This document shows, in pieces, positions 1 to 64,000 of a DNA stretch of 64,000 nucleotides (its first letter is position 1; each line of letters opens with the position of its first letter). Source of the DNA: an uncultured Candidatus Thioglobus sp. (GTDB lineage: Bacteria; Pseudomonadota; Gammaproteobacteria; PS1; Pseudothioglobaceae). The notes below the pieces were generated by a model. It made no database searches. It was not told where the DNA came from and worked only from the letters and a program-made list of their open reading frames with translations. The stretch lies in assembly GCA_905182815.1 (NCBI GenBank), contig CAJJCX010000004.1, positions 62,001 through 126,000 on the forward strand. The letters are read 5' to 3'. The translations under genes were made by a program, and so were the position numbers.

Positions 1-499
1 CAATTAGCTCACTATTGTTTTGTAGAAAGTACTCTTGTCTTTCCGAAGTAAATTCAGATTGGTGCGTTGGCATTTGATCTGCAGGGATGAGACCACTTTG
101 AGCGTGGAAAATACTCTCTGGAGAATTGCTAAGTAGTTCAAATGTTTGATCTGAGTATAATTCTGTTGGGTAGTCATTCAGAAACGCACTAATTATTGTT
201 CCACCCTTATTTGAAATTTGTACTGTTAAAAGATCTGTTACAACCGTTGTGTATGCGCCGCTTATGTTTGATTCCTCCATAACGGGAGTTGAAACTTCTG
301 TAAATGTGTTTTCTGCCACTGGAACCTCAGCAGCTAATGGGACGTCGTTCTCTGCAGATGGCGCATCAATTCCCACTATCGCAGTTTGCGTTACTATATT
401 TCCATTTTCATCGATTGATTGTGTCAGTTCCCATTTATCCCAAAGAAGGAAAATTGTCAAAAAGATTGCAATGAAAAGAAATAATTTTTGAGTGTTCAT
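1..499 (-). CDS. yidC: Membrane protein insertase YidC, N-terminal part
   Basis: The reading frame starts at the CAT at 497-499 and runs off the left edge, giving about 166 residues. It opens with MNTQKLFLF and one hydrophobic membrane segment (about residues 5-20), followed by a polar, Ala/Glu/Val-rich linker and the start of the periplasmic domain (TVQISNKGG). This is the usual N-terminus of gammaproteobacterial YidC, which inserts and folds inner-membrane proteins with or without SecYEG. It follows yidD by six bases in the canonical rpmH-rnpA-yidD-yidC order. The conserved C-terminal insertase domain lies outside the window. The identification rests on order and N-terminal features. Confidence 0.9.
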   Translation of the reverse strand, partial: MNTQKLFLFIAIFLTIFLLWDKWELTQSIDENGNIVTQTAIVGIDAPSAENDVPLAAEVPVAENTFTEVSTPVMEESNISGAYTTVVTDLLTVQISNKGGTIISAFLNDYPTELYSDQTFELLSNSPESIFHAQSGLIPADQMPTHQSEFTSERQEYFLQNNSELI

Positions 500-505
500 A
501 AATTT

Positions 506-739
506 TTAATTGTTAATTGAGTGAATTTTTTTTGGTACAGGATCATAACTTGCCTCTGACCATGGGTGGCACTTACTAATTCTTTTTGCTCCGAGAGTAA
601 CTCCTTTGACAGCTCCGTGATATTTGATAGCATCGAATGTATACTCTGAGCAGGTTGGAATGTGACGGCAGTTGCTTCCTAACAGAGGACTAACAATCCA
701 TTGGTATAATTTAATTAGAGGTAGAAGTAGAAATTTCAT
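506..739 (-). CDS. yidD: Membrane protein insertion efficiency factor YidD
   Basis: This 77-residue protein has the YidD (UPF0161) signature: an amphipathic N-terminal helix ([20 protein letters not shown]) followed by the cysteine-containing stretch [19 protein letters not shown] and a KCHPW motif near the C-terminus. YidD is a small membrane-associated protein that assists YidC-dependent insertion. Its start overlaps the 3' end of rnpA by four bases, and yidC follows immediately, so translation is probably coupled. Confidence 0.95.
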
Positions 740-1089
740 TTTGACTGCACTTGGCTCTTTACATTTTTCATAAGTGAAAGGAGGTCTTTAGTAATTTCAA
801 TATTATCAGTGCAAGCTGATTTTTTTACCATTATGACAAAGTCAATAGACTCTAAATCGTCCCGATTGTTTCTAAAAGTTTCGCGTGCTAAGCGCTTAAA
901 AAGGTTTCGGTCTACTGCCCTTTTATATTGCTTTTTGGAAATCGCAAGACCAAGCCTTGAAAATGATTTACCAGAATCACTAGCTATGACCTTCCAGAAT
1001 CTACTTTGAGTATGAAAGCCTTTTTTGAAAACGTGAGCGTAATCTTTGGAATCTGTAATACGCGCACCGTGAGCGAGCGAGCTGGTCAT
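736..1089 (-). CDS. rnpA: Ribonuclease P protein component
   Basis: A 117-residue basic protein with the RnpA hallmark [13 protein letters not shown] (about residues 61-73), plus the preceding [16 protein letters not shown]. It binds the RNase P catalytic RNA and helps process the 5' ends of tRNA precursors. It sits four bases downstream of rpmH and overlaps yidD by four bases, the conserved arrangement in most bacteria. Confidence 0.96.
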
Positions 1090-1093
1090 GAGT

Positions 1094-1228
1094 TTAAGCA
1101 GCTAAACGTTTACGCCCTTTTTTCCTGCGAGCACTTAAGATAGCACGCCCAGAACGAGTTTTCATTCTAGCTCTAAAGCCATGGTTACGTTTACGTTTTA
1201 GTACGCTTGGTTGAAAAGTTCTTTTCAT
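1094..1228 (-). CDS. rpmH: 50S ribosomal protein L34
   Basis: The minus strand from the CAT at 1226-1228 to the stop at 1094-1096 encodes 44 residues beginning [20 protein letters not shown] and ending [10 protein letters not shown], the universal L34 sequence. It heads the rpmH-rnpA-yidD-yidC operon. A weak -10-like TAAAAT preceded by TG is readable on the minus strand at about 1257-1262 and may be its promoter. dnaA, a frequent divergent neighbour of rpmH, is not present; smg is. Confidence 0.97.
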
Positions 1229-1346
1229 AATGTATCTACCAATAAAAAAGTTTGCAATTTTACCATACTTGGATTAGTTCGGTATGCATGTTAAACGAGA
1301 GTTTATATGACAATACTGCTTTAATAAAGCCCAATCTCGATCAAGA

Positions 1347-1355
1347 TGTGGATAA
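1347..1355 (-). promoter_or_regulatory. Consensus DnaA box in the rpmH-smg intergenic region
   Basis: TGTGGATAA on the plus strand is the exact reverse complement of the DnaA box TTATCCACA. It lies in the 296-bp AT-rich gap between divergent rpmH and smg. A second, two-mismatch version (TTGCCCACA) occurs at 1429-1437. The rest of the gap shows no gene. One perfect box is suggestive only; neither dnaA, gidA nor mioC is adjacent, so I do not call an origin. Confidence 0.4.
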
Positions 1356-1524
1356 TAAGGGTTAAATTAAGAATTTACTTTTCGAGCAAATCACTATATA
1401 ACTCAATGTATGGTTGAAAAAGTGTTTTTTGCCCACAAGTAATAAGCAATATAGGTTCTTTTGATGTTTATAAGAATCTCGTAATAGTTAGCTTGAAATA
1501 CATGTATTAATTTGATGAGGCTTT

Positions 1525-2013
1525 ATGACTAATAATATTCTTGATGTACTCACCTTTATGTTTGATTTCCTATTTGAGTCTGCTGAGCAAGACTCTTCTC
1601 AAGAGCTGGATGATGATCTTTTAAAGACGCATCTTTCAGAGGCTGGCTTTGATGCTGACCGGATTGAGAAGGCTTTAGTTTGGCTTGAAAATATTGCAGC
1701 ACTTCAAGATGGAAAGATAGCTAGTTTTGATACTTTGCATAATTCTATGCGAATTTATAGTGAGTATGAAAAAACCAAATTAGATTCTAGGGCCAGAGGC
1801 TTCATAATGTTTATGGAGAATATGGGTCAGCTTAATGCCAGTCAACGTGAAATAGTAATTGATCAGGTTATGTCTCTAGAGGACTCAAAATTGAGTATTG
1901 ATGACTTGAAATGGGTAGTTATGATGGTCATCGGAAATAGCACTGAATCATCTGTGCCATCGCAATGGATAGAGTCTATTGTGTTTTATGATGATAACCC
2001 TACCCTGCAGTAG
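1525..2013 (+). CDS. smg: Smg family protein (DUF494)
   Basis: The 162-residue acidic protein resembles Smg/DUF494: it begins MTNNILDVLTFMFDFLFE and has the helical WLENIAAL and RGFIMFMENMGQL segments. The biochemical function of Smg is not established; in gammaproteobacteria it is often found between dprA and topA. Here it lies eight bases before topA on the same strand, so they are probably co-transcribed. dprA is not seen upstream. Confidence 0.88.
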   Translation: MTNNILDVLTFMFDFLFESAEQDSSQELDDDLLKTHLSEAGFDADRIEKALVWLENIAALQDGKIASFDTLHNSMRIYSEYEKTKLDSRARGFIMFMENMGQLNASQREIVIDQVMSLEDSKLSIDDLKWVVMMVIGNSTESSVPSQWIESIVFYDDNPTLQ

Positions 2014-2021
2014 GAACCTTT

Positions 2022-4373
2022 ATGTCTAAGAATCTTGTTATTGTCGAATCTCCGGCGAAAGCAAAAACTATTGAAAAGTTTTTGGGGCCAGATTATGTTG
2101 TAAAGTCGAGTATAGGCCACATCAGGGATATGCCCAAGAAAGATATGGGCGTTGACATTGAGAATAACTTTCAACCAACATATGCTATCAGTGCGGATAA
2201 AAAGAAAGTAGTTGCTGACCTTAAAAAATCAGTCAAGACCGCAACGAAAATCTTTCTAGCTACTGATGAAGATCGTGAGGGTGAAGCCATTGCTTGGCAT
2301 TTACAGCAAGCGCTATCGCTTGCAGAAGATACACCGAGGATAGTCTTTCATGAGATAACTAAAGGCGCTATTACGGATGCTATTAATAACCCAAGAACAA
2401 TTGATACTGACCTTGTAAATGCGCAACAAGCTAGGCGTATTATTGATAGGCTAGTAGGTTTTGAAATTTCTCCAGTATTGTGGCGTAAGATTTCAGGAGC
2501 TCGATCAGCTGGCAGGGTTCAATCACCAGTTGTAAGAATAGTTGTTGAAAGAGAGCGAGAAATTTCTGCTCATAATCCTACAAGCTCCCATAAAGTTAAA
2601 GCTAATTTAGCAAATAGTTCTAATCAGTCTCTAGAGGTTAAGCTTAACGTAGACTTTAAATCTAAAGAAGAGGCGCTTTCTTTTGCTGAAAGTGTTTTAT
2701 TGGCCGAACTAAAAGTTAGTTCAGTTGAGACTAAGCCCTCTAAGAGGTCACCTAAAGCTCCATTTATTACCTCTACGCTGCAGCAAGAAGCCTCTCAAAA
2801 ACTAGGTTTTTCTGTCAAACAGACCATGTCGATTGCTCAAAATTTATATCGAGAAGGTGCTATTACTTACATGAGAACAGATTCACTCAATTTGTCTGAA
2901 CTAGCTATAACAGCTGCTCAAGAGGTAATTGTTTCAAAGTTTGGTTCTGAGTTTCATCAAACAAGAAGATATAAGACAAATTCTTCAGGTGCTCAGGAGG
3001 CGCATGAAGCCATAAGGCCTACAGACCTTACTAAGCCATCTATATTAGGTTTAGATGATCAATCTACTAAGCTGTATTCGTTAATTTACAAGAGAACCTT
3101 GGCTTCTCAGATGAGCGATGCACAACTTCAAAAAACTAAAATTAATATCAATATTTCAAACCGTAGTGAGCATTTTATTGCTGATGGAGAGGTTTTATCT
3201 TTTGCTGGATTCCTCGAGGTTTATGACTATATGGCGGCTGAAGATAAGCTTCTTCCTGAAGTTAGTAAAGGTGATTTGCTAACCCTAGTCGACTTAGCTT
3301 CAAAGGAGTCTTTTTCAAGAGCAAAGCCAAGATATACAGAAGCTTCATTGGTTAAAGAAATTGAGCAAATGGGTATTGGAAGGCCTTCAACATTCGCAAC
3401 AATGATTACAACTGTTCAAGATAGAAACTATGTTGTGAAAGAAACCAGAGAAGGAGTTCAGCGTGATTATCAGTTGATAGAAATTGAAGATGGCGTTATT
3501 TCAGAGTCTATCCAAGCTGAAACTACTGGCGCTGAAAAAAATAAATTATTCCCAACAAATGTTGCCTATCTTTTGGTTGATTTTCTAGTCAAAAATTTTA
3601 AGAACATTATTGGATATGAATTTACTGCAAACCTTGAAAGTGATTTTGATTTAATTGCTGAAGAGTCAAAGCCTTGGGCAGGCGTTATTCGCGATTTTTA
3701 TGAGCCTTTTCATGCGCAGATTGAGCTTGCTAAAGATATTTCGAGAGACGAGACTCATGGTAAGAGAGATCTTGGTGAGGACCCTGTCTCTGGAAAACCT
3801 GTCAGTGTTCGTTTTGGACGCTATGGCGCTTTTGCTCAGATTGGACATCAAGACGATGAAGAAAAACCAACTTTCTCGTCATTAAGAACTGGCCAAGATA
3901 TAGAGAATATTACACTTGCTGAAGCCATTGAGCTTTTTAAAATGCCAAGAACAGTGGGTGAGACAATTGATGGTGAAACAATTAAGGCAAATTATGGGCG
4001 TTTTGGCCCATACATTCAATACGGTAAAAAATATGTTTCTTTAAAGGAAATCTCACCAGAGGAGGTAACCTTAGAAGAAGCTCTTGAGCTAATTATTGTT
4101 AAGGAAAAGCTTGATGCTGAACGAATTATTAAGGTCTTTGAAGATTCTGATATTCAAGTTTTAAATGGACGCTTTGGGCCGTATGTTTGGAATGGTAAAA
4201 AGCGCGGCAAAGGTCAAAAAAATGTTACAGTTCAAAAAGTGTTTGGTGATAAGGCTCCTATTGACCTAACTCTAGAAGAGTGTAAAAAAGCAATAGATGG
4301 AAAAATTAAAGCCAAAGCAAAGGCAAAAAAAGCTAAAAAGAAGACTACTGCTAAGAAAAAAGCCTCAAGCTAA
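2022..4373 (+). CDS. topA: DNA topoisomerase I
   Basis: A 783-residue type IA topoisomerase that relaxes negative supercoils. The TOPRIM domain opens the protein (LVIVESPAKAKTIEKFLG, about residues 5-22; TDEDREGEAIAW about 81-92), and the catalytic tyrosine is in ITYMRTDSLNLS (about residue 285). The C-terminus has no four-cysteine zinc fingers as in E. coli TopA; it carries three glycine/aromatic repeats (FGRYGAFAQIG, YGRFGPYIQYG, NGRFGPYVWNG) of the Toprim_C_rpt type and a lysine/alanine tail. A purine-rich AGGAA precedes the ATG. Confidence 0.96.
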   Translation: MSKNLVIVESPAKAKTIEKFLGPDYVVKSSIGHIRDMPKKDMGVDIENNFQPTYAISADKKKVVADLKKSVKTATKIFLATDEDREGEAIAWHLQQALSLAEDTPRIVFHEITKGAITDAINNPRTIDTDLVNAQQARRIIDRLVGFEISPVLWRKISGARSAGRVQSPVVRIVVEREREISAHNPTSSHKVKANLANSSNQSLEVKLNVDFKSKEEALSFAESVLLAELKVSSVETKPSKRSPKAPFITSTLQQEASQKLGFSVKQTMSIAQNLYREGAITYMRTDSLNLSELAITAAQEVIVSKFGSEFHQTRRYKTNSSGAQEAHEAIRPTDLTKPSILGLDDQSTKLYSLIYKRTLASQMSDAQLQKTKININISNRSEHFIADGEVLSFAGFLEVYDYMAAEDKLLPEVSKGDLLTLVDLASKESFSRAKPRYTEASLVKEIEQMGIGRPSTFATMITTVQDRNYVVKETREGVQRDYQLIEIEDGVISESIQAETTGAEKNKLFPTNVAYLLVDFLVKNFKNIIGYEFTANLESDFDLIAEESKPWAGVIRDFYEPFHAQIELAKDISRDETHGKRDLGEDPVSGKPVSVRFGRYGAFAQIGHQDDEEKPTFSSLRTGQDIENITLAEAIELFKMPRTVGETIDGETIKANYGRFGPYIQYGKKYVSLKEISPEEVTLEEALELIIVKEKLDAERIIKVFEDSDIQVLNGRFGPYVWNGKKRGKGQKNVTVQKVFGDKAPIDLTLEECKKAIDGKIKAKAKAKKAKKKTTAKKKASS

Positions 4374-4458
4374 ATCTTAAGCTTTCTTAGCTATTTGCAT
4401 TTAATACTAGGTAACGCTATGAAAAAATTTGCACTTGAAAAAGCTAATGGTAATTCAG

Positions 4459-5070
4459 ATGACCAAAGTTAAGATTTGTGGGTTCACTAATGCTGAAAAT
4501 GCAAGAGACGCGGCTATAGCTGGTGTTGATGCAATTGGTTTGGTCTTTTATAATAAGTCACCACGTAATGTTGATATTCAAAGAGCACGAGAAATAGTCT
4601 CAGCCCTGCCACCATTTGTAAATCGAGTGGGACTTTTTGTCAATGCAAATCCAAGCTTCATTGATGAGGTTTTATGTGAGGTCCCTCTGGACACTTTACA
4701 ATTTCATGGAGACGAGGTAGCGGGAGATTGTACTCAATATCAAATGCCTTTTATAAAGTCCTTGAGAGTAACGCCCAAGACCAATGTAGTTCAATTAGCT
4801 GATAATTTTTCAGAAGCAAGCGCACTTCTTCTCGATTCACATAACCCTAATAGTTATGGAGGCACTGGAGAGGTTTTTGACTGGATGCTGGCCCGAGTCA
4901 ATATAGATTTACCAATTATTCTTGCTGGTGGTCTTAATTCAGAAAATGTCTCAGATGCAATTAGTCAAGTAAATCCATATGCAGTTGATGCCTCAAGTGG
5001 AGTGGAAAGTGCACCAGGGGTTAAAGATATTGATAAAATATTAGCTTTTATCCGAAGTGTTCATTCATGA
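4459..5070 (+). CDS. trpF: Phosphoribosylanthranilate isomerase
   Basis: A 203-residue (beta/alpha)8-barrel enzyme of tryptophan synthesis that converts phosphoribosylanthranilate to CdRP. Family motifs are clear: [15 protein letters not shown] at the N-terminus (catalytic Cys in KICG), [20 protein letters not shown], and [10 protein letters not shown] followed by VDASSGVE (phosphate binding). A longer in-frame extension to a TTG at 4429 is possible, but family alignment favours the ATG at 4459. Its end overlaps trpB by four bases (ATGA). Confidence 0.95.
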
Positions 5071-6269
5071 GCTATAACCTACCAGATGATAAAGGTCATT
5101 TTGATCAATATGGAGGAGTCTTTGTAGCAGAGACCCTAATGACTGCTGTCACTGAGCTAAAAGATGCTTATGATAAATATAAAGACGATCCTGACTTTTT
5201 AAAAGAGTTTGAGGATGATCTAAAGCATTATGTGGGACGTGAAACTCCACTTTATCATGCAAAAAACCTATCCAAGAAGCTTGGCGGTGCTCAAATTTAT
5301 TTGAAACGCGAAGACTTAAATCACACTGGTGCTCATAAGATCAACAATACTATAGGGCAAGCTTTACTTGCTCAGAGAATGGGCAAAACAAGAATTATTG
5401 CTGAAACAGGAGCTGGACAGCATGGCGTTGCATCGGCAACTATTGCTGCAAGACTTGGCCTTGAATGTGTTGTGTATATGGGCGAAGTTGATGTTGTTAG
5501 GCAGGCGCAGAATGTTTACCGTATGAAGTTACTTGGGGCAACGGTTGTGCCAGTTTCTTCAGGCTCTAAAACACTGAAAGATGCCCTGAATGAAGCAATG
5601 CGTGATTGGGTAACTAATATTGATAATACTTATTATATTATTGGAACAGTCGCTGGCCCTCATCCCTACCCTATGATGGTGAGAGACTTTCAAAGTGTTA
5701 TTGGTAAAGAGGCGAAAGAGCAATTTAATGAGCAAGTGGGTGGTTTACCAGATGCAATAATTGCATGTGTTGGAGGAGGCTCAAATGCAATTGGGCTTTT
5801 TTATCCATTTATTGAAGATACATCAGTAAAAATTATTGGTGTTGAGGCGGGCGGACGTGGAATTGACTTAGGTCCAGATGCTCATGCAGCTCCGCTTACT
5901 GCTGGAAGTGTCGGTGTGCTGCATGGTAATAGAACATATTTGATGGAAAATGAAGATGGCCAAATTATAGAGGGTCACTCCATTTCAGCTGGACTTGATT
6001 ATCCAGGTGTTGGTCCAGAGCATGCCTATCTGAAAGATATTGGAAGAGCAGAGTATGTTGCAATAACAGACAAAGAAGCTTTAGAAGCATTCCATCTTCT
6101 TACAGAGGTTGAAGGTATTATTCCAGCGCTTGAGCCATCTCATGCAATAGCGTATGCGGTTAAACTTGCCAAACAATGGTCTAGTGATAAAACTATTATT
6201 ATTAACCTCTCAGGTAGAGGTGATAAAGACATGCAGACTATTGCTGAGGTTGAGGGGCGTGAGCTCTAA
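5067..6269 (+). CDS. trpB: Tryptophan synthase beta chain
   Basis: This 400-residue PLP enzyme condenses indole with serine to give tryptophan. The PLP lysine lies in [10 protein letters not shown], and the phosphate-binding GGGSNAIG and the [10 protein letters not shown] substrate loop are present. It overlaps trpF by four bases. The usual partner gene trpA does not follow; the next gene is a transporter 79 bases downstream, so trpA must be elsewhere if present. Confidence 0.97.
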
Positions 6270-6348
6270 GAGCGAGTTAAAGTATTAAGCCCTAATCCTA
6301 TAAAAATCTCTTATACTATTGATTATATAAATTATAGTTTGGTAGGTC

Positions 6349-7647
6349 ATGCAAGAAAATCAACAGATTGATAAAGGGCGTTCAGTCATATTTTCCGTTT
6401 ACCTAGTTGCAGTTTTTCTCAATGCATTTGTCGACCTAGGCCATAAGATCATAATTCAAAATACAATCTTTATGATATATGGTGAGCAGCAGCAAATTAT
6501 TTTAACTGCTGTTGTAAATGCAATGATTTTAGTACCATTTATCATGTTATTTACATTATCAGGCTACCTTTCTGATAAATTTGCAAAGACAAGTATCATG
6601 CGCTATAGCGCATTTTCTGCTGTCTTAATTACCTTAGCAATTACCTATTGTTATTACAACGGTTTATACCAAGTTGCATTTGGCTTTACCTTGCTTCTTG
6701 CGACTCAGAGTGCAATATATTCTCCTGCGAAAATGGGTTACATTAAAGAGTGCCTTAGCAAGGCAGGCCTTAGTAGGGGTAATGCCTTTCACTCTTCAGT
6801 GGTATTAATAGCAATTTTGATGGGTACGGTTTTTTTCTCATACTTATTCGAAGCTTATCTGGGAACAATGCAAGCAACTACCCCTGAAGAAATATTAATG
6901 AAAATAGCGCCAGTAGGCTGGGTTCTTGTTGGGCTTTCATTGGTTGAGTTTTTAGCAACACTTGGAACACGCCTCTATCCAACAAAGTTAAGCCAGGCTA
7001 AATTTTCTATAAAGAAATTTGTTTCTTTTCATTACTTAATGACTAACTTTAAAGCCATGAGGAGTAATGAAATTGTTTGGTATTCTATTTTAGGGACAGC
7101 AATCTTTTGGGGCATGTCACAAAACTTAGTGGCAGTTATACCAGCTCATGCAAAAGCTAATTTTGGCGTCGAAAGCCCTCTTGTTGTGAATGCGATGTTA
7201 GCCTCTTCTGTATTTGGAATTATGATTGGCGCTTTTTTATCTGGCAGAAAAAGTCTCAATTTCATACGTATTAATAATATCTATACCGGCTCCATAATGA
7301 TTACAGTTTGTTCAATTCTAATCCCTGTAATTTCGAGCCTAAGTTTTATTCCAGATTCTACTGCCTTAATTTTAGTAACTGCCGTCATTCTTATGTTTGG
7401 TGTTGGTGCAGGAATGATGATTATCCCTCTCAATGCACTGATGCAAGCGAACTCTCCTGAAGACGGTCTTGGAAGCATGCTAGCGGGTAAAAACTGGCTT
7501 CAAAATATTGCTATGATTACCCTTTTGATTTTTACAATGATTCTTGCAAACCTAAATTTTGGAAGTGAGTTTATACTTTACTTTAACGCATTTATTGCGG
7601 TAGCAGGGTTTAGTGTTGTTCTTAAAAAACTGAAAATTATTCTTTAG
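6349..7647 (+). CDS. MFS transporter, LplT-like
   Basis: A 432-residue integral membrane protein with about twelve hydrophobic segments and an MFS loop GYLSDKFAKTSIM after the second helix. It resembles LplT-type lysophospholipid flippases. The immediate downstream gene, two bases away, is a PlsC-type acyltransferase, mirroring the LplT-Aas arrangement of enterobacteria except that no acyl-ACP synthetase domain is present. Lysophospholipid import and re-acylation is therefore the inferred role. Confidence 0.75.
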   Translation: MQENQQIDKGRSVIFSVYLVAVFLNAFVDLGHKIIIQNTIFMIYGEQQQIILTAVVNAMILVPFIMLFTLSGYLSDKFAKTSIMRYSAFSAVLITLAITYCYYNGLYQVAFGFTLLLATQSAIYSPAKMGYIKECLSKAGLSRGNAFHSSVVLIAILMGTVFFSYLFEAYLGTMQATTPEEILMKIAPVGWVLVGLSLVEFLATLGTRLYPTKLSQAKFSIKKFVSFHYLMTNFKAMRSNEIVWYSILGTAIFWGMSQNLVAVIPAHAKANFGVESPLVVNAMLASSVFGIMIGAFLSGRKSLNFIRINNIYTGSIMITVCSILIPVISSLSFIPDSTALILVTAVILMFGVGAGMMIIPLNALMQANSPEDGLGSMLAGKNWLQNIAMITLLIFTMILANLNFGSEFILYFNAFIAVAGFSVVLKKLKIIL

Positions 7648-7649
7648 TC

Positions 7650-8231
7650 ATGAGGCAAATTGTAGGCCTCTTATTGTTTGGGTGGCGATATCGACTAAAG
7701 GTAACTGGTTTAGATAATTTACCTAAAACTGGACCTGTTCTTCTTTTAGGTAACCACATTAGTTGGATAGATTTTGCTTTAATTCAGTGGGCAACACCAA
7801 GGACGATTCGATTTGTTGTTCACGATGATTACTATCGTAAGCCAATATTTAATTGGATTCTAAGGGGTGTTGGTGCGGTATCAATAAGGCCTGAAAATAG
7901 TCGTAATGCAATGCAAAATATTATCAACTTGCTAAATGATGATTGCGTTGTTGGAATATTTCCTGAAGGTCATATTTCCACCACAGGGGAATTGAGTGAC
8001 TTGAAAAGGGGCTTCGAAAAAATATTAGCTGAATGCAAAGATAATGTAGTTGTGGTTCCTTTTGCAATAAATAATATGTGGGGTAGTTTCTTTTCAAAAG
8101 CTCCAAAATTAATTAAAAATAAAAAGAAATTTAACCTACGAAGGAGTGTCAATGTCAATATTGGAAAGCCCCTCACTTCTGAAACAAACAGAAATGCAGT
8201 AAAGTCATCTATTGGCAAGTTGCTTTTTTAA
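7650..8231 (+). CDS. 1-acyl-glycerol-3-phosphate acyltransferase family protein
   Basis: The 193-residue protein carries the PlsC family motif I, NHISWID (H36 and D41 of the HX4D catalytic pair), and the FPEG substrate-binding motif (IFPEGHIS, about residue 101). The family transfers acyl groups to lysophosphatidic acid or lysophospholipids at the inner membrane. It follows the MFS gene by two bases and may act on its transported substrate. It is shorter than typical PlsC (about 240 residues) and lacks an N-terminal membrane helix pair. Confidence 0.82.
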   Translation: MRQIVGLLLFGWRYRLKVTGLDNLPKTGPVLLLGNHISWIDFALIQWATPRTIRFVVHDDYYRKPIFNWILRGVGAVSIRPENSRNAMQNIINLLNDDCVVGIFPEGHISTTGELSDLKRGFEKILAECKDNVVVVPFAINNMWGSFFSKAPKLIKNKKKFNLRRSVNVNIGKPLTSETNRNAVKSSIGKLLF

Positions 8232-8278
8232 TGATAAGATTCTATTTATTATTTCAACTAAATATTAAAAGGCTTTAA

Positions 8279-8890
8279 ATGAAAAAAATTATAGTAGTTG
8301 GCGCAACTGGAAAACTTGGTAGAGTAGTAGTTGAAGGTTTACAGAAAGACTATGAAGTTATAAGAGCTGGAAGGTCTGGACCAGATTTAAAGATCGACGC
8401 TTTTGATTTTGAAAGTGTTAGTGATATCTTAGCTTCTGTTGGTCCATTTGATGGGTTGGTATCTTGTATCGGAGGCACTCCTTTTAAGACTTTTGAAGAG
8501 CTTACAATGGATGACTTTGCAGCTGGCCTTTCTACCAAATGCTTTAGTCAATTAAATTTAGCAAAAGCAGCCATACCTTTTCTCAGTGAAAATGGATCCA
8601 TCACCCTAACAAGTGGAATTATTGGTGATGAGCCAATTATTGCCGGTTCATGCGCTGCTGCAGCTAATGGCGCCCTTAATATGTGCGTTTCAACATTGGC
8701 AGCCGAGTATGCTGGAAAATTAAGAATAAATGTAGTCTCGCCATCTATTATTGAAAACTCAGTTGACCACTATGGAATGCTTTTTGATGGCTTTGAGCCA
8801 ACTTCGAATGAAAGCATTATTCATGCGTATCGCCGAACTATCTCAGCACCAATTACTGGCCGAGTAATGAGCTTAACCAGAGCGCTTTAG
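8279..8890 (+). CDS. Short-chain dehydrogenase family protein lacking the usual YxxxK
   Basis: A 203-residue Rossmann-fold protein: the dinucleotide motif GATGKLG is at residues 8-14, and SCIGG occupies the place of the NNAG motif. Where classical SDRs have YxxxK the sequence reads SCAAAANGALN, so the catalytic tyrosine and lysine are both absent. Small SDR-like proteins of this sort are known, so this may be the normal state of the subfamily. The substrate is not predictable. It is 47 bases after the acyltransferase and convergent with the carnitine genes. Confidence 0.8.
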   Translation: MKKIIVVGATGKLGRVVVEGLQKDYEVIRAGRSGPDLKIDAFDFESVSDILASVGPFDGLVSCIGGTPFKTFEELTMDDFAAGLSTKCFSQLNLAKAAIPFLSENGSITLTSGIIGDEPIIAGSCAAAANGALNMCVSTLAAEYAGKLRINVVSPSIIENSVDHYGMLFDGFEPTSNESIIHAYRRTISAPITGRVMSLTRAL

Positions 8891-8909
8891 GTTCACCTGA
8901 AAAGCAGTA

Positions 8910-10388
8910 TTAAAATTTATCTCCAACTGCGCGGTTTATGCCTTCTGGTCTTGGTAGTTTTTTGTGTGCTTCATAAACTAATCCCATTCGCTTCAAGACC
9001 AAATCATTTGGCATGCTTGCACCCCGTGTTTTAAGATCGACATGAATGAGCATATGCTCAGCAGTTGCTAATAGTCTGCCGTCCTCATGATTGAGCCAAT
9101 GAAATAAGTGAAGTTTTTTATTTTCTCCAAAGATTACCTGGGTTTTGGCTTTTATACCTTCTCCAATTTGAACCTCATCCAAGTGGCGAATATGAGTTTC
9201 AACTGTAAAATAAGATCCTATGTTTAAAATGTATTCTTCGTCTGCGCCGATAATAGACATCATCTCTGTGGTTGCTTCTGAAAAGCATTCAAGATAACGC
9301 GCTTCTGTCATATGACCATTATAGTCAGCCCACTCTTTTGGTACTTTGGTGACATAGGTGAGTATGGGGCTTGATAAATTTAGCTCTGAAAATTCTAGTT
9401 TATTAATTGACCCTGACAAGCTTGCATCAAATTCTTTGAGAGAGTTTCCAGCACCCCACTGATTGTCTTTTAAAACTTTTAAAAAATCGACCAAGTTATC
9501 ATCGCGTTTTTCCATTAGCTCGTCAATACTAAATTGTCCCGATTGGTGGTCAGATTGACTGGATACCTTTTCTATTAATTCATCTGTAAATTCAGGAACA
9601 TCCATTAGGTGCGTCCAGGGCCATTCAAGGCAAGGCCCAAACTGTGATATGAAGTGACGCATGCCAGCTTCACCACCTGCTAATCTATAGGTTTCAAATA
9701 GTCCCATTTGTGCCCATCGAAGGCCAAAGCCATAGCGAATTGCATCATCAATTTCTTCAGTTGTTGCTATGTCATCATTTACTAGCCATAAGGCTTCTCG
9801 CCATACTGACTCAAGAAGTCTATCTGCAATAAAAGCAGGAATTTCTTTTTTGATATGAAGTGGGAACATACCAATATTGGTAAATTTTTTACTAGTTTCC
9901 TCGATGACATTTTTGGATGTTTTAGAACCGCCAACAATTTCAACTAATGGCAAGAGGTAGACTGGGTTAAATGGATGGGCAACTAGAAGCCTTTCAGGGT
10001 GTTTCATTTTTGCTTGTAAATCTGAAGGAAGAATGCCAGAAGTTGACGATGCTATGACTAGATTTTTGTCTGCGCTTGACTCAATTTCCTCATAGGCCGA
10101 CTGCTTAATTGAAAGCCTTTCTGGAACAGCTTCAATAATTAACTCACAAGATTTTGCAACTTCTGAAATTGAGCCAGAAAATAATAGCTTGCCCTTTTTA
10201 GGTAGATTGGAGGTGAGCAATTTTTTATATGCTCGCTCGGCATTATCAATAACTTTATTGACATATTTTGGTGCTTCTTTGGAGGGGTCATAGACAAAAA
10301 CATCAATCCCGTTGAGTAATAATCTAGCTATCCATCCACTTCCAATAACGCCTGCACCAATAACTCCTGCCGCCTTGATACTTTTCAT
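8910..10388 (-). CDS. L-carnitine dehydrogenase fused to a betainyl-CoA thioesterase-like domain
   Basis: A 492-residue two-part protein. Residues 1-300 are a 3-hydroxyacyl-CoA dehydrogenase fold with the NAD motif GAGVIGSGW (residues 11-19) and the AHPFNPVYLLPLVEIVGG segment of carnitine dehydrogenases. Residues about 345-480 are a hotdog thioesterase (DYNGHMTEARYLECFSEAT). In carnitine catabolism the first part oxidises carnitine to 3-dehydrocarnitine and the second hydrolyses glycine-betainyl-CoA, and rhizobial enzymes show this same fusion. It starts two bases after the cleavage-enzyme gene, so the two form one operon yielding glycine betaine. The symbols cdhA and cdhB are used for separate genes in Pseudomonas. 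Confidence 0.88.
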   Translation of the reverse strand: MKSIKAAGVIGAGVIGSGWIARLLLNGIDVFVYDPSKEAPKYVNKVIDNAERAYKKLLTSNLPKKGKLLFSGSISEVAKSCELIIEAVPERLSIKQSAYEEIESSADKNLVIASSTSGILPSDLQAKMKHPERLLVAHPFNPVYLLPLVEIVGGSKTSKNVIEETSKKFTNIGMFPLHIKKEIPAFIADRLLESVWREALWLVNDDIATTEEIDDAIRYGFGLRWAQMGLFETYRLAGGEAGMRHFISQFGPCLEWPWTHLMDVPEFTDELIEKVSSQSDHQSGQFSIDELMEKRDDNLVDFLKVLKDNQWGAGNSLKEFDASLSGSINKLEFSELNLSSPILTYVTKVPKEWADYNGHMTEARYLECFSEATTEMMSIIGADEEYILNIGSYFTVETHIRHLDEVQIGEGIKAKTQVIFGENKKLHLFHWLNHEDGRLLATAEHMLIHVDLKTRGASMPNDLVLKRMGLVYEAHKKLPRPEGINRAVGDKF

Positions 10389-10390
10389 AT

Positions 10391-11302
10391 CTAGCCCCAG
10401 CGCTTTTCGAGTTTCATATTATCTCGGACTTGATCTGGCCCTATAATAGTGCAGCCCATGCCCTCTGCTGTCTGAACAGCCTTCTTTACAAGGTCTGCAT
10501 TGGTAGCAAAAACGCCACGTTTTAGATAAAGATTGTCTTCAAGCCCAACACGAATATTGCCCCCTGCTAGGATGGCCATAGCCACATAAGGCAACTGATT
10601 TCTACCAATTGAGAAGGCAGAAAATGTCCAATCTTTTGGAATATTTGATGTCATTGCAAGGAAGGTGTTTAAGTCATCAGGAGCGCCCCATGGAATACCC
10701 ATACATAACTGAATCATAACAGGATCATCAATTAAGCCCTGCTCCTTTAGCCATATGGCAAGCTGTAAATGACCAGTATCAAAGACTTCTATTTCAGGCC
10801 TAACCCCAAGTTCTTGAACTTGTCTTGCCATTTCCTTAAGGACTGCTGGAGTATTGGTCATGACATAACCGCCTTCGCCAAAATTCATTGTTCCGCAATC
10901 AATAGTGCAGATCTCAGGAAGTATTTGTCTAACATGGTCAAGCCTTTCAGTTGCGCCTACCATATCGGTGCCTTCATTATTTAATGGCAAAGGCTTTTCA
11001 GCAGAGCCAAATACTAAATCTCCACCCATTCCTGCTGTTAGATTGAGCACCATATCAACCTTTGACTCACGAATAATGCTTACAACTTCAGCATAGAGCT
11101 TTGGGTCTCGAGCAGGAACTCCTGTTTTTGGGTTGCGAACATGAATGTGAACAATGGCTGCGCCAGCTTGAGCTGCCCCGATACATGAATCAGCTATTTG
11201 TTGAGGCGTAATAGGAACTTTATCAGATTTTCCCGTAGTATCTCCGGACCCTGTAACGGCGCAAGTAATAAAAACTTCTCGAGATGGTTGAAGGTTAGTC
11301 AT
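10391..11302 (-). CDS. Beta-keto acid cleavage enzyme, probable 3-dehydrocarnitine cleavage enzyme (CdhC-like)
   Basis: A 303-residue BKACE-family (formerly DUF849) zinc enzyme. The metal motif HIHVRNP (about residues 47-53) and GLEDN near residue 260 are present. BKACE enzymes exchange an acetoacetyl unit between a beta-keto acid and acetyl-CoA; with dehydrocarnitine the products are betainyl-CoA and acetoacetate. The specificity assignment comes from the adjacent carnitine dehydrogenase/thioesterase gene. The start is supported by GGAG eight bases upstream. No carnitine transporter is adjacent. Confidence 0.88.
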   Translation of the reverse strand: MTNLQPSREVFITCAVTGSGDTTGKSDKVPITPQQIADSCIGAAQAGAAIVHIHVRNPKTGVPARDPKLYAEVVSIIRESKVDMVLNLTAGMGGDLVFGSAEKPLPLNNEGTDMVGATERLDHVRQILPEICTIDCGTMNFGEGGYVMTNTPAVLKEMARQVQELGVRPEIEVFDTGHLQLAIWLKEQGLIDDPVMIQLCMGIPWGAPDDLNTFLAMTSNIPKDWTFSAFSIGRNQLPYVAMAILAGGNIRVGLEDNLYLKRGVFATNADLVKKAVQTAEGMGCTIIGPDQVRDNMKLEKRWG

Positions 11303-11348
11303 ATGATTTCTCCAAATTTATGTTTGTTATATTAATCTATATATTACT

Positions 11349-11360
11349 GAAATCGATTTC
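11349..11360. promoter_or_regulatory. Palindrome upstream of the carnitine operon
   Basis: GAAATCGATTTC is a perfect 12-bp palindrome with a central CG, 47 bp upstream of the start of the BKACE gene. The half CGATTTC recurs at 11381-11387. It differs from the operator at 11428, so it may belong to a regulator of the divergent carnitine operon, but LacI-type proteins also favour a central CG. The function is inferred from placement only. Confidence 0.45.
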
Positions 11361-11415
11361 TAATAGTAGAAATTTAAATACGATTTCAACATCACTATCA
11401 AAAAAAAATAGCATG

Positions 11416-11443
11416 TGATATAATATTTTGCAATCGTATGCAT
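11416..11443 (+). promoter_or_regulatory. Extended -10 promoter with overlapping LacI-type operator, operon 1
   Basis: TGATATAAT at 11416-11424 is a perfect extended -10 element (TGnTATAAT). Four bases later comes TTGCAATCGTATGCAT (11428-11443), an imperfect palindrome with central CG as expected for a LacI-family operator, lying over the predicted start of transcription. The same arrangement with the same spacing occurs at 22487-22514. A LacI regulator is encoded in the operon at 16192, so autorepression is likely. No good -35 hexamer is visible. Confidence 0.75.
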
Positions 11444-11490
11444 TACGACCTTTCTATGCAATTTTCTTAAAACAGTATACATAAAAAAAT

Positions 11491-12543
11491 ATGGCTAAAA
11501 TTGAACTAAAAAACATTACGAAGCGTTGGGGTGATTTCGTTGGTGTAGATAACTTTAACCTTACTATTCCTGACGAAGAGTTTTTGGTATTACTTGGGCC
11601 ATCAGGCTGTGGAAAAACTACTACAATGCGAATGATTGCTGGACTTGAAACTGTCACTAGTGGAGAGGTGCTGATTAATGGTGAGATTGTAAATAATCTC
11701 GAGCCAAAGGATCGTGATGTTGCAATGGTCTTTCAGTCATATGCCCTCTATCCAAATATGACGGTATATGAAAACATTCGCTTCCCATTAAAAGTAAGAA
11801 ATATTGACAAAGAGCTTCATAAAGAAAAAGTTATGAGGGCTTCTGCAATGGTTGAGCTCGATGATTTCTTACATCGCAAACCATCAGAGCTTTCTGGGGG
11901 TCAAAGACAAAGAGTAGCTTTGGCAAGAGCAATTGTTAGAGAGCCGACAGTATTTTTAATGGATGAACCACTTTCAAACCTTGATGCTAAATTACGCGTC
12001 TCTACCCGAGCGCAAATTAAAAACCTCCAACACAAGTTACGCGTAACAACAATCTATGTAACACATGATCAGGTTGAGGCAATGACACTTGCAGATCGTG
12101 TTGTTGTTATGAACAATGGACTCGTCCAACAGGTTGGAACGCCTCAAGAAATATACAATACTCCTGCCAATAGTTTTGTTGCAAGCTTTATTGGTTCGCC
12201 TGCCATGAACTTGATGAAAGGAACAATAGCAGATGGAGTCTTCTCTTGTGATAATGTAAAAATTGAAGGCCTGAATAAAAAGCATTCTGGCGATATAACC
12301 CTCGGATTTAGAGCGGAAGATGCATCCATTGTGAAAAGTAAGGGAGCGATTAAAGCAGCAGCATTTTCAATGGAGTTATTGGGAGACATGACCATGGTTT
12401 CAGTTAAGGCTGGTGGTGATTTAATTTCCATAAAGTCTGATAAAAATTATTATGCCAAGATTGGTTCAACAGTTATGGCAAATGTGCCAGCAAATTTATG
12501 CCTACTTTTCAGTTCTAAAACTGGAAAACTGCTTAAAAATTAA
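11491..12543 (+). CDS. ABC transporter ATP-binding protein, MalK/UgpC type
   Basis: A 350-residue ATPase of a carbohydrate-type (CUT1) ABC importer. It has Walker A GPSGCGKTT (residues 36-44), the signature LSGGQRQR, Walker B VFLMDEP, the switch-histidine segment VTHDQ, and a C-terminal TOBE region after about residue 240. It is the first gene of operon 1, whereas the matching binding protein and permeases are in operon 2 (22583-25823). No other ATPase is present in the window and both operons share an operator, so it very likely energises that transporter. No clear Shine-Dalgarno sequence precedes the ATG. Confidence 0.92.
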   Translation: MAKIELKNITKRWGDFVGVDNFNLTIPDEEFLVLLGPSGCGKTTTMRMIAGLETVTSGEVLINGEIVNNLEPKDRDVAMVFQSYALYPNMTVYENIRFPLKVRNIDKELHKEKVMRASAMVELDDFLHRKPSELSGGQRQRVALARAIVREPTVFLMDEPLSNLDAKLRVSTRAQIKNLQHKLRVTTIYVTHDQVEAMTLADRVVVMNNGLVQQVGTPQEIYNTPANSFVASFIGSPAMNLMKGTIADGVFSCDNVKIEGLNKKHSGDITLGFRAEDASIVKSKGAIKAAAFSMELLGDMTMVSVKAGGDLISIKSDKNYYAKIGSTVMANVPANLCLLFSSKTGKLLKN

Positions 12544-12562
12544 AAAATTGGAGATTTAAAAA

Positions 12563-13048
12563 ATGGACCATAACGAGCAATCCAAAATGACACTTGCTGT
12601 TGTTAAGGCTATGGAAGAGGCCTTAAGTACTAATTCTAATAATATGGAAAAGCATTTTCATAAAGATTTTCGTTGGATGGGTAATAATGGATGTGGTACC
12701 AAGAAAAGTCTTGAAGAGTTTCGTAATAATTGGCAGCTCCCTCTGAGAGCTGCTTTTTCAGACCGAATTTATAATACTGATAAATTTTTAGTAGATGGTG
12801 AGTGGGCGTCTTGCTTTGGCCATATTGATGCTATTCATAGTGGAGAATTCATGGGTATAGCGCCAACTAATAAGCGCGTAAAAATTCACTATACAGATTT
12901 TTGGGAAGTTAAGGATGGGCTCATAATAGACAACTGGGTAACTGTTGACTTTCCAAGTATTTTGTCACAACTTGACGTGGATGTTTTTAATGGTCAAGGC
13001 TGGGAGGCTTATGATCGAGGCGAGATTGCTCCTGCAAAGCCAAACTAA
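12563..13048 (+). CDS. SnoaL-like (NTF2-fold) protein, single domain
   Basis: A 161-residue protein resembling SnoaL-like polyketide cyclases. Typical elements are [39 protein letters not shown] and [23 protein letters not shown]2-fold proteins may act as cyclases, hydrolases, isomerases or binding proteins, so no reaction can be assigned. Three two-domain relatives with the same GIAPTNK/NWV-type block occur in the same regulon (14370, 17218, 27434). It lies 19 bases after the ATPase. Confidence 0.82.
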
Positions 13049-13059
13049 TTGGAGATATT

Positions 13060-14370
13060 ATGGCGATAACATATTTAAAAAAAGGTAAGACAGATGCTGC
13101 TAAGGCTATCGATGATGCTGAGGTTAGTGAGATTGTAAAAAATACTTTAAGATCCATTGAGGATAGAGGCGATGAGGCAGTTAGAGAGTTTGCAGAAAAA
13201 TTTGATAACTACACTCCAAAATCCTTCAAATTAACCCAGACAGAGATTGACAATTTAATAAAACAAGTTTCGACCCAGGATCTTGAGGACATTAAGTTTG
13301 CTCAAGAACAAGTTAGAAACTTTGCGCAAGCGCAGAGAGATTCTATGAAGGATATAGAGGTAGAGACTATGCCTGGCGTTATCTTAGGACATAAAAACAT
13401 CCCAGTTCAATCGGTTGGGTGCTATATCCCAGCAGGTAAGTTTCCAATGGTTGCGTCAGCGCACATGTCTGTTGTAACTGCTAGTGTTGCAAAAGTTCCA
13501 AGAATTATTGCTTGCACGCCTCCCTATAAAGGCTCTCCAAATCCTGCCGTTATCGCTGCAATGCATCTTGGTGGTGCTCATGATATATATGTCATAGGAG
13601 GCATTCAGGCTGTTGGGGCAATGGCTCTTGGTACTGAAACAATAGACCCAGTTGATATGCTTGTTGGCCCTGGAAATGCATTTGTTGCTGAAGCTAAAAG
13701 GCAATTATTTGGAAAGGTTGGAATTGACTTGTTTGCTGGACCAACAGAGACTATGGTGATAGCTGATGAAACGGTAGATGCTGAATTATGTGCAACAGAT
13801 TTGTTAGGTCAGGCTGAGCATGGATATAACTCACCAGCTGTCCTGGTAACTAATAATAAAAATCTGGCAGAAGAAACAATCTCTGAGATAGATAGAATTT
13901 TAAAGATTCTTCCAACAGCAGAAACTGCTTCCGTGAGCTGGGAAGAGTATGGTGAAATAATTCTTTGTGATAGCTATGATGAGATGTTAGATGTTGCTAA
14001 TGAAATTGCATCTGAGCATGTTCAGGTAATGACAGATCGCGATGATTGGTTTTTAGAAAATATGCATTCCTACGGAGCGCTATTTTTAGGACCAAGAACA
14101 AATGTTTCTAATGGTGACAAAGTAATTGGAACCAATCATACTTTACCAACAAAAAAAGCTGGACGTTATACTGGTGGTCTTTGGGTTGGTAAGTATCTTA
14201 AAACGCATAGCTACCAAAAAATTACAACGGATGAGGCAGCTGTAAAGATTGGTAGATACTGCTCAAGACTATGTATGCTTGAGTCGTTTGTTGGCCATGC
14301 AGAGCAAGCTAATATTCGAGTAAGGCGATATGGTGGAGAGGATGTTCCTTATGGCAAGGCAGCGCAGTAG
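13060..14370 (+). CDS. Histidinol-dehydrogenase family protein, HpsN-like (sulfopropanediol 3-dehydrogenase-like)
   Basis: A 436-residue zinc NAD-dependent alcohol/aldehyde dehydrogenase of the HisD fold. Counterparts of the HisD zinc ligands are visible: GQAEHG (Gln and His), the Asp in [14 protein letters not shown] and the late His in FVGHAEQ. It is not a biosynthetic histidinol dehydrogenase by context, and several features ([32 protein letters not shown]) resemble HpsN, which oxidises the terminal alcohol of 2,3-dihydroxypropane-1-sulfonate. No sulfolactate lyase or hpsOP-like set is adjacent, so a different polyol is equally possible. It overlaps the next gene by one base. Confidence 0.8.
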
Positions 14371-15425
14371 TGCATAGAATTAATTATCTTAAGGAGCTAA
14401 TAAAGCCCCTAAGATTGAGTATGTATAGTTTTACCGAAGATGAGGTTCGAAAAAATCTTAACTCCTTGTTTTATGAGGAAGCTACTATTCATCTTTCTCA
14501 TCCTTTTGGAGATATTTCAGGACCAACTAATTTTTATAACCAGGCGCTTAAACCCTTGTTTGAATCAATGCCAGATTTAGAAAGACGCGATTATATTGTT
14601 ATCGGTGGAAAAACAGAAAAGGATTTAGAGTGGATAGGATGTGCTGGTTTTTATAATGGTACATTCTTGAAACCTTTTTTAGATATTCCGCCAACAGGCC
14701 ATATAGCCCACATGCGATTTCATGAATTTTATTGCTTTCGGGATGACAAAATAATAGAAGTTCAGGCTTTATGGGACATCCCAGAACTAATGATGCAGTC
14801 AGGCTCTTGGCCAATGGCCCCATCACTTGGAAGAGAATGGTGTGTTCCAGGTCCAGCAACGATGGATGGAATTTCAGATAAGCCTTATGATCTAGAAAAA
14901 AGTAACACTTCAATGGAGCATATTTTAGGAATGGCTGATGCTATGAAAAAACACCCTTCTGAGGGCGGCCCTGAGATTATGAAAATGGATTACTATTGGC
15001 ATCCAAAAATGAATTGGTATGGACCATCTGCTATAGGAAGTGGAAGAGGAGTTGAAGGTTTTAGAAATTGGCATCAAATTCCATTTTTGAATGCTATGCC
15101 TGATAGAGGAAAGGATACAACTTATAGTAAGAGAGATGGCTGGGGAGATAAAGTAGGCTACCACTTTTTTGGCGATGGAGATTATGTAGCCGTAACTGGC
15201 TGGCCAAATATGAAACAAACTCTTACCCATGATGGTTGGATGGGCATAGCTCCAACTAACAAAGAAGTTTTTCTTCGCTCTCTAGATTTCTGGAGGCTCG
15301 AGGAAGGAAAAATAAGAGAAAACTGGGTGATGCTTGATATCCTTGATATTTATGATCAATTGGGTGTCGACGTACTCGGAAGATTAAGAGAGTTTAACAA
15401 AGCAAGAAATACAAAAGGATATTGA
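14370..15425 (+). CDS. Two-domain SnoaL-like protein
   Basis: A 351-residue protein made of two SnoaL/NTF2-like halves. The first (about residues 20-165) contains DISGPTNFYNQALKPLFESMPD; the second (about 195-345) contains GVEGFRNWHQIPFL and ends with [20 protein letters not shown] and ENWVMLDILDIYDQLGVDVL, very like the protein at 12563. Start: the GTG at 14370 overlaps the previous stop; an ATG at 14421 is an alternative. The next gene overlaps by four bases. No catalytic reaction can be assigned. Confidence 0.8.
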   Translation: MHRINYLKELIKPLRLSMYSFTEDEVRKNLNSLFYEEATIHLSHPFGDISGPTNFYNQALKPLFESMPDLERRDYIVIGGKTEKDLEWIGCAGFYNGTFLKPFLDIPPTGHIAHMRFHEFYCFRDDKIIEVQALWDIPELMMQSGSWPMAPSLGREWCVPGPATMDGISDKPYDLEKSNTSMEHILGMADAMKKHPSEGGPEIMKMDYYWHPKMNWYGPSAIGSGRGVEGFRNWHQIPFLNAMPDRGKDTTYSKRDGWGDKVGYHFFGDGDYVAVTGWPNMKQTLTHDGWMGIAPTNKEVFLRSLDFWRLEEGKIRENWVMLDILDIYDQLGVDVLGRLREFNKARNTKGY

Positions 15426-16192
15426 GTGTGAAGCTTCCAACTACACCATCGTTTAGACTAGATGACAAGACTGCTTTAATTACAGGAGCCTCATCTGGTA
15501 TTGGTCTTGGTTGTGCAGTAGCCTTGGCTGAAGCAGGCGCACACGTTGTTGTATCAGCCCGACGTATTGATAAACTTCATTCTGTTGTTGATGCAATGAA
15601 AGCGAAAGGGTTAAGTGCTGAAGCAATGGTGATGGATGTTGCTGATACAAATGCAATTAAAGAAACTATTGATAATAAAGGACCATTCGATATTTTAGTT
15701 AATAGCGCTGGTTTAGGTAGGCACGCACCTTCTAAAGATACATCATTAGAAGATTTTGATGCGGTAATGAATGTTAATCTTCGCGGCGCATACTTTGTAA
15801 CTCAAGCAGTAGCGAATGGATTAATAAAAGCAAAAAAACCTGGCTCATTAATCAACATTTCTTCTCAGATGGGTCATGTAGGTGGGATTGATAGAGCAGT
15901 TTATTCAGCATCAAAGCATGCGGTAGAGGGATTTACAAAAGCTATGGCCATTGAGTGGGGCTCCCATCAAATTAGAGTTAATACAATCTGCCCAACATTT
16001 ATACGTACGCCGCTTACTCAATCAACTTTTGATAATCCTGATCGTAAAGAGTGGATTGAAAGTAAGATTAAAATTGGCCGAATTGGAGAGGTTGAAGATA
16101 TCATGGGGGCTGTAGTATTTTTAGCTTCCGCTGGCTCATCAATGGTTACTGGCTCTGCACTTATGGTTGATGGAGGCTGGACTGCTGACTAA
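15422..16192 (+). CDS. SDR family NAD(P)-dependent oxidoreductase
   Basis: A 256-residue classical short-chain dehydrogenase: TGASSGIG at about residues 20-27, NSAG for the NNAG motif, catalytic serine in INISSQMGH, and YSASK for YxxxK, ending in MVDGGWTAD. It probably oxidises or reduces an alcohol intermediate of the operon 1 pathway, possibly in tandem with the HpsN-like dehydrogenase. The start may be the TTG at 15422, overlapping the previous gene by four bases, or the GTG at 15428. Its stop overlaps the LacI start (TAATG). Confidence 0.9.
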   Translation: MSVKLPTTPSFRLDDKTALITGASSGIGLGCAVALAEAGAHVVVSARRIDKLHSVVDAMKAKGLSAEAMVMDVADTNAIKETIDNKGPFDILVNSAGLGRHAPSKDTSLEDFDAVMNVNLRGAYFVTQAVANGLIKAKKPGSLINISSQMGHVGGIDRAVYSASKHAVEGFTKAMAIEWGSHQIRVNTICPTFIRTPLTQSTFDNPDRKEWIESKIKIGRIGEVEDIMGAVVFLASAGSSMVTGSALMVDGGWTAD

Positions 16193-17214
16193 TGCTAAAT
16201 AAAAAAGTCACGTCATTAGAAGTAGCAAAATTAGCTGGCGTTAGCCAGTCTGCAGTATCTCGCGTATTTACACCTGGAGCTTCATCCTCTAAAAAAACTA
16301 ATGAGCTAGTTCGAAAGGCTGCTTTGAAGCTTGGATATAGACCTAATATAGTAGCGCGATCACTCATTACTGGAAAGACAAAAATTATAGGCCTTGTTGT
16401 TGCCTACTTAGATAATTACTTTTATCCTGAAGCGTTAGAGCTTCTATCAGGGGCCCTTCAAAAGAATGGTTATCACGTATTGATCTTTATGGCCACAAAT
16501 ACTTCAGGAAATATTGATAACGTAGTGGAAGAGATTTTAGACTATCAGGTGGATGGAATCATTGCAGCATCTGTTGGAATGTCTACTAATTTAGCATCAA
16601 GATGTTCTGATGCTGGCATCCCAGTTGTTTTATTTAATCGTACTCAGGATGACGAAAGACTGTCAGCAGTTACCTCTGATAATGAACTTGGGGGGCAAAA
16701 AATTGCACAATTTCTCTGTGATAATGGCCATACACGAATCGGTTATATAGCAGGCTGGGAAGGCGCATCTACTCAAAGAGATCGAGAGAAAGGATTTACT
16801 GACGAACTTAAAAAGAATGGACAGGGTCTTTTTGCTCGAGAAGTTGGTAACTTTAATTTAGACGAGGCTCGTCAAGCAGCACGATCAATGTTCACAGCAA
16901 GTGAAATACCAGATGCAGTTTTTGTGGCAAATGACCATATGGCATTTGCAGTAATGGACGTAATGCGCTTTGAGCTTGGACTAAAAATACCTGACCAGGT
17001 TTCAGTTGTTGGTTTTGACGATGTCCCGGTTGCCAAATGGCTAGCTTATAGTCTAACAACTGTAAGGCAGCGTGCAAATCGTATGGTGGACGAAACAGTT
17101 GCTATATTAATTGACAGTATTGAAAATAACTCAACTAAGCCAAGACGTATAAAAATTGATGGTCCTCTAATACTGAGAGGATCTGCAAAAATTTTAGATA
17201 ACTATGGAGTTTAA
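16192..17214 (+). CDS. LacI family transcriptional regulator
   Basis: A 340-residue repressor: an N-terminal helix-turn-helix with hinge (TSLEVAKLAGVSQSAVSRVF, about residues 7-26; GYRPNIVARSL) and a periplasmic-binding-protein-like effector domain (KIIGLVV..., VANDHMAFAV, VVGFDDVPVAKW). It is embedded within operon 1, one base overlapping the SDR gene. Two identical-type palindromes with a central CG, in front of operons 1 and 2, are its probable operators; the inducer is likely the transported substrate or a pathway intermediate. Confidence 0.93.
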   Translation: MLNKKVTSLEVAKLAGVSQSAVSRVFTPGASSSKKTNELVRKAALKLGYRPNIVARSLITGKTKIIGLVVAYLDNYFYPEALELLSGALQKNGYHVLIFMATNTSGNIDNVVEEILDYQVDGIIAASVGMSTNLASRCSDAGIPVVLFNRTQDDERLSAVTSDNELGGQKIAQFLCDNGHTRIGYIAGWEGASTQRDREKGFTDELKKNGQGLFAREVGNFNLDEARQAARSMFTASEIPDAVFVANDHMAFAVMDVMRFELGLKIPDQVSVVGFDDVPVAKWLAYSLTTVRQRANRMVDETVAILIDSIENNSTKPRRIKIDGPLILRGSAKILDNYGV

Positions 17215-17217
17215 TTT

Positions 17218-18186
17218 ATGAAAGGTTTTGATTCAAAATATGCTAATTTTCCAGATTGGATAAATGGCATTACTCATGAAATTTGGGAAGATCGAGGAAT
17301 TGATAAACTGCTTTATCTTTATTCGGATGATATTATATTAAGATCCCCACACTCCCTGATAATTGGCAATAAGCCAGTTATAGAGGCGACCAAAGCAACC
17401 TTATCTGAATTTCCAGATCGTCAACTCTTAGGTGAAGATGTAATCTGGTCTGGCACTCCTGAGACGGGAATGTTGTCATCCCATAGAATTATATCAACGG
17501 CATCTCACATGGGCGACGGGCAGTTTGGTAAAGCAACGGGTACAAAAATTGTTTTTAGAACGATAGCAGATTGCCATGCTATTAATAATCAAGTTAATGA
17601 TGAATGGCTAATTCGTGATGTAGGTGCTATGGCAAGACAGCTGGGCGTTCATCCAAAAGACTTTGCTAGAAAGCAGATAGATTCAGAGGGTGGTATGGAT
17701 AAATGCCTACACCCTTTTAAAGATTCTATGGATCAACCTGGGCCATATACAGGAAAGGGCAACACTAATGAGTGGGGCGAAAAGTATGTTGATATATTAA
17801 AACGGATTATGGACTCTGATCAATCAGTGATTAATGATGAGTATGACCGTGGTTGTGATTTGGAATATCCTGGTGGCGTTTCAGGCCATTCCTACTCGGA
17901 TGCAGATGAGTTCTGGACGGGCCTTCGATCTTCAATGCCGAGTGCAAAATTTACTATCGAGCATCAAATTGGAAGAGAAGATCCATATATGTCTCCCCGC
18001 GCAGCTGTTCGATGGTCTCTAAAAGGTAAGCATGATGGTTGGGGAGTTTTTGGTGAACCTACAGGTGCTGATTTATATGTGATGGGAGTTTCTCATGCTG
18101 AATTTGGTCCATGGGGCTTAAGAAGAGAGTACACATTATTTGATGAGACTTCTATGTGGAAGCAAATAATCCTCAAGACTGGATGA
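17218..18186 (+). CDS. Two-domain SnoaL-like protein, divergent
   Basis: A 322-residue protein of two NTF2-like halves: the first begins with WINGITHEIWEDRGIDKLLYLYSDDIILRSP in overlapping pieces, and the second with EKYVDILKRIMDSDQS and SDADEFWTGLRSSMPSAKF. It shares the plan of the neighbouring SnoaL-like proteins but lacks their GIAPTNK block, having GEPTGADLYVMG at that point. It follows the regulator gene by three bases. Its function is unknown; it is presumably a pathway enzyme or binding protein. Confidence 0.75.
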   Translation: MKGFDSKYANFPDWINGITHEIWEDRGIDKLLYLYSDDIILRSPHSLIIGNKPVIEATKATLSEFPDRQLLGEDVIWSGTPETGMLSSHRIISTASHMGDGQFGKATGTKIVFRTIADCHAINNQVNDEWLIRDVGAMARQLGVHPKDFARKQIDSEGGMDKCLHPFKDSMDQPGPYTGKGNTNEWGEKYVDILKRIMDSDQSVINDEYDRGCDLEYPGGVSGHSYSDADEFWTGLRSSMPSAKFTIEHQIGREDPYMSPRAAVRWSLKGKHDGWGVFGEPTGADLYVMGVSHAEFGPWGLRREYTLFDETSMWKQIILKTG

Positions 18187-19154
18187 TAATGACTTTAGAA
18201 GAAATGGAAAAGTGTATTGTTCGATATGCTGATTTAAAGCCTTGCAAAACTGCATTTATTGACGCACATACGCCTGGATCAAATCAGAAAGATAACTTTA
18301 CAATTATTGGTTCTGGGGTATCAGAGAGTCCTGATCAGTATGTTCATATTGATCAATCACCAGGCTTTAATATTGGCGCTGCGGGCCAACCTCCAGGCTG
18401 CATAAATTCATTACACTCGCACACAACTGCTGAAGTATTCTATGTATTCAAGGGTCGATGGCGTTTTTTCTGGGGACGCTATGGTGATTCTGGAGAGGTA
18501 GTTGCAGAAGAAGGCGATATGGTTAATATTCCTACAGGTATGTTTCGCGCATTTGAAAATGTTGGTGAGGATTATGGAATGTTGATGGCAATACTTGGAG
18601 GTGATGATGCAGGGGGAGGCGTTACATGGGCACCTGAGGTTATTAATGATGCCAAAGACTTTGGCCTGATTTTGGGTGAAAATGGATTATTATATGATAC
18701 TAAAAAAGGGGAGATTTTGCCAAAAAATGTCAACCCAATGCCATTATTAACTGAAACTAATCTTAGAAATTTTTCTGAAATTACAACTGAAGAGTTTATT
18801 AATAATTTTTTTGTCAGCTCATCAGAGTTAAAGCAAAAGTCACAGAATTTACCGCTAAATGTTATTGGGGTAGATGGGATTTTAAAAGATCGGCCTGGTT
18901 TTGAAGTTGACTACATTACATCTGACACTTTTACTGGAGAGCAATACTCTTCAAGTCGACACGAGGTTAATATGATAATGAGTGGTGAATGGTCTCTAGA
19001 GTGGGATGACAATGTTGCAACTCTTTCTCCTGGGGATACATGTTTGATACGCCCTGAAATGCTGCATAAGATTGTCCCTAAAGATTTGAGAAGTGCAAGT
19101 CTTTTCAGGGTTACAAAGACTGATGATCAAGCAGGCCCAACATGGAGAAGCTAA
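18183..19154 (+). CDS. Bicupin protein
   Basis: About 323 residues with two cupin domains. The N-terminal one retains metal ligands in LHSHTTAEVFYVFKGRWRF (two His and a Glu) and a later GDMVNIPTGMFRAFEN. The C-terminal one (SSRHEVNMIMSGEWSLEW, LSPGDTCLIRPEMLHKI) keeps the fold but fewer ligand positions. Such proteins include dioxygenases, isomerases and sensors. I chose the ATG at 18183, which overlaps the previous stop as ATGA; the ATG at 18189 is equally possible. It is followed by the HAD-like gene after 17 bases. Confidence 0.82.
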   Translation: MIMTLEEMEKCIVRYADLKPCKTAFIDAHTPGSNQKDNFTIIGSGVSESPDQYVHIDQSPGFNIGAAGQPPGCINSLHSHTTAEVFYVFKGRWRFFWGRYGDSGEVVAEEGDMVNIPTGMFRAFENVGEDYGMLMAILGGDDAGGGVTWAPEVINDAKDFGLILGENGLLYDTKKGEILPKNVNPMPLLTETNLRNFSEITTEEFINNFFVSSSELKQKSQNLPLNVIGVDGILKDRPGFEVDYITSDTFTGEQYSSSRHEVNMIMSGEWSLEWDDNVATLSPGDTCLIRPEMLHKIVPKDLRSASLFRVTKTDDQAGPTWRS

Positions 19155-19171
19155 TTTTTAAGGACATGATA

Positions 19172-19834
19172 ATGAATCACAAAGCAATTCTTTTTGGATC
19201 GATTGGGACACTTGTTGAAACCTCTGAGCTTCAACGTCGCTCATTCAACCAGGCATTTTCTGAGGCTGAACTTGACTGGAATTGGAGTCCTGATGAGTAC
19301 CAGAAGCTACTGGCAAAGTCTGGAGGCTGCGAGAGGATCAAAAACTATGCGATTCAACGCGGTGTTGATATAGATGCAATGCATCTGCATAGACAAAAAA
19401 CTAAAATCTTTGATAGTTTGATGGCCAAAGAATCCATCCTACTCCGCCCTGGTGTAGCAAGCCTTATTAGTCATTCACTGGATAGTAGTTTACTACTAGC
19501 ATTCGTGACAAATACTTCAAAAGTCAATATTGATGCCGTCTTTTATGCATTAGGAGATCAGATAAAGCGCAATGATTTCAGTTTCATTGGCAACGATACA
19601 ATGGTATCTAATCCAAAGCCAAGTCCAGATATATACCTAAAAGCTCTGTCTGAGCTGCATCTAGATGCAAAAGATTGCATTGCCATTGAGGACTCTGAAA
19701 TTAGTATGCAGTCTGCTTTAGAAGCAGGTATCCAGTGTATTGGATTCCCGGGAGCGAATACACAAGGTAATGATTTTAGTGGTGCTGAGTTTGTAACGGA
19801 TCATTTGTCTGCCGATGACCTAACAAAGCTATAA
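19172..19834 (+). CDS. HAD-superfamily protein with degenerate catalytic motif I
   Basis: About 220 residues with the layout of CbbY/beta-phosphoglucomutase-like HAD proteins: motif II in FVTNTS, motif III lysine in NPKPSPD and motif IV in IAIEDSEISM. Motif I, normally FDxDGTL, reads FGSIGTL (residues 8-14), so both the aspartate nucleophile and the acid/base aspartate are missing. Ordinary phosphatase activity is therefore unlikely. The start at 19172 has AAGGA eight bases upstream; an ATG at 19166 is an alternative. Confidence 0.82.
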   Translation: MNHKAILFGSIGTLVETSELQRRSFNQAFSEAELDWNWSPDEYQKLLAKSGGCERIKNYAIQRGVDIDAMHLHRQKTKIFDSLMAKESILLRPGVASLISHSLDSSLLLAFVTNTSKVNIDAVFYALGDQIKRNDFSFIGNDTMVSNPKPSPDIYLKALSELHLDAKDCIAIEDSEISMQSALEAGIQCIGFPGANTQGNDFSGAEFVTDHLSADDLTKL

Positions 19835-19872
19835 GGGAATGACCTTTTTTATATATTATTAAGGAGTAATGA

Positions 19873-21006
19873 ATGAGTAGAATATTAACTAGTCACGTAG
19901 GCTCACTTCCAAGAACTCAAGAAGTTGTTGACTATATTTTTGCAAGAGAAAATAGTCAAAAATATAATGAGAAGAGTTTTGATGAGTGCATGGAAGAGAA
20001 TGTTTTAAAGACTGTTGAGAAGCAAAAAAATGCAGGTATCGATATTGTTAGTGATGGGGAGACATCAAAAATATCATACGCAACCTATGTGAAAGATAGA
20101 TATACAGGTTTTTCAGGTGACAGTGCTCGAAATGCGCCAGAAGACTTAAAGATGTTTCCAGGCTTTCTTAAAAGGCTATCCGATGATGGTGGAACTCCTC
20201 AATATTCAAGACCAATGTGCACAAGTGAAGTAAAGTCAAAAGGTCAAGGAGAGCTTCAAAAGGATATATCTAATTTGAAATCTGCAATGGCTAAAAATAG
20301 CATTGATAGAGGTTTTATGAATGCAGCTTCGCCTGGCGTTATTTCACTATTTTTACAAAATGACTACTACCCTTCAAGGGATTCTTACCTGGCCGCCTTG
20401 GCCGATGCTATGAGAGATGAGTATGAAACTATCGTAGGGTCAGGTTTAGACTTACAGTTAGATTGTCCTGATCTAGCACTTTCTAGGCATATGCTATTTA
20501 GTGACTTGTCTGACTCAGAGTTTATAAAGATTATTGAGTCACACGTTGAAGCCTTAAATCATGCGCTGAAGAATGTCCCAGAAGAGAAGGTTAGAATTCA
20601 TATTTGTTGGGGGAATTATGAAGGTCCCCACTGTTGCGATATAGATATGAATAAGGTTTTTGGAACTCTTATGAAGGCAAAAGCTCGATATACTTTATTT
20701 GAAACTTCAAACCCACGCCATGCTCATGAATGGACAGTTTTTAGAGATCGTAAAAGCGAAATACCAGATACGAAAATACTTGTGCCTGGGGTTGTTGATA
20801 CAACCACTAACTTCATTGAGCATCCTGAGCTAGTTGCAGAGCGCATCGAAAAATTTGTTAATATAGTAGGGAGTGAAAGAGTAATTGCAGGATCAGACTG
20901 TGGTTTTGGAACATTTGCAGGGTTTGGAGCGGTCGATCCAGAAATTGCTTTTGCTAAATTAAAGTCTTTATCTGAGGGTGCTGCGCTTGTAAGTAATAGA
21001 TTATGA
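19873..21006 (+). CDS. MetE-like (cobalamin-independent methionine synthase II family) protein
   Basis: A 377-residue single-barrel relative of the MetE C-terminal domain. It opens with TSHVGSLPRTQEV, and zinc-ligand candidates match the family: HICWG (His and Cys) and SDCGFGTFAG (Cys). Lone-barrel members include epoxyalkane:CoM transferases and methyltransferases acting on thiols. In this operon it probably handles a thiol or methyl transfer in the catabolic pathway, not methionine synthesis, but the substrate is unknown. The ATG has AAGGAG upstream, and its stop overlaps the next gene by four bases. Confidence 0.82.
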   Translation: MSRILTSHVGSLPRTQEVVDYIFARENSQKYNEKSFDECMEENVLKTVEKQKNAGIDIVSDGETSKISYATYVKDRYTGFSGDSARNAPEDLKMFPGFLKRLSDDGGTPQYSRPMCTSEVKSKGQGELQKDISNLKSAMAKNSIDRGFMNAASPGVISLFLQNDYYPSRDSYLAALADAMRDEYETIVGSGLDLQLDCPDLALSRHMLFSDLSDSEFIKIIESHVEALNHALKNVPEEKVRIHICWGNYEGPHCCDIDMNKVFGTLMKAKARYTLFETSNPRHAHEWTVFRDRKSEIPDTKILVPGVVDTTTNFIEHPELVAERIEKFVNIVGSERVIAGSDCGFGTFAGFGAVDPEIAFAKLKSLSEGAALVSNRL

Positions 21007-21695
21007 CACCCCTTGTAATGATTCCTGGAATGATGTGTGACGAGCGCATTTTTGCGCCACAAATAGAGGCGCTTCTCGCTGAGGTATCGGTGCATATTGC
21101 AGATATTTCTAAACATGACAATATTAGCGACTTGGCGGCCGATGTTTTAAGTCATGCGCCACCAAAATTCAGCCTTGCTGGCCACTCTATGGGTGGTATT
21201 GTAGCTATGGAAATTTGTTCACAGGCACCAGAAAGAGTTGAAAAATTGGTGTTAATTGATACCAATCCTAAATCTGAATTAGAGGAAGTGAAGGCCAAGC
21301 GTGAGCCTCAAATTAGTGATGCTTTATCAGGAAAATTAATAAATGTTATTCGTGATGAGATGAAACCTAAATATTTAGCGGATAGCGATAATCCAGATAT
21401 TATTTTAAATATCTGCATGGATATGGCCCTTTCTTTAGGTCCTAAAGTTTTTGTTAACCAGTCAAGAGCCCTCCAAGGAAGAATTGATCAAGAGGAGGCC
21501 CTTAACTCACTTAATATTCCCGTGTTGATAATGTGCGGCTTGGAAGATAAATTATGCCCTCTAGAGAAGCATGAATTGATGCATAATATAATTAGTAACT
21601 CAACTTTAGAGGTAATTGAAAATGCCGGTCATTTGCCAACATTAGAACAACCAGAGAAAACTACGGAGATATTAAAAACATGGCTTATGAACTAG
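21003..21695 (+). CDS. Alpha/beta hydrolase
   Basis: A 230-residue alpha/beta-hydrolase with the nucleophile elbow GHSMGG, acid in CGLEDKLCP and catalytic histidine in ENAGHLPTLEQP. It begins PLVMIPGMMCDERIF, the oxyanion-side segment typical of the fold. It could hydrolyse an ester, lactone or C-C bond produced earlier in the pathway. It overlaps both neighbours (four and sixteen bases), indicating translational coupling. Confidence 0.88.
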   Translation: MTPLVMIPGMMCDERIFAPQIEALLAEVSVHIADISKHDNISDLAADVLSHAPPKFSLAGHSMGGIVAMEICSQAPERVEKLVLIDTNPKSELEEVKAKREPQISDALSGKLINVIRDEMKPKYLADSDNPDIILNICMDMALSLGPKVFVNQSRALQGRIDQEEALNSLNIPVLIMCGLEDKLCPLEKHELMHNIISNSTLEVIENAGHLPTLEQPEKTTEILKTWLMN

Positions 21696-22387
21696 ATCAA
21701 GAATTACTTACCCTTCTTCAATCAGTAGATACACCTACTGTATGTAACGCAATTGAAGTAGCACAAGGCAAGAGGGGTTTTTCAGAATTTACTCGTGGAA
21801 CCATGATTTGCTCGGCACCAAAAGGTGGAGCAATGGTTGGTTTTGCCAAAACTGCAAAAATTGCTGCACTGAGTCCGCCAACAGAAGATCAAGAGATAAT
21901 TAAAGAGCGGAGGATGAATTATTACCGCTATATGTCAGAAGTTACTGGCCCTGCCGTTGCAGTCATAGAGGATGTTGATTATCCAAATTGTATTGGAGCT
22001 TATTGGGGTGAGGTTAATACGAAAGTTCACAAAGGGTTTGGTCTTTCTGGTGCGCTGACTAACGGAGTTATGAGAGATCTTGGTGATCTTGCAGAAGATT
22101 TTCCAGTCGTTGCAGGCTCTATCGGTCCAAGTCACGGATTTGTTCACGTACGAGAAATTGATACAAAAATTAGTGTTCTTGGTATGAGTGTTTCGCCAAA
22201 TGATTTAATTCATGCTGACCTTCACGGCGCAGTTGTAATCCCTAAAGAGGTTATTAATGGTTTACAGGACGCTATCCATAAGTTATTTGCTTCAGAGCAG
22301 TTGATTCTTGGTCCTGCTGAAAAGAAAGATTTCAATTTTGATAGCTTTAAAAGTGCATGGGAAGATTTCGAAAAATCAAGAACATAA
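21680..22387 (+). CDS. RraA family protein (HMG/CHA aldolase-like)
   Basis: A 235-residue protein of the RraA / 4-hydroxy-4-methyl-2-oxoglutarate aldolase fold. The family motif is GALTNGVMRDLGDL, with the conserved Arg-Asp pair, preceded by the SVDTPTVCNAIE segment. Family members are divalent-metal aldolases or decarboxylases of oxo-dicarboxylates as well as RNase E inhibitors. As the last gene of a catabolic operon, a C-C lyase that releases central metabolites is the more likely role. Confidence 0.82.
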   Translation: MAYELDQELLTLLQSVDTPTVCNAIEVAQGKRGFSEFTRGTMICSAPKGGAMVGFAKTAKIAALSPPTEDQEIIKERRMNYYRYMSEVTGPAVAVIEDVDYPNCIGAYWGEVNTKVHKGFGLSGALTNGVMRDLGDLAEDFPVVAGSIGPSHGFVHVREIDTKISVLGMSVSPNDLIHADLHGAVVIPKEVINGLQDAIHKLFASEQLILGPAEKKDFNFDSFKSAWEDFEKSRT

Positions 22388-22486
22388 ATTTTTTGAGTTT
22401 TTAGTAAGGTTGTTATTGAGAAATTTTAGATAGTATGTCTCGGTTTAATATGCTAAATAAAAAGTTATATAGAGATTAAGACTCTG

Positions 22487-22514
22487 TGATATAATTGATT
22501 GCAATCGTATGCAA
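22487..22514 (+). promoter_or_regulatory. Extended -10 promoter with overlapping LacI-type operator, operon 2
   Basis: TGATATAAT (22487-22495) is followed after three bases by TTGCAATCGTATGCAA (22499-22514), a 16-bp palindrome with two mismatched pairs and a central CG. The -10 hexamer to operator offset of nine bases is identical to the copy at 11416-11443, and the preceding GTG is shared. It governs the binding protein, permease, GMC and SnoaL genes. The remaining part of the 22388-22582 gap shows no gene or clear terminator. Confidence 0.78.
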
Positions 22515-22582
22515 TATATTTTTTAATATTTGTTACGATGTACTATTAATTTGTATTTAATTGAAAAAAAAGGAGTGATATT

Positions 22583-23813
22583 ATGTTTTTAAGAAAAATC
22601 GCTACAGTTGTAGCGCTTACTACTCTAGCTTCAAGTGCATGGGCCGGTTGCGGCATCTCTGAAGGCAGAGTTAGTATTGTTGGTAATGAGTTTCCAGCGA
22701 TTCAAACAATCGGTGCAGGCGCAATGGAGTGTGCAGGTGGTGGTGTTACAGTTGAAACAAACCTAACTGCTGATCATCAAAAAATTAATCTTCCAGGTAT
22801 GACTGGTAACCCAGCTGAATTTACATCAGCTATTGTTGCTAACTCATCAATTGTTGCACTTATGAACAATGATGTGATTAGACCTTTGAATGATCTAGTT
22901 GCTAAGCATGGACAGGGTCTTCAGAAAAGCCAGTTAGTTACAATTGATGGAAATATTATGGGTATTGCCTTTATGGCGAACGCTCAGCATTTGACTTATA
23001 GATCAGATGTTTTGAAAGATTTAGGAATTGCGGTTCCATCTACTTATGAAGAAATGTTAGCTGCTGCTGAAAAAATTCGGAACTATAATTTGATGGCAGA
23101 ACCCAATTGGCGGTGCTTATGCAGCCGGTTGGAACTTAGCTGAAGAATTCGTCAATATGTATATGGGTTATGGTGGTGAGTTCTTTAAGCCAGGAACAGC
23201 TGAGATTGCTGTTAATAACCAACATGGTGTAGATTCACTAAACATGATGAAAGCTTTGTCTGAATATATGAACCCAGACTTCCTAACACATGACTCAAAC
23301 GCAACTAGTGCCGAATGGAAAGCTGGTAATGTTGCTCTGATGAATATGTGGGGATCACGTATTGGAGCCCTTAAAGGCGATGAAGTAGATGCTGCTGTAG
23401 TAGCAGCTACAGCTACTGCTGGTCCTATGACAGTTGGTGGTGGTACAACTGCAGCTTCAACTCTCTGGTGGGATGGATTTACTGTAGCTAAGAATATTTC
23501 AGATACAGATGCAGAGGCTACTTTTATGGCTATGATGCATGCAATTCGTCCAGCTATGTTGAACGAAACGACTTCGCCACAAGCTGTTTGGTTAATTGAT
23601 GGTTATGAGCCTACTCCAGCTGCTGCAGGTGTATTTGCTGCTGCTGCAATGGGAACTAAGCCGTATCCAATGTTGCCATATGCAGGTCTAATGCATTCAG
23701 CTGCAGGTGCTGAATTAGTTGACTTCATGCAAGGCAAAGAAACTGCTAAAGAAGCTTTAGCTGGTTTAGAAGCGGCATACACAACTGCTGCGACAGAAAA
23801 AGGCTATTTATAA
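22583..23813 (+). CDS. Sugar-type ABC transporter substrate-binding protein, one frameshift
   Basis: An extracytoplasmic binding protein of about 410 residues with a signal peptide ending AWA at about residue 21. The frame breaks near 23098-23106: dropping one C from the CCC there joins the halves as MAEPIGGAY and continues through GWNLAEEFVN into the second part, which starts MGYGGEFFKPG. All else looks intact, including WGSRIGALKG and WWDGFTVAKN. It precedes two CUT1 permeases, and a terminator-like hairpin follows it. The start has a strong AGGAG. Either a sequencing indel or a recent mutation is possible. Confidence 0.85.
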
Positions 23814-23843
23814 GCTTTTGTAAGTTGTTTGTCTCCTAAGATT

Positions 23844-23877
23844 AGGGCGTGTGTTTCACATGCCCTTTTCTTTTTTT
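23844..23877 (+). terminator. Rho-independent terminator/attenuator after the binding protein gene
   Basis: AGGGCGTGTG at 23844-23853 pairs with CACATGCCCT at 23857-23866 (one G-T pair), with a three-base loop and a following run of eleven pyrimidines, nearly all T. It lies between the binding protein and the first permease gene, where partial termination commonly makes binding protein mRNA more abundant than permease mRNA. Confidence 0.8.
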
Positions 23878-23911
23878 GTATAATTGAGTTTCTCTAATCT
23901 TATTATTCCAT

Positions 23912-24940
23912 ATGAAGCATAAGACTTTTTTTTGGTTCTTTTTACCTACAGCCCTAGCAATGTTTTTGTTCATTGCCTTGCCCTTAACTTCGATTGTGAG
24001 TCAGTCACTTCATACACCTCATGACGCAGGTATCTGGTTGTTGTTGAATCGTGTGATCCATTTGGTTGTAAATCTGAAACTACTATTGATCATCAGGCAA
24101 GTCAAAAAATCAACGAAGAGCAAGCCACAAGGTAAGTGGGTTGGATTTCAAATCTATACTGACAGAAACCACCTAGCCTTTAAAGAGGTTGGTGAGTTCT
24201 GGGAGAGTAAGACAAGCTTTATTGATTTTGTTTCCAGTCTAAACGATCTTCCATTTTATCGAGCAATGGGCTTTACTTTGACTTATACCTTTGTGGTAAC
24301 CCCACTGGTTATATTATTTGGATTTATAATTGCACTAGCAGTAAATTCACTGCATCGACACTTGAAAGGATTCATGGTGTTCTTTTCATTGCTGCCGATG
24401 ATTGTAACCCCTTTGGTTGGTTCGTTGATTCTGTTTTGGATGATTGATGCACGAGGTATTATTGGTTCAGGCCTCCAAGAATTATTTGCAGATCCTACCT
24501 TGTCACTAAAGGCATCAACTGGCCTAACATGGATAACACTTATTGTATACGGTGTTTGGCACTCTGCCCCTTTTGCCTTCATTGTTTTTTACGCTGGACT
24601 TCAGACTGTTCCACAAGAAACTATAGAAGCAGCAATGATTGATGGGGCCACACGCTTTCAGCAAACTATTCATGTCATTGTGCCTCATTTATCTCCACTA
24701 GTAGCATTTGTGGCTTTAATTCAGCTGATGGATAATTTCCGAGTATTTGAGCCAATAGTTGGTTTTAGTGCTTCGGCACATGCGACCTCTCTTTCATGGA
24801 TTATATGGAATGATATTGGCCAAGAGATAAGACTTCTTTCTTCAGCGGCAACGACATCAGTGTTGACAATAATTGGTGTCATCATACTTCTTATGCCAGT
24901 TTTAATTAGAACATGGCGTGAATTTAATCCAGAGAAATAA
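23912..24940 (+). CDS. ABC transporter permease, MalF/UgpA type
   Basis: A 342-residue permease with an N-terminal membrane helix, a long periplasmic loop and five further helices, and the EAA loop EAAMIDGATRFQQTIHVIVPHL. The stretch coded by about 24030-24130 (residues 40-74) is rich in Leu/Ile/Lys and unlike its surroundings; the other frame there reads ESCDPFGCKSETTIDHQ and INEEQAT, then continues as GKWVGF if one A is removed at about 24129-24130. Thus the ORF is open only because two opposite single-base shifts cancel. Confidence 0.85.
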   Translation: MKHKTFFWFFLPTALAMFLFIALPLTSIVSQSLHTPHDAGIWLLLNRVIHLVVNLKLLLIIRQVKKSTKSKPQGKWVGFQIYTDRNHLAFKEVGEFWESKTSFIDFVSSLNDLPFYRAMGFTLTYTFVVTPLVILFGFIIALAVNSLHRHLKGFMVFFSLLPMIVTPLVGSLILFWMIDARGIIGSGLQELFADPTLSLKASTGLTWITLIVYGVWHSAPFAFIVFYAGLQTVPQETIEAAMIDGATRFQQTIHVIVPHLSPLVAFVALIQLMDNFRVFEPIVGFSASAHATSLSWIIWNDIGQEIRLLSSAATTSVLTIIGVIILLMPVLIRTWREFNPEK

Positions 24941-24941
24941 T

Positions 24942-25823
24942 ATGACCTCAAATCAAATAAAAAGACCATTAGGACTCCAACTATTAATATATGGCTTTGT
25001 ATTGTTCTGGTTAATTTTGGCAGCCTTTCCATTTTTATGGACTATGTGGGGTTCATTCAAAGTAGAGCTGGATTTTTTCTCAAAAGGAGACTGGACTAAT
25101 GTATTTTCTGGGGTAAGAACACAAGTAGTATATGGAAAATCTTTTACAGGCGCAGGTTATGAGGGCGCATGGATCCAAGAAGAGTTTTGGCGCGCTTTTT
25201 TTAATACAGCGATAGTTTGTGTTTCTACAGTACTCATATCATTAACTCTTGCAACTTTAGGCGGTTATGCGCTTTCAAGGTCTGGGTTTCGTTATTCATT
25301 TTGGCTGCTAATAATTGCACTTGTTTTTCGTGCGCTGCCTCCAATCACTCTTGTTTCTGGCTATTTACAACCCTTCTATGATTGGAATGTTTGGGGAACA
25401 TTGCCGACCACTATTATTGTTTTAGTAGCGATTAACCAGCCATTTACATTGTGGATGCTGCACTCATTTTTTCAAACAATTCCGAAAGAGCTTGATGAGA
25501 GTGCAAAGGTTGATGGGTGTACTCAGTTCCAAGCATTTCGACATGTAATTATTCCAGTAATGTGGCCAGGCGTTATTACTGCTGGACTCTTCTCATTTCT
25601 TTTGGCATATAATGATTTTGCTGTTACAGCGTTACTACTCTCTCAGGAAAACCAAACTATGGTCCCTAAAATTGCCAGCTTTATGGGCACCACTCAAACA
25701 GAAGGCAATATTATGTTTGCAGTCGCAGCAGTGGTATCTGCTATAGTTCCATTGTTTATTCTGGTTATGTTTTTTCAAAGGCAGCTGGTTAGTGGGCTAA
25801 CAGCTGGCGCAGTTAAGGGTTAG
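24942..25823 (+). CDS. ABC transporter permease, MalG/UgpE type
   Basis: A 293-residue inner-membrane protein with six hydrophobic segments and the EAA loop ELDESAKVDGCTQFQAFRHVIIP. It pairs with the preceding permease to form the translocation pore of a CUT1-type importer. The ATG at 24942 lies one base after the upstream stop; an earlier in-frame start overlaps that gene and is less likely. The downstream oxidoreductase begins three bases after its stop. Confidence 0.92.
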   Translation: MTSNQIKRPLGLQLLIYGFVLFWLILAAFPFLWTMWGSFKVELDFFSKGDWTNVFSGVRTQVVYGKSFTGAGYEGAWIQEEFWRAFFNTAIVCVSTVLISLTLATLGGYALSRSGFRYSFWLLIIALVFRALPPITLVSGYLQPFYDWNVWGTLPTTIIVLVAINQPFTLWMLHSFFQTIPKELDESAKVDGCTQFQAFRHVIIPVMWPGVITAGLFSFLLAYNDFAVTALLLSQENQTMVPKIASFMGTTQTEGNIMFAVAAVVSAIVPLFILVMFFQRQLVSGLTAGAVKG

Positions 25824-25826
25824 TCA

Positions 25827-27431
25827 TTGTCCTCGTTTGATTATATTATTATTGGCGCAGGTTCCGCCGGATGCGTTTTAGCAAATCGATTAAGCGCAGA
25901 CCCTAAAACCACCGTCTGTTTGATTGAAGGAGGCGGAAGTGATAAGAGTCCTTGGGTGCAAATTCCTGCTGGCCTTTCTGTTGCATATGACCATAAGAAG
26001 CTTGATTATGCTTACAAGGGAGTCCCACAAAAAAAACTAAACAACCGTGTAATTACTGTTAATCGTGGCAGGTGCCTTGGGGGATCGAGCTCAATTAATG
26101 GCATGATCTATATTCGTGGTAATAAGAATGATTACGATAATTGGGAGACCCTAGGTTGTAAGGGCTGGTCTTATAATGATGTCTTGCCGATATTTAAAAA
26201 ACTTGAGAATGATAAAACAGGGGGAGACCCTAAGTACCATTCAACAGTCGGTGAGTGGCCAGTTGTCATGCCACAAGAGGTCAATAAGACCGCAATGCGC
26301 TTTATTAATGCTGGCACTCATATAGGGCTTCCAAAGAATTCTGACTTTAATGATGAATCTCAATTAGGTCTGGGTATTTACAAGGTTAATCAGGATAAAG
26401 GAACTCGAGTTAATTCTTATAGGGCTTTTATTAAGCCTATTGTTTCTAGAGCGAATCTAACCATAATGACCCATGCCAGAGTCCAATCAATTGAGGTGGA
26501 AGGCGATATTGCTAAGTCTTTAAAGCTTCAAGTTAATGGTATTGATAAAGAATTATATTGTAATAAAGAGGTTCTACTATCTGCTGGTGCCATTGAGTCA
26601 CCGAGGATACTTTTATCTTCAGGAATAGGCAATAGGGAGGAGCTTGAAAAGGCAGGAATTAGTTGTCATCATAATGTTCCAGGGGTTGGTGAAAATCTTC
26701 AAGACCACTTAGATACAATGGTCACAGTTCGCTCAAAGAAAGCAGAATCAATTGGTGTTTCATGGAGGTCTTTGTTGCCCCATATAATTACCTCTCCTTT
26801 TAACTTTCTTTTTAGAAGGATGGGCTGGTGGACGAGTAATTTTGTTGAAGCTGGAGGTTTTGCAGATACAAAACTTGGTCAGCCTGAGTATCCTGATGTC
26901 CAGTTCCACTTTACGCCTATTTACCGAAGTCACCGCGGCAGAAAGTTTGAGTTTGGGCATGGGTATTCTCTTTTTACTTGCTTGTTAAGGCCGCATAGTT
27001 CAGGGTCAGTAAAAATAAAGAAGGAAGGTGAGAATCACAAGATACTTATCGACCAAAACTTTTTATCTGATACCAGGGATGAGCAAAGCATTATTGAAGC
27101 GATTAAAAAAGCGAGAGAGGTTTTATCATCTAAAGAGTTTGATGAAGTTCGTGGTGAAGAAATTGCACCTGGGAAATCTATCCAATCAGATGAGGAGCTA
27201 TTAGACTACATTCGTAAAACTGCAGTAACAGTCTATCACCCTGTTGGGACCTGCAAGATGGGGGTCGATGATTTAGCAGTCGTCTCTCCAAATGATTTAA
27301 AGGTAAAAAGAATGAATAACTTACGTGTGATTGACGCCTCTATTATGCCTAGCATAGTAAGTGGTAATACCTCAGCAGCAACCATGATGATTGCAGAAAT
27401 GGGCGCAACAATGATATTAAATAAGGAATAA
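25827..27431 (+). CDS. GMC family FAD-dependent oxidoreductase, choline dehydrogenase-like
   Basis: A 534-residue flavoprotein with the FAD motif GAGSAG (residues 10-15), the GMC signature region GRCLGGSSSINGMIYIRG, and the active-site histidine H471 in YHPVGTCKMG, ending with GNTSAATMMIAEMGA. GMC enzymes oxidise alcohols to aldehydes or ketones. The closest general type is BetA, but operon position behind a sugar-type ABC transporter and next to a SnoaL-like protein argues for a different alcohol. It appears to start with TTG. Confidence 0.9.
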   Translation: MSSFDYIIIGAGSAGCVLANRLSADPKTTVCLIEGGGSDKSPWVQIPAGLSVAYDHKKLDYAYKGVPQKKLNNRVITVNRGRCLGGSSSINGMIYIRGNKNDYDNWETLGCKGWSYNDVLPIFKKLENDKTGGDPKYHSTVGEWPVVMPQEVNKTAMRFINAGTHIGLPKNSDFNDESQLGLGIYKVNQDKGTRVNSYRAFIKPIVSRANLTIMTHARVQSIEVEGDIAKSLKLQVNGIDKELYCNKEVLLSAGAIESPRILLSSGIGNREELEKAGISCHHNVPGVGENLQDHLDTMVTVRSKKAESIGVSWRSLLPHIITSPFNFLFRRMGWWTSNFVEAGGFADTKLGQPEYPDVQFHFTPIYRSHRGRKFEFGHGYSLFTCLLRPHSSGSVKIKKEGENHKILIDQNFLSDTRDEQSIIEAIKKAREVLSSKEFDEVRGEEIAPGKSIQSDEELLDYIRKTAVTVYHPVGTCKMGVDDLAVVSPNDLKVKRMNNLRVIDASIMPSIVSGNTSAATMMIAEMGATMILNKE

Positions 27432-27433
27432 AT

Positions 27434-28447
27434 ATGACTCAAAACTTGCAAAAAGAAAAAAAATTAATTCGTGACTATTACAAGGCACTTGACTCCGCGC
27501 AAGGTACTGATATTACAAAAGTTTTAAAAAACTATATTAGTGAAGACTATATTTGGAGAGGCTTCCATCCCTTTAATGAGATTTCAGATGCTAAGGAAGT
27601 TTCAGAAATTTTCTGGCAGCCATTTCGTCATGCATTTAAAAATATTCAAAGACGTATGGATATTTTTATTGCAGGAAAAAATCAAATTGACGGATTTGAA
27701 TCCGTCTGGGTAGTTTCTATGGGCCATCTTATGGGACTCTTTGATAATGAATGGCTAGGAATTGCTCCATCAAGAAAGATGGCTTTATTACGTTACTGCG
27801 AATTTAATAAGGTTGAAAATGGAAAGATAACTGAAACTGCAATGTTTTTTGATATTCCCCATGTCATGCTGCAGGTTGGACTTAACCCATTTCCACCTCA
27901 AACAGGTGCCCATCTTGTTCAGCCAGGACCAATGACTCATGAGGGTTTGTTGTTCGAAGAACAAAATATGCAAGAAGGTGAAAAAACACTGGCTTCAATA
28001 AATTTTATGATTGAAGATATTAAGGGTTGGAAGCACACAGGAAAAATATCACTAGTTGATGAACTTAGAGCTAGCTGGAATGAAGATATGATTTGGTGGG
28101 GCCCTGCTGGTATTGGCTCGAGCTACACAATTGAAAGGTATGCTGAGCAGCACTCTGGGCCATTTAGGGCTGGATTTAAAGATCGTATATCTAATGGCCA
28201 TCTTTGTAAACTTGCAGAAGGTAATTTTGGTGGTTTTTTTGGATGGCCTAACCTTACTCTTACTCCTACCGGTGGCTTTATGGGAATGCCTGCATCGGAA
28301 AAACCAGGAGATATGAGGGTTATAGATATGTATCGCCGTGAAGGTGATAAACTCTCAGAAAACTGGATTTTCATTGACCTGTTGCATTTTTGGAAGCAAC
28401 AAGGCGTTGATATTTTAGATCGAATCAAAAAAACTCCAAGAACCTAA
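27434..28447 (+). CDS. Two-domain SnoaL-like protein
   Basis: A 337-residue duplicate-fold SnoaL/NTF2-like protein. The first half ends with WLGIAPSRKMALLRYCEF and TAMFFDIPHVMLQVGLNPFP; the second has GFMGMPASEKPGDMRVIDMY and ENWIFIDLLHFWKQQGVDIL, close to the ends of the proteins at 12563 and 14370. It is the last gene of operon 2, two bases after the GMC gene and followed by a strong terminator. Four such proteins under one regulator suggest successive steps on similar intermediates. Confidence 0.8.
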   Translation: MTQNLQKEKKLIRDYYKALDSAQGTDITKVLKNYISEDYIWRGFHPFNEISDAKEVSEIFWQPFRHAFKNIQRRMDIFIAGKNQIDGFESVWVVSMGHLMGLFDNEWLGIAPSRKMALLRYCEFNKVENGKITETAMFFDIPHVMLQVGLNPFPPQTGAHLVQPGPMTHEGLLFEEQNMQEGEKTLASINFMIEDIKGWKHTGKISLVDELRASWNEDMIWWGPAGIGSSYTIERYAEQHSGPFRAGFKDRISNGHLCKLAEGNFGGFFGWPNLTLTPTGGFMGMPASEKPGDMRVIDMYRREGDKLSENWIFIDLLHFWKQQGVDILDRIKKTPRT

Positions 28448-28457
28448 AAAACTTCTC

Positions 28458-28487
28458 AGTGAGCTGAATACAGCTCACTATTTTTAA
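28458..28487 (+). terminator. Rho-independent terminator ending operon 2
   Basis: AGTGAGCTG (28458-28466) and CAGCTCACT (28471-28479) form a perfect nine-base-pair stem with an AATA loop, followed by ATTTTT. It sits directly after the last SnoaL-like gene and separates operon 2 from the mttB-like gene. Confidence 0.88.
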
Positions 28488-28507
28488 TAAATATTTTTAA
28501 CTTGAGT

Positions 28508-28559
28508 TCAATTCATTTTTGAATTAACATCAATTCTATAACGATTTAAATAGAATTGA
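28508..28559. promoter_or_regulatory. Inverted repeat and TCAATTC half-sites upstream of mttB-like gene 1
   Basis: TCAATTCTAT (28530-28539) and ATAGAATTGA (28550-28559) are perfect 10-bp inverted arms with a ten-base spacer, ending four bases before the ATG at 28563. Another TCAATTC lies 22 bases upstream at 28508-28514. The same TCAATTC/GAATTGA pair occurs ahead of gcvT (48110-48128). Operator or 5' mRNA hairpin are both possible. Confidence 0.45.
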
Positions 28560-28562
28560 TTA

Positions 28563-30083
28563 ATGAGACGAGGAAGAGCTAAGGTCACTAGAGAAGTTAC
28601 CAACTTTACACAGGCCCCTTATCGACAAAAAAAGAATCCTTTTCAGCCGATGAGCATTTTTTCAGTGGATGAGATTGAATCAATCCATGAAGCCTCTTTA
28701 AAAGTTTTATGTGATACAGGTATGGACATCCAGTCCCCTAGAGCAGTAGAGATTTTAAAACGAGGTGGTGCCTCCGTTGACTCTGATGGAAGACGCGTTA
28801 GATTTGAACCTGGTTTTATAATGGAAAAAATAGCAACCACCCCTAGTGAGTTTACGCTTCATGGAAGAAACAAAGAAAGGCATGTGCATGTTGGTGGTCA
28901 GTCTATTATTAATACAATGGTTTCCAGTGCACCCAATGTTTCTGATCTAGATAGAGGTAGAATTCTAGGTAACTTTGAAGACTACACAAACTTAATCAAA
29001 CTAGGCGAAATGCTAAATACGGTCCATGCATTTGGTGGCTACCCTGTCGAACCTTGCGATTTGGATGTAAGTGTGCGGCATTTAAAGGCAGTTTCTGCAG
29101 CTGCTCGCCTCACAACAAAACCCCTTTTTGGATACGCGATTGGCAGTGAGAGGATGCTTGATGTTATTGAAATTGTCCGAATTAGTAGAGGGATTAATAA
29201 AGAAACCCTTCTGAAGGAACCTTCAATTACTACAGTTGTAAATGCAAACTCTCCCTTGGTCTACGACAAGGCCCTTTTAGAAGGTGCTATTGAAATGGCA
29301 GAGCATAATCAACCTGTTATTTATACACCATTCACTCTAGCTGGGGCAATGGCGCCGATCACTGTTGCGGGTGCCTTAGTTCAGCAAAATGCTGAAGCGC
29401 TTGCGGGACTTGCTTTTCATCAATGTGTTAAGCCAGGAGCTCCTGCAATGTATGGCAGCTTTACTTCAAATGTTGATATGAAATCAGGCTCCCCAGCTTT
29501 TGGTACGCCAGAATATACGCAAGCTACAATCGCAAGTGGACAACTAGCCAGAAAATATAAAATTCCTCTTAGAGCATCTAATGCTAACGCCTCTAATGCT
29601 CCAGATGAGCAATCAGTATATGAGTCACAAATGTCTCTATGGGCTTGCTTGCTGGGCCAAGTAAATTTTATTCTGCATGGCCATGGCTGGATAGAGGGAG
29701 GACTTTGCGCATCTTATGAGAAAGTAATTTTAGACGCTGAGATGAACCAAATGATGGAGGCTTTTCTTCAACCCGCAATTGTGAATAAAGATACCTTAGG
29801 GGTAGAAGCGATTGCAGAGGTCGGCCCTGCAAATCATTTTTTTGCAGCTCAACAAACTTTGGATCGATATGAGACTGAACACTACAACCCAATGCTTTCA
29901 GACTGGAGAAATTTTGAATCTTGGAGGGATGCAGGTTCAGAAACTGCAACTCAACGAGCAAACAAAATATGGAAGCAGCTCTTAGAAGAGTATGAAGAGC
30001 CAAAGTTAAAGCCAGAAGTGGAAGAAGGACTTTCAGCTTTTGTTGACAAAAGGGTTGCAGAGGGTGGAGCCGCTCCTTTATAA
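28563..30083 (+). CDS. MttB-like (trimethylamine methyltransferase family) protein, non-pyrrolysine
   Basis: A 506-residue COG5598 TIM-barrel protein with family segments such as VNANSPLVYD, GAPAMYGSFTS and ILHGHGWIEGGL. The frame contains no in-frame TAG, so it belongs to the non-pyrrolysine branch, in which characterised members include the glycine betaine methyltransferase MtgB. No corrinoid protein or activase is encoded nearby. The DMGDH-like gene follows 27 bases later, so the substrate may be a quaternary or tertiary methylamine such as glycine betaine, with the methyl acceptor unknown. Confidence 0.85.
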   Translation: MRRGRAKVTREVTNFTQAPYRQKKNPFQPMSIFSVDEIESIHEASLKVLCDTGMDIQSPRAVEILKRGGASVDSDGRRVRFEPGFIMEKIATTPSEFTLHGRNKERHVHVGGQSIINTMVSSAPNVSDLDRGRILGNFEDYTNLIKLGEMLNTVHAFGGYPVEPCDLDVSVRHLKAVSAAARLTTKPLFGYAIGSERMLDVIEIVRISRGINKETLLKEPSITTVVNANSPLVYDKALLEGAIEMAEHNQPVIYTPFTLAGAMAPITVAGALVQQNAEALAGLAFHQCVKPGAPAMYGSFTSNVDMKSGSPAFGTPEYTQATIASGQLARKYKIPLRASNANASNAPDEQSVYESQMSLWACLLGQVNFILHGHGWIEGGLCASYEKVILDAEMNQMMEAFLQPAIVNKDTLGVEAIAEVGPANHFFAAQQTLDRYETEHYNPMLSDWRNFESWRDAGSETATQRANKIWKQLLEEYEEPKLKPEVEEGLSAFVDKRVAEGGAAPL

Positions 30084-30110
30084 GGGCACTTTTTTATTAA
30101 GGGATTCGTT

Positions 30111-32528
30111 ATGAAAGATTCTGCAAGAGTTGTTGTTATTGGGGGCGGCGTAGTAGGCTGCTCGATTCTTTTTCACCTTGCAAAAATGGGGTGGAAAGAT
30201 GTTGTTCTTCTTGAAAGGGACGAATTAACATCTGGCTCAAGTTGGCATGCAGCGGGCTCATTTCATACAGTTAGTTCTGATCCGAATGTTTCCAAGTTAC
30301 AGGACTATACAATTAATTTATACAAAGAAATTGAGGAGACTTCGGGCCATTCAATTAGTCTTCACAAAACAGGAGGCTTCTACTTAGCTTCAAATCAAAG
30401 CTGGTATGACTACCTCAAACGAGAGCGCTCTAAGGCTAGAACATTGGGTTTAGACCAAGAATTTGTATCGTTAGATGAGGTGGTAGATAAGCACCCATTA
30501 ATTGACCCTAAACATTATGTTGCTGCACTATGGGATCCAACTGAAGGCGATGTTGACCCTTCTGGCGTTGTCTATGCTTATGCAAAATCTGCGCGCGTTC
30601 ATGGCGCTGAATTTTATACGCATACACCAGTTATTGAGACCAACCAAAGGGCAGATGGATCTTGGGATGTCGTGAGCGAGAAAGGGAATATCCATGCAGA
30701 GCATATTGTTAATGCTGGCGGTCTTTGGGCACGTGAACTTGGGCGGATGTCTGGAGTTCATTTGCCTGTTGTTCCGATGGAGCATCACTATTTAATTACT
30801 GAAGAGATTGAAAAGATTGCTGGCTTAGCGGATGGCCAACGCTTACCTAGTTTTATTGATTTTGAAGCAAATATATACACGCGCCAAGAAAATACTGGCA
30901 TGTTGCTAGGGACCTATGAGCCTCGATCTACTCCTTGGTCTCTTGACGGAACACCACAGACCTTTGGGCATGATTTATTGGAGCCAAAACTTGATAATAT
31001 CGCAGATCGATTGGAGCTAGCATATGAGCGTATTCCTGCGCTAGCAACCGCTGGCATTAAAAACATTATTAATGGGCCATTTGTATTTTCTCCAGATGGC
31101 AATCCTATGATTGGGCCTGTTCCAGGTATGAAAAATTATTGGACAGCTGTAGGTGTTATGGCTGGTTTTTGTCAAGCAGGCGGAGTTGGGAAAACTCTTG
31201 CTGAGTGGATGATTGAAGGGGAGCCATCAGTCGATGTTTGGGCAATGGACATTGCACGCTTTGGAAGCTTTGCGACACCTCAATGGGGCGTTACTAAATC
31301 CTCTGAAAATTATGAAAGACGATTTGTAATGACGTTTCCAAACGAAACACTACCTAAAGGAAGGCGTCAAAAAACCACATCTATTTATGATCGCTTAACT
31401 CATAAAGGCGCAGTCTGGCAAGACACTTTTGGACTCGAAAATGTTTTATGGTTTGCAAACTCGCCAGAGGATGCTTATGAAGACCCTACATTTCATCGAT
31501 CAAGATCCCATGACTATGTTGCAAGTGAGGTCAATGCTGTGCGCGAATCTGTTGGTGCAATCGAAGTTGCAAACTTTGCGAATCATAAGTTTACTGGGAA
31601 AGGAGCGAAAGCTTTCTTAGAAAAAATTCTTGCTGGACATATTCCTAGTAAAGGCCGCGTTAACTTATCACCCATGCTACTAGAGAGTGGTAAGTTGAAT
31701 GGTGACCTAACAGTTTCCTGTATTGATGAAGAGACCTATTATTTATTTGGCTCAAGTGCAGCACAAAATATGCACCTTCGATGGTTTGAAAAACATCTTG
31801 AGGGTATAGACGATGTCCTCTATCAAAACATGACAGATGATTTTCATGGTATTGCAATATCTGGACCAAAGTCAAGAGAATTGTTGTCAAAGCTTACGAG
31901 AGAAGACGTCAGCTCTGAAGCTTTTAAGTTTCGCGATATAAGGGATACCTTTATAGCTGGCGTTCCTGCATTATGCGTCAGAATTTCATTTACAGGAGAG
32001 CTTGGCTATGAAATATATGTCTCACCACAATACCAATTAAAGCTTTTTGAGGAAATAGATGAGGCTGGAAAAGATCTTGGTCTAAAGTGGTTTGGCGGAA
32101 GAGCGTTAATGTCAATGAGGCTTGAGAAAAATTGGGGAGCATGGACAATGGATTTTCGCCCTGACTTTACTTTAATGGAGTCTGGAATGGATTTCTTTGT
32201 TAATTGGGAGGGTGACTTTATTGGTAAAAAAGCAGCCTTAATAGAAAAAAAGAATGGTCCAATTAAAAAACTTTCAGTCATTCAAATTGATACAGAAACT
32301 GATGTGAGTGGAGATGAGGCGGTAATGTATAACGGCAAGTGTGTCTCTTATATTACCTCAGGGGGGTATGGCCACTCGGTTAGAAAATCCCTTGCTATGA
32401 CCTATCTTCCAGTTGAATTGATTGATCCTAGTATAGACCTAGAAGTGGAGATATTAGGCGAATTTCATAAGGCTTCGGTAGAAATGAAACCACTCTATGA
32501 TCCTTCTGGATCCAAAATGAGACAGTAA
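30111..32528 (+). CDS. Dimethylglycine dehydrogenase-like flavoprotein (DAO-GcvT fusion)
   Basis: An 805-residue protein with an N-terminal FAD-dependent DAO domain (GGGVVGCS, residues 11-18; SSWHAAG with His46 at the position covalently flavinylated in DMGDH) and a C-terminal half resembling GcvT (FTGELGYEIYV; GGRALMSMRLEK; GGYGHSVRKSLAM). Family enzymes demethylate dimethylglycine or sarcosine oxidatively and pass the one-carbon unit to tetrahydrofolate. The upstream mttB-like gene and the sarcosine oxidase genes at 58-63 kb support a role in the betaine-to-glycine route. Confidence 0.87.
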   Translation: MKDSARVVVIGGGVVGCSILFHLAKMGWKDVVLLERDELTSGSSWHAAGSFHTVSSDPNVSKLQDYTINLYKEIEETSGHSISLHKTGGFYLASNQSWYDYLKRERSKARTLGLDQEFVSLDEVVDKHPLIDPKHYVAALWDPTEGDVDPSGVVYAYAKSARVHGAEFYTHTPVIETNQRADGSWDVVSEKGNIHAEHIVNAGGLWARELGRMSGVHLPVVPMEHHYLITEEIEKIAGLADGQRLPSFIDFEANIYTRQENTGMLLGTYEPRSTPWSLDGTPQTFGHDLLEPKLDNIADRLELAYERIPALATAGIKNIINGPFVFSPDGNPMIGPVPGMKNYWTAVGVMAGFCQAGGVGKTLAEWMIEGEPSVDVWAMDIARFGSFATPQWGVTKSSENYERRFVMTFPNETLPKGRRQKTTSIYDRLTHKGAVWQDTFGLENVLWFANSPEDAYEDPTFHRSRSHDYVASEVNAVRESVGAIEVANFANHKFTGKGAKAFLEKILAGHIPSKGRVNLSPMLLESGKLNGDLTVSCIDEETYYLFGSSAAQNMHLRWFEKHLEGIDDVLYQNMTDDFHGIAISGPKSRELLSKLTREDVSSEAFKFRDIRDTFIAGVPALCVRISFTGELGYEIYVSPQYQLKLFEEIDEAGKDLGLKWFGGRALMSMRLEKNWGAWTMDFRPDFTLMESGMDFFVNWEGDFIGKKAALIEKKNGPIKKLSVIQIDTETDVSGDEAVMYNGKCVSYITSGGYGHSVRKSLAMTYLPVELIDPSIDLEVEILGEFHKASVEMKPLYDPSGSKMRQ

Positions 32529-32541
32529 AAAGAGGATTTTT

Positions 32542-33859
32542 ATGAGCTTTTCAATACCCAAAAGACACCACTCGAAAATTGGCTCTCATCTAGAGGTCAC
32601 TGAAGATATTTTTAGCCTTAATAAGCATGCACTTGGGCCTGGGGAGCTGGCAGAAAAAGAATGGCTTGACGTTGGCTTAGCAGCTCCAGATATGACAAAG
32701 ATTAGAGAGTATCGCCTTAAAAGAGTTCGTGAAAAACTTGTTGAATTTGACTGTGCTGGAATTCTACTTTATGACCCTGTCAACATTCGATACGCAACAG
32801 ATAGTACTAATATGTCTTTATGGACTTCCCATAATGCAGCTAGATACTCATTAATAATGACTGAAGGGCCCGTTATTATCTTTGAGTTTGATGCCCATGA
32901 GTTTTTATCAAATCATAACCCATTAATAACTGAAGTCAGACATGCACTGACATACCTCTACTTTACTGCGGGCAATAAAAGTAAAGAAAAAGCTAAGATT
33001 TGGGCTTCTGAAATATCTGATATTGTGAGAGAGTCACGGTAAAGGCAATAGGCGGTTGGCTGTGGATCATTGTGCTCCAGAAGGAATTCATGAGCTTCAA
33101 TCTCTTGGTCTAGAGCTTACTAATGGTGAAGAGGTAATGGAGTTAGCAAGGCTCGTTAAATCAGATGATGAGGTTGATGCAATGAGGCGCTCTATTTTCG
33201 CTTGTGAGCGCTCTGTAGAGTTAATGCGAAATTATTTTAAACCTGGTATTTCTGAGCAGGAGCTTTGGAGTCGTTTTCAGATGGAGGCAGTCAATAGAGG
33301 GGCAGAGTGGATTGAAACCCGACTTCTTGCCTCTGGTCCTAGAGCAAATCCATGGTATCAAGAGTGTTCATCGAGACCAATCCAGGCTGGAGAATTGATG
33401 GGTTTTGATACTGATTTGGTTGGCTCATATGGCTATTGTACTGATATGTCACGAACCTGGCTTTGTGGCGATGAGAAGCCAACTAATGAGCAAAAAGAAA
33501 TTTATACTTTAGGCTATGAGCAAATCCAAAAAAATATGGAGTTATTAAAGCCAGGCATAACCTTTAAAGAGTTAACTCTTAATGCTAAGGAGTATTCTAA
33601 GGATGAGTTTCGACATTATTCAGTCCTTTTTCATGGCGTAGGACTATGTGATGAATTTCCAGCAATCCCTTTCAGTTGGGAGTTAAATGAAAACAGTTTT
33701 GATGGTGTATTAAAAAATGGCATGGTGATGTGCGTCGAAACCTATGTTGGAAGATTTAGTGGGGGTCCTGGGGTTAAACTTGAAGAGCAAGTTTTAATTA
33801 CTAATAACGGGCATGAACTATTAACAAGCTATCCATTTGAATCAGACTTATTAATCTAA
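32542..33859 (+). CDS. dddP: M24-fold protein of the DMSP lyase DddP type, one frameshift
   Basis: About 438 residues if one base of the AGAGAG run near 33026-33032 is removed, which joins the halves through SHGKGNRRLAVDHCAPEG. It carries DddP-like blocks: REYRLKR, NIRYATDSTNMSLW, WIETRLLASGPR, and the metal or catalytic residues in FDTDLVG, TDMSRTW, FHGVGLCDEFP, VETYVG and KLEEQV. DddP cleaves DMSP to DMS and acrylate. The assignment rests on remembered motifs of this clade versus ordinary Xaa-Pro peptidases; a related peptidase is not fully excluded. The ATG is 13 bases after the DMGDH-like gene. Confidence 0.72.
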
Positions 33860-33893
33860 ACTGGAGAAGATTAATTTCTAATTAGAGGTCTAT

Positions 33894-34943
33894 ATGAAAA
33901 TAAATAAAGAATTAATTTCTAATATTGATGATCAGGGTATCTACCTTGTATCTATCACAAATGATAATAACTACAGTGTTTCTTTTTCAAACTTTGGTGG
34001 CTATATTCATCAGGTTTTAATCCCTTATCAAAACAACCCTGAATTATATGAAGACGTGATACTTGGTTATGAAGATCCATCCGGGTGTATGACAGATAGA
34101 AGCTTTTTTAATGTTATTACTGGAAGAGTTTGTAATCGTATGAAGGATGCAGAATTTACACTAAATAATGAGAGACATAAATTAAATAATAATAATGGAA
34201 ACAACCACCTTCATGGTGGGAGTATTGGCTTCAATAAAAGGCTTTGGAATCTAGATTCAATTGATGAGACTTCAGATGAAGTAATTGTCTCAATGTCTTA
34301 CCTCTCTGAACATTTAGAAGAAAATTATCCTGGTAATTTATCATGCATAACTAAATACAAGTTCAATAACAATAATGAGTTTTCAATTTGTTATTCAGCG
34401 ACAACAGATCAAGACACTATTGTCAATATTACTAATCATAATTATTGGAACTTTCATGGCCATAATGATCACTATGGAAAAATTCTCAACCATGGTGTTC
34501 AGATATATGGTGATGAGGTTTGTGAGGTAGAGGCTGACCTTATCCCTAATGGTAATTTCTTAAATGTTGTCAATACTAAGTACGATTTTGTCGAAAGTAA
34601 TATGATTTCAAAAGATCTTTTGGAGCAAGGAGGTATAGACATTAACTACGTTGTTAACCATCAAAAAGTAATGAAGCCAGTTGGGAGAGTATGGAGTAAC
34701 CGAACAAGAATGGGTGTGGAATATATAAGTGATCAGCCAGGCCTTCAGTTTTATACTGGTGGTAATATGCATCCAGAGTATCAAGGAAAAAACCAAAGGA
34801 CTTATGGAAAAAATTATGGTCTTTGTATGGAAACGCAGTATTTTCCTGATGCAATAAATCAGGATAACTTTGAAAGTCCAATTCTAAAAGCTGGTGAGAC
34901 ATATGCTTCAAATACTATAATAAAACTCTCAAATAATTATTAG
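33894..34943 (+). CDS. galM: Aldose 1-epimerase
   Basis: A 349-residue galactose mutarotase-like enzyme. Motifs present are GRVCNRMKDAEF (for GR-x-NRI), NNHLHGGSIGFNKRLW, the catalytic histidine in NITNHNYWNF, and the catalytic glutamate in METQYFPDAIN. It interconverts sugar anomers. Its frame is intact although both neighbours are disrupted. A sugar enzyme is unexpected between DddP-like and MDR genes and may serve the carbohydrate-type transporter cluster. Confidence 0.9.
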   Translation: MKINKELISNIDDQGIYLVSITNDNNYSVSFSNFGGYIHQVLIPYQNNPELYEDVILGYEDPSGCMTDRSFFNVITGRVCNRMKDAEFTLNNERHKLNNNNGNNHLHGGSIGFNKRLWNLDSIDETSDEVIVSMSYLSEHLEENYPGNLSCITKYKFNNNNEFSICYSATTDQDTIVNITNHNYWNFHGHNDHYGKILNHGVQIYGDEVCEVEADLIPNGNFLNVVNTKYDFVESNMISKDLLEQGGIDINYVVNHQKVMKPVGRVWSNRTRMGVEYISDQPGLQFYTGGNMHPEYQGKNQRTYGKNYGLCMETQYFPDAINQDNFESPILKAGETYASNTIIKLSNNY

Positions 34944-34947
34944 TTAT

Positions 34948-36026
34948 ATGAGTAAGATTCCAGAAACAATGAGTGCAATCTTGACAACTGGCCATGGTGG
35001 ATTTGAGGTGCTTGAATTTCGCAATGACGTCAAAGTTCCTATGCCTATGTCCAGACCAAGTTTTGATTAAAGTCCTAGGTGCTGGCATTAATCAATACAG
35101 ATATCAATACTCGCACTGCTTGGTATTCTAAGGCAGTTACTGGTGAAACTAATTCCAGATTTGCAAGGTAAGGATGATAGATGGAGGTTGGTCAGGTAGA
35201 GCCGCTTGATTTTCCAATTATCCAGGGCGCTGATTGTTATGGTGAGATAGTTGCTGTTGGAGTTGGAGTCAACTCAGAGCGAATTGGTGAACGTGTTCTG
35301 GTTAGAACAATGCAGCAATATGCAGTGGGATATCGACCCTACGAGTGCTGGACAATGGGCTCTGAATGTGATGGTGCTTTTGCAGAGTTTATGGTAGCTT
35401 TTAGTGAAGAGAGTTTTAAGATTGAAAGTGATTGGTCTGCTGCTGAACTTGCATCTATACCCTGTGCTTACTCAACAGCAGAAAACCTATTAGAGCGTTC
35501 AAATGTTAAGGCAGGCGAAGTTGTTCTGATATCTGGCGCATCGGGCGGCGTTGGATCTGCTGCAATTCAGCTTGCAAAAAGACGGGGCGCGTCTGTAGTG
35601 GCAATAGCAAGTAAATCAAAGGCAGTCGCAGTTAAAGAGATAGGCGCTGATGAGGTCATTAATCGAGAAGATCGATTGATAAGCTCTTTAGAAAAGGAAA
35701 GTATTGATGTTGTTATCGATCTAGTTGCTGGAAGTGATTGGGCGGATCTGCTTGATGTTTTAAAGAGGGGCGGAAGGTACGCTGCAGCAGGAGCAATTGC
35801 AGGTCCAATCGTTGAACTTGATATTAGAACCCTCTACCTAAAAGACTTAACATTAATGGGCTGCACTGTCCAGGACTCCCAAGTATTTAAAAATTTAATT
35901 GGCTATATAGAAAGAAATGAAATTAAGCCATTAGTATCCAGGACTTATCCTCTCAAGGATATTGTAAGTGCCCAAAAAGACTTCTTGGCTAAAAAATACG
36001 TTGGAAAATTAGTACTAATGCCTTGA
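34948..36026 (+). pseudogene. Zinc-type alcohol dehydrogenase/quinone reductase (MDR), multiple frameshifts
   Basis: Starting with MSKIPETMSAILTTGHGG at 34948, the N-terminal catalytic domain is spread over three frames with at least four single-base shifts: near 35047 (before PDQVLIKVLGAGIN), at about 35093 (extra C before NTDINTRTAWYSKA), near 35169 and near 35180-35200. From 35181 the frame is open through the Rossmann domain (ISGASGGVGSAAIQLAK) to VGKLVLMP. Pieces concatenate to a normal MDR enzyme of about 355 residues. Either a decayed gene or a low-quality stretch. Confidence 0.8.
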
Positions 36027-36035
36027 CGCTTAAAG

Positions 36036-37389
36036 CTACTTTTCTTTTCCTGACATAAGCTCTTTCCAGCCCAAGTAGGCATTAACACCTGCCCACATGA
36101 TAGCTTTTGGCATCAATTTTTTTGGCGCTTCTTCATCAACAAAATTAGGCACAAGACTACTAATTGCCCCACTAATTTTTTCAGCAGTAATGATGCCAAT
36201 TGCTGTGCCTTTAGCTGTTCCAAGACCATTTTGACAGCATGCAGAATAAACACCCTCTTCAACTTCGCCCTGTGCAAAGACATTATTAAGGCTGAGGCAA
36301 AGTCTTCCTCCCCAGCAATATTCCATAGTGACACCATCAAGCGAAGAAAATCTAGCATTAAAGGATGATGAGTGACTTTTTGCTGCAGAGATCATAAATG
36401 AATCTGAAGCCTCCATATTTGGATTGTAAGACCAGCGATTTCGTATCAGAATGCGATCTCCACCAATACCCGAGATTCGTCTTACTGAAGACCCCATTGC
36501 ATCTGCTGAGGTAAGCCCCCACTCTTTTGAACCTCCTAATATATTAGATTCATTTGAGGTTAATTTTCTTGACATGGATGAGTAAGTAAAAATAGTCATC
36601 AGTCTGTTTTCAAAGTATCCAAAACGCTCAACCATTCCATTGACTGCCAATATAATTTTTGAACTTGATATTGACCCCATTTTGGTTTTGGCCTTCCATA
36701 TTTTTTCACCACCATGCATACCTTCATCAATTAAGTCAATCACTGGAGAGTTTTCATAGATTGTTACATTGGAGTGTTTAGAAACTCCATCCGCCAGCGA
36801 TTGAATATAAAGTGCTGGCTGAAGCATGGCTGTACCAGGAGTCCAAAGTCCGTTAATGTAATAGTCTATTCCAGTTAAATCTTTCATTTCTTGAGTATCA
36901 AGTATCTTATAACTTTCACTCGTTTTATCCAGATGTTTGGCATACTCGGTGTTGAAATTTACACCCTTTTTGGTTGCTGCTGCATTTGTTTTGCCAGACA
37001 AGTTGTATTGCTTCAGAGGGCATTTCGTACTCTTCTGAAGCGCTCTTAGCAAACTGAATTGCTGAGCGATTAATAAGGGTCTGTTCACGATCTTTTTCTA
37101 AACTTCCAAGGTAGTCATCGGAGGCTAGGTTGTGAGGAAGATCAATCATAAAGCCTGAATTTCTTCCCGCGGGACCCTCACCAATTTCACAGGCTTCAAG
37201 TATTGCAATTTTTGCATCCTTATTGATTTGATTTAAACGACGAGCTGCAGAGAGGCCAGCAAAACCTCCACCAATAATCAGATAGTCTATGTTGATATTG
37301 TCAATAAGCTGTTGATTAACCTTTCTTTTAGGAAGGATTTCTTTCCAGCCAGTATTACCAGGATTTTTTGGTAGTTTGATTTGACCCAT
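36036..37389 (-). CDS. FAD-dependent oxidoreductase (DAO family), one frameshift
   Basis: The ATG at 37387-37389 begins MGQIKLPKNPG and is followed by the FAD motif IIGGGFAGLSAA and GPAGRNSGFMIDLPHN. The frame shifts near 37003-37012, after EMPSEAIQ, and resumes at SGKTNAAATKKGVN, running to KELMSGKEK. The product of about 450 residues resembles DadA/PuuB-type amine oxidases. It is the last gene of a minus-strand set that begins with the second mttB-like gene. A single indel breaks it; the rest seems preserved. Confidence 0.78.
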
Positions 37390-37405
37390 TACTTGATATT
37401 TTCTC

Positions 37406-38157
37406 CTAAGGATTTGGTAGGCTAATTCTTGACATCCTGCCTCCGTCAATCGTATAAACCTGCCCAGTCACAAAACTTGATTCTGATGATGCAAGCCACG
37501 AAACGAGAGAGGCTACTTCTTCTGTTTTTCCTGTCCTTTGAAGTGGATGTATATTACCTATATTTTCTCTAAAGTGTTTTGGGTTTGGCATTGCATTTAA
37601 TAAACTCTTCATTCAGCTCAGTATCTATCCAGCCAGGCGCAACTGCATTACAACGAACTCCATCTTTTCCATGATCAATTGCAGTAGCTCTGGTAAGCCC
37701 ATGAAGACCAGCTTTGCTTGCACAATATGCAGCATGATTTGGGTTTGCACCTAATCCCTCAATCGAGCCAATATTGACTATACAGCCCTTAGATTTAATT
37801 AGAAAATGGCATCGCAAGTTTGCTTAATAAAAATGGCGCTGTTAAATTTAATGCTAATGTTTGATTCCAGGTTTCAAGGGTTGTATCTTGCATGGAGGAC
37901 TCCTTCATCATTCCAGCATTATTGATTAATACATCAATGCGCCCATACTTTCTTAATGATTGCCTTGATGCTATTTGAACACTCTTGCTTCTTTAAGCAA
38001 ATCAAATTCAAAAGAATCAAATAAATTTGAGTGACTTCTTTGAATGCAACAAATTGTTGCGCCTTCTTTTTGAAGAGCGTTCAGCACAGGCTAAGCCGAT
38101 ACCTTTAGTGGCCCCTGTAATAACAATAATTTTATTAGTAAACAGCTTTTCCACCAT
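37406..38157 (-). pseudogene. SDR oxidoreductase, multiple frameshifts
   Basis: From the ATG at 38155-38157 the pieces read: MVEKLFTNKIIVITGATKG (with TGATKGIG), then in another frame ALQKEGATICCIQRSH, in another YGRIDVLINNAGMMKESS, then KSKGCIVNIGSIEG and YCASK (YxxxK), and finally [14 protein letters not shown]. At least four single-base shifts occur, but the NNAG, serine and YxxxK motifs survive, so the indels are recent or artefactual. Its first bases overlap the end of the preceding SDR. Confidence 0.78.
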
Positions 38158-38912
38158 TAATCTCCACCAAAGAGCCACAGATATATCTTGCATCATCTGA
38201 AGTTAAAAAGTTCAACAACATCAGCAATTTCTTCAGGCTCAGCTATGTGACCTATGGGCACTGATTGATTTAATTCATTGATAGCATCATCGGGGTTTAG
38301 GCCTCTTATCTCAAAACCTGTTCTAAGCATTGGGGTATTTACTTCATTCGGGCAAACTGCATTAATACGAATATTTTGATGGGCATGATCTCTTCCAAGG
38401 CACTGGGTCATTGCCGCTAAAGCTGCTTTAGTTGTGCAGTAAACTAGATGATTTGGTCCTGGCTTTACTACCCCAACAGGAGGAAACATTTACAATAGAG
38501 CCACCGCCAGCTTTAGCCATTAGTGGTATTGCAGCTCGGATTAATCGGAAAGGGGCTTCAACATTTATCTTCATCGATAGCTCAAAATCTTCATCAGTTG
38601 CCTGGGTAATATCTCCTCGGCGCATTACACCCGCATTGTTGATGAGGAGTATCTATTTGCTCCAAGTTTGTTGATTGTACTTCCTTTGCTAGATTGTCGC
38701 AGTAGTTTTGATCCAACAGATCACCAGGAAATGCCATCCGCTTTTCCACCTATTTTTTTGTATTTCCTCAGACAGAGTAAAGTGAGCTTGCTCCTCGGAT
38801 TTATCAGCGATCGCTATCGTAGCTGGCCTTGGCTTGCATATTTATTGACAAGCGCTTTTCCAATTCCTCCACAGGCACCTGTTATAAGAACAACTCTTGA
38901 TTTATTATTCAT
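38135..38912 (-). pseudogene. SDR oxidoreductase, multiple frameshifts
   Basis: The ATG at 38910-38912 starts MNNKSRVVLITGACGGIGKA, which soon meets a stop; the continuation in other frames reads ATIAIADKSEEQAHF, then NNAGVMRRGDIT, MAKAGGGSIVNVSSCWG, YCTTKAALAAMTQ (YxxxK) and, after a last shift near 38205, TSDDARYICGSLVEINGG. At least five frame changes are needed. Motifs are preserved between them. It lies 38 bases after the second mttB-like gene, probably in the same transcription unit. Confidence 0.78.
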
Positions 38913-38950
38913 AACTTAATACTCTTGATTTAGTGCTTCCATTGTTGGAA

Positions 38951-40459
38951 TTATCCTGCTCTCTTCTTTGCAATAAAGTCAAGAAGCTCTTCGTCCTTAC
39001 CTTCATCAAGTTTTGGTTCTTGGTAATCAGCCAGTAGTTTTTTTGCCCCCTCAATTCCCCTTTGAATGGTGTCCTTACTCCCATCAGCTTGCCACTGTTC
39101 AATGGAGTTATTGTCAAATAATTTAGGCATAAAAAATGCTCGCTGAAAATTATCCATAGTATGCTGGTGTCCGAGATAGTGACCCCCAGGACCAACATCT
39201 CTGATTGCTGCTAAGCCCTCCTCAAAATCATCCCAGCGAATACCTTCTGCCATCCTATAGCCCATTTCGCATTGCTCAGCATCGACTACAAATTTTGCCA
39301 TTGAGCAGTGCATTCCAGCTTCATTCCACCCCGCAGAGTGCCAAATATAGTTTGCTCCAGATAAAAGAACGGCCATCATTGTAGATGCGCTCTCATAGCC
39401 TGATTGGGCATCAAAAACTTTAGATCCGCCAAGTGTATTAGAGCTTCTCCATGGAACCTTATAGTGCCTAGCCATTTGGCCAATCATAAAATTCATAAGC
39501 GAAATTTCTGGAGTTCCCGCCATTGGAGCGCCAGATTGCATGGAGACGGTAGCTAAGTAGTGACCGTAGATAGCTGGCGATCCTTTCCTTATTACTTGTG
39601 TGTATGCTAGCGCAGAGAGGGCTTCGGCATTTACCTGAGCAACAGTTGGTGCGACACTCGCTGGTGTGTTTGCGCCTCCAAGTACAAAAGGAGAACAGAG
39701 TACGGGCTGATTATGTGCAGAAAATACCCTTAATGCTGAGAGCATGGTTTGATCCCAAACAAGTGGAGAGTTTCCATTAATATTCCCAGTAACTACTGGA
39801 TGAGTATCCATGTATTTCTCTCCAAATAGAATCTTGCACATCTCAATTACATCTTCCGCATTCTTGCCACTACTTGTCATGCCCATAAAAGTTTTATCTG
39901 AGTGCTTCATAGAAGAATAAGTAATTCTTAGGTGACGATGCGAGATTGGATGGTCCATTGGTTCAACGATATGGTGAGCGCTTGAATGAATGGCAGGAAG
40001 CATATGAGATAGTTTGTGAAAGTTAGCCAGATCTTCAAGTTTTGGCCAGCGCCTTTTGTTTTCAAGATCACATATAAAAGGGGCACCAGTCATCGGAACA
40101 AAAATAGAGTTATTGCCACCAATTTCTAGCGATTTTTCTGGGTCACGGGCATTCATAGTGATGCTTTCTGGGATGCTTGAGATTAGTTCACGAATAAGGC
40201 CTCTATCAAAACGAACGCGCTCACCTTTGACGTCAGCGCCAGCCTTCTTCCAATCTTCGAGGGCAATTGGGTCATGAAACTCAACGCCTACATCTTCAAG
40301 AATTGATAAAGATGCGTCATCCATTTTTAAAATCTGCTCTTCACTCATTGGCTCTGTAAGTGGGATTTTGCGCTTCAAAGTAGGGAGCATTTCAATCTTG
40401 ACTTTTAGTCGATCTGTTCTTCTTGCATCCCTACCAAGTCTTTCAGAAGAGTTAGCCAT
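38951..40459 (-). CDS. MttB-like (trimethylamine methyltransferase family) protein, second copy
   Basis: A 502-residue COG5598 protein with INGNSPLVWDQTM, GSPAIYGHYLATVSM, YIWHSAGWNEAG and VGPGGHYLGHQHT. It lacks any in-frame TAG and so is a non-pyrrolysine member. It is clearly divergent from the copy at 28563 (different N-terminus and loops), implying a different methylated substrate. It leads a minus-strand set with two SDRs and a DAO-type oxidoreductase and is divergent from the aldehyde dehydrogenase operon. Its own frame is intact. Confidence 0.85.
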   Translation of the reverse strand: MANSSERLGRDARRTDRLKVKIEMLPTLKRKIPLTEPMSEEQILKMDDASLSILEDVGVEFHDPIALEDWKKAGADVKGERVRFDRGLIRELISSIPESITMNARDPEKSLEIGGNNSIFVPMTGAPFICDLENKRRWPKLEDLANFHKLSHMLPAIHSSAHHIVEPMDHPISHRHLRITYSSMKHSDKTFMGMTSSGKNAEDVIEMCKILFGEKYMDTHPVVTGNINGNSPLVWDQTMLSALRVFSAHNQPVLCSPFVLGGANTPASVAPTVAQVNAEALSALAYTQVIRKGSPAIYGHYLATVSMQSGAPMAGTPEISLMNFMIGQMARHYKVPWRSSNTLGGSKVFDAQSGYESASTMMAVLLSGANYIWHSAGWNEAGMHCSMAKFVVDAEQCEMGYRMAEGIRWDDFEEGLAAIRDVGPGGHYLGHQHTMDNFQRAFFMPKLFDNNSIEQWQADGSKDTIQRGIEGAKKLLADYQEPKLDEGKDEELLDFIAKKRAG

Positions 40460-40526
40460 AATAGTTTGATTACAATATATTTAATATATGTATCGTAGAT
40501 TAAATATTTGTTAAATGCAACATTAA

Positions 40527-40548
40527 TTTTTCATACAAACATGAAAAA
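40527..40548. promoter_or_regulatory. Inverted repeat between mttB-like gene 2 and the aldehyde dehydrogenase operon
   Basis: TTTTTCAT (40527-40534) and ATGAAAAA (40541-40548) are perfect 8-bp arms with the spacer ACAAAC. It sits in the middle of the 173-bp gap between two divergent operons, the usual place for a shared operator. AT-richness of the genome lowers the weight of the match. Confidence 0.35.
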
Positions 40549-40632
40549 TACTATATTTACTTATTGCCTTATATTCTTGATAAATCAGCAATAAAGAGTA
40601 AAATTTAATATTTTAAAATTAAATAAAAAATA

Positions 40633-42081
40633 ATGTCAAATCTGTCTAATAACTTTATAGCCGGCGACTGGGTCAAGGGTTCTAGTTCGATATCTAACAT
40701 AAATCCTTCCGACACTAACGATGTCATTGGTGAGTATGCGCAAGCAAATAATGCTCAGCTAGAGGACGCCCTTAACTCTTCTCAAATTGCGCAAAAGCAA
40801 TGGGCTGCTACTGGTTTAGAGCAGCGACAAGCTGTTTTGATGAAGATTGGTGAAGAGATGATGGCTCGAAGTGCTGAGTTAGGAGAGCTGCTTTCTCGTG
40901 AAGAAGGTAAACCGGTAGCTGAAGGCAAAGGAGAAATTTATAGAGCTGGTCAATTTTTTACTTACTACGCTGCTGAAGTGCTTCGTCAAAGTGGGGATAC
41001 TGCAGATTCAGTTAGGCCAAACATTGAAATTGATGTTCGACGAGAAGCTATGGGGACTGTTGCAATTATTTCTCCTTGGAATTTCCCAACTGCGACTGCA
41101 AGCTGGAAAATTGCCCCTGCATTAGCATTCGGTAATGCAGTTATTTGGAAGCCTGCCAACCTAACTCCAGCGAGCGCCGTTGCATTAACAGAAATCATTG
41201 CAAAGCAAGATATTCCAAAAGGATTGTTTAATTTAGTTATGGGGTCTGGATCATCTATCGGTCAGGCTTTAGCTGAAAGCCCAAAAGTCCATGCTATTAG
41301 TTTTACTGGGTCCTATGATGTTGGCCTTCAAATAGCTGGTGCTGCGGCAAAAAACTTAACGAAGTTTCAATTAGAACTTGGCTCTAAAAATCCATTAGTA
41401 GTAATGGACGATGCAGATATTGATGTTGCTGTTGCTGCGGCTACTGGCGGTGCTTTTGGAAGTACAGGTCAAAAGTGTACTGCCTCATCAAGGTTAGTTG
41501 TTCATGCATCAATTCATGATGAGTTTGTTGATCGAATGAGTCAATCTACTTCAGCTCTTAAGGTTGGACATGCGCTCCACGAAGGGACTCAAATTGGCCC
41601 AGTAGCAAGTCAACAGCAACTTGACTCAAATCTTAAATACATGTCTTTAGCTAAAGAAGAGGGCTGTGAAATAGTATGTGGCGGTGAAAAACTGGAGCTC
41701 GATAATCCTGGCTTTTATATGCAGCCTGCCTTATTAGTTGGCGGTAATAACACTATGCGAGTGAACCGAGAAGAATTATTTGCGCCTATGGCTTGCGTTA
41801 TTAAGGTTGCGGATTATGACGAAGCTCTATCAGTTGCCAACGACACAGATTTTGGTCTTGTTTCAGGCATTATTACTCAGTCACTATCACGAGCAAGTCA
41901 TTTTCGAAGAAACGCAGAGAGTGGATGCGTAATGGTGAATTTACCAACAGCTGGTACTGATTATCATGTTCCTTTTGGTGGTAGAAAAAACTCAAGTTTT
42001 GGTCCTAGAGAGCAAGGATCATATGCAAAAGAGCTATATACTCAAGTTAAAACTTCATATATTTCTAGCGGAAACCCATAA
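40633..42081 (+). CDS. NAD-dependent aldehyde dehydrogenase
   Basis: A 482-residue ALDH superfamily enzyme: SPWNFPTATASWKIAPALAFGN cofactor region (in parts), catalytic glutamate in FQLELGSKNP and catalytic cysteine in GSTGQKCTASS. It most resembles 2,5-dioxovalerate/ketoglutaric-semialdehyde and related dehydrogenases; the physiological aldehyde is not evident. It heads a four-gene operon and overlaps the M19-like gene by one base. No clear ribosome-binding site is seen before the ATG. Confidence 0.92.
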   Translation: MSNLSNNFIAGDWVKGSSSISNINPSDTNDVIGEYAQANNAQLEDALNSSQIAQKQWAATGLEQRQAVLMKIGEEMMARSAELGELLSREEGKPVAEGKGEIYRAGQFFTYYAAEVLRQSGDTADSVRPNIEIDVRREAMGTVAIISPWNFPTATASWKIAPALAFGNAVIWKPANLTPASAVALTEIIAKQDIPKGLFNLVMGSGSSIGQALAESPKVHAISFTGSYDVGLQIAGAAAKNLTKFQLELGSKNPLVVMDDADIDVAVAAATGGAFGSTGQKCTASSRLVVHASIHDEFVDRMSQSTSALKVGHALHEGTQIGPVASQQQLDSNLKYMSLAKEEGCEIVCGGEKLELDNPGFYMQPALLVGGNNTMRVNREELFAPMACVIKVADYDEALSVANDTDFGLVSGIITQSLSRASHFRRNAESGCVMVNLPTAGTDYHVPFGGRKNSSFGPREQGSYAKELYTQVKTSYISSGNP

Positions 42082-43067
42082 TGGCTCATCCATCACTTTT
42101 TATTGACGCACTTCAGTATAACAATTGGAGTGAAGAGGTCTTCAAACAAATTAATGATGGCGGTCTTAGTGCGGTCCACGTTACAATTTGTTACCATGAA
42201 GACTTTCAAGAGATGGTGAAAAATGTTATTGATTGGAATCGCCGTTTTGAAAGTTTTTCAGATTTAATTTTTCATGGTAAGTCTGCAAGTGATGTTCTTA
42301 AAGCTCAAAATGAGGGACGAACTGCAATATTTTTTGGGTTTCAGAACTGTTCACCAATTGAAGACGATATTGGATTGGTCGAAATATGCCATCAATTGGG
42401 TGTTAGATTTATGCAGCTCACATATAACAATCAGAGTTTATTGGGCACAGGTTGTTATGAAGAAAATGACCCAGGTATAACCCGAATGGGTAAGCAAGTA
42501 ATTAAAGAAATGAATAGAGTTGGCTTGGTGGTTGATATGAGCCATTCTTCAGAGATTTCTACGCTTGAGGCGATTGAAATCTCAGAGCGCCCTATTGCAA
42601 TTACCCACGCTAATCCAACTTTTTGGCATCCTGCATTAAGAAATAAGTCTAATAAAGTTCTTAAGGCTTTAGGTGAAAGTGGCAGTATGCTTGGTTTTTC
42701 AGTCTATGCGCACCATCTTAAAGATGGTACTAACTGTTCACTAGAGAGTTTTTGTAATATGGTTGCCGACACTGCCGAAATTATGGGTGTTCATAATATT
42801 GGTATTGGAACTGATTTATGCCAAAATCAACCTGATAGTGTTGTTGAATGGATGAGAAATGGAACCTGGACAAATGAGCGTGACTTTGGAGAGGGCTCTG
42901 CAAGTTTTGCAGGTTTCCCTGATCAGCCAAAGTGGTTTCGTGATAACCGTGACTTTTTAAACATTGCAACTGGCCTAAAAAGTGCTGGTTTTAATAGCAA
43001 TGATATTGATTCAATCATGGGTAAGAACTGGCTAAACTTTTTTGAAGCATCCTTTGAACCTTTATAA
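42081..43067 (+). CDS. Membrane (renal) dipeptidase family M19-like protein with degenerate metal site
   Basis: A 328-residue protein with the M19 barrel pattern: MGKQVIKEMNRVGLVVDMSHSS and PIAITHANP retain two of the metal-site histidines. The N-terminal HxD motif (DGHND in the family) reads DALQYNN, the glutamate segment GFEGG reads GFQNCS, and LTHN reads LTYN. Classical dipeptidase activity is therefore doubtful. From memory, related proteins occur in the glycine-betaine/dimethylglycine gene cluster of Pseudomonas, which would fit this neighbourhood. Confidence 0.85.
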   Translation: MAHPSLFIDALQYNNWSEEVFKQINDGGLSAVHVTICYHEDFQEMVKNVIDWNRRFESFSDLIFHGKSASDVLKAQNEGRTAIFFGFQNCSPIEDDIGLVEICHQLGVRFMQLTYNNQSLLGTGCYEENDPGITRMGKQVIKEMNRVGLVVDMSHSSEISTLEAIEISERPIAITHANPTFWHPALRNKSNKVLKALGESGSMLGFSVYAHHLKDGTNCSLESFCNMVADTAEIMGVHNIGIGTDLCQNQPDSVVEWMRNGTWTNERDFGEGSASFAGFPDQPKWFRDNRDFLNIATGLKSAGFNSNDIDSIMGKNWLNFFEASFEPL

Positions 43068-43075
43068 TTGGAATT

Positions 43076-44818
43076 ATGACTACAGAAACTGCAATTATTG
43101 ATATTGAATCTGATTTTATGAGATCACCTGAAAAGGTTATGCGTCTTGAGAGAATGGGTTCTTCATTCCCTACTCGTTTAAGTTTTATGCGAACGCTTAT
43201 AAGGCGAATGGCTCGTGAGAATTGGAAATTTGAGAGAACTCGTCGAGAAGTTGATAAGGATGGTTATGGTTTAAGTATTTATGCTGTGACGACTCCACAT
43301 AGGACATATTCATTGGTTGCCTTTACTCAAAAAATACCAGATGAAATGAGAACTGATAGAGTTATTGCAGAAGTATGGGATGCAACTTTTAATCTTTTTG
43401 ACGGTGTACCCACTCAAGAAGATATTGACTATTTAGCAAATAATACCCCCAAGCAGGAAGGGGGTCGATATAGACCAAGTGAGCTTGCTTTAGCAAGAGC
43501 AAACAAAAGTTTAAGAGTATTTAAAAATGCAGTTGACTCTCTGTCAAAAGGTCACCAACCAGATATCGATTTATTAACTTCTGTAGGTTATTTAATGAGA
43601 ACTTCCGCGGTATATGGAAGTGGAAAGTTTGGCTGTGCAGATCGAGCTAAGATTGCTGATCGTGAAGAGTGCAAGGCACCATTTCAAATGGAGTTGTTAA
43701 CTGTTTATTTAATTCGCTGGTTTACGATTGATTCAGTTGAAGAGCTTGCAAAAGAAAGAGGCGGTAAAAAAGCAGTTAAACTTGATAAAACTACACGTCA
43801 ATTTATTGGTGTGGGAAATGCAACAGGCTTGGGTATGGCTCCATTTTTACTTAAACACCCAGCATTAATTCATAATTGGGTTGTTGCAAAAGAAACCGCA
43901 TTAGCAAGAGTAAGATCAATTGAAACCCCAATTGAAGGTACTCTTAAAGTTTTCTTAAAGTCACTGCTTCAGGTTAGTCAGCATGTTGATGAATGGAATG
44001 TTGAGGATACTGTCCAGGCTGATAGAATCTCGTGCTTAACAGATGAAATACAATCGCTCAGGATTTGGTGTGAAGATGAGTTTAATATATCTAGACCCTA
44101 TCCTTGGAATGGAATTTATCAGTTTGTAGAGGATAATTTTTCATTAGAATGCCAAGAGATGGTCGTCTCTTTAATTATTGAGCCTCATGGTTCATTAGTA
44201 GATGATCTTGCAGAGACAATGTCAACTAATTTGATTCCAACATTCAATGCAGATATGCCATTAGCCCAATTAAAAGAAGTTGTTGAAGATTCTTATCAAT
44301 GGGCTACTAGTATTGATTTTTCTTTAAAAGAATCACAGCACCATTTTTGGTACTATTCTGAAGATAAGTTGGAGCCTAGGTTTGGCTCTAAAGGAATCGA
44401 TGATGGCGTTGAGCAAGAGATGCCACTGGCTATTGGTAGAGATGTAAGTCAGCTCAATAAAGTATTGTCATCCACTTCTAATGATATTTCAATCAGTGAG
44501 TTTGTAATGATGTACCCAGAATTTAGACATATCATTCGTCGAATTCAAAATACTTTTGTCAGGCCTTATTCTGAAGTTCAGGATAATTTATTAAGTGAAT
44601 CCATGAGGCCACTAGATTTATTACGTTTTAAGTTAGCCTTTTTTGGGGCTTCAAAGTTTGATCCAAAGTCCGACTTATGGACTCGGATATCAATGTATCA
44701 AGGTGCTCCAATGCCTGATCAACTGTCAGAGCCAAACCATGATTGCTGGTCATTTCCAATTGCGGGAAGACCCCAGTCATTTCCGTGTATAAATTGTACA
44801 TGTCAGAAAGTTATTTAA
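43076..44818 (+). CDS. Unrecognised conserved-looking protein, 580 residues
   Basis: I do not recognise this family. It is soluble, without signal peptide or membrane segments. It has an Arg-rich N-terminal part (SFMRTLIRRMARENWKFERT), a Gly/aromatic stretch YGSGKFGCADRAK, GVGNATGLGMAPFLLKHPA, and a cysteine-bearing C-terminus (FPCINCTCQKVI). It lies nine bases after the M19-like gene, and its end overlaps the DUF3726-like gene by 19 bases. Translational coupling suggests the last two work together. Confidence 0.8.
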   Translation: MTTETAIIDIESDFMRSPEKVMRLERMGSSFPTRLSFMRTLIRRMARENWKFERTRREVDKDGYGLSIYAVTTPHRTYSLVAFTQKIPDEMRTDRVIAEVWDATFNLFDGVPTQEDIDYLANNTPKQEGGRYRPSELALARANKSLRVFKNAVDSLSKGHQPDIDLLTSVGYLMRTSAVYGSGKFGCADRAKIADREECKAPFQMELLTVYLIRWFTIDSVEELAKERGGKKAVKLDKTTRQFIGVGNATGLGMAPFLLKHPALIHNWVVAKETALARVRSIETPIEGTLKVFLKSLLQVSQHVDEWNVEDTVQADRISCLTDEIQSLRIWCEDEFNISRPYPWNGIYQFVEDNFSLECQEMVVSLIIEPHGSLVDDLAETMSTNLIPTFNADMPLAQLKEVVEDSYQWATSIDFSLKESQHHFWYYSEDKLEPRFGSKGIDDGVEQEMPLAIGRDVSQLNKVLSSTSNDISISEFVMMYPEFRHIIRRIQNTFVRPYSEVQDNLLSESMRPLDLLRFKLAFFGASKFDPKSDLWTRISMYQGAPMPDQLSEPNHDCWSFPIAGRPQSFPCINCTCQKVI

Positions 44819-45531
44819 CAATTTCATTAAATGAAGTTCTTTTTTATTTCACTAGAGCAGCCTTTGGTGTAGAAGCTCCTATTGGTCTTTCAGAAGACTT
44901 TGCAAGAGCCAATATGTGGATTTCAGAAAATGGTTTTGACCCTTCGCTATGTAGCTTAAAAGCGCTTGATAATCTAGATAGTCAAGCAAGTAGTTTATCG
45001 ATTAAATTTGAAAAAACAAAAGCAGGGGGGCATTTATTTTGTCCAGAAGAGAAGCTCTTATCTTCTTTAGAGGCATCTTCAAGCAGTGTTGATTGGGTTG
45101 AGATTAATAGTAGAGTCAGTGAATTAAAAATTAGTAATGTTGATTCTCCATTTTTAGTTGTTTCTGCTCTTGGTGCTAATAAATGTAATGGGCTAAAAGT
45201 AGTTTGGACTGATCAAGATAAAAATCAATTTCAAGTTAACTTAACTGATAATGAAGAGTGGGAGGTTTTAAGCTCATCATCTAATCCTATAGAATTAAGC
45301 AGCAATGCTGATGTGTTAATTTCACCTCTAGAAATGAGTGATAAATCCTATAAAGGTAAGAGTGTTAAAAAATTTAAGTTAGCTGAAGAGAAATTAAGAG
45401 TACTTCATAATGGCGTTAAAGTAGAGGAGAATTGGCAGGCAATTTATAGTTACTTTTCACGCTGCTTGGTTAAATCAAGTGCTGAGTCTAGAGCTTCAGG
45501 TGCAGGCGCAGGGCTAGTTGATACAGACTAA
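44800..45531 (+). CDS. DUF3726-like protein
   Basis: About 243 residues from the ATG at 44800 (MSESYLTISLNEVLFY), with the DUF3726-type N-terminus (SLNEV followed by an AAFGVEAPIGLSEDFARANMWI segment) and a serine-rich middle with no catalytic motif. The assignment to DUF3726 is from memory of the N-terminal pattern. A longer upstream start at 44743 lies inside the preceding gene. It ends one base from the convergent sdaA stop. Confidence 0.7.
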   Translation: MSESYLTISLNEVLFYFTRAAFGVEAPIGLSEDFARANMWISENGFDPSLCSLKALDNLDSQASSLSIKFEKTKAGGHLFCPEEKLLSSLEASSSSVDWVEINSRVSELKISNVDSPFLVVSALGANKCNGLKVVWTDQDKNQFQVNLTDNEEWEVLSSSSNPIELSSNADVLISPLEMSDKSYKGKSVKKFKLAEEKLRVLHNGVKVEENWQAIYSYFSRCLVKSSAESRASGAGAGLVDTD

Positions 45532-45532
45532 T

Positions 45533-46912
45533 CTAGCATTCAATAAAGCTTACAGCCAAGCCGCCTAATGACGTCTCTTTATATTTTGTAGACATATCAA
45601 GGCCAGTTCTTTTCATAGCAGCAATACACTGATCTAGCGAAATTAAATGTTCACCACTTTCTCTAAGCGAAAGTGAGCTTGCAGTATACGCCTTAACTGC
45701 GCCAAATCCATTTCTCTCAATACAAGGAACTTGAACAAGACCCTTGACTGGGTCGCAAGTCATTCCAATATGGTGTTCTAGCGCCATTTCTGCAGCATTT
45801 TCAATTTGCGCTGTTGTACCGCCTCTAACAGTGCATAAAGCCGCAGCAGCCATTGAGGATGCTGAACCTACCTCCCCTTGACAGCCAACCTCAGCTCCTG
45901 ATATAGAGCTGTTATGTTTTATTAGCCCACCAATCGCAGATGCTGTTAATAAGAATTGACGAATTTGTTCTTGAGTTGCAGACTTATGTTTATAGAAGTA
46001 GTAAAGAGTTGCTGGAACGACACCTGCTGCTCCATTAGTGGGCGCAGTCACTACCATGTGACCAGCAGCATTTTCTTCATTTACTGCCATGGCATATGCA
46101 CAAAGCCAGTCACTAGAATTTGTATTTTCTGGATCACTCTGGAGGCTTTCATGTAATTTTTTTGCGCGCCTCTTGGTATTTAAACCACCCGGCAATATAC
46201 CTTCAGTTGCAAGACCACTCTCAACACAAGTTTTCATTGCGTCCCAGATAGTATCAAGCTCCTTATTCAGAATTTTTTCAGGAATATTTTCTATTTCATT
46301 GGCGAGCTTCATTTCCCAAATAGTCTTATCATGCTTTTTAGACATTTCCAGCATTTGATCTGAATTATCAAACGGGAATGGATAGGCTGAGCTTGGCTCA
46401 GCTGCAATGGGCGCTTCAACATTATCTATTTCTGCTAATGTAGATATGAAACCACCACCAATAGAGAAATAAGTATGTGAAATTAGAATTGAGTCTGACT
46501 GGTCAAGAAGCTCAAAAACCATACCGTTAGGGTTTTGCTGTAATGAGTTTCTAGTATCAAAAATGATATCATCTTCCGAAAAGAATGCAACTTTTTGAGT
46601 GTTGTTGATAGCTATATTTTTTGAGTTCCAAGTTCTCTCAATGACTTCATCCATATTCTCTTTAATGATGGTATTCGGAAGATATCCATTAAGTCCAAGA
46701 GTGACAGCTCTATCTGTTGCATGTCCAACTCCTGTATAAGCTAAAGAATTCTTTAGAGTACATCTAATATGACGCATTTCACCAGCAGGATTTGAATCTA
46801 AAAATTTTTTGACATGCGTCATAAAATCATTGGCAGCAACCATAGGCCCCATTGTGTGCGAGCTTGAAGGCCCAACACCAACTTTAAATAAGTCTAAAAC
46901 ACTGATAAACAT
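45533..46912 (-). CDS. sdaA: L-serine ammonia-lyase, iron-sulfur type
   Basis: A 459-residue single-chain L-serine dehydratase that deaminates serine to pyruvate using a 4Fe-4S cluster. The N-terminal domain has VGPSSSHTMGPM; the catalytic domain has APTNGAAGVVPA, SGAEVGCQGEVGSASSMAAA and GMTCDPVKGLVQVPCIERN, containing the cluster cysteines. It allows glycine-derived serine to enter central metabolism, fitting the downstream glycine cleavage genes. A large hairpin lies upstream of its start. Confidence 0.96.
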   Translation of the reverse strand: MFISVLDLFKVGVGPSSSHTMGPMVAANDFMTHVKKFLDSNPAGEMRHIRCTLKNSLAYTGVGHATDRAVTLGLNGYLPNTIIKENMDEVIERTWNSKNIAINNTQKVAFFSEDDIIFDTRNSLQQNPNGMVFELLDQSDSILISHTYFSIGGGFISTLAEIDNVEAPIAAEPSSAYPFPFDNSDQMLEMSKKHDKTIWEMKLANEIENIPEKILNKELDTIWDAMKTCVESGLATEGILPGGLNTKRRAKKLHESLQSDPENTNSSDWLCAYAMAVNEENAAGHMVVTAPTNGAAGVVPATLYYFYKHKSATQEQIRQFLLTASAIGGLIKHNSSISGAEVGCQGEVGSASSMAAAALCTVRGGTTAQIENAAEMALEHHIGMTCDPVKGLVQVPCIERNGFGAVKAYTASSLSLRESGEHLISLDQCIAAMKRTGLDMSTKYKETSLGGLAVSFIEC

Positions 46913-46963
46913 AAAAAAATTAGATAAAAGTTATTACTAATATTCTACATTAATATTTGATTT

Positions 46964-47008
46964 TAGCTATTAAAAAAATTCATGATACCGTGAATTTCTT
47001 AATAGCTA
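46964..47008. promoter_or_regulatory. Two-step inverted repeat between sdaA and the hydroxyacid dehydrogenase gene
   Basis: TAGCTATTAA (46964-46973) pairs with TTAATAGCTA (46999-47008), and inside it AAATTCA (46976-46982) pairs with TGAATTT (46991-46997), with an eight-base loop. The total is 17 base pairs with one small internal loop. As both flanking genes point away from it, it is not a terminator of either; an operator or structured 5' leader is more likely. No riboswitch class was recognised. Confidence 0.5.
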
Positions 47009-47080
47009 TTTTTAGGAGTGTTGTCTTAATAAGTAAATTAAAATATCAATATTAATTAGAAAATCACTATGGGTTAAATT

Positions 47081-48019
47081 ATGTCAATAGTATTAGCGTC
47101 TACAGACTTCTGGGAGGATATGGAGGTTTGGTCAAATGGCCTGCAAAAGGCTATGCCAGAGATGGATATAAAAGTTTATCCGGATGATGGCGATGTTAAT
47201 GAGGTTGAATTTGCTGTGGTCTGGAAGCATCCTCGAGGTATATTAAAAAAGTACCCAAATTTAAAAGCGATTTTGTCTCTAGGGGCTGGAGTAGATCACA
47301 TTATTAGTGATCCTGACTTACCAGAAGGACTCCCTATAATCCGCCTGGTAGATAAAAAATTAACTCATGAAATGTGCCTTCATGCCTTGCATTGGGTGCT
47401 TCATTTTCATAGCGATCAGTATCTTTATAGATCTCAACAACTTAAACGCCAGTGGATTCAGCAAAGCTCTATTCAGACAGAGGACCGAACAATTGGCATT
47501 ATGGGTCTAGGGAATATTGGCAGAAGTATTGGTGAATTATTAGTTACTCAAAGTTTTAATGTTATTGGTTGGGGTGCTAATCAAAAATCTTCACTGACAG
47601 ATATTAAATATTATTATGGTCAGGATCAGCTTTCTGATTTTTTAGGCAGGACGAACATTCTAATTAATGTCCTTCCCTTAACATCGGATACTACCAACAT
47701 TATTACAAAAAAAGAGCTTAGACTTCTTCCAAAAAATTCATTTATTATAAATATTGGTAGAGGTGGAATAATTAATGAAGATGATTTATTGACTCTTCTT
47801 AATGACCGACATATTAAAGCAGCTGCTTTGGATGTATTTACTCAAGAACCGTTGCCAGAAAATAATTCACTTTGGGACCATCCTTCAGTTTATATAACGC
47901 CACACATTGCAGGCCAAAGTAATCCAAACTCAGCAGGACAAACTATTTCTGAAAACATCTATCGAATCCAAAAAGGAGAATTGCCTTATCCTATATATAG
48001 TAGGACTAATGGGTATTAA
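47081..48019 (+). CDS. D-2-hydroxyacid dehydrogenase, glyoxylate/hydroxypyruvate reductase A-like
   Basis: A 312-residue NAD(P)-dependent dehydrogenase of the GhrA type. Motifs: GIMGLGNIGRSIGE for nucleotide binding (about residue 139), the substrate arginine in NIGRGGIINEDDL, the acid in DVFTQEPLPENN and the catalytic histidine in ITPHIAGQ. It reduces glyoxylate or hydroxypyruvate and thus links with glycine and serine turnover encoded on both sides. A small hairpin follows but without a T-tract. Confidence 0.87.
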   Translation: MSIVLASTDFWEDMEVWSNGLQKAMPEMDIKVYPDDGDVNEVEFAVVWKHPRGILKKYPNLKAILSLGAGVDHIISDPDLPEGLPIIRLVDKKLTHEMCLHALHWVLHFHSDQYLYRSQQLKRQWIQQSSIQTEDRTIGIMGLGNIGRSIGELLVTQSFNVIGWGANQKSSLTDIKYYYGQDQLSDFLGRTNILINVLPLTSDTTNIITKKELRLLPKNSFIINIGRGGIINEDDLLTLLNDRHIKAAALDVFTQEPLPENNSLWDHPSVYITPHIAGQSNPNSAGQTISENIYRIQKGELPYPIYSRTNGY

Positions 48020-48109
48020 TTCTGATATAAAACTTTGTGATTAACTAAAGGAAGACTGGGTGAGTCTTGTAACCATTATGTCGATATTCACATAATTACG
48101 CTATTTATA

Positions 48110-48158
48110 TCAATTCAAGACGAATTGAATTCAACTAAATAAACTATTCTTATATAAT
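48110..48158 (+). promoter_or_regulatory. gcvT promoter with TCAATTC/GAATTGA inverted repeat
   Basis: TCAATTC (48110-48116) and GAATTGA (48122-48128) are 7-bp arms with a five-base spacer. Two bases on, TTCAAC (48130-48135) and a perfect TATAAT (48153-48158) are 17 bases apart, a plausible sigma-70 promoter 24 bases before gcvT. The repeat half-site matches that ahead of the mttB-like gene at 28563, hinting at shared control. No glycine riboswitch was recognised. Confidence 0.5.
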
Positions 48159-48181
48159 ATGGCTTTTTGAGACAAATTTTA

Positions 48182-49306
48182 ATGTCTAAAGATACGCTAA
48201 TTCGAACTACTCCTTTGCACCAAATGCACTTAGATGCTGGAGCAAAGATGGTACCATTTGCTGGGTATGATATGCCTGTAAGTTATCCTCTTGGGATAAA
48301 AAAAGAACACAACCACACACGTGAAAAAGCAGGACTTTTTGATGTCTCTCATATGGGACAAATAAGGCTGGGTGGTGCAAATGCAAAAAAAGCACTTGAG
48401 TCTATAGTTCCAGTTGATATTATTGATTTACCCTTAATGAAATTGCGCTATGCTTTATTTACAAATAAATCTGGTGGCGTAATGGATGACTTGATGGTTA
48501 CCAATCTGGGCGATGAAGATTTGTTTTTAGTGGTTAATGCCGGCTGTAAAAATTCTGATTTTGCTCATTTGCAAAGGACAATTGGTGATGACTGTAAAGT
48601 AGAGTTTCTTGAAGATGTTGCACTTTTAGCATTACAAGGCCCTTTAGCCCACAAAGTTTTATCTGAGATTGCACCTTCTATTAGTGAAATGATTTTTATG
48701 ACCGCTAAACAAGTAGTTATAAATGGAATTGAATGCTTGGTAACAAGGTCTGGCTATACAGGAGAAGATGGTTTTGAAATTTCATTAGCAGCCAAAGATT
48801 CTGAGGAATTAGCAAAACTTTTACTTTCTAACATAGAAGTTGAATGGGTTGGCTTAGGTGCAAGAGACTCTCTTCGTTTAGAAGCTGGATTATCTCTTTA
48901 TGGACATGAGCTTGATATTCATCATAGTCCTGTTGAGTCTTCATTGGGCTGGGCCTTATCCAAGGTAAGAAGAACTGGTGGAGAAAGAGAAGGTAATTAT
49001 TTAGGCTTCGAAACTATTATGAAGCACATTAATGAGGGCTCTGAATCAAAGGTTGTTGGCCTTCAACCAGAAGGAAGAATGCCTGTTCGAGATGGAGCCA
49101 TGATTGAAGATGAGTTGGGTAATAATGTGGGAAAGGTAACGAGCGGTGGCTTTGGCCCTAGCATAAATAGACCAATAGCTATAGCCAGGTTAAAAAAGAG
49201 TTATATAGAAAAAAATTCCAAGCTTTTTGCATTAGTTAGGGATAAAAAAATTGCAGTTGAGATTGTAAGTCTGCCATTTGTTAAACAGAACTATTACAGA
49301 GGTTAA
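48182..49306 (+). CDS. gcvT: Glycine cleavage system T protein (aminomethyltransferase)
   Basis: A 374-residue folate-dependent aminomethyltransferase. Family motifs are present: KMVPFAGYDMPVSYP near the N-terminus, FDVSHMGQI, RSGYTGEDGFEIS, LGARDSLRLEAGLSLYGHEL with the catalytic aspartate, and VTSGGFGPS. It releases ammonia from the H-protein intermediate and forms methylene-tetrahydrofolate. The start at 48182 (MSKDTLIRTTPLH) is preferred to an upstream in-frame codon at 48167. It is followed by gcvH and gcvP. Confidence 0.97.
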   Translation: MSKDTLIRTTPLHQMHLDAGAKMVPFAGYDMPVSYPLGIKKEHNHTREKAGLFDVSHMGQIRLGGANAKKALESIVPVDIIDLPLMKLRYALFTNKSGGVMDDLMVTNLGDEDLFLVVNAGCKNSDFAHLQRTIGDDCKVEFLEDVALLALQGPLAHKVLSEIAPSISEMIFMTAKQVVINGIECLVTRSGYTGEDGFEISLAAKDSEELAKLLLSNIEVEWVGLGARDSLRLEAGLSLYGHELDIHHSPVESSLGWALSKVRRTGGEREGNYLGFETIMKHINEGSESKVVGLQPEGRMPVRDGAMIEDELGNNVGKVTSGGFGPSINRPIAIARLKKSYIEKNSKLFALVRDKKIAVEIVSLPFVKQNYYRG

Positions 49307-49327
49307 ATATTAATATGAGGAGCAGTA

Positions 49328-49699
49328 ATGAGTATTAAATTTTCAGAAGATCATGAATGGATTCAGTCACAAGGAGATGATCTAGTAGTTATTGGGATAA
49401 CGGATTTTGCCCAAGAGCAATTAGGAGATTTGGTTTATGTTGAGTTACCGGAAGTTGGGGATGAGTGTAGCCGCGGAGAGAATATTTCCGTAATTGAGTC
49501 AGTTAAAGCTGCTTCAGATTTAGTTGCACCAGTTTCTGGAACTATTGTTGAAGTTAACAGTCGTTTAGAAGATGAGCCAGAACTTGTCACTGAAGACTCT
49601 ATGGGAGATGGTTGGTTTATCAAGGTGAAATTATCAAGTCCTGAAGAATTAGATGAGTTAATGGATGAAAGCGCGTACAACAGTTTTATTGAGGAATAA
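49328..49699 (+). CDS. gcvH: Glycine cleavage system H protein
   Basis: A 123-residue lipoyl carrier with the lipoyl-attachment lysine K60 in SVIESVKAASDL and the typical N-terminus HEWIQSQGDDLVVIGITDFA (residues 9-28). It shuttles the aminomethyl group between GcvP and GcvT. AGGAGCAGT precedes the start, and gcvP begins 12 bases after the stop. Confidence 0.97.
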   Translation: MSIKFSEDHEWIQSQGDDLVVIGITDFAQEQLGDLVYVELPEVGDECSRGENISVIESVKAASDLVAPVSGTIVEVNSRLEDEPELVTEDSMGDGWFIKVKLSSPEELDELMDESAYNSFIEE

Positions 49700-49711
49700 G
49701 GAAAGAGTTTA

Positions 49712-52564
49712 ATGGCTAAAAAAATTGAAGATTTATTAAATAATGATGCCTTTACTACTAGGCATATTGGTTCTTCAACTGAGCAGAAAAATCAGATGCT
49801 TGATTATCTTGGTTTTGACAACTTAGATAAGTTAATTGATGAGATTGTGCCAGATGTTATTCGTCGTAAAAAGCCGATGAATATAGCTAAAGGTATGTCG
49901 GAGTTGGCAGCCCTTAAAAAATTAAGAAATCTAGCTAGAATGAATATTCGTTATAAGTCATTCATTGGCCAAGGTTATTACAATGCAATTACACCACCAG
50001 TAATTCAGCGCAATGTCCAAGAAAATCCCTCTTGGTACACTGCTTATACTCCTTATCAGCCAGAAATATCTCAAGGCCGGTTAGAGGCATTAATGAATTT
50101 TCAAACAATGGTCTCAGACTTAACAGGGATGGATTTAGCAAATGCATCAATGCTAGATGAGGCAACCGCCTGTGCAGAAGCTATGACCTTGTGTCATCGA
50201 GTTAGTAAATCTAAGAGTAATATCTTTTTTGTAGCTAATGATTGTTTTATTCAAAATATTGAAGTAATTAAAACTCGAGCTGAGCCACTAAATATTGAGG
50301 TCGTTGTTGGTGACCCTCTGACTGATCTAAAAGAGCTTGATTGTTTTGGAGTGTTATTGCAATATCCTAATACTTATGGCGGCTATAGTGATTACTCAAA
50401 TTTAATAGAATTAGTTCATCAAAAAAAAGCTCTCGTTGCAGTTAGTGCAGACTTACTTTCTTTAACACTTTTAAAGCCACCTGGTGAAATGGGTGCAGAC
50501 ATAGTAGTTGGTAATACTCAAAGATTTGGAGTGCCAATTGGTTATGGTGGTCCACATGCTGCCTTCATGTCTATCAGTGACAAATACAAAAGGTCTATGC
50601 CTGGGCGTATTATTGGAGCATCGGTTGATACTAAAGGGAGGCTTGCTTATAGACTTGCGCTTCAGACTAGAGAGCAACACATTCGCCGTGAAAAAGCGAC
50701 AAGTAATATTTGTACTGCTCAAGCTCTTCTAGCAATTATGGCAAGCATGTATGCTGTTTATCATGGACCAGAGGGACTTAAAAATATCGCTGATCGAATT
50801 TTTCGCTACTCAAGTGTTTTTGCTGAAGGGATGTCAGAAATGGGATTTCGTATTTTAAATGAGACATTTTTTGATACATTAACTATAGAAGTTGAGAACT
50901 CTGATGCAGTAGTTATGCAAGCTGAAAAGAATGGATACAACATAAATGTTTTTAGTAAGACACTCGTTTCAGTTTCATTTGATGAGCTGAGTGCTCCTGA
51001 GGATATAGAGTGCTTATGGAAAATATTTAATACAGAATCTGGCCTAAATACTCAAATTATATTTGAAAAAAATAAGACTCAAATTCATAAAAGTCTTAAA
51101 AGAAAATCAAGCTACTTGACACATGATGTTTTTAATACCTATCGATCAGAAACAAATATGATGCGCTATATTCGGTATTTGGGGGATAAGGATATTGCAC
51201 TTGATCGCTCAATGATTCCTCTTGGTTCATGCACAATGAAGCTTAATGCTGCAGCAGAATTAATACCAGTATCTTGGCCAGAATTTTCTCAGATTCATCC
51301 AGCAGTTCCAATGAATCAAGTCATAGGTTATCAGGAGATGATTAGTGAGCTTGAAGAAATGCTTTGTGAGGCAACAGGTTATGCTGCAATATCACTGCAG
51401 CCAAATTCAGGAGCTCAGGGTGAGTATGCAGGATTAATTGCAATTCGTGCTTATCACCGAAGTAGAGGTGAAGAAAATAGAAATATTTGTTTAATCCCAT
51501 CTTCTGCCCATGGTACTAATCCAGCATCTGCACAAATGGCTGGTATGAAGGTAATCGTAATTGATAGTGCAGAGGATGGCAATATTGATCTTTTAGATTT
51601 AAAAGCAAAAGCAAAAGAGCATGCCGATAATTTAGCTGCAATAATGATTACATATCCTTCTACTCATGGAGTATTTGAAAAGGATGTAAAAGAGGTTTGT
51701 GAAATTGTTCATAATGCTGGAGGCCAGGTTTATATTGATGGTGCCAATATGAACGCAATGGTTGGTGTTTCTGCTCCAGGTGAATTTGGAGGCGACGTAT
51801 CACACCTTAATTTACATAAAACATTTGCTATTCCTCATGGTGGTGGTGGTCCTGGAGTTGGGCCAATTGGCGTTAAAGAGCATTTAGTACACTTTTTACC
51901 AACAACGCCATTAAATAATACAGATGTTGGAAGTATTTCTGGGGCTCCATGGGGTTCTGGCAGTATTTTGCCTATCAGTTGGATGTATATTGCAATGCTT
52001 GGTAAAGAAGGCCTTTATGCTTCTACATGCAATGCAATTTTAAATGCAAACTATATATCAAAGAGACTTGAAGAGCACTATCCAATACTTTATAGTGATG
52101 AAAATGGTAGGATTGCCCATGAGTGTATTATTGATATTAGGCCCATTAAAGACACAGTTGGTATAAGTGTAGATGATGTAGCTAAGCGACTCATTGATTA
52201 CGGTTTTCATGCCCCAACTATGTCATTTCCAGTTGCTGGAACGTTGATGATTGAACCAACAGAGTCTGAGTCATTGGATGAGCTTGATCGATTTTGTGAT
52301 GCTATGATACAAATCAGAAAAGAGATACTAAAAGTTGAGTCTGGAGAATACTCTACAGAAGATAACCCGCTAATTAATTCTCCACATACTCTAGAAATGG
52401 TAACATCTACTGAATGGAATTTTTCATACTCCAGGGAAGAGGCAGCATATCCTGTCGAAAGTTTAAGGCGAGTTAAATACTGGCCGCCAGTTTCGCGAGT
52501 GGATAATGTCTATGGTGATAAGAACTTAATTTGTTCTTGTCCAAGTGTAGAAGATTATAAATAA
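49712..52564 (+). CDS. gcvP: Glycine dehydrogenase (decarboxylating), P protein
   Basis: A 950-residue single-chain P protein. The N-terminal half has RHIGSS and [19 protein letters not shown]-like [10 protein letters not shown]; the C-terminal half has the PLP lysine in [17 protein letters not shown], and [11 protein letters not shown] and [10 protein letters not shown] before it. It decarboxylates glycine and loads H protein. Length and domain order are those of the fused proteobacterial type. Confidence 0.97.
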
Positions 52565-52571
52565 AAATTTT

Positions 52572-53087
52572 ATGACATCATTTTTGATTAGTGTTTTAGG
52601 TGACGATAAACCTGGGCTTATTGACGGTCTTTCAAAGATTATTGTGGCCAATAATGGTGACTGGATTGAGAGTAATATGTCCAGCTTTGAAGGAAAGTTT
52701 GCTGGAATTCTGAAGGTTAATGTGCCATCCAAAAATGCTACTCAATTAAGTAAAGAGTTGGTTTCATCGTCTTTAGGATTGCAAATAGCGTGCGAAGAAA
52801 CTTCTCCATTAAAGCAAGCTAATGTAAAGAGTTATAACATTGAGCTTATTGGTCAAAATCATGTTGGCATTATCAATAAACTATCTCATGTTCTAGCAGA
52901 TGATTTGCAAGCAAATGTAGAAGAGTTAAAGACTGAGATAATTGATGCATCTATGTCTGGAGAGCAGCTTTTCAAAGCACAAATTACTCTTCATTTGCCA
53001 GTCTCCCTTGACGAAAACCTTATTAGAGATAAGCTTGAGCTAATTGCAGATGAGATGATGGTAGAGATATATTCTTACGAAAGTTAG
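52572..53087 (+). CDS. ACT-domain protein, GcvR-like
   Basis: A 171-residue protein with two ACT-like halves: FLISVLGDDKPGLIDGLSKII at the start (21 residues in overlapping motifs) and NIELIGQNHVGIINKLSHVL from about residue 92. GcvR of E. coli is a double-ACT glycine-sensing partner of the activator GcvA. It is placed seven bases after gcvP, which supports a regulatory role in glycine cleavage; no gcvA-like gene is in the window. Confidence 0.82.
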   Translation: MTSFLISVLGDDKPGLIDGLSKIIVANNGDWIESNMSSFEGKFAGILKVNVPSKNATQLSKELVSSSLGLQIACEETSPLKQANVKSYNIELIGQNHVGIINKLSHVLADDLQANVEELKTEIIDASMSGEQLFKAQITLHLPVSLDENLIRDKLELIADEMMVEIYSYES

Positions 53088-53124
53088 GATGGTTTGATTA
53101 GTAAGAGTTATTATTTCTTTTGAT

Positions 53125-53895
53125 CTAGAAACTTCCATAAGCAATAAATGGACCATTTCTATAATTAGACTTTCCATAGTTAAACGGCTCATCATTTGGA
53201 TGCTTAACTGAGCCACCTGCACATCTCAATACAGCATCTCCAGCAGCAGTGTCCCATTCCATAGTTGGACCAAATCGAGGATAGACATCAGCCTCACCAC
53301 AGGCAACTAAACAAAATTTTAATGAAGACCCAATGGATGTTGTATTCTTAATTTTATGATCATTTAACCAAGTATTTGTTAATTCGTCACGATGAGAAAC
53401 ACTCGCTACAGCAACAGCTCCAGATTGAGGTAATTCTCGAATAGTTATAGGCTTAATTAAGTCATTTGATTCTTCGAAAGCGCCAGTAGTAACTGAAGCA
53501 AAAAACATCCTGTTAAGTGCAGGTGCATAAACAACCCCTAAAGTTGGAATGCCATTTTCAATAAGTCCAATATTTACAGTAAATGAACCTAAGCCATCTT
53601 TTTTAAGGAATTCTTTTGTGCCATCAAGTGGATCTATGAGAAAAAACTGATTCGTAGCTTTTGAACTATGACTTTTTGAGTCTTCTTCTGAGACAATTAG
53701 GATATCTGGGGTAATCTCTTTAAGTTTTTTAAGAATTACATGCTCTGCTGCTTTGTCAGCTAGTGTAACCGGCGATCCATCTTCTTTGAAGTTAACATTT
53801 ATTGAATTAGCATAGATTTTCATAATCTCATTACCAGCATTTCGGGCTGTTAATTTCAACTCTTTTAATAAATACGAGTAATCAATAGTTTCCAT
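53125..53895 (-). CDS. cysQ: 3'(2'),5'-bisphosphate nucleotidase CysQ
   Basis: A 256-residue inositol-monophosphatase-fold enzyme: metal motifs EEDSK, DPLDGTKEF and EWDTAAGDAVLR. CysQ dephosphorylates PAP or PAPS in sulfur assimilation. The start METIDYSYLLKEL at 53895 is chosen by family length; a longer frame from 53973 overlaps the creatinase gene. It is convergent with the ACT-domain gene. Confidence 0.88.
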   Translation of the reverse strand: METIDYSYLLKELKLTARNAGNEIMKIYANSINVNFKEDGSPVTLADKAAEHVILKKLKEITPDILIVSEEDSKSHSSKATNQFFLIDPLDGTKEFLKKDGLGSFTVNIGLIENGIPTLGVVYAPALNRMFFASVTTGAFEESNDLIKPITIRELPQSGAVAVASVSHRDELTNTWLNDHKIKNTTSIGSSLKFCLVACGEADVYPRFGPTMEWDTAAGDAVLRCAGGSVKHPNDEPFNYGKSNYRNGPFIAYGSF

Positions 53896-53923
53896 TTTCT
53901 GGGTTAGTGTTTTATAAAAACTA

Positions 53924-55129
53924 CTAAGTAATAATATTATGCTCTGGACCAAATGGAAATTTGGTAATGTCATAGGCGCTATCTTCAGTTAATACCATAA
54001 CATCATGTTCACGATAACCACCAGCACCAGGCTGACTTCCTGGGATCATAATCATAGGCTCCATAGAGACAACCATATTTTTTTGCAGCACTGTATCTAT
54101 ATCCTCTCTTAGCTCAACTCCAGCTTCACGGCCATAGTAGTGAGACAAAACTCCAAATGAATGACCATATCCAAAAGTTCTACTTTCAAGTAAGCCATAC
54201 TCTTCAAAAATTTTATTAAGTTCAAGTGCGATGTCTTTGCATGCAACTCCTGGCTTGATAAGTTTCATTCCTTCCTCATGTACCTTTACATTAATTTCCC
54301 ACAATCTCAGGGATTCGTCATCAACATGATCATAAAATAATGTTCTTTCGAGTGCAACATAGTAGCCTGCAATCATTGAAAAACAATTAAGACTTAAAAT
54401 ATCACCTTTTTGAACTTTCCTAGTGGTCACGGGGTTGTGCGCGCCATCAGTATTAATGCCAGATTGAAACCAAGTCCAGGTGTCCATTAGCTCTGAGTTT
54501 GGATATCGCTTAGCAATTTCTCTGACCATAGCCTGCGTTGAGTGAAGGGCTACCTCGTGTTCTGGCACTCCTTCTTTAACAGCTTCAACGAGTGCTGCAC
54601 CGCCTATATCACAAACATTTGCTCCCTGAATGATATGAGCAATTTCCTCATCTGACTTGATAGAGCGCATCTTCATGCAATCAACTGAAATATCAATAAA
54701 GTTTGATTTGTTAAATGCAGCTTGAAGCTTATCTAAGCGCTCTTTAGTTATATGATCATACTCTATGCCAATTTTATCGCCATTACTTACGAGCTGCTGC
54801 AGGGCATAAAAGAAGCTATCTTTTTGCCAGTCTGTGTAGACTAAGTTTTCACCAAAAGTTCGGCGCCAAGGTTGACCACCATCAATATTTGCAGTTACTG
54901 TTGTTGCTTTATCCTGAGTCACAACAAGCGCGTAAGGTCTCCCAAAAGAACAATAGAGGAAGTCACTGTAATAATTAATACTATGAATAGATGTAAAAAT
55001 TACACTATCAATGTTATTTTGCGCCATATGAGTTCTGAGACTCTGCTGGCGATTTTGGAATTCCTTATCACTGAATGTATGAACTATATTGTCACCATTT
55101 GGTATAAGTATTGTTCTTGGCATATTCAT
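53924..55129 (-). CDS. Creatinase (creatine amidinohydrolase)
   Basis: A 401-residue pita-bread-fold protein matching Pseudomonas creatinase nearly motif for motif: PRTILIPNGDNIVHTFS, INYYSDFLYCSFGRPYALVV in overlapping parts, the catalytic histidine in NTDGAHNPVTTRK (H231; H232 in Pseudomonas), ILSLNCFSMIAGYY, RTFGYGHSFG and VSMEPMIM. Length (about 403 in the family) agrees. It hydrolyses creatine to sarcosine and urea without a metal. Sarcosine oxidase genes at 58.5-63.6 kb can use the product. Confidence 0.9.
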   Translation of the reverse strand: MNMPRTILIPNGDNIVHTFSDKEFQNRQQSLRTHMAQNNIDSVIFTSIHSINYYSDFLYCSFGRPYALVVTQDKATTVTANIDGGQPWRRTFGENLVYTDWQKDSFFYALQQLVSNGDKIGIEYDHITKERLDKLQAAFNKSNFIDISVDCMKMRSIKSDEEIAHIIQGANVCDIGGAALVEAVKEGVPEHEVALHSTQAMVREIAKRYPNSELMDTWTWFQSGINTDGAHNPVTTRKVQKGDILSLNCFSMIAGYYVALERTLFYDHVDDESLRLWEINVKVHEEGMKLIKPGVACKDIALELNKIFEEYGLLESRTFGYGHSFGVLSHYYGREAGVELREDIDTVLQKNMVVSMEPMIMIPGSQPGAGGYREHDVMVLTEDSAYDITKFPFGPEHNIIT

Positions 55130-55258
55130 AGCGACTCCTGTGCATGAGTTAATTTGTGCGGATGTTAATCAATTACCTTTAGTATAGCAAGCTTTTTTAA
55201 TAGATATTTTTTTAGTTTCTTTCAAAGGAAGTTAGCGCCATGATCTAAAACTTTAATC

Positions 55259-56143
55259 TCATTGCGGTTTATTTAAAACTGTTTCACGTATGAATGTATA
55301 AAATCCTGAAGCTACAACAATTGTTGCTCCAATAAGGGTAAGGCTATCTGGTCTCTCCCCAAGAATTATGATTGCAAGAAGCATTGCAAATACTATTCTT
55401 GAATATCGAAATGGGGATATAACTGACATTTCGCCAATCCGAGAAGAAATAACAAGTGAATAATAAGCAATTACTCCAAAGGTAGATGCTCCAATAAAAT
55501 AAATCATTTGATTTGATGTTGGAATTATCATTGGTGAGTTGAATGGAATAATCAAAATACCTGAAATCCCAAAAGCTATAAAGGCATATAAGGCAATCGT
55601 TACCGAGGGAAGGTCAACCTTCATTGCGCGAGTAGCTAGATCTCTGGCAGCTAAAAATAAAGCTCCAAGCAGTGCAAAGATTGAAGCTGGCATAAAACCT
55701 TCAAAGCCAGGACGCACAATCAGTAACACACCCATGAAGCCAATAAATACTGCAGTCCAGCGCCTCCATCCTACTTTTTCCCTAAAAAATATGACAGCGC
55801 CAATGGTTACTAGTAATGGCGTTATTTGTAGGATTGCTGTGGCAGATGAAAGTGGCGTTAAGGCAATTGCTGTAACAAAAAATACCGCTCCCAGAAGCTC
55901 ACAAATTGTTCGAATTATTACATGCTTATTTAATAGGTCTTTATGAAAAATTGGTGCTTTCTGAAAAAGTGCAATTATGAGAAAAACGATACTTCCAGTA
56001 AAACCAAGAATTATTATTACTTCTGATATTGGAAAATAAGCCGATAGCATTTTGATAAATAAATCTTCAAATGCAAACCCTGCCATTGCAAGAATCATGA
56101 ATAAAATACCTCTCAAGTTTTCCATGATTTTTCTTTGATCCAT
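55259..56143 (-). CDS. EamA/DMT family transporter
   Basis: A 294-residue protein with ten hydrophobic helices in two EamA repeats (MAGFAFEDLFIKML and ALFLAARDLATRA). An inner ATG at 56125 (MENLRGILF) may be the true start. Such drug/metabolite transporters export small solutes or take up others; the substrate cannot be deduced. It lies downstream of the creatinase gene's start region in the opposite direction to the next EamA gene. Confidence 0.85.
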   Translation of the reverse strand: MDQRKIMENLRGILFMILAMAGFAFEDLFIKMLSAYFPISEVIIILGFTGSIVFLIIALFQKAPIFHKDLLNKHVIIRTICELLGAVFFVTAIALTPLSSATAILQITPLLVTIGAVIFFREKVGWRRWTAVFIGFMGVLLIVRPGFEGFMPASIFALLGALFLAARDLATRAMKVDLPSVTIALYAFIAFGISGILIIPFNSPMIIPTSNQMIYFIGASTFGVIAYYSLVISSRIGEMSVISPFRYSRIVFAMLLAIIILGERPDSLTLIGATIVVASGFYTFIRETVLNKPQ

Positions 56144-56322
56144 AGGGCTAAAGTTGAATTTTAACTGCTACTATGATTTGAATCTACTTATTTTTTTGAA
56201 CAAATAATATAAGTAGGCTAAATGTTTCAACTTGGCACATAAAAAAATGATTGACAGATATATATTTTAAGAACACAATGCGCAAATAATTAATGTCAAT
56301 CATTATGTTTAATAGGGGTTTC

Positions 56323-57219
56323 ATGCAGAATAGATATTTCCTTGGATTTGTATTAGTAGTTGTCAGTGGAATCATTTGGAGCTTTGGGGCTCCACTTGTT
56401 CGCCTTCTAGAAGATGCTGAAAACTATAGGCTTCAATATCTACTTTATAGAGGCTTAATAATTACATCAGTGATACTTATTTTTGTTGCTCTTAGAGAGG
56501 GAAAAAACTTTTTTAATACGTTCAAGAGGATCGATTCTTGGAGCTTAGTTGGAGGCGTAGTAATGTCAATTACATTTTTTGGTTGGATTTATGCACTAAC
56601 AACCACCACAGTAGCAATTACCTTATTAATGCTTGCCTTGTCTCCAGTTCTTTCTGCATTTTTAGGCTACCTTATTTTAGGTGAAAGGTTGAGCCCTATC
56701 ACTTTCATAAACATGTTGATTGTTGCTGCTGGAATTACAATTATGGTTTGGGATACTGAAAAATCAACTACATTATTAGGCGTTATTTATGGTTTCTTTG
56801 TAGCTTTGGGTTTTGCAATATACACAATTACAATTCGAAAAAATCCCGAAGTGCCTAAATTATTAACGCCTGCGCTTGCTGGCTTTTTTTGCATGTTATG
56901 GGCAACAGTTTTCATCCTAGTAAGTGGAGGCAGTTTTGAAATGGCTCCAATCAATATTGGAATTAGCATGATGCATGGTTTAGTGGTTGGCCTTGGCCTT
57001 ATATTATATGGCTTAGGGGCAAAATATTTGCCTAGTGGTGAGCTTGTAATGCTTTCATTGCTTGAGGTGGTTTTGGGTATTTTTTGGGCATGGCTTCCAA
57101 TATTTGGCATTAACGAGGTTCCGAGTACAAATACTTTAATTGGTGGTTGCGCTATATTTATGGCAATTATTTTTCAGGGAATGAATGCTAGAAAAAAACA
57201 TATAATTCCTATGCCTTAG
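56323..57219 (+). CDS. EamA/DMT family transporter
   Basis: A 298-residue, ten-helix EamA protein (VVSGIIWSFGAPLVRLLE; SPVLSAFLGYLILGERLSP). I chose the ATG at 56323 because of AGGGG just upstream; earlier in-frame ATGs exist at 56293 and 56305. It is divergent from the other EamA gene. A weak hairpin (57243-57259) with T-rich flank follows it. Substrate unknown. Confidence 0.85.
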   Translation: MQNRYFLGFVLVVVSGIIWSFGAPLVRLLEDAENYRLQYLLYRGLIITSVILIFVALREGKNFFNTFKRIDSWSLVGGVVMSITFFGWIYALTTTTVAITLLMLALSPVLSAFLGYLILGERLSPITFINMLIVAAGITIMVWDTEKSTTLLGVIYGFFVALGFAIYTITIRKNPEVPKLLTPALAGFFCMLWATVFILVSGGSFEMAPINIGISMMHGLVVGLGLILYGLGAKYLPSGELVMLSLLEVVLGIFWAWLPIFGINEVPSTNTLIGGCAIFMAIIFQGMNARKKHIIPMP

Positions 57220-57277
57220 GGTAATTTTTTTAATTGGGTTTTAAAAACAGTTTGTTTTTCTTTTGTTATTTATACAA

Positions 57278-57287
57278 CCTTATAAGG
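57278..57287. promoter_or_regulatory. Palindrome upstream of the reductase/sarcosine oxidase operon
   Basis: CCTTATAAGG is a perfect 10-bp palindrome 47 bp upstream of the GbcB-like gene. It lies in the only sizeable gap before the reductase and soxBDAG set and could be an operator. Short length makes chance occurrence plausible. Confidence 0.25.
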
Positions 57288-57334
57288 CAATGATAAAATT
57301 GTAAATAATTATTTAAATATTGAGTTGAAGTAAG

Positions 57335-58441
57335 ATGAGTGAATTAATTTTTCCTAATATAAATATTGAAAATCTTGATCGATGGGTGGGAGACCTTTCA
57401 CCTCTAGAGTGTATTGAGATTAAAAATGAAACTCACAATGTTAAGAGTTTTACTTTTAAATCCAAGAAGGATGCATGGTTTCAGTTTTTGCCAGGACAGC
57501 ATACAACTCTATTTTTAAATATAGATGGTATTGAGGTAATGAGAACTTATACCATTGCTTCCAGTCCAACGAGACCCCACACAATTACCATTACCAATAA
57601 AAGGATGCAAGATGGGGTCGTTACAAACTGGATGCATGACAGTTTGAAGGTTGGTGATTGCATTGATGCCCTTAATATTGGAGGGTCTTTTAGTGTTGCC
57701 CTTGACCAGCCTAGGCCCAAAATTTTACTCATGTCAGGTGGAAGTGGTATTACCCCAATGCTCTCAATGACAAGATATTTTATTGATTTATCTATAAATG
57801 TTGATTTAGTCTTTATCCATAATGCACAATCTCCCAAAGACCTAATTTCAAAAGAAGAGCTTGAGTTTTATGAGCTCCACCAATCTAATTTTAAAAGACA
57901 TTTTATATGTGATGCACCAGATTCAAATTGGGAGGGGCCTAGTGGATTTTTGAGTTCTGAAATGCTTTTAGAGCTTGTCCCTGATTTCATTGATAGAGAG
58001 GTGTATTGTTGTGGGCCAGAGCCGTATATGCAAAATGCACAAAAGATTTTAAAGCTAAGTGATTTCGATATGTCTGCTTACCATCAAGAGAGCTTTGATA
58101 TTGAGAGTTCAACTGCGCAAAGCAATATGGCAATTAATCAAGAATTGCCTGAGCATAAAGTTCCAAATAGTGGAATAAATGAATATAATGTCACCCTGTC
58201 GAAGAGTGGTGAGGTAGTATCTTGCGGCAGTAATTCGAGTATATTGGTTTCAATACAAAAACAAGGAATTACAGTGCCTTTTGCTTGCTCTATGGGGCTA
58301 TGTGGAACATGTCGCACCAAGATGATAGAAGGTACAGTTGAGATGGATGCTCAGGGTGGGCTTTTAAAGTCTCATGAGGAAGAGGGTTACATACTTACTT
58401 GTTGTTCTTATCCCACAAGTGACGTAGTTCTTGATTTATAG
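57335..58441 (+). CDS. GbcB-like ferredoxin-NAD(P)H reductase with 2Fe-2S domain
   Basis: A 368-residue electron-transfer protein: FAD-binding MRTYTIASSPTR, NAD-binding MSGGSGITPMLSM and a C-terminal plant-type 2Fe-2S centre (CSMGLCGTC, then a Cys in LTCCSYP). This is the reductase type that feeds Rieske oxygenases such as glycine betaine demethylase (GbcB partner of GbcA). No Rieske oxygenase gene lies in the window; the sarcosine oxidase genes follow 25 bases later. Confidence 0.82.
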   Translation: MSELIFPNINIENLDRWVGDLSPLECIEIKNETHNVKSFTFKSKKDAWFQFLPGQHTTLFLNIDGIEVMRTYTIASSPTRPHTITITNKRMQDGVVTNWMHDSLKVGDCIDALNIGGSFSVALDQPRPKILLMSGGSGITPMLSMTRYFIDLSINVDLVFIHNAQSPKDLISKEELEFYELHQSNFKRHFICDAPDSNWEGPSGFLSSEMLLELVPDFIDREVYCCGPEPYMQNAQKILKLSDFDMSAYHQESFDIESSTAQSNMAINQELPEHKVPNSGINEYNVTLSKSGEVVSCGSNSSILVSIQKQGITVPFACSMGLCGTCRTKMIEGTVEMDAQGGLLKSHEEEGYILTCCSYPTSDVVLDL

Positions 58442-58466
58442 TTTTATTGTTTGAGCTTAAATTATT

Positions 58467-59717
58467 ATGCAAAAAAAATATTCTTGGTATTCGTTATTAA
58501 AGGCTGGATTGGGCAATCAAGAATGGGATCAAGCAATCCCATTATCAAAACCTAAATCTAAGTACGATGTTATTATCATTGGTGGTGGTGGCCATGGACT
58601 AGCTACAGCTTATTATTTAGCTAAAGAGTGCGGTATTACAAATGTTGCGGTTCTTGAAAAAGGCTATATTGGTGGTGGAAATACTGGCAGAAATACCACT
58701 ATTATTCGTTCAAACTATTTAAGGGACGAGGCTTCTAGTCTTTATGAGCACTCCATGAGACTTTGGGAAGGGCTTAGTGAGGATCTAAACTTCAATGTTA
58801 TGTTTAGTCAGAGAGGGGTATACAACCTTGGACACACTCTGCAAGATATGAGAGATATTGAGCGAAGAGTAAATGCTAATGTGCTCAATGGTGTTGATGC
58901 GGTAGTAGTTGACCACAAGGAGATAAAAGAACAAATTCCAATTATTAATACTTCTAAAAATGCAAGATACCCAATTATGGGAGCATCTTTCCAGGCACGT
59001 GCTGGCGTTGCTAGGCATGATGGTGTTGCTTGGGGTTTTGCCAGGGCCGCTTCAAATCTTGGAGTTGACATTATACAAAATTGTGAGGTTATTGACATCG
59101 AGGTTGAAGAAGGCAAAGTCAAAGGCGTTAAGACAACACTGGGTGATATTATGGCAGATCGAGTTGGCTGCGTAAGTGCAGGGCACTCTTCAGTTGTTGC
59201 AAAAATGGCAGGATTAAGACTGCCAGTTGAAAGCCACCCTCTTCAAGCATTTGTGTCTGAAGCTATGAAGCCAATTCTTCATACGGTAGTAATGTCTAAC
59301 GCTGTTCATGGTTACGTAAGCCAGAGTGATAAGGGAGATTTAGTTATTGGAGCTGGTATTGATGGTTACAACTCATATGCTCAAAGAGGTAGTGCAAAGA
59401 TAGTAGAACATTGCGCTGCTGCAATACTTGAATTGTTTCCAATTTTTTCGAGAGTTCGTATGAACCGTCAATGGGGAGGCATAGTTGATGTTTGCCCTGA
59501 TGCTTGTCCTGTAATTAGTCCAACAAAAGTTGAAGGGCTTTACTTTAACTGTGGCTGGGGAACTGGAGGCTTTAAAGCGACTCCAGGCTCTGGAAATGTT
59601 TTTGCTCACACCATTGCTCAAGATAAGCAACATGAGTTAGCAGTTCCATTTCATATTGATCGTTTTACAAGTGGAGCTCTTATTGACGAGCATGGTGCAG
59701 CAGGAGTTGCACATTAG
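58467..59717 (+). CDS. soxB: Sarcosine oxidase beta subunit
   Basis: A 416-residue FAD protein of the heterotetrameric sarcosine oxidase. FAD motif [19 protein letters not shown] (about residues 34-52), [14 protein letters not shown] region characteristic of SoxB, and [14 protein letters not shown] near the C-terminus. The complex oxidises sarcosine to glycine, formaldehyde or methylene-THF and hydrogen peroxide. The gene order soxB-soxD-soxA-soxG is the standard one. Confidence 0.96.
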
Positions 59718-59737
59718 TTATATATAAAGGTAATATT

Positions 59738-60022
59738 ATGTTTTTGATAGATTGTCCATATTGTAAAGAATCGAGAGATCAAAATGAATTTTCTCCTGCT
59801 GGAGAGGCTTTTATTGCCAGACCTCAGAACCCTGAAGAGCTTAGTGATGATGAGTGGTCTGATTATGTATTTTATCGCACTAATCACAAAGGAGATCACT
59901 GGGAGCAGTGGGTCCATACTAATGGATGTCGTAAATATTTCTTAGTTAAAAGATCTACGATTAGCCATGAAATTCTTGAGGTTGCGGCTTTTGGAGAGGT
60001 AACGAGCGAGAATCCATCATGA
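59738..60022 (+). CDS. soxD: Sarcosine oxidase delta subunit
   Basis: A 94-residue subunit with the zinc site: C6 and C9 in DCPYC, H60 and C64 in WVHTNGCRKYF. FYRTNHKGDHWEQW is the characteristic middle. It overlaps soxA by four bases. Confidence 0.96.
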   Translation: MFLIDCPYCKESRDQNEFSPAGEAFIARPQNPEELSDDEWSDYVFYRTNHKGDHWEQWVHTNGCRKYFLVKRSTISHEILEVAAFGEVTSENPS

Positions 60023-63000
60023 GATTAAAGAATCATAAGAGTGACTTTATAGATCAATCTGAAGCTCTAAGCTTTATATTTAATAACAAATCCTATAAGG
60101 GTTATAAGGGCGATACCTTAGCGTCTGCATTAATAGCAAATGATGTTCTGTTCTTTGCTAGAAGCTTTAAATATGGACGTAAGCGTGGCCTAATGGGTTC
60201 AGGTGTTGAAGAGCCTAACGCACTTGTTTCACTAGAAATTGGTGGGCGCTATACGCCTAATTTGAAGGCAACTGAAGTTATGCTTTATGATGGCTTAAGT
60301 GCTGTGAGCTCTAGTAATCCAAATTCAATTGATTTTCGCGCTTTAATTAAACCATTGCATCGATTTATGCCAGCAGGTTTTTATTATAAAACCTTTATAA
60401 AGCAAAAGGTTTGGGCAATGGTTGAAGATAGCCTAAGATCACTTGCAGGCTTTTCAAAAGCACCTACTGAAAAAGATGAGGATGTTTATGATCATGTTTT
60501 CCATCATACTGAGGTCCTTGTTGTTGGAGGTGGCGTAGCAGGAATAACAGCTGCATTAGAAGTTCTCAATAACTCTAAAACAACAAGGGTTATTTTGGTT
60601 GATGAGCGAGCGCATTTAGGTGGGGAATTATTTAATGAATTTCAAAGTGATGATACTGCCATTAGTTGGCATCATGATAATCTTAGTAAGTTACTGGAAT
60701 TTAAAAATGTAGCCAATAGTCGTTTGAAAATATTCTCCCGATCAACAGCCTATGCTTGGTATGACCATAACTATATAGAGGTATTGCAAACTAATGCTAC
60801 TGGTGAGTCATTGATATCAGGAGGCACACAAGCTGCTAGGAAAGTGCTGCATAAGATAAGAGCTAAAGAAGTTATATTGGCAACTGGAGCTCATGAGCGC
60901 CCTATGTTATTTGAAACGAATGATTTAGCAAATATAATGTTGAGTCAGTCTGTTAGGCGTTACCTTAATGAGTTTGGTGTAATCTCAGGCAAAGATGTTG
61001 TTTTGTATGGAAATAATGACAGCATCTATAGCACAGCAATTGACATCAATAATAATGAGATTAACTGTAAGGTCATTGATATTAGGCCATCTGGTGGAGA
61101 GAGTGAAACTGTCTTAAAGGCAAAAAAATTAGGTATCGAAGTTCTCCAAGGTTATGCTGTGCTAAAAGCACATGGAACAAACCTTGTAAAAGGTATCGAG
61201 GTTTCTTCGGTTGAAATGCAAGGCAAGAAGTGGAGGCTTACAGGTCCTTCAAAAAGATTAAATTGTGACTTATTGGCATCATCAGGTGGCTTTAATCCTG
61301 TGGTCCACCTTGACTGTCATTGCGGCGCAAAAACTTTTTTTGATGAAGATTCTCAAGCTTTTTTGCCACAAAAGGTGCGAAAAAATAGACAAGTGTGTGG
61401 CTCAATTAGTGCCATTGGATTTTGGAAGGATGTTGTAATTGATGCAAAAAATAAAGCTCAATTGACTCTTTTATCTTTGGGCGAAATTAAGAAATCTACC
61501 CAAGATAGCATGAGCGAAAATTATTTAGATTACTACAATGCTAGTCAATTTTTTGTGCCAATAGAAATTCTGAATAGGCCAAAAGTGTTTATTGATATGC
61601 AAAATGACGTGACTACTTTAGACGTTGCTCTGGCAATTAGGGAGGGGTATCGCTCGATTGAACATATTAAGCGTTACACTGCGATGGGATTTGGAACTGA
61701 TCAAGGTAAAACTGGTAATATCAATGGTATTGCTGTTGCAGCCCAGTTTCTAGATGTTCCTTTGTCTGAAGTTGGAACAACTACATTTCGCCCAGCTTAT
61801 ACTGGAGTTGATTTTGGCGCTATGGCAGGCCGGGAAGTGGGAGGTTTTTTTGATCCCCAACGGTATACAACAATCCACGACTCTCATTTAGAAAGTGGAG
61901 CAGAGTTCGAGGTTGTAGGCCAGTGGTACCGACCTTGGTATTATCCAAAGAGTGGAGAAGATATTCATCAAGCAGTTAATAGAGAGTGTCTTGCCGTTAG
62001 AACTTCACTTGGAATGATGGATGCATCAACTCTTGGAAAAATTGATGTTCAAGGGAAAGATGCTAGAGAATTTTTATCCAGAGTTTATACCAATGCTTGG
62101 ATGAAGCTTGCTCCAGGAAGCTGTCGTTATGGACTTATGTGTAATGAGAAAGGAATGATCATTGATGATGGAGTTTCAACCTGTATCAATGATAATCACT
62201 TTATTATGACTACTACAACTGGGGTGCTGCAAGCGTTTACTCTGCTCTAGAGATGTGGCTACAAACCGAGTGGAGTGACTTAGATGTTCACCTTAGTAGT
62301 GTTACAGACCAATTTGCAACCGTCGCAGTTGTTGGACCAAATGCTCGTAATTTGATGAAAGTTCTATGCCATGACATTGACTTTGAGCGTGATAATTTTA
62401 AGTTTATGCAGTGGCGACCTGGAACAGTATGTGGCGTAGAAGCAAGGATTATGAGGATTAGTTTTTCTGGCGAACTTGCTTATGAAATTAATATTGAGGC
62501 TAATTATGGTCGGTATATTTGGGATGAGGTTGCATTGGCTGGAAAGCCATGGAATATAACGCCTTATGGAACTGAATCAATGCACGTACTTCGCGCGGAA
62601 AAAGGTTATATTATTGTTGGTCAAGATACTGATGGTTCGATGACGCCAATGGATGTCAACATGAAGTGGATCCTTGCAAAAGATAAACCTTTTTCTTATA
62701 TTGGCCGTCGTTCTTTTAGTATTTCTGCACTCAATTCTGATGATCGCTTTCAACTAGTAGGCCTATTAACAAAGGATGCTCATGTTGTGCTTCCAGAAGG
62801 TTCTCACATAATTAATAATAAAGGAGGCTCCATAGGTTATGTGACCTCCAGTTATTTTAGCCCCATACTTAGAAGGTCAATTGCAATGGCCCAACTTAAG
62901 GGTGGCCTTTCAAAAATGACTGAAATAGTCTTAGTTAAAATTGTTCAAGAGAAACAAGGTTTAAAGGAAATCCCTTGTGAAGTTTCTAGTAGTGTTTTTT

Positions 63001-63038
63001 ATGATATTGAAGGTGAAAAGGTGGATGGTAATGAGTAG
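60019..63038 (+). CDS. soxA: Sarcosine oxidase alpha subunit, one frameshift
   Basis: About 1006 residues in two frames. The N-terminal part has an FAD/ferredoxin-like segment (FARSFKYGRKRGLMG), the NAD-binding VVGGGVAGITAALEV (about residue 170) and the region preceding the GcvT-like domain. The frame stops at 62250, but adding one G to the GGGG at 62221-62224 continues into GAASVYSALEMWLQTEWSDL and the rest of the folate-binding half. It is the catalytic subunit with tetrahydrofolate. A homopolymer shift suggests a sequencing error, though a real mutation cannot be excluded. Confidence 0.88.
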
Positions 63039-63618
63039 TTTAGTAGAAAACAATATTCTGGAATTTAGAACAACTTTTCAACCTGTTTTGGATCAGGATG
63101 GTTTTCTTATTAATCAGGATGACCTAGTTTGCCGTGAGATTATAGATTTATCTTTAATGGTTATAAGAACATCAAAAGATCATAAAAAAAATGCTATTAC
63201 TATTAAAGACATTTTTAATGCAGAGTTACCTGAATCTTTATCTGTAAGCCTCAATGATAATGGTGATAATTTTCTATGGATAAGCCCAGATGAAATTTGG
63301 TTGCTACATAATAGAAATAATAAAGATCAACTTCTTGAAAAGTTTAAATCACTCCCTAAAGGAATGTCAACGACAGACAGTTCTGGAGCTTATGGTATTC
63401 TGGAGTTTTCAGGAAATAATGTAGACGCCTTATTGTCTAGATGGATGAGTTATGATTTAGAGGGCTCCTTGACTATAGGTAAAGTTGTATCAACTACTTG
63501 TGGGCAAGCGCCAGTTTGTATTTATCGAAATATTGAGGGAAATTTGTTGATGATGGTTAGACACTCGTTTTCTCATTATGTTGCTGGATTATTAAAGGAT
63601 AGTGCAAAAAGAATATAA
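63031..63618 (+). CDS. soxG: Sarcosine oxidase gamma subunit
   Basis: About 195 residues with a GcvT-like shape typical of SoxG; it contains FLWISPDEIWLL and DSSGAYGILEFSGNNVDALLS. The ATG at 63031 overlaps the soxA stop (ATGAGTAG). It completes the oxidase complex. Sequence identity within this family is low, so position in the operon carries much of the call. Confidence 0.9.
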   Translation: MSSLVENNILEFRTTFQPVLDQDGFLINQDDLVCREIIDLSLMVIRTSKDHKKNAITIKDIFNAELPESLSVSLNDNGDNFLWISPDEIWLLHNRNNKDQLLEKFKSLPKGMSTTDSSGAYGILEFSGNNVDALLSRWMSYDLEGSLTIGKVVSTTCGQAPVCIYRNIEGNLLMMVRHSFSHYVAGLLKDSAKRI

Positions 63619-63634
63619 GGAAGAATAATTTATT

Positions 63635-64000
63635 ATGAAAAAGGTTAGCTTTAAAAGTATGGAGAATGGAACTGCTGAAGAGTATGCTTTTCTAAATGAC
63701 CTTGAAGATGAATTTAATTTAGAGCTTCCAAAGCGATTGATTGCTTCACTGAGATCACTTAATTCAAGTCTTTCTGGTTATCAAATTAGTAGGCTTGAGC
63801 ATAGTTTACAAGGTGCTACAAGAGCCCACTTTGCCGGGGAAGATTTGGAAATAGTAATAGCGATTTTATTTCATGATATAGGAGATGGTCTAGCTCCATA
63901 TTCACATTCAGAAATGGCAGCAGCAATCCTTCGACCTTTTGTATCAGAGAAGACTTATTGGATTGTAAAACACCATGGTGTCTTTCAGATGTACTACTAT
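63635..64000 (+). CDS. HD-domain protein, N-terminal part
   Basis: The ATG at 63635, preceded by AAGGAAG, opens a frame of at least 122 residues to the window edge. It contains LEHSLQGATRAHFAGED, the HD pair in AILFHDIGDGLAPYSH and WIVKHHGVFQMYYY. The tyrosine-glutamate-histidine-glutamine spacing before the HD motif recalls mixed-valent diiron oxygenases such as PhnZ/TmpB rather than nucleotide phosphohydrolases, but this is a tentative reading. It follows soxG by 16 bases and may share its transcript. Confidence 0.65.
   Translation, partial: MKKVSFKSMENGTAEEYAFLNDLEDEFNLELPKRLIASLRSLNSSLSGYQISRLEHSLQGATRAHFAGEDLEIVIAILFHDIGDGLAPYSHSEMAAAILRPFVSEKTYWIVKHHGVFQMYYY

Follow-up and report, generated by a model that had tools for sequence, protein, structure and literature searches.

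A Putative LacI-Controlled Catabolic Regulon of Two Transcription Units for a Sugar-Like Compound in Candidatus Thioglobus

Organization of the Gene Cluster

Analysis of the window, a 64,000-nucleotide stretch of an uncultured Candidatus Thioglobus sp. genome, indicated that positions 11491-28447 probably encode a single LacI-controlled catabolic regulon, arranged as two transcription units, for the import, oxidation, hydrolysis, and cleavage of a sugar-like compound. The region contains 17 genes in two head-to-tail units, which appear as 18 open reading frames (ORFs) because a one-base insertion splits the binding-protein gene (Table 1). The initial annotation of this DNA had described seventeen coupled genes; that number stood, but the single unit it implied is replaced by two. 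Every family it named was recovered with Pfam and NCBIfam matches, and the matched families comprise a MalK-type ATPase, four SnoaL-family proteins, a HisD/HpsN-like protein, an SDR, a LacI regulator, a cupin, a HAD protein, a MetE-like barrel, an alpha/beta hydrolase, an RraA-like protein, a CUT1 binding protein, two permeases, and a GMC protein.

Table 1. Features of the cluster and their recurrence. A MetE-like search gave 586 confirmed matches; the loci used here are the best 80 of these, with genes counted by tblastn (E<=1e-10). Counts for MalK, SDR, GMC, and SnoaL include paralogues because matches were counted without an orthology test; counts of upstream genes are lower bounds because many loci reach no further than 10 kb ahead of MetE or are cut off by the end of a contig.
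Feature	Position	Strand	Remarks (loci: best 80 of 586)
Weaker operator copy, 3 mismatches	11374-11389		54 bp upstream of unit 1 operator
LacI-type operator TTGCAATCGTATGCAT, unit 1, TGTGATATAAT ahead of it	11428..11443	+	sequence motif
MalK/UgpC-type ABC ATPase (CUT1)	11491..12543	+	445 bits, cut-off 432, PRK11650
SnoaL1, one-domain SnoaL protein	12563..13048	+	homologue in 56/80 loci
HisD/HpsN-like zinc dehydrogenase, Met130 replaces HpsN His126	13060..14370	+	67/80 loci
SnoaL2, double-length SnoaL protein	14370..15425	+	59/80 loci
SDR dehydrogenase (gluconate 5-DH/KduD-like, below cut-off)	15422..16192	+	72/80 loci
LacI-family regulator	16192..17214	+	65/80 loci
SnoaL3, two NTF2 domains (predicted)	17218..18186	+	73/80 loci
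Bicupin	18156..19154	+	72/80 loci
HAD-family hydrolase, accessory	19142..19834	+	3/80 loci
MetE-like single barrel	19873..21006	+	all 80 loci, because loci were chosen by the MetE-like search
Alpha/beta hydrolase, PcaD-like (below cut-off)	21003..21695	+	54/80 loci
RraA-like aldolase/decarboxylase	21680..22387	+	47/80 loci
LacI-type operator TTGCAATCGTATGCAA, unit 2, TGTGATATAAT ahead of it	22499..22514	+	sequence motif
CUT1 solute-binding protein gene, two ORFs	22583..23813	+	one-base insertion near 23095-23097
Hairpin with T tract after binding-protein gene	23844..23866	+	
CUT1 permease 1	23912..24940	+	54/80 loci
CUT1 permease 2	24918..25823	+	57/80 loci
GMC oxidoreductase, choline-dehydrogenase-like, accessory	25827..27431	+	549 bits, cut-off 605; 10/80 loci
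SnoaL4, double-length SnoaL protein, accessory	27434..28447	+	11/80 loci
Hairpin with T tract, may end unit 2	28458..28479	+	

Two Units Probably under One Regulator

The 1.32 Mb genome contains exactly two copies of a LacI-type operator sequence, TTGCAATCGTATGCA, one ahead of each unit, and no copy (0) of its backward control. The copy of unit 2 lies in a 195-bp gap upstream of 22583, both copies sit directly downstream of a -10-like element, and the cluster comprises two transcription units. Terminator-like matches as a class numbered only 18 compared with 12.6 (sd 3.7) in shuffles. Across the best 80 of 586 matches, the palindromic operator consensus was present at 31 sites; 29 of these are no more than 300 bp ahead of a listed cluster gene. 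They are spread over 18 loci (4 from the window's genus and 14 from outside it), a lower bound since many loci stop short. For comparison, 40 shuffled palindromes had on average 0.125 sites upstream of such genes, and at most 5. In other genomes, two operator-like sites are remote from the cluster. The shared putative operator before each unit, together with its recurrence before cluster genes elsewhere, agrees with the earlier claim of one regulator, and both units probably form one regulon under a single LacI-type protein. TTGCATACGTATGCAA is a candidate operator DNA for this protein.

The Transporter and Its Interrupted Binding-Protein Gene

The CUT1 importer set is complete, with a binding protein, two permeases, and a MalK-type ATPase, and the binding-protein gene is frameshifted in the window. 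The "22583 protein" previously taken as the binding protein is only the first part (186 aa) of this split gene. ORFs 22583-23143 and 23157-23813 correspond to one gene in 7 of 7 same-genus stretches with a closely related binding protein (more than 70% identity), where the two parts are in frame at a distance of 573 bp; relative to these, the window carries one extra base. Two further same-genus loci (L131 and L135) have a different binding protein. The frameshift is either an assembly error or a sign of a damaged transporter. Solved relatives of the binding protein are weak matches (31 bits, SmoF and others) and do not fix its ligand.

Conservation in Other Genomes

Conserved synteny had been set beforehand as a test, and the gene set does recur as a unit: the HpsN-like, SDR, SnoaL3, cupin, and MetE-like genes occur all together in 60 of the best 80 of 586 matches. 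At least five of the 80 loci belong to the window's genus. The objection that no such unit exists in other genomes thus fails, because the set is conserved across them. Many roseobacters and relatives among these loci carry the block, and plasmids with annotation from Ruegeria, Octadecabacter, and Marinovum have it as well. In a class sample of 369 genomes that includes the window's own, MetE-like proteins of at least 57% identity were present in 10 genomes and HpsN-like proteins of at least 62% identity in 11, with both in 8; all 8 SnoaL3-positive genomes were among the 10 with the MetE-like marker (marker-gene co-occurrence, p about 1e-12, Fisher). Within the window's genus, 20 of 29 small genomes also had the MetE-like marker. 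Locus counts, co-occurrence, and the gene set shared by these 60 loci rule out a chance assembly of genes.

Judged by their locus counts, the GMC, HAD, and SnoaL4 genes are accessory and outside the core, which also places outside it the alcohol oxidation formerly assigned to GMC (10 of the best 80 of 586 loci). The ORF caller chose antisense frames in GC-rich loci, and its minor families were ignored; a search of gap ORFs for further conserved genes gave a best family present in 6 loci only.

Relation to Described Pathways

A full-text literature search found no described pathway with the same gene set, in line with the initial annotation; a search on homarine likewise gave no link to the set, and PMC6308992 gave no lead on it. 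An operon that combines LacI, CUT1, dehydrogenases, hydrolase, and aldolase is of a common catabolic type, so the view of this cluster as the best candidate for a novel system holds for its substrate and not for its architecture.

Non-phosphorylative sugar-acid operons for L-fucose, L-rhamnose, or galactarate are a known type. They share with the cluster the type of regulator and transporter, the SDR, and, in some relatives, a lactonase and a GarL/HpaI-type aldolase; in contrast, no enolase or IlvD/Edd sugar-acid dehydratase was recognized in the window cluster, which has instead several SnoaL/NTF2 proteins, a bicupin, a MetE-like barrel, and an HpsN-like enzyme. A second comparison is offered by syringate/3-O-methylgallate catabolism of Pseudomonas NGC7 and Sphingomonadales, where a hydrolase also accompanies a SnoaL/NTF2-family protein, proposed to be an isomerase of a ring-cleavage product (PMC12314914). 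RraA-family LigK and a MetE-like paralogue occur together in a Croceicoccus region, whereas the window cluster has no LigAB-type dioxygenase and no DesA/LigM, and differs in its CUT1 uptake and LacI control.

Since the block is kept in 20 of 29 genomes of the genus and in many roseobacters, with its own operator, its substrate may be a common dissolved compound with an undescribed breakdown route. Some carriers, such as Ruegeria, are culturable, and the substrate is therefore directly findable. Finding it would extend the marine carbon cycle by one pathway and assign roles to proteins whose annotation now stops at "ester cyclase" or "cobalamin-independent methionine synthase II family protein".

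A Proposed Route from Import to Cleavage

The gene set gives a coherent route, in keeping with the original proposal of import followed by oxidation and cleavage. The CUT1 transporter would import a small polyhydroxylated, sugar-like or cyclitol-like compound, and the LacI protein would presumably bind and repress both units, with this compound or a metabolite as the inducer that frees it from the DNA. Judging from the zinc and catalytic residues that it keeps, the HpsN-like enzyme is expected to convert a -CH(OH)-CH2OH end to -CH(OH)-COOH with two NAD+, and the SDR may oxidize a secondary alcohol. The alpha/beta hydrolase, joined in some relatives by an L-fuconolactonase-like amidohydrolase, would open a lactone or ester. 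On the basis of fold, the NTF2-fold proteins could catalyze proton transfer (isomerization, dehydration, or tautomerization), and the bicupin could act as an oxidase or a decarboxylase. The final C-C bond would be cleaved by the RraA-like aldolase, or in a few other clusters by one of the HpcH/HpaI family, leaving a product at the level of pyruvate. The least certain step is that of the MetE-like barrel, which would work together with a thiol as a zinc enzyme and might accept an alkyl or methyl group.

Several of these assignments are consistent with conserved residues, in alignments whose counts take in near-identical same-genus sequences and the window itself. Specifically, the Ser/Asp/His triad of the alpha/beta hydrolase is invariant in 61 sequences, the catalytic Tyr and Lys of the SDR in 81, and the HxH...E motif of the first cupin of the bicupin in 82. 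The RraA-like protein has R132-D133 in 57 of 57 sequences, presumably the Arg-Asp catalytic pair of RraA/HMG-CHA aldolases (LigK type), and scores 28.5 bits against the LigK equivalog (cut-off 304.5). The four NTF2-fold copies were borne out, all four proteins passing the Pfam SnoaL cut-off; three have a two-stretch family match or about twice the one-domain length, and the only one folded, SnoaL3 (17218), is predicted to contain two NTF2 domains. A search for solved relatives of the cupin, SnoaL3, RraA, and SnoaL1 returned weak matches only.

RraA was not found in 33 of the best 80 of 586 loci, some of them incomplete. An HpcH/HpaI aldolase was found in 4 loci that lack RraA and in none of 44 that have it, a difference whose p of 0.02 is overstated because three of the four loci supplied query sequences and the remaining one, L105, matches at 30% identity and at a distance of 8 kb. 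Neither aldolase was found in 24 of 72 longer loci.

The Question of a Methyl Group

Some relatives carry an L-fuconolactonase-like amidohydrolase and a GarL-like aldolase, both below cut-off. The amidohydrolase adjoins the cluster in L119 (Ruegeria conchae), and with an extra SnoaL gene it diverges from the cluster operators in three of four promoters (L142-L144, not L141). This step is not general, because the amidohydrolase was not found in the 29 genomes of the window's genus, in a search without a positive control, nor in the annotated regions L118, L120, and L125; L118 has an SMP-30 lactonase in its place. For the main proposal, the accessory genes of these relatives suggest a non-phosphorylative, sugar-acid-like route with import, oxidation, hydrolysis of a lactone or ester, and aldol cleavage. 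Together with LacI, CUT1, and the KduD-like SDR, they also speak for an O-methylated or branched sugar degraded through sugar acids, with the MetE-like barrel handling the methyl group, an alternative that we regard as rather unlikely.

The barrel itself likely retains its zinc ligands: H243, C245, E277, and C343 are invariant in 11 aligned sequences, and we take them to be the His, Cys, Glu, Cys zinc-ligand pattern of MetE. It has the same barrel and His-x-Cys/Glu/Cys pattern as single-barrel methionine synthases (PRK04326; PDB 3rpd, 1ypx) but differs from them in its catabolic surroundings and in scoring 99 bits, far under the cut-off of 406, against the B12-independent methionine synthase equivalog. 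Three Sphingomonadales have MetE-like paralogues (46-50% identity) in the vicinity of a DesA-like gene, MetF, PurU, and FolD, and the DesA-like gene of Croceicoccus, the one scored, passes the DesA equivalog cut-off. This neighborhood speaks for methyl chemistry, but the paralogues may simply recycle methyl-folate, the conserved core has no folate-dependent demethylase, and we know of no MetE-type chemistry on a plain methyl ether. The "methylated compound" of the initial annotation, which stood on the MetE-like protein alone, is not supported as written.

A bolder reading, clearly less probable than the LacI-controlled regulon itself, is an undescribed and widespread marine pathway. In it, a MetE-type barrel with zinc and at least four SnoaL/NTF2-fold enzymes would do the main chemical work on an abundant compound that is alkylated (probably O-methylated) and either sugar-like or a cyclohexenone. 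The most daring specific substrate, the mycosporine/4-deoxygadusol sunscreen core, is a long shot. On paper, HpsN-like oxidation of its C(OH)-CH2OH, demethylation by the MetE-like barrel, and ring cleavage by the bicupin could yield 4-carboxy-4-hydroxy-2-oxoadipate, which RraA would cut to pyruvate and oxaloacetate. Quercetin and salicylate dioxygenases are among the nearest folds of the cupin, but MncA and oxalate decarboxylase rank as high or higher in the fold search. Sugars better fit the lactonase and GarL-like accessories, and some carriers among the best 80 of 586 matches are Granulosicoccaceae, a kelp-associated family; to our knowledge, kelps do not contain mycosporines. The isomerase role proposed for a SnoaL/NTF2-family protein in the syringate pathway would suit a cyclohexenone, for which the literature search found no support; such a breakdown is improbable.

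Neighboring Genes and the HpsN-Like Dehydrogenase

The cluster is flanked by a carnitine/glycine-betaine block (8910-11302 and 28563-33859) with carnitine 3-dehydrogenase (704 bits, cut-off 592), MttB, and a DMGDH-like gene, and same-genus relatives have the same flanking genes. An extension of this block for the breakdown of hydroxylated betaines is slightly less probable still, and we reject it as the main reading: the flanks are rare (BKACE in 4, MttB in 2, and DMGDH-like in 7 of the best 80 of 586 loci at E<=1e-10, some of the window's own genus), MttB is not preceded by an exact operator, and a hairpin stands at 28458.

The closest solved relative of the HpsN-like enzyme is HpsN (382 bits), the (R)-DHPS 3-dehydrogenase of Cupriavidus (PDB 8v35), of the same fold family as HisD. 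The zinc ligands Gln/His/His and the equivalents of catalytic Glu318, His319, and Asp352 are kept, and Lys353 is shared with HpsN. The NCBIfam hisD domain (434.8 bits, cut-off 243.8) does not discriminate here, because an HpsN at a separate second locus of the same genome passes too (412.7 bits). In HpsN, His126 recognizes the sulfonate and is the basis of a structural test (PMC11382572); its position is Met130 in the window protein. Of 75 aligned sequences, counting that of the window, 71 have Met here, 3 have Leu, and 1 has Tyr, the last being a second HisD-like protein of 35% identity. The second-locus HpsN has His at this position and adjoins ORFs that read as a TRAP transporter, an SDR, and an alcohol dehydrogenase, a different genomic context from that of the window enzyme. 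Despite the kinship of the two enzymes, catabolism of DHPS (sulfopropanediol) or a related C3-sulfonate by a true HpsN is the least probable alternative and is rejected on the His126 test and the separate HpsN locus, and no sulfo-lyase or other sulfonate gene was recognized in the cluster (Pfam/NCBIfam). The label "HpsN-like" is thus apt for family, zinc, and catalytic residues but not for a sulfonate enzyme. Three HpsN-like genes from genomes without a strong MetE-like match, which gave no hint of the substrate, lie in a context of HpsN-like and SDR genes, to which L145 adds an FAD-linked oxidase.

Conservation of the Gene Set

The MetE-like gene served as the marker for the cluster in genome surveys. 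Strong matches (E below 1e-200) were present in 20/29 own-genus genomes, the source genome included, and in none of 31 other genomes of the family, which gave a single weak match (E 8e-5); at E ≤ 0.001, matches were found in 22 of the 95 genomes of the whole set. An even class sample of 369 genomes contained 14 with a MetE-like match at E ≤ 1e-30, ten of them at ≥57% identity. HpsN-like matches of ≥62% identity occurred in 11 of these 369 genomes, eight of which also carried the MetE-like gene (≥57%), while SnoaL3 was matched in eight, every one among the ten MetE-like genomes. Fisher p values were 9e-13 (HpsN-like) and 6e-15 (SnoaL3), with identity thresholds chosen after the lists were seen and the source genome included. 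Three genomes carried the HpsN-like gene but no strong MetE-like match, and in two the MetE-like match had no HpsN-like partner.

A scan of named genomes confirmed at least 586 MetE-like loci, the best 80 of which were kept and searched for the cluster genes (tblastn, E ≤ 1e-10). Among these best 80, matches were found for SnoaL3 (73), cupin (72), SDR (72), HpsN-like (67), LacI (65), SnoaL2 (59), permease 2 (57), SnoaL1 (56), hydrolase (54), permease 1 (54), RraA (47), the two parts of the binding protein (41 and 36), MalK (32), SnoaL4 (11), GMC (10), and HAD (3). HpsN-like, SDR, SnoaL3, cupin, and MetE-like genes appeared together in 60 of the 80. Conserved synteny in marine genomes was a check that the initial annotation had suggested; judged by sequence comparison, the cluster is a real, conserved unit. 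Annotated plasmids share the order transporter genes, SnoaL, SnoaL, HisD-like, SnoaL, SDR, LacI, SnoaL, cupin, MetE-like, hydrolase, RraA. Exceptions are Ruegeria SCSIO 43209 (no RraA), Octadecabacter (ATPase gene relocated beside hisD), and Marinovum (one fewer SnoaL before hisD; SDR absent from the annotation). Three variant clusters in relatives (L033, L035, L040) lie near genes for a TonB receptor and a sodium:solute symporter, and no CUT1 permease was found in them. The MetE-like proteins of L040 and L042 are 88% identical to that of the window and the HpsN-like proteins only 62%, a mosaic pattern pointing to exchange of genes among cluster variants or to a wrongly binned contig.

Gene Content

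Table. Coordinates of the cluster and neighboring features in the window (G000:C4:62001-126000).
Feature	Position	Strand	Remark
Likely carnitine-to-betaine unit	8910-11302	minus	divergent from cluster
Cluster	11491-28447	plus	18 ORFs, gaps short or overlapping
MalK-type ATPase gene	from 11491	plus	begins unit 1
HpsN-like gene	from 13060	plus	
SnoaL3 gene	from 17218	plus	
MetE-like gene	from 19873	plus	
RraA-like gene	from 21680	plus	
Gap between RraA and binding-protein genes	22388-22582		195 bp
Binding-protein gene, begins unit 2	22583-23813	plus	ORFs 22583-23143 and 23157-23813
Probable betaine demethylation genes	28563-32528		
M24-type gene	32542-33859		two ORFs; one extra base near 33035

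The source genome comprises 1.32 Mb in four contigs. Family assignments bore out those made initially for the cluster genes, and the count of seventeen stands for genes but not for ORFs; sequence comparison gives 17 rather than 18, since two ORFs are parts of one binding protein. In all seven same-genus stretches whose binding protein is closely related, these parts are in frame, and base-by-base comparison with two same-genus stretches disclosed one extra base in the window. The M24-type gene (Xaa-Pro peptidase-like by eye) is also broken relative to the related stretches L027 and L029; together, the two splits hint at small indel errors in the assembly. Where the window has only a gap between the RraA and binding-protein genes, an additional SnoaL match lies in six same-genus stretches (L026, L130, L132-L134, L136) of nine genomes compared, and a SerB-like ORF (by eye) in L027.

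Candidate Operators

Two candidate LacI operators were located: TTGCAATCGTATGCAT starts 63 bp upstream of the ATPase start codon and TTGCAATCGTATGCAA 84 bp upstream of the binding-protein start codon, with TGTGATATAAT a short way upstream of both. Their 15-base core has exactly two copies in the genome (about 77% complete; backward control, 0), one before each unit, and the single regulator claimed earlier is thereby probable. Allowing three mismatches gave five matches in the window versus a shuffle average of 2.0, so the meaningful sites are the two exact ones and perhaps a copy situated 54 bp ahead of the first.

The palindrome TTGCATACGTATGCAA (two mismatches) yielded 31 sites in the best 80 of at least 586 loci, 29 of them at most 300 bp upstream of a listed cluster gene, in 18 loci (four of the window's genus, 14 others); 40 shuffled palindromes averaged 0.33 sites overall and 0.125 upstream, with a maximum of 5. 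Adjacent sites in the same best 80 (three mismatches) were spaced 53-55 bp in seven pairs and 124-158 bp in five, and the 54-bp spacing recurred 17 times across all loci collected, overlapping and near-identical stretches included. Each of 30 whole genomes of cluster carriers contained at least one TTGCANNCGNNTGCAA (backward control: one genome with a match); many of these matches have the form TTGCAACCGGTTGCAA, seemingly the site of a different LacI protein, and the tally therefore does not speak for the cluster regulator alone. Several of the 30 genomes contain two copies of TTGCAACCGGTTGCAA, 3-13 kb apart, likely as the operator of that other LacI-family regulator. No cluster gene adjoins the distant cluster-type sites in L139 and L140, the sole neighbor match at L140 being a BKACE-like protein (27%).

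The HpsN-like Enzyme and Other Catalytic Sites

The HpsN-like protein scored 382 bits against solved HpsN and 260 or less against solved HisD. According to the HpsN structural report (PMC11382572), His126 and Lys353 touch the sulfonate, and Glu318, His319, and Asp352 are important for activity. Zinc ligands, the Glu-His pair, and the Asp are retained in the window protein and its homologues, as is the Lys353 equivalent in 74/75 HpsN-like sequences, but the sulfonate-contacting His126 is replaced (Met in 71/75, Leu in 3, Tyr in 1). A second HpsN in the same genome, 45% identical, has His at position 126; its locus (L128, G000:C4:193001-210000) includes ORFs that read by eye as an SDR, a zinc alcohol dehydrogenase, and a TRAP transporter, as well as a protein scoring below cut-off as galactarate-dehydratase-like (UxaA/SuyB-like by eye). 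Because the cluster enzyme lacks this His and a separate HpsN bears it, the cluster is probably not a DHPS route.

The MetE-like barrel can be aligned with single-barrel methionine synthases, and H243-x-C245, E277, and C343 are invariant, a pattern we take to be the MetE zinc site. SnoaL3 is predicted to form two NTF2 domains (pLDDT 95.8), with fold matches, most of them covering a single domain, that include Lsd19, SnoaL-type cyclases, and limonene epoxide hydrolase. The cupin is a predicted bicupin (pLDDT 81, some low-confidence stretches) whose nearest folds include MncA, oxalate decarboxylase, and quercetin and salicylate dioxygenases, at TM below 0.5. Its HxH and Glu are invariant in 82 sequences, with Arg at the place where many cupins have a third His. 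Alignments showed catalytic residues kept in the SDR, hydrolase, and RraA.

Sequence analysis establishes which genes are present, their conservation, the operators, and that the catalytic motifs are intact and the sulfonate-contacting residue missing; a proposed mechanism would comprise substrate uptake by the CUT1 importer, induction via the LacI protein, oxidation of a diol end, a hydrolysis step, proton chemistry by the NTF2-fold proteins, and a final aldol cleavage. The cluster is a real, conserved unit and probably a singly regulated catabolic regulon. No paper with this gene set was found in the open-access full-text literature, most subscription papers lying outside the search; the initial annotation, too, named no described pathway that combines these enzyme types. 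The initial proposal of a novel system is fair as regards the substrate; the cluster is not a new kind of system.

Accessory Genes in Relatives

Four cluster promoters were examined with longer upstream DNA (L141-L144). In three (L142-L144), two paired operators separate the ATPase gene from a divergent SnoaL and amidohydrolase pair, and L141 has one operator and a divergent SnoaL without the amidohydrolase. The pair is also present in Ruegeria conchae (L119), and L118 has an SMP-30 lactonase next to SnoaL; amidohydrolase annotation is absent from the annotated regions of L120 and L125. The amidohydrolase is closest to L-fucono-1,5-lactonase (123 of 400 bits) and PDB 4dlf (74 bits). A search of 29 genomes from the genus of the window, run without a positive control, did not find it.

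An HpcH/HpaI aldolase occurs in four loci, all without RraA, and in 0/44 with it (p 0.02). The query sequences came from three of these four loci, and the match in the fourth (L105) is distant at 30%; the pattern is therefore only a hint that the aldolase might be an alternative to RraA. The aldolases of L118 and L035 are closest to GarL/HpaI, below cut-off.

MetE-like paralogues (46-50% identity) are found in Croceicoccus, Novosphingobium, and Sphingobium, in regions that also hold an aminomethyltransferase-family gene, which in Croceicoccus passes the DesA cut-off, and MetF, PurU, and FolD. In these three Sphingomonadales (L121, L122, L126), genes for a small NTF2 protein and an IclR regulator come next after the paralogue, near DesA-like and one-carbon genes; such groups may belong to syringate/vanillate demethylation as a part not yet studied.

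Flanking Genes

The divergent unit encodes a carnitine 3-dehydrogenase passing the NCBIfam cut-off, together with a protein that resembles beta-keto acid cleavage enzymes but scores below the cut-offs. Downstream, an MttB-family methyltransferase gene precedes one for a DMGDH/GcvT-type protein, an arrangement also seen in several same-genus relatives.
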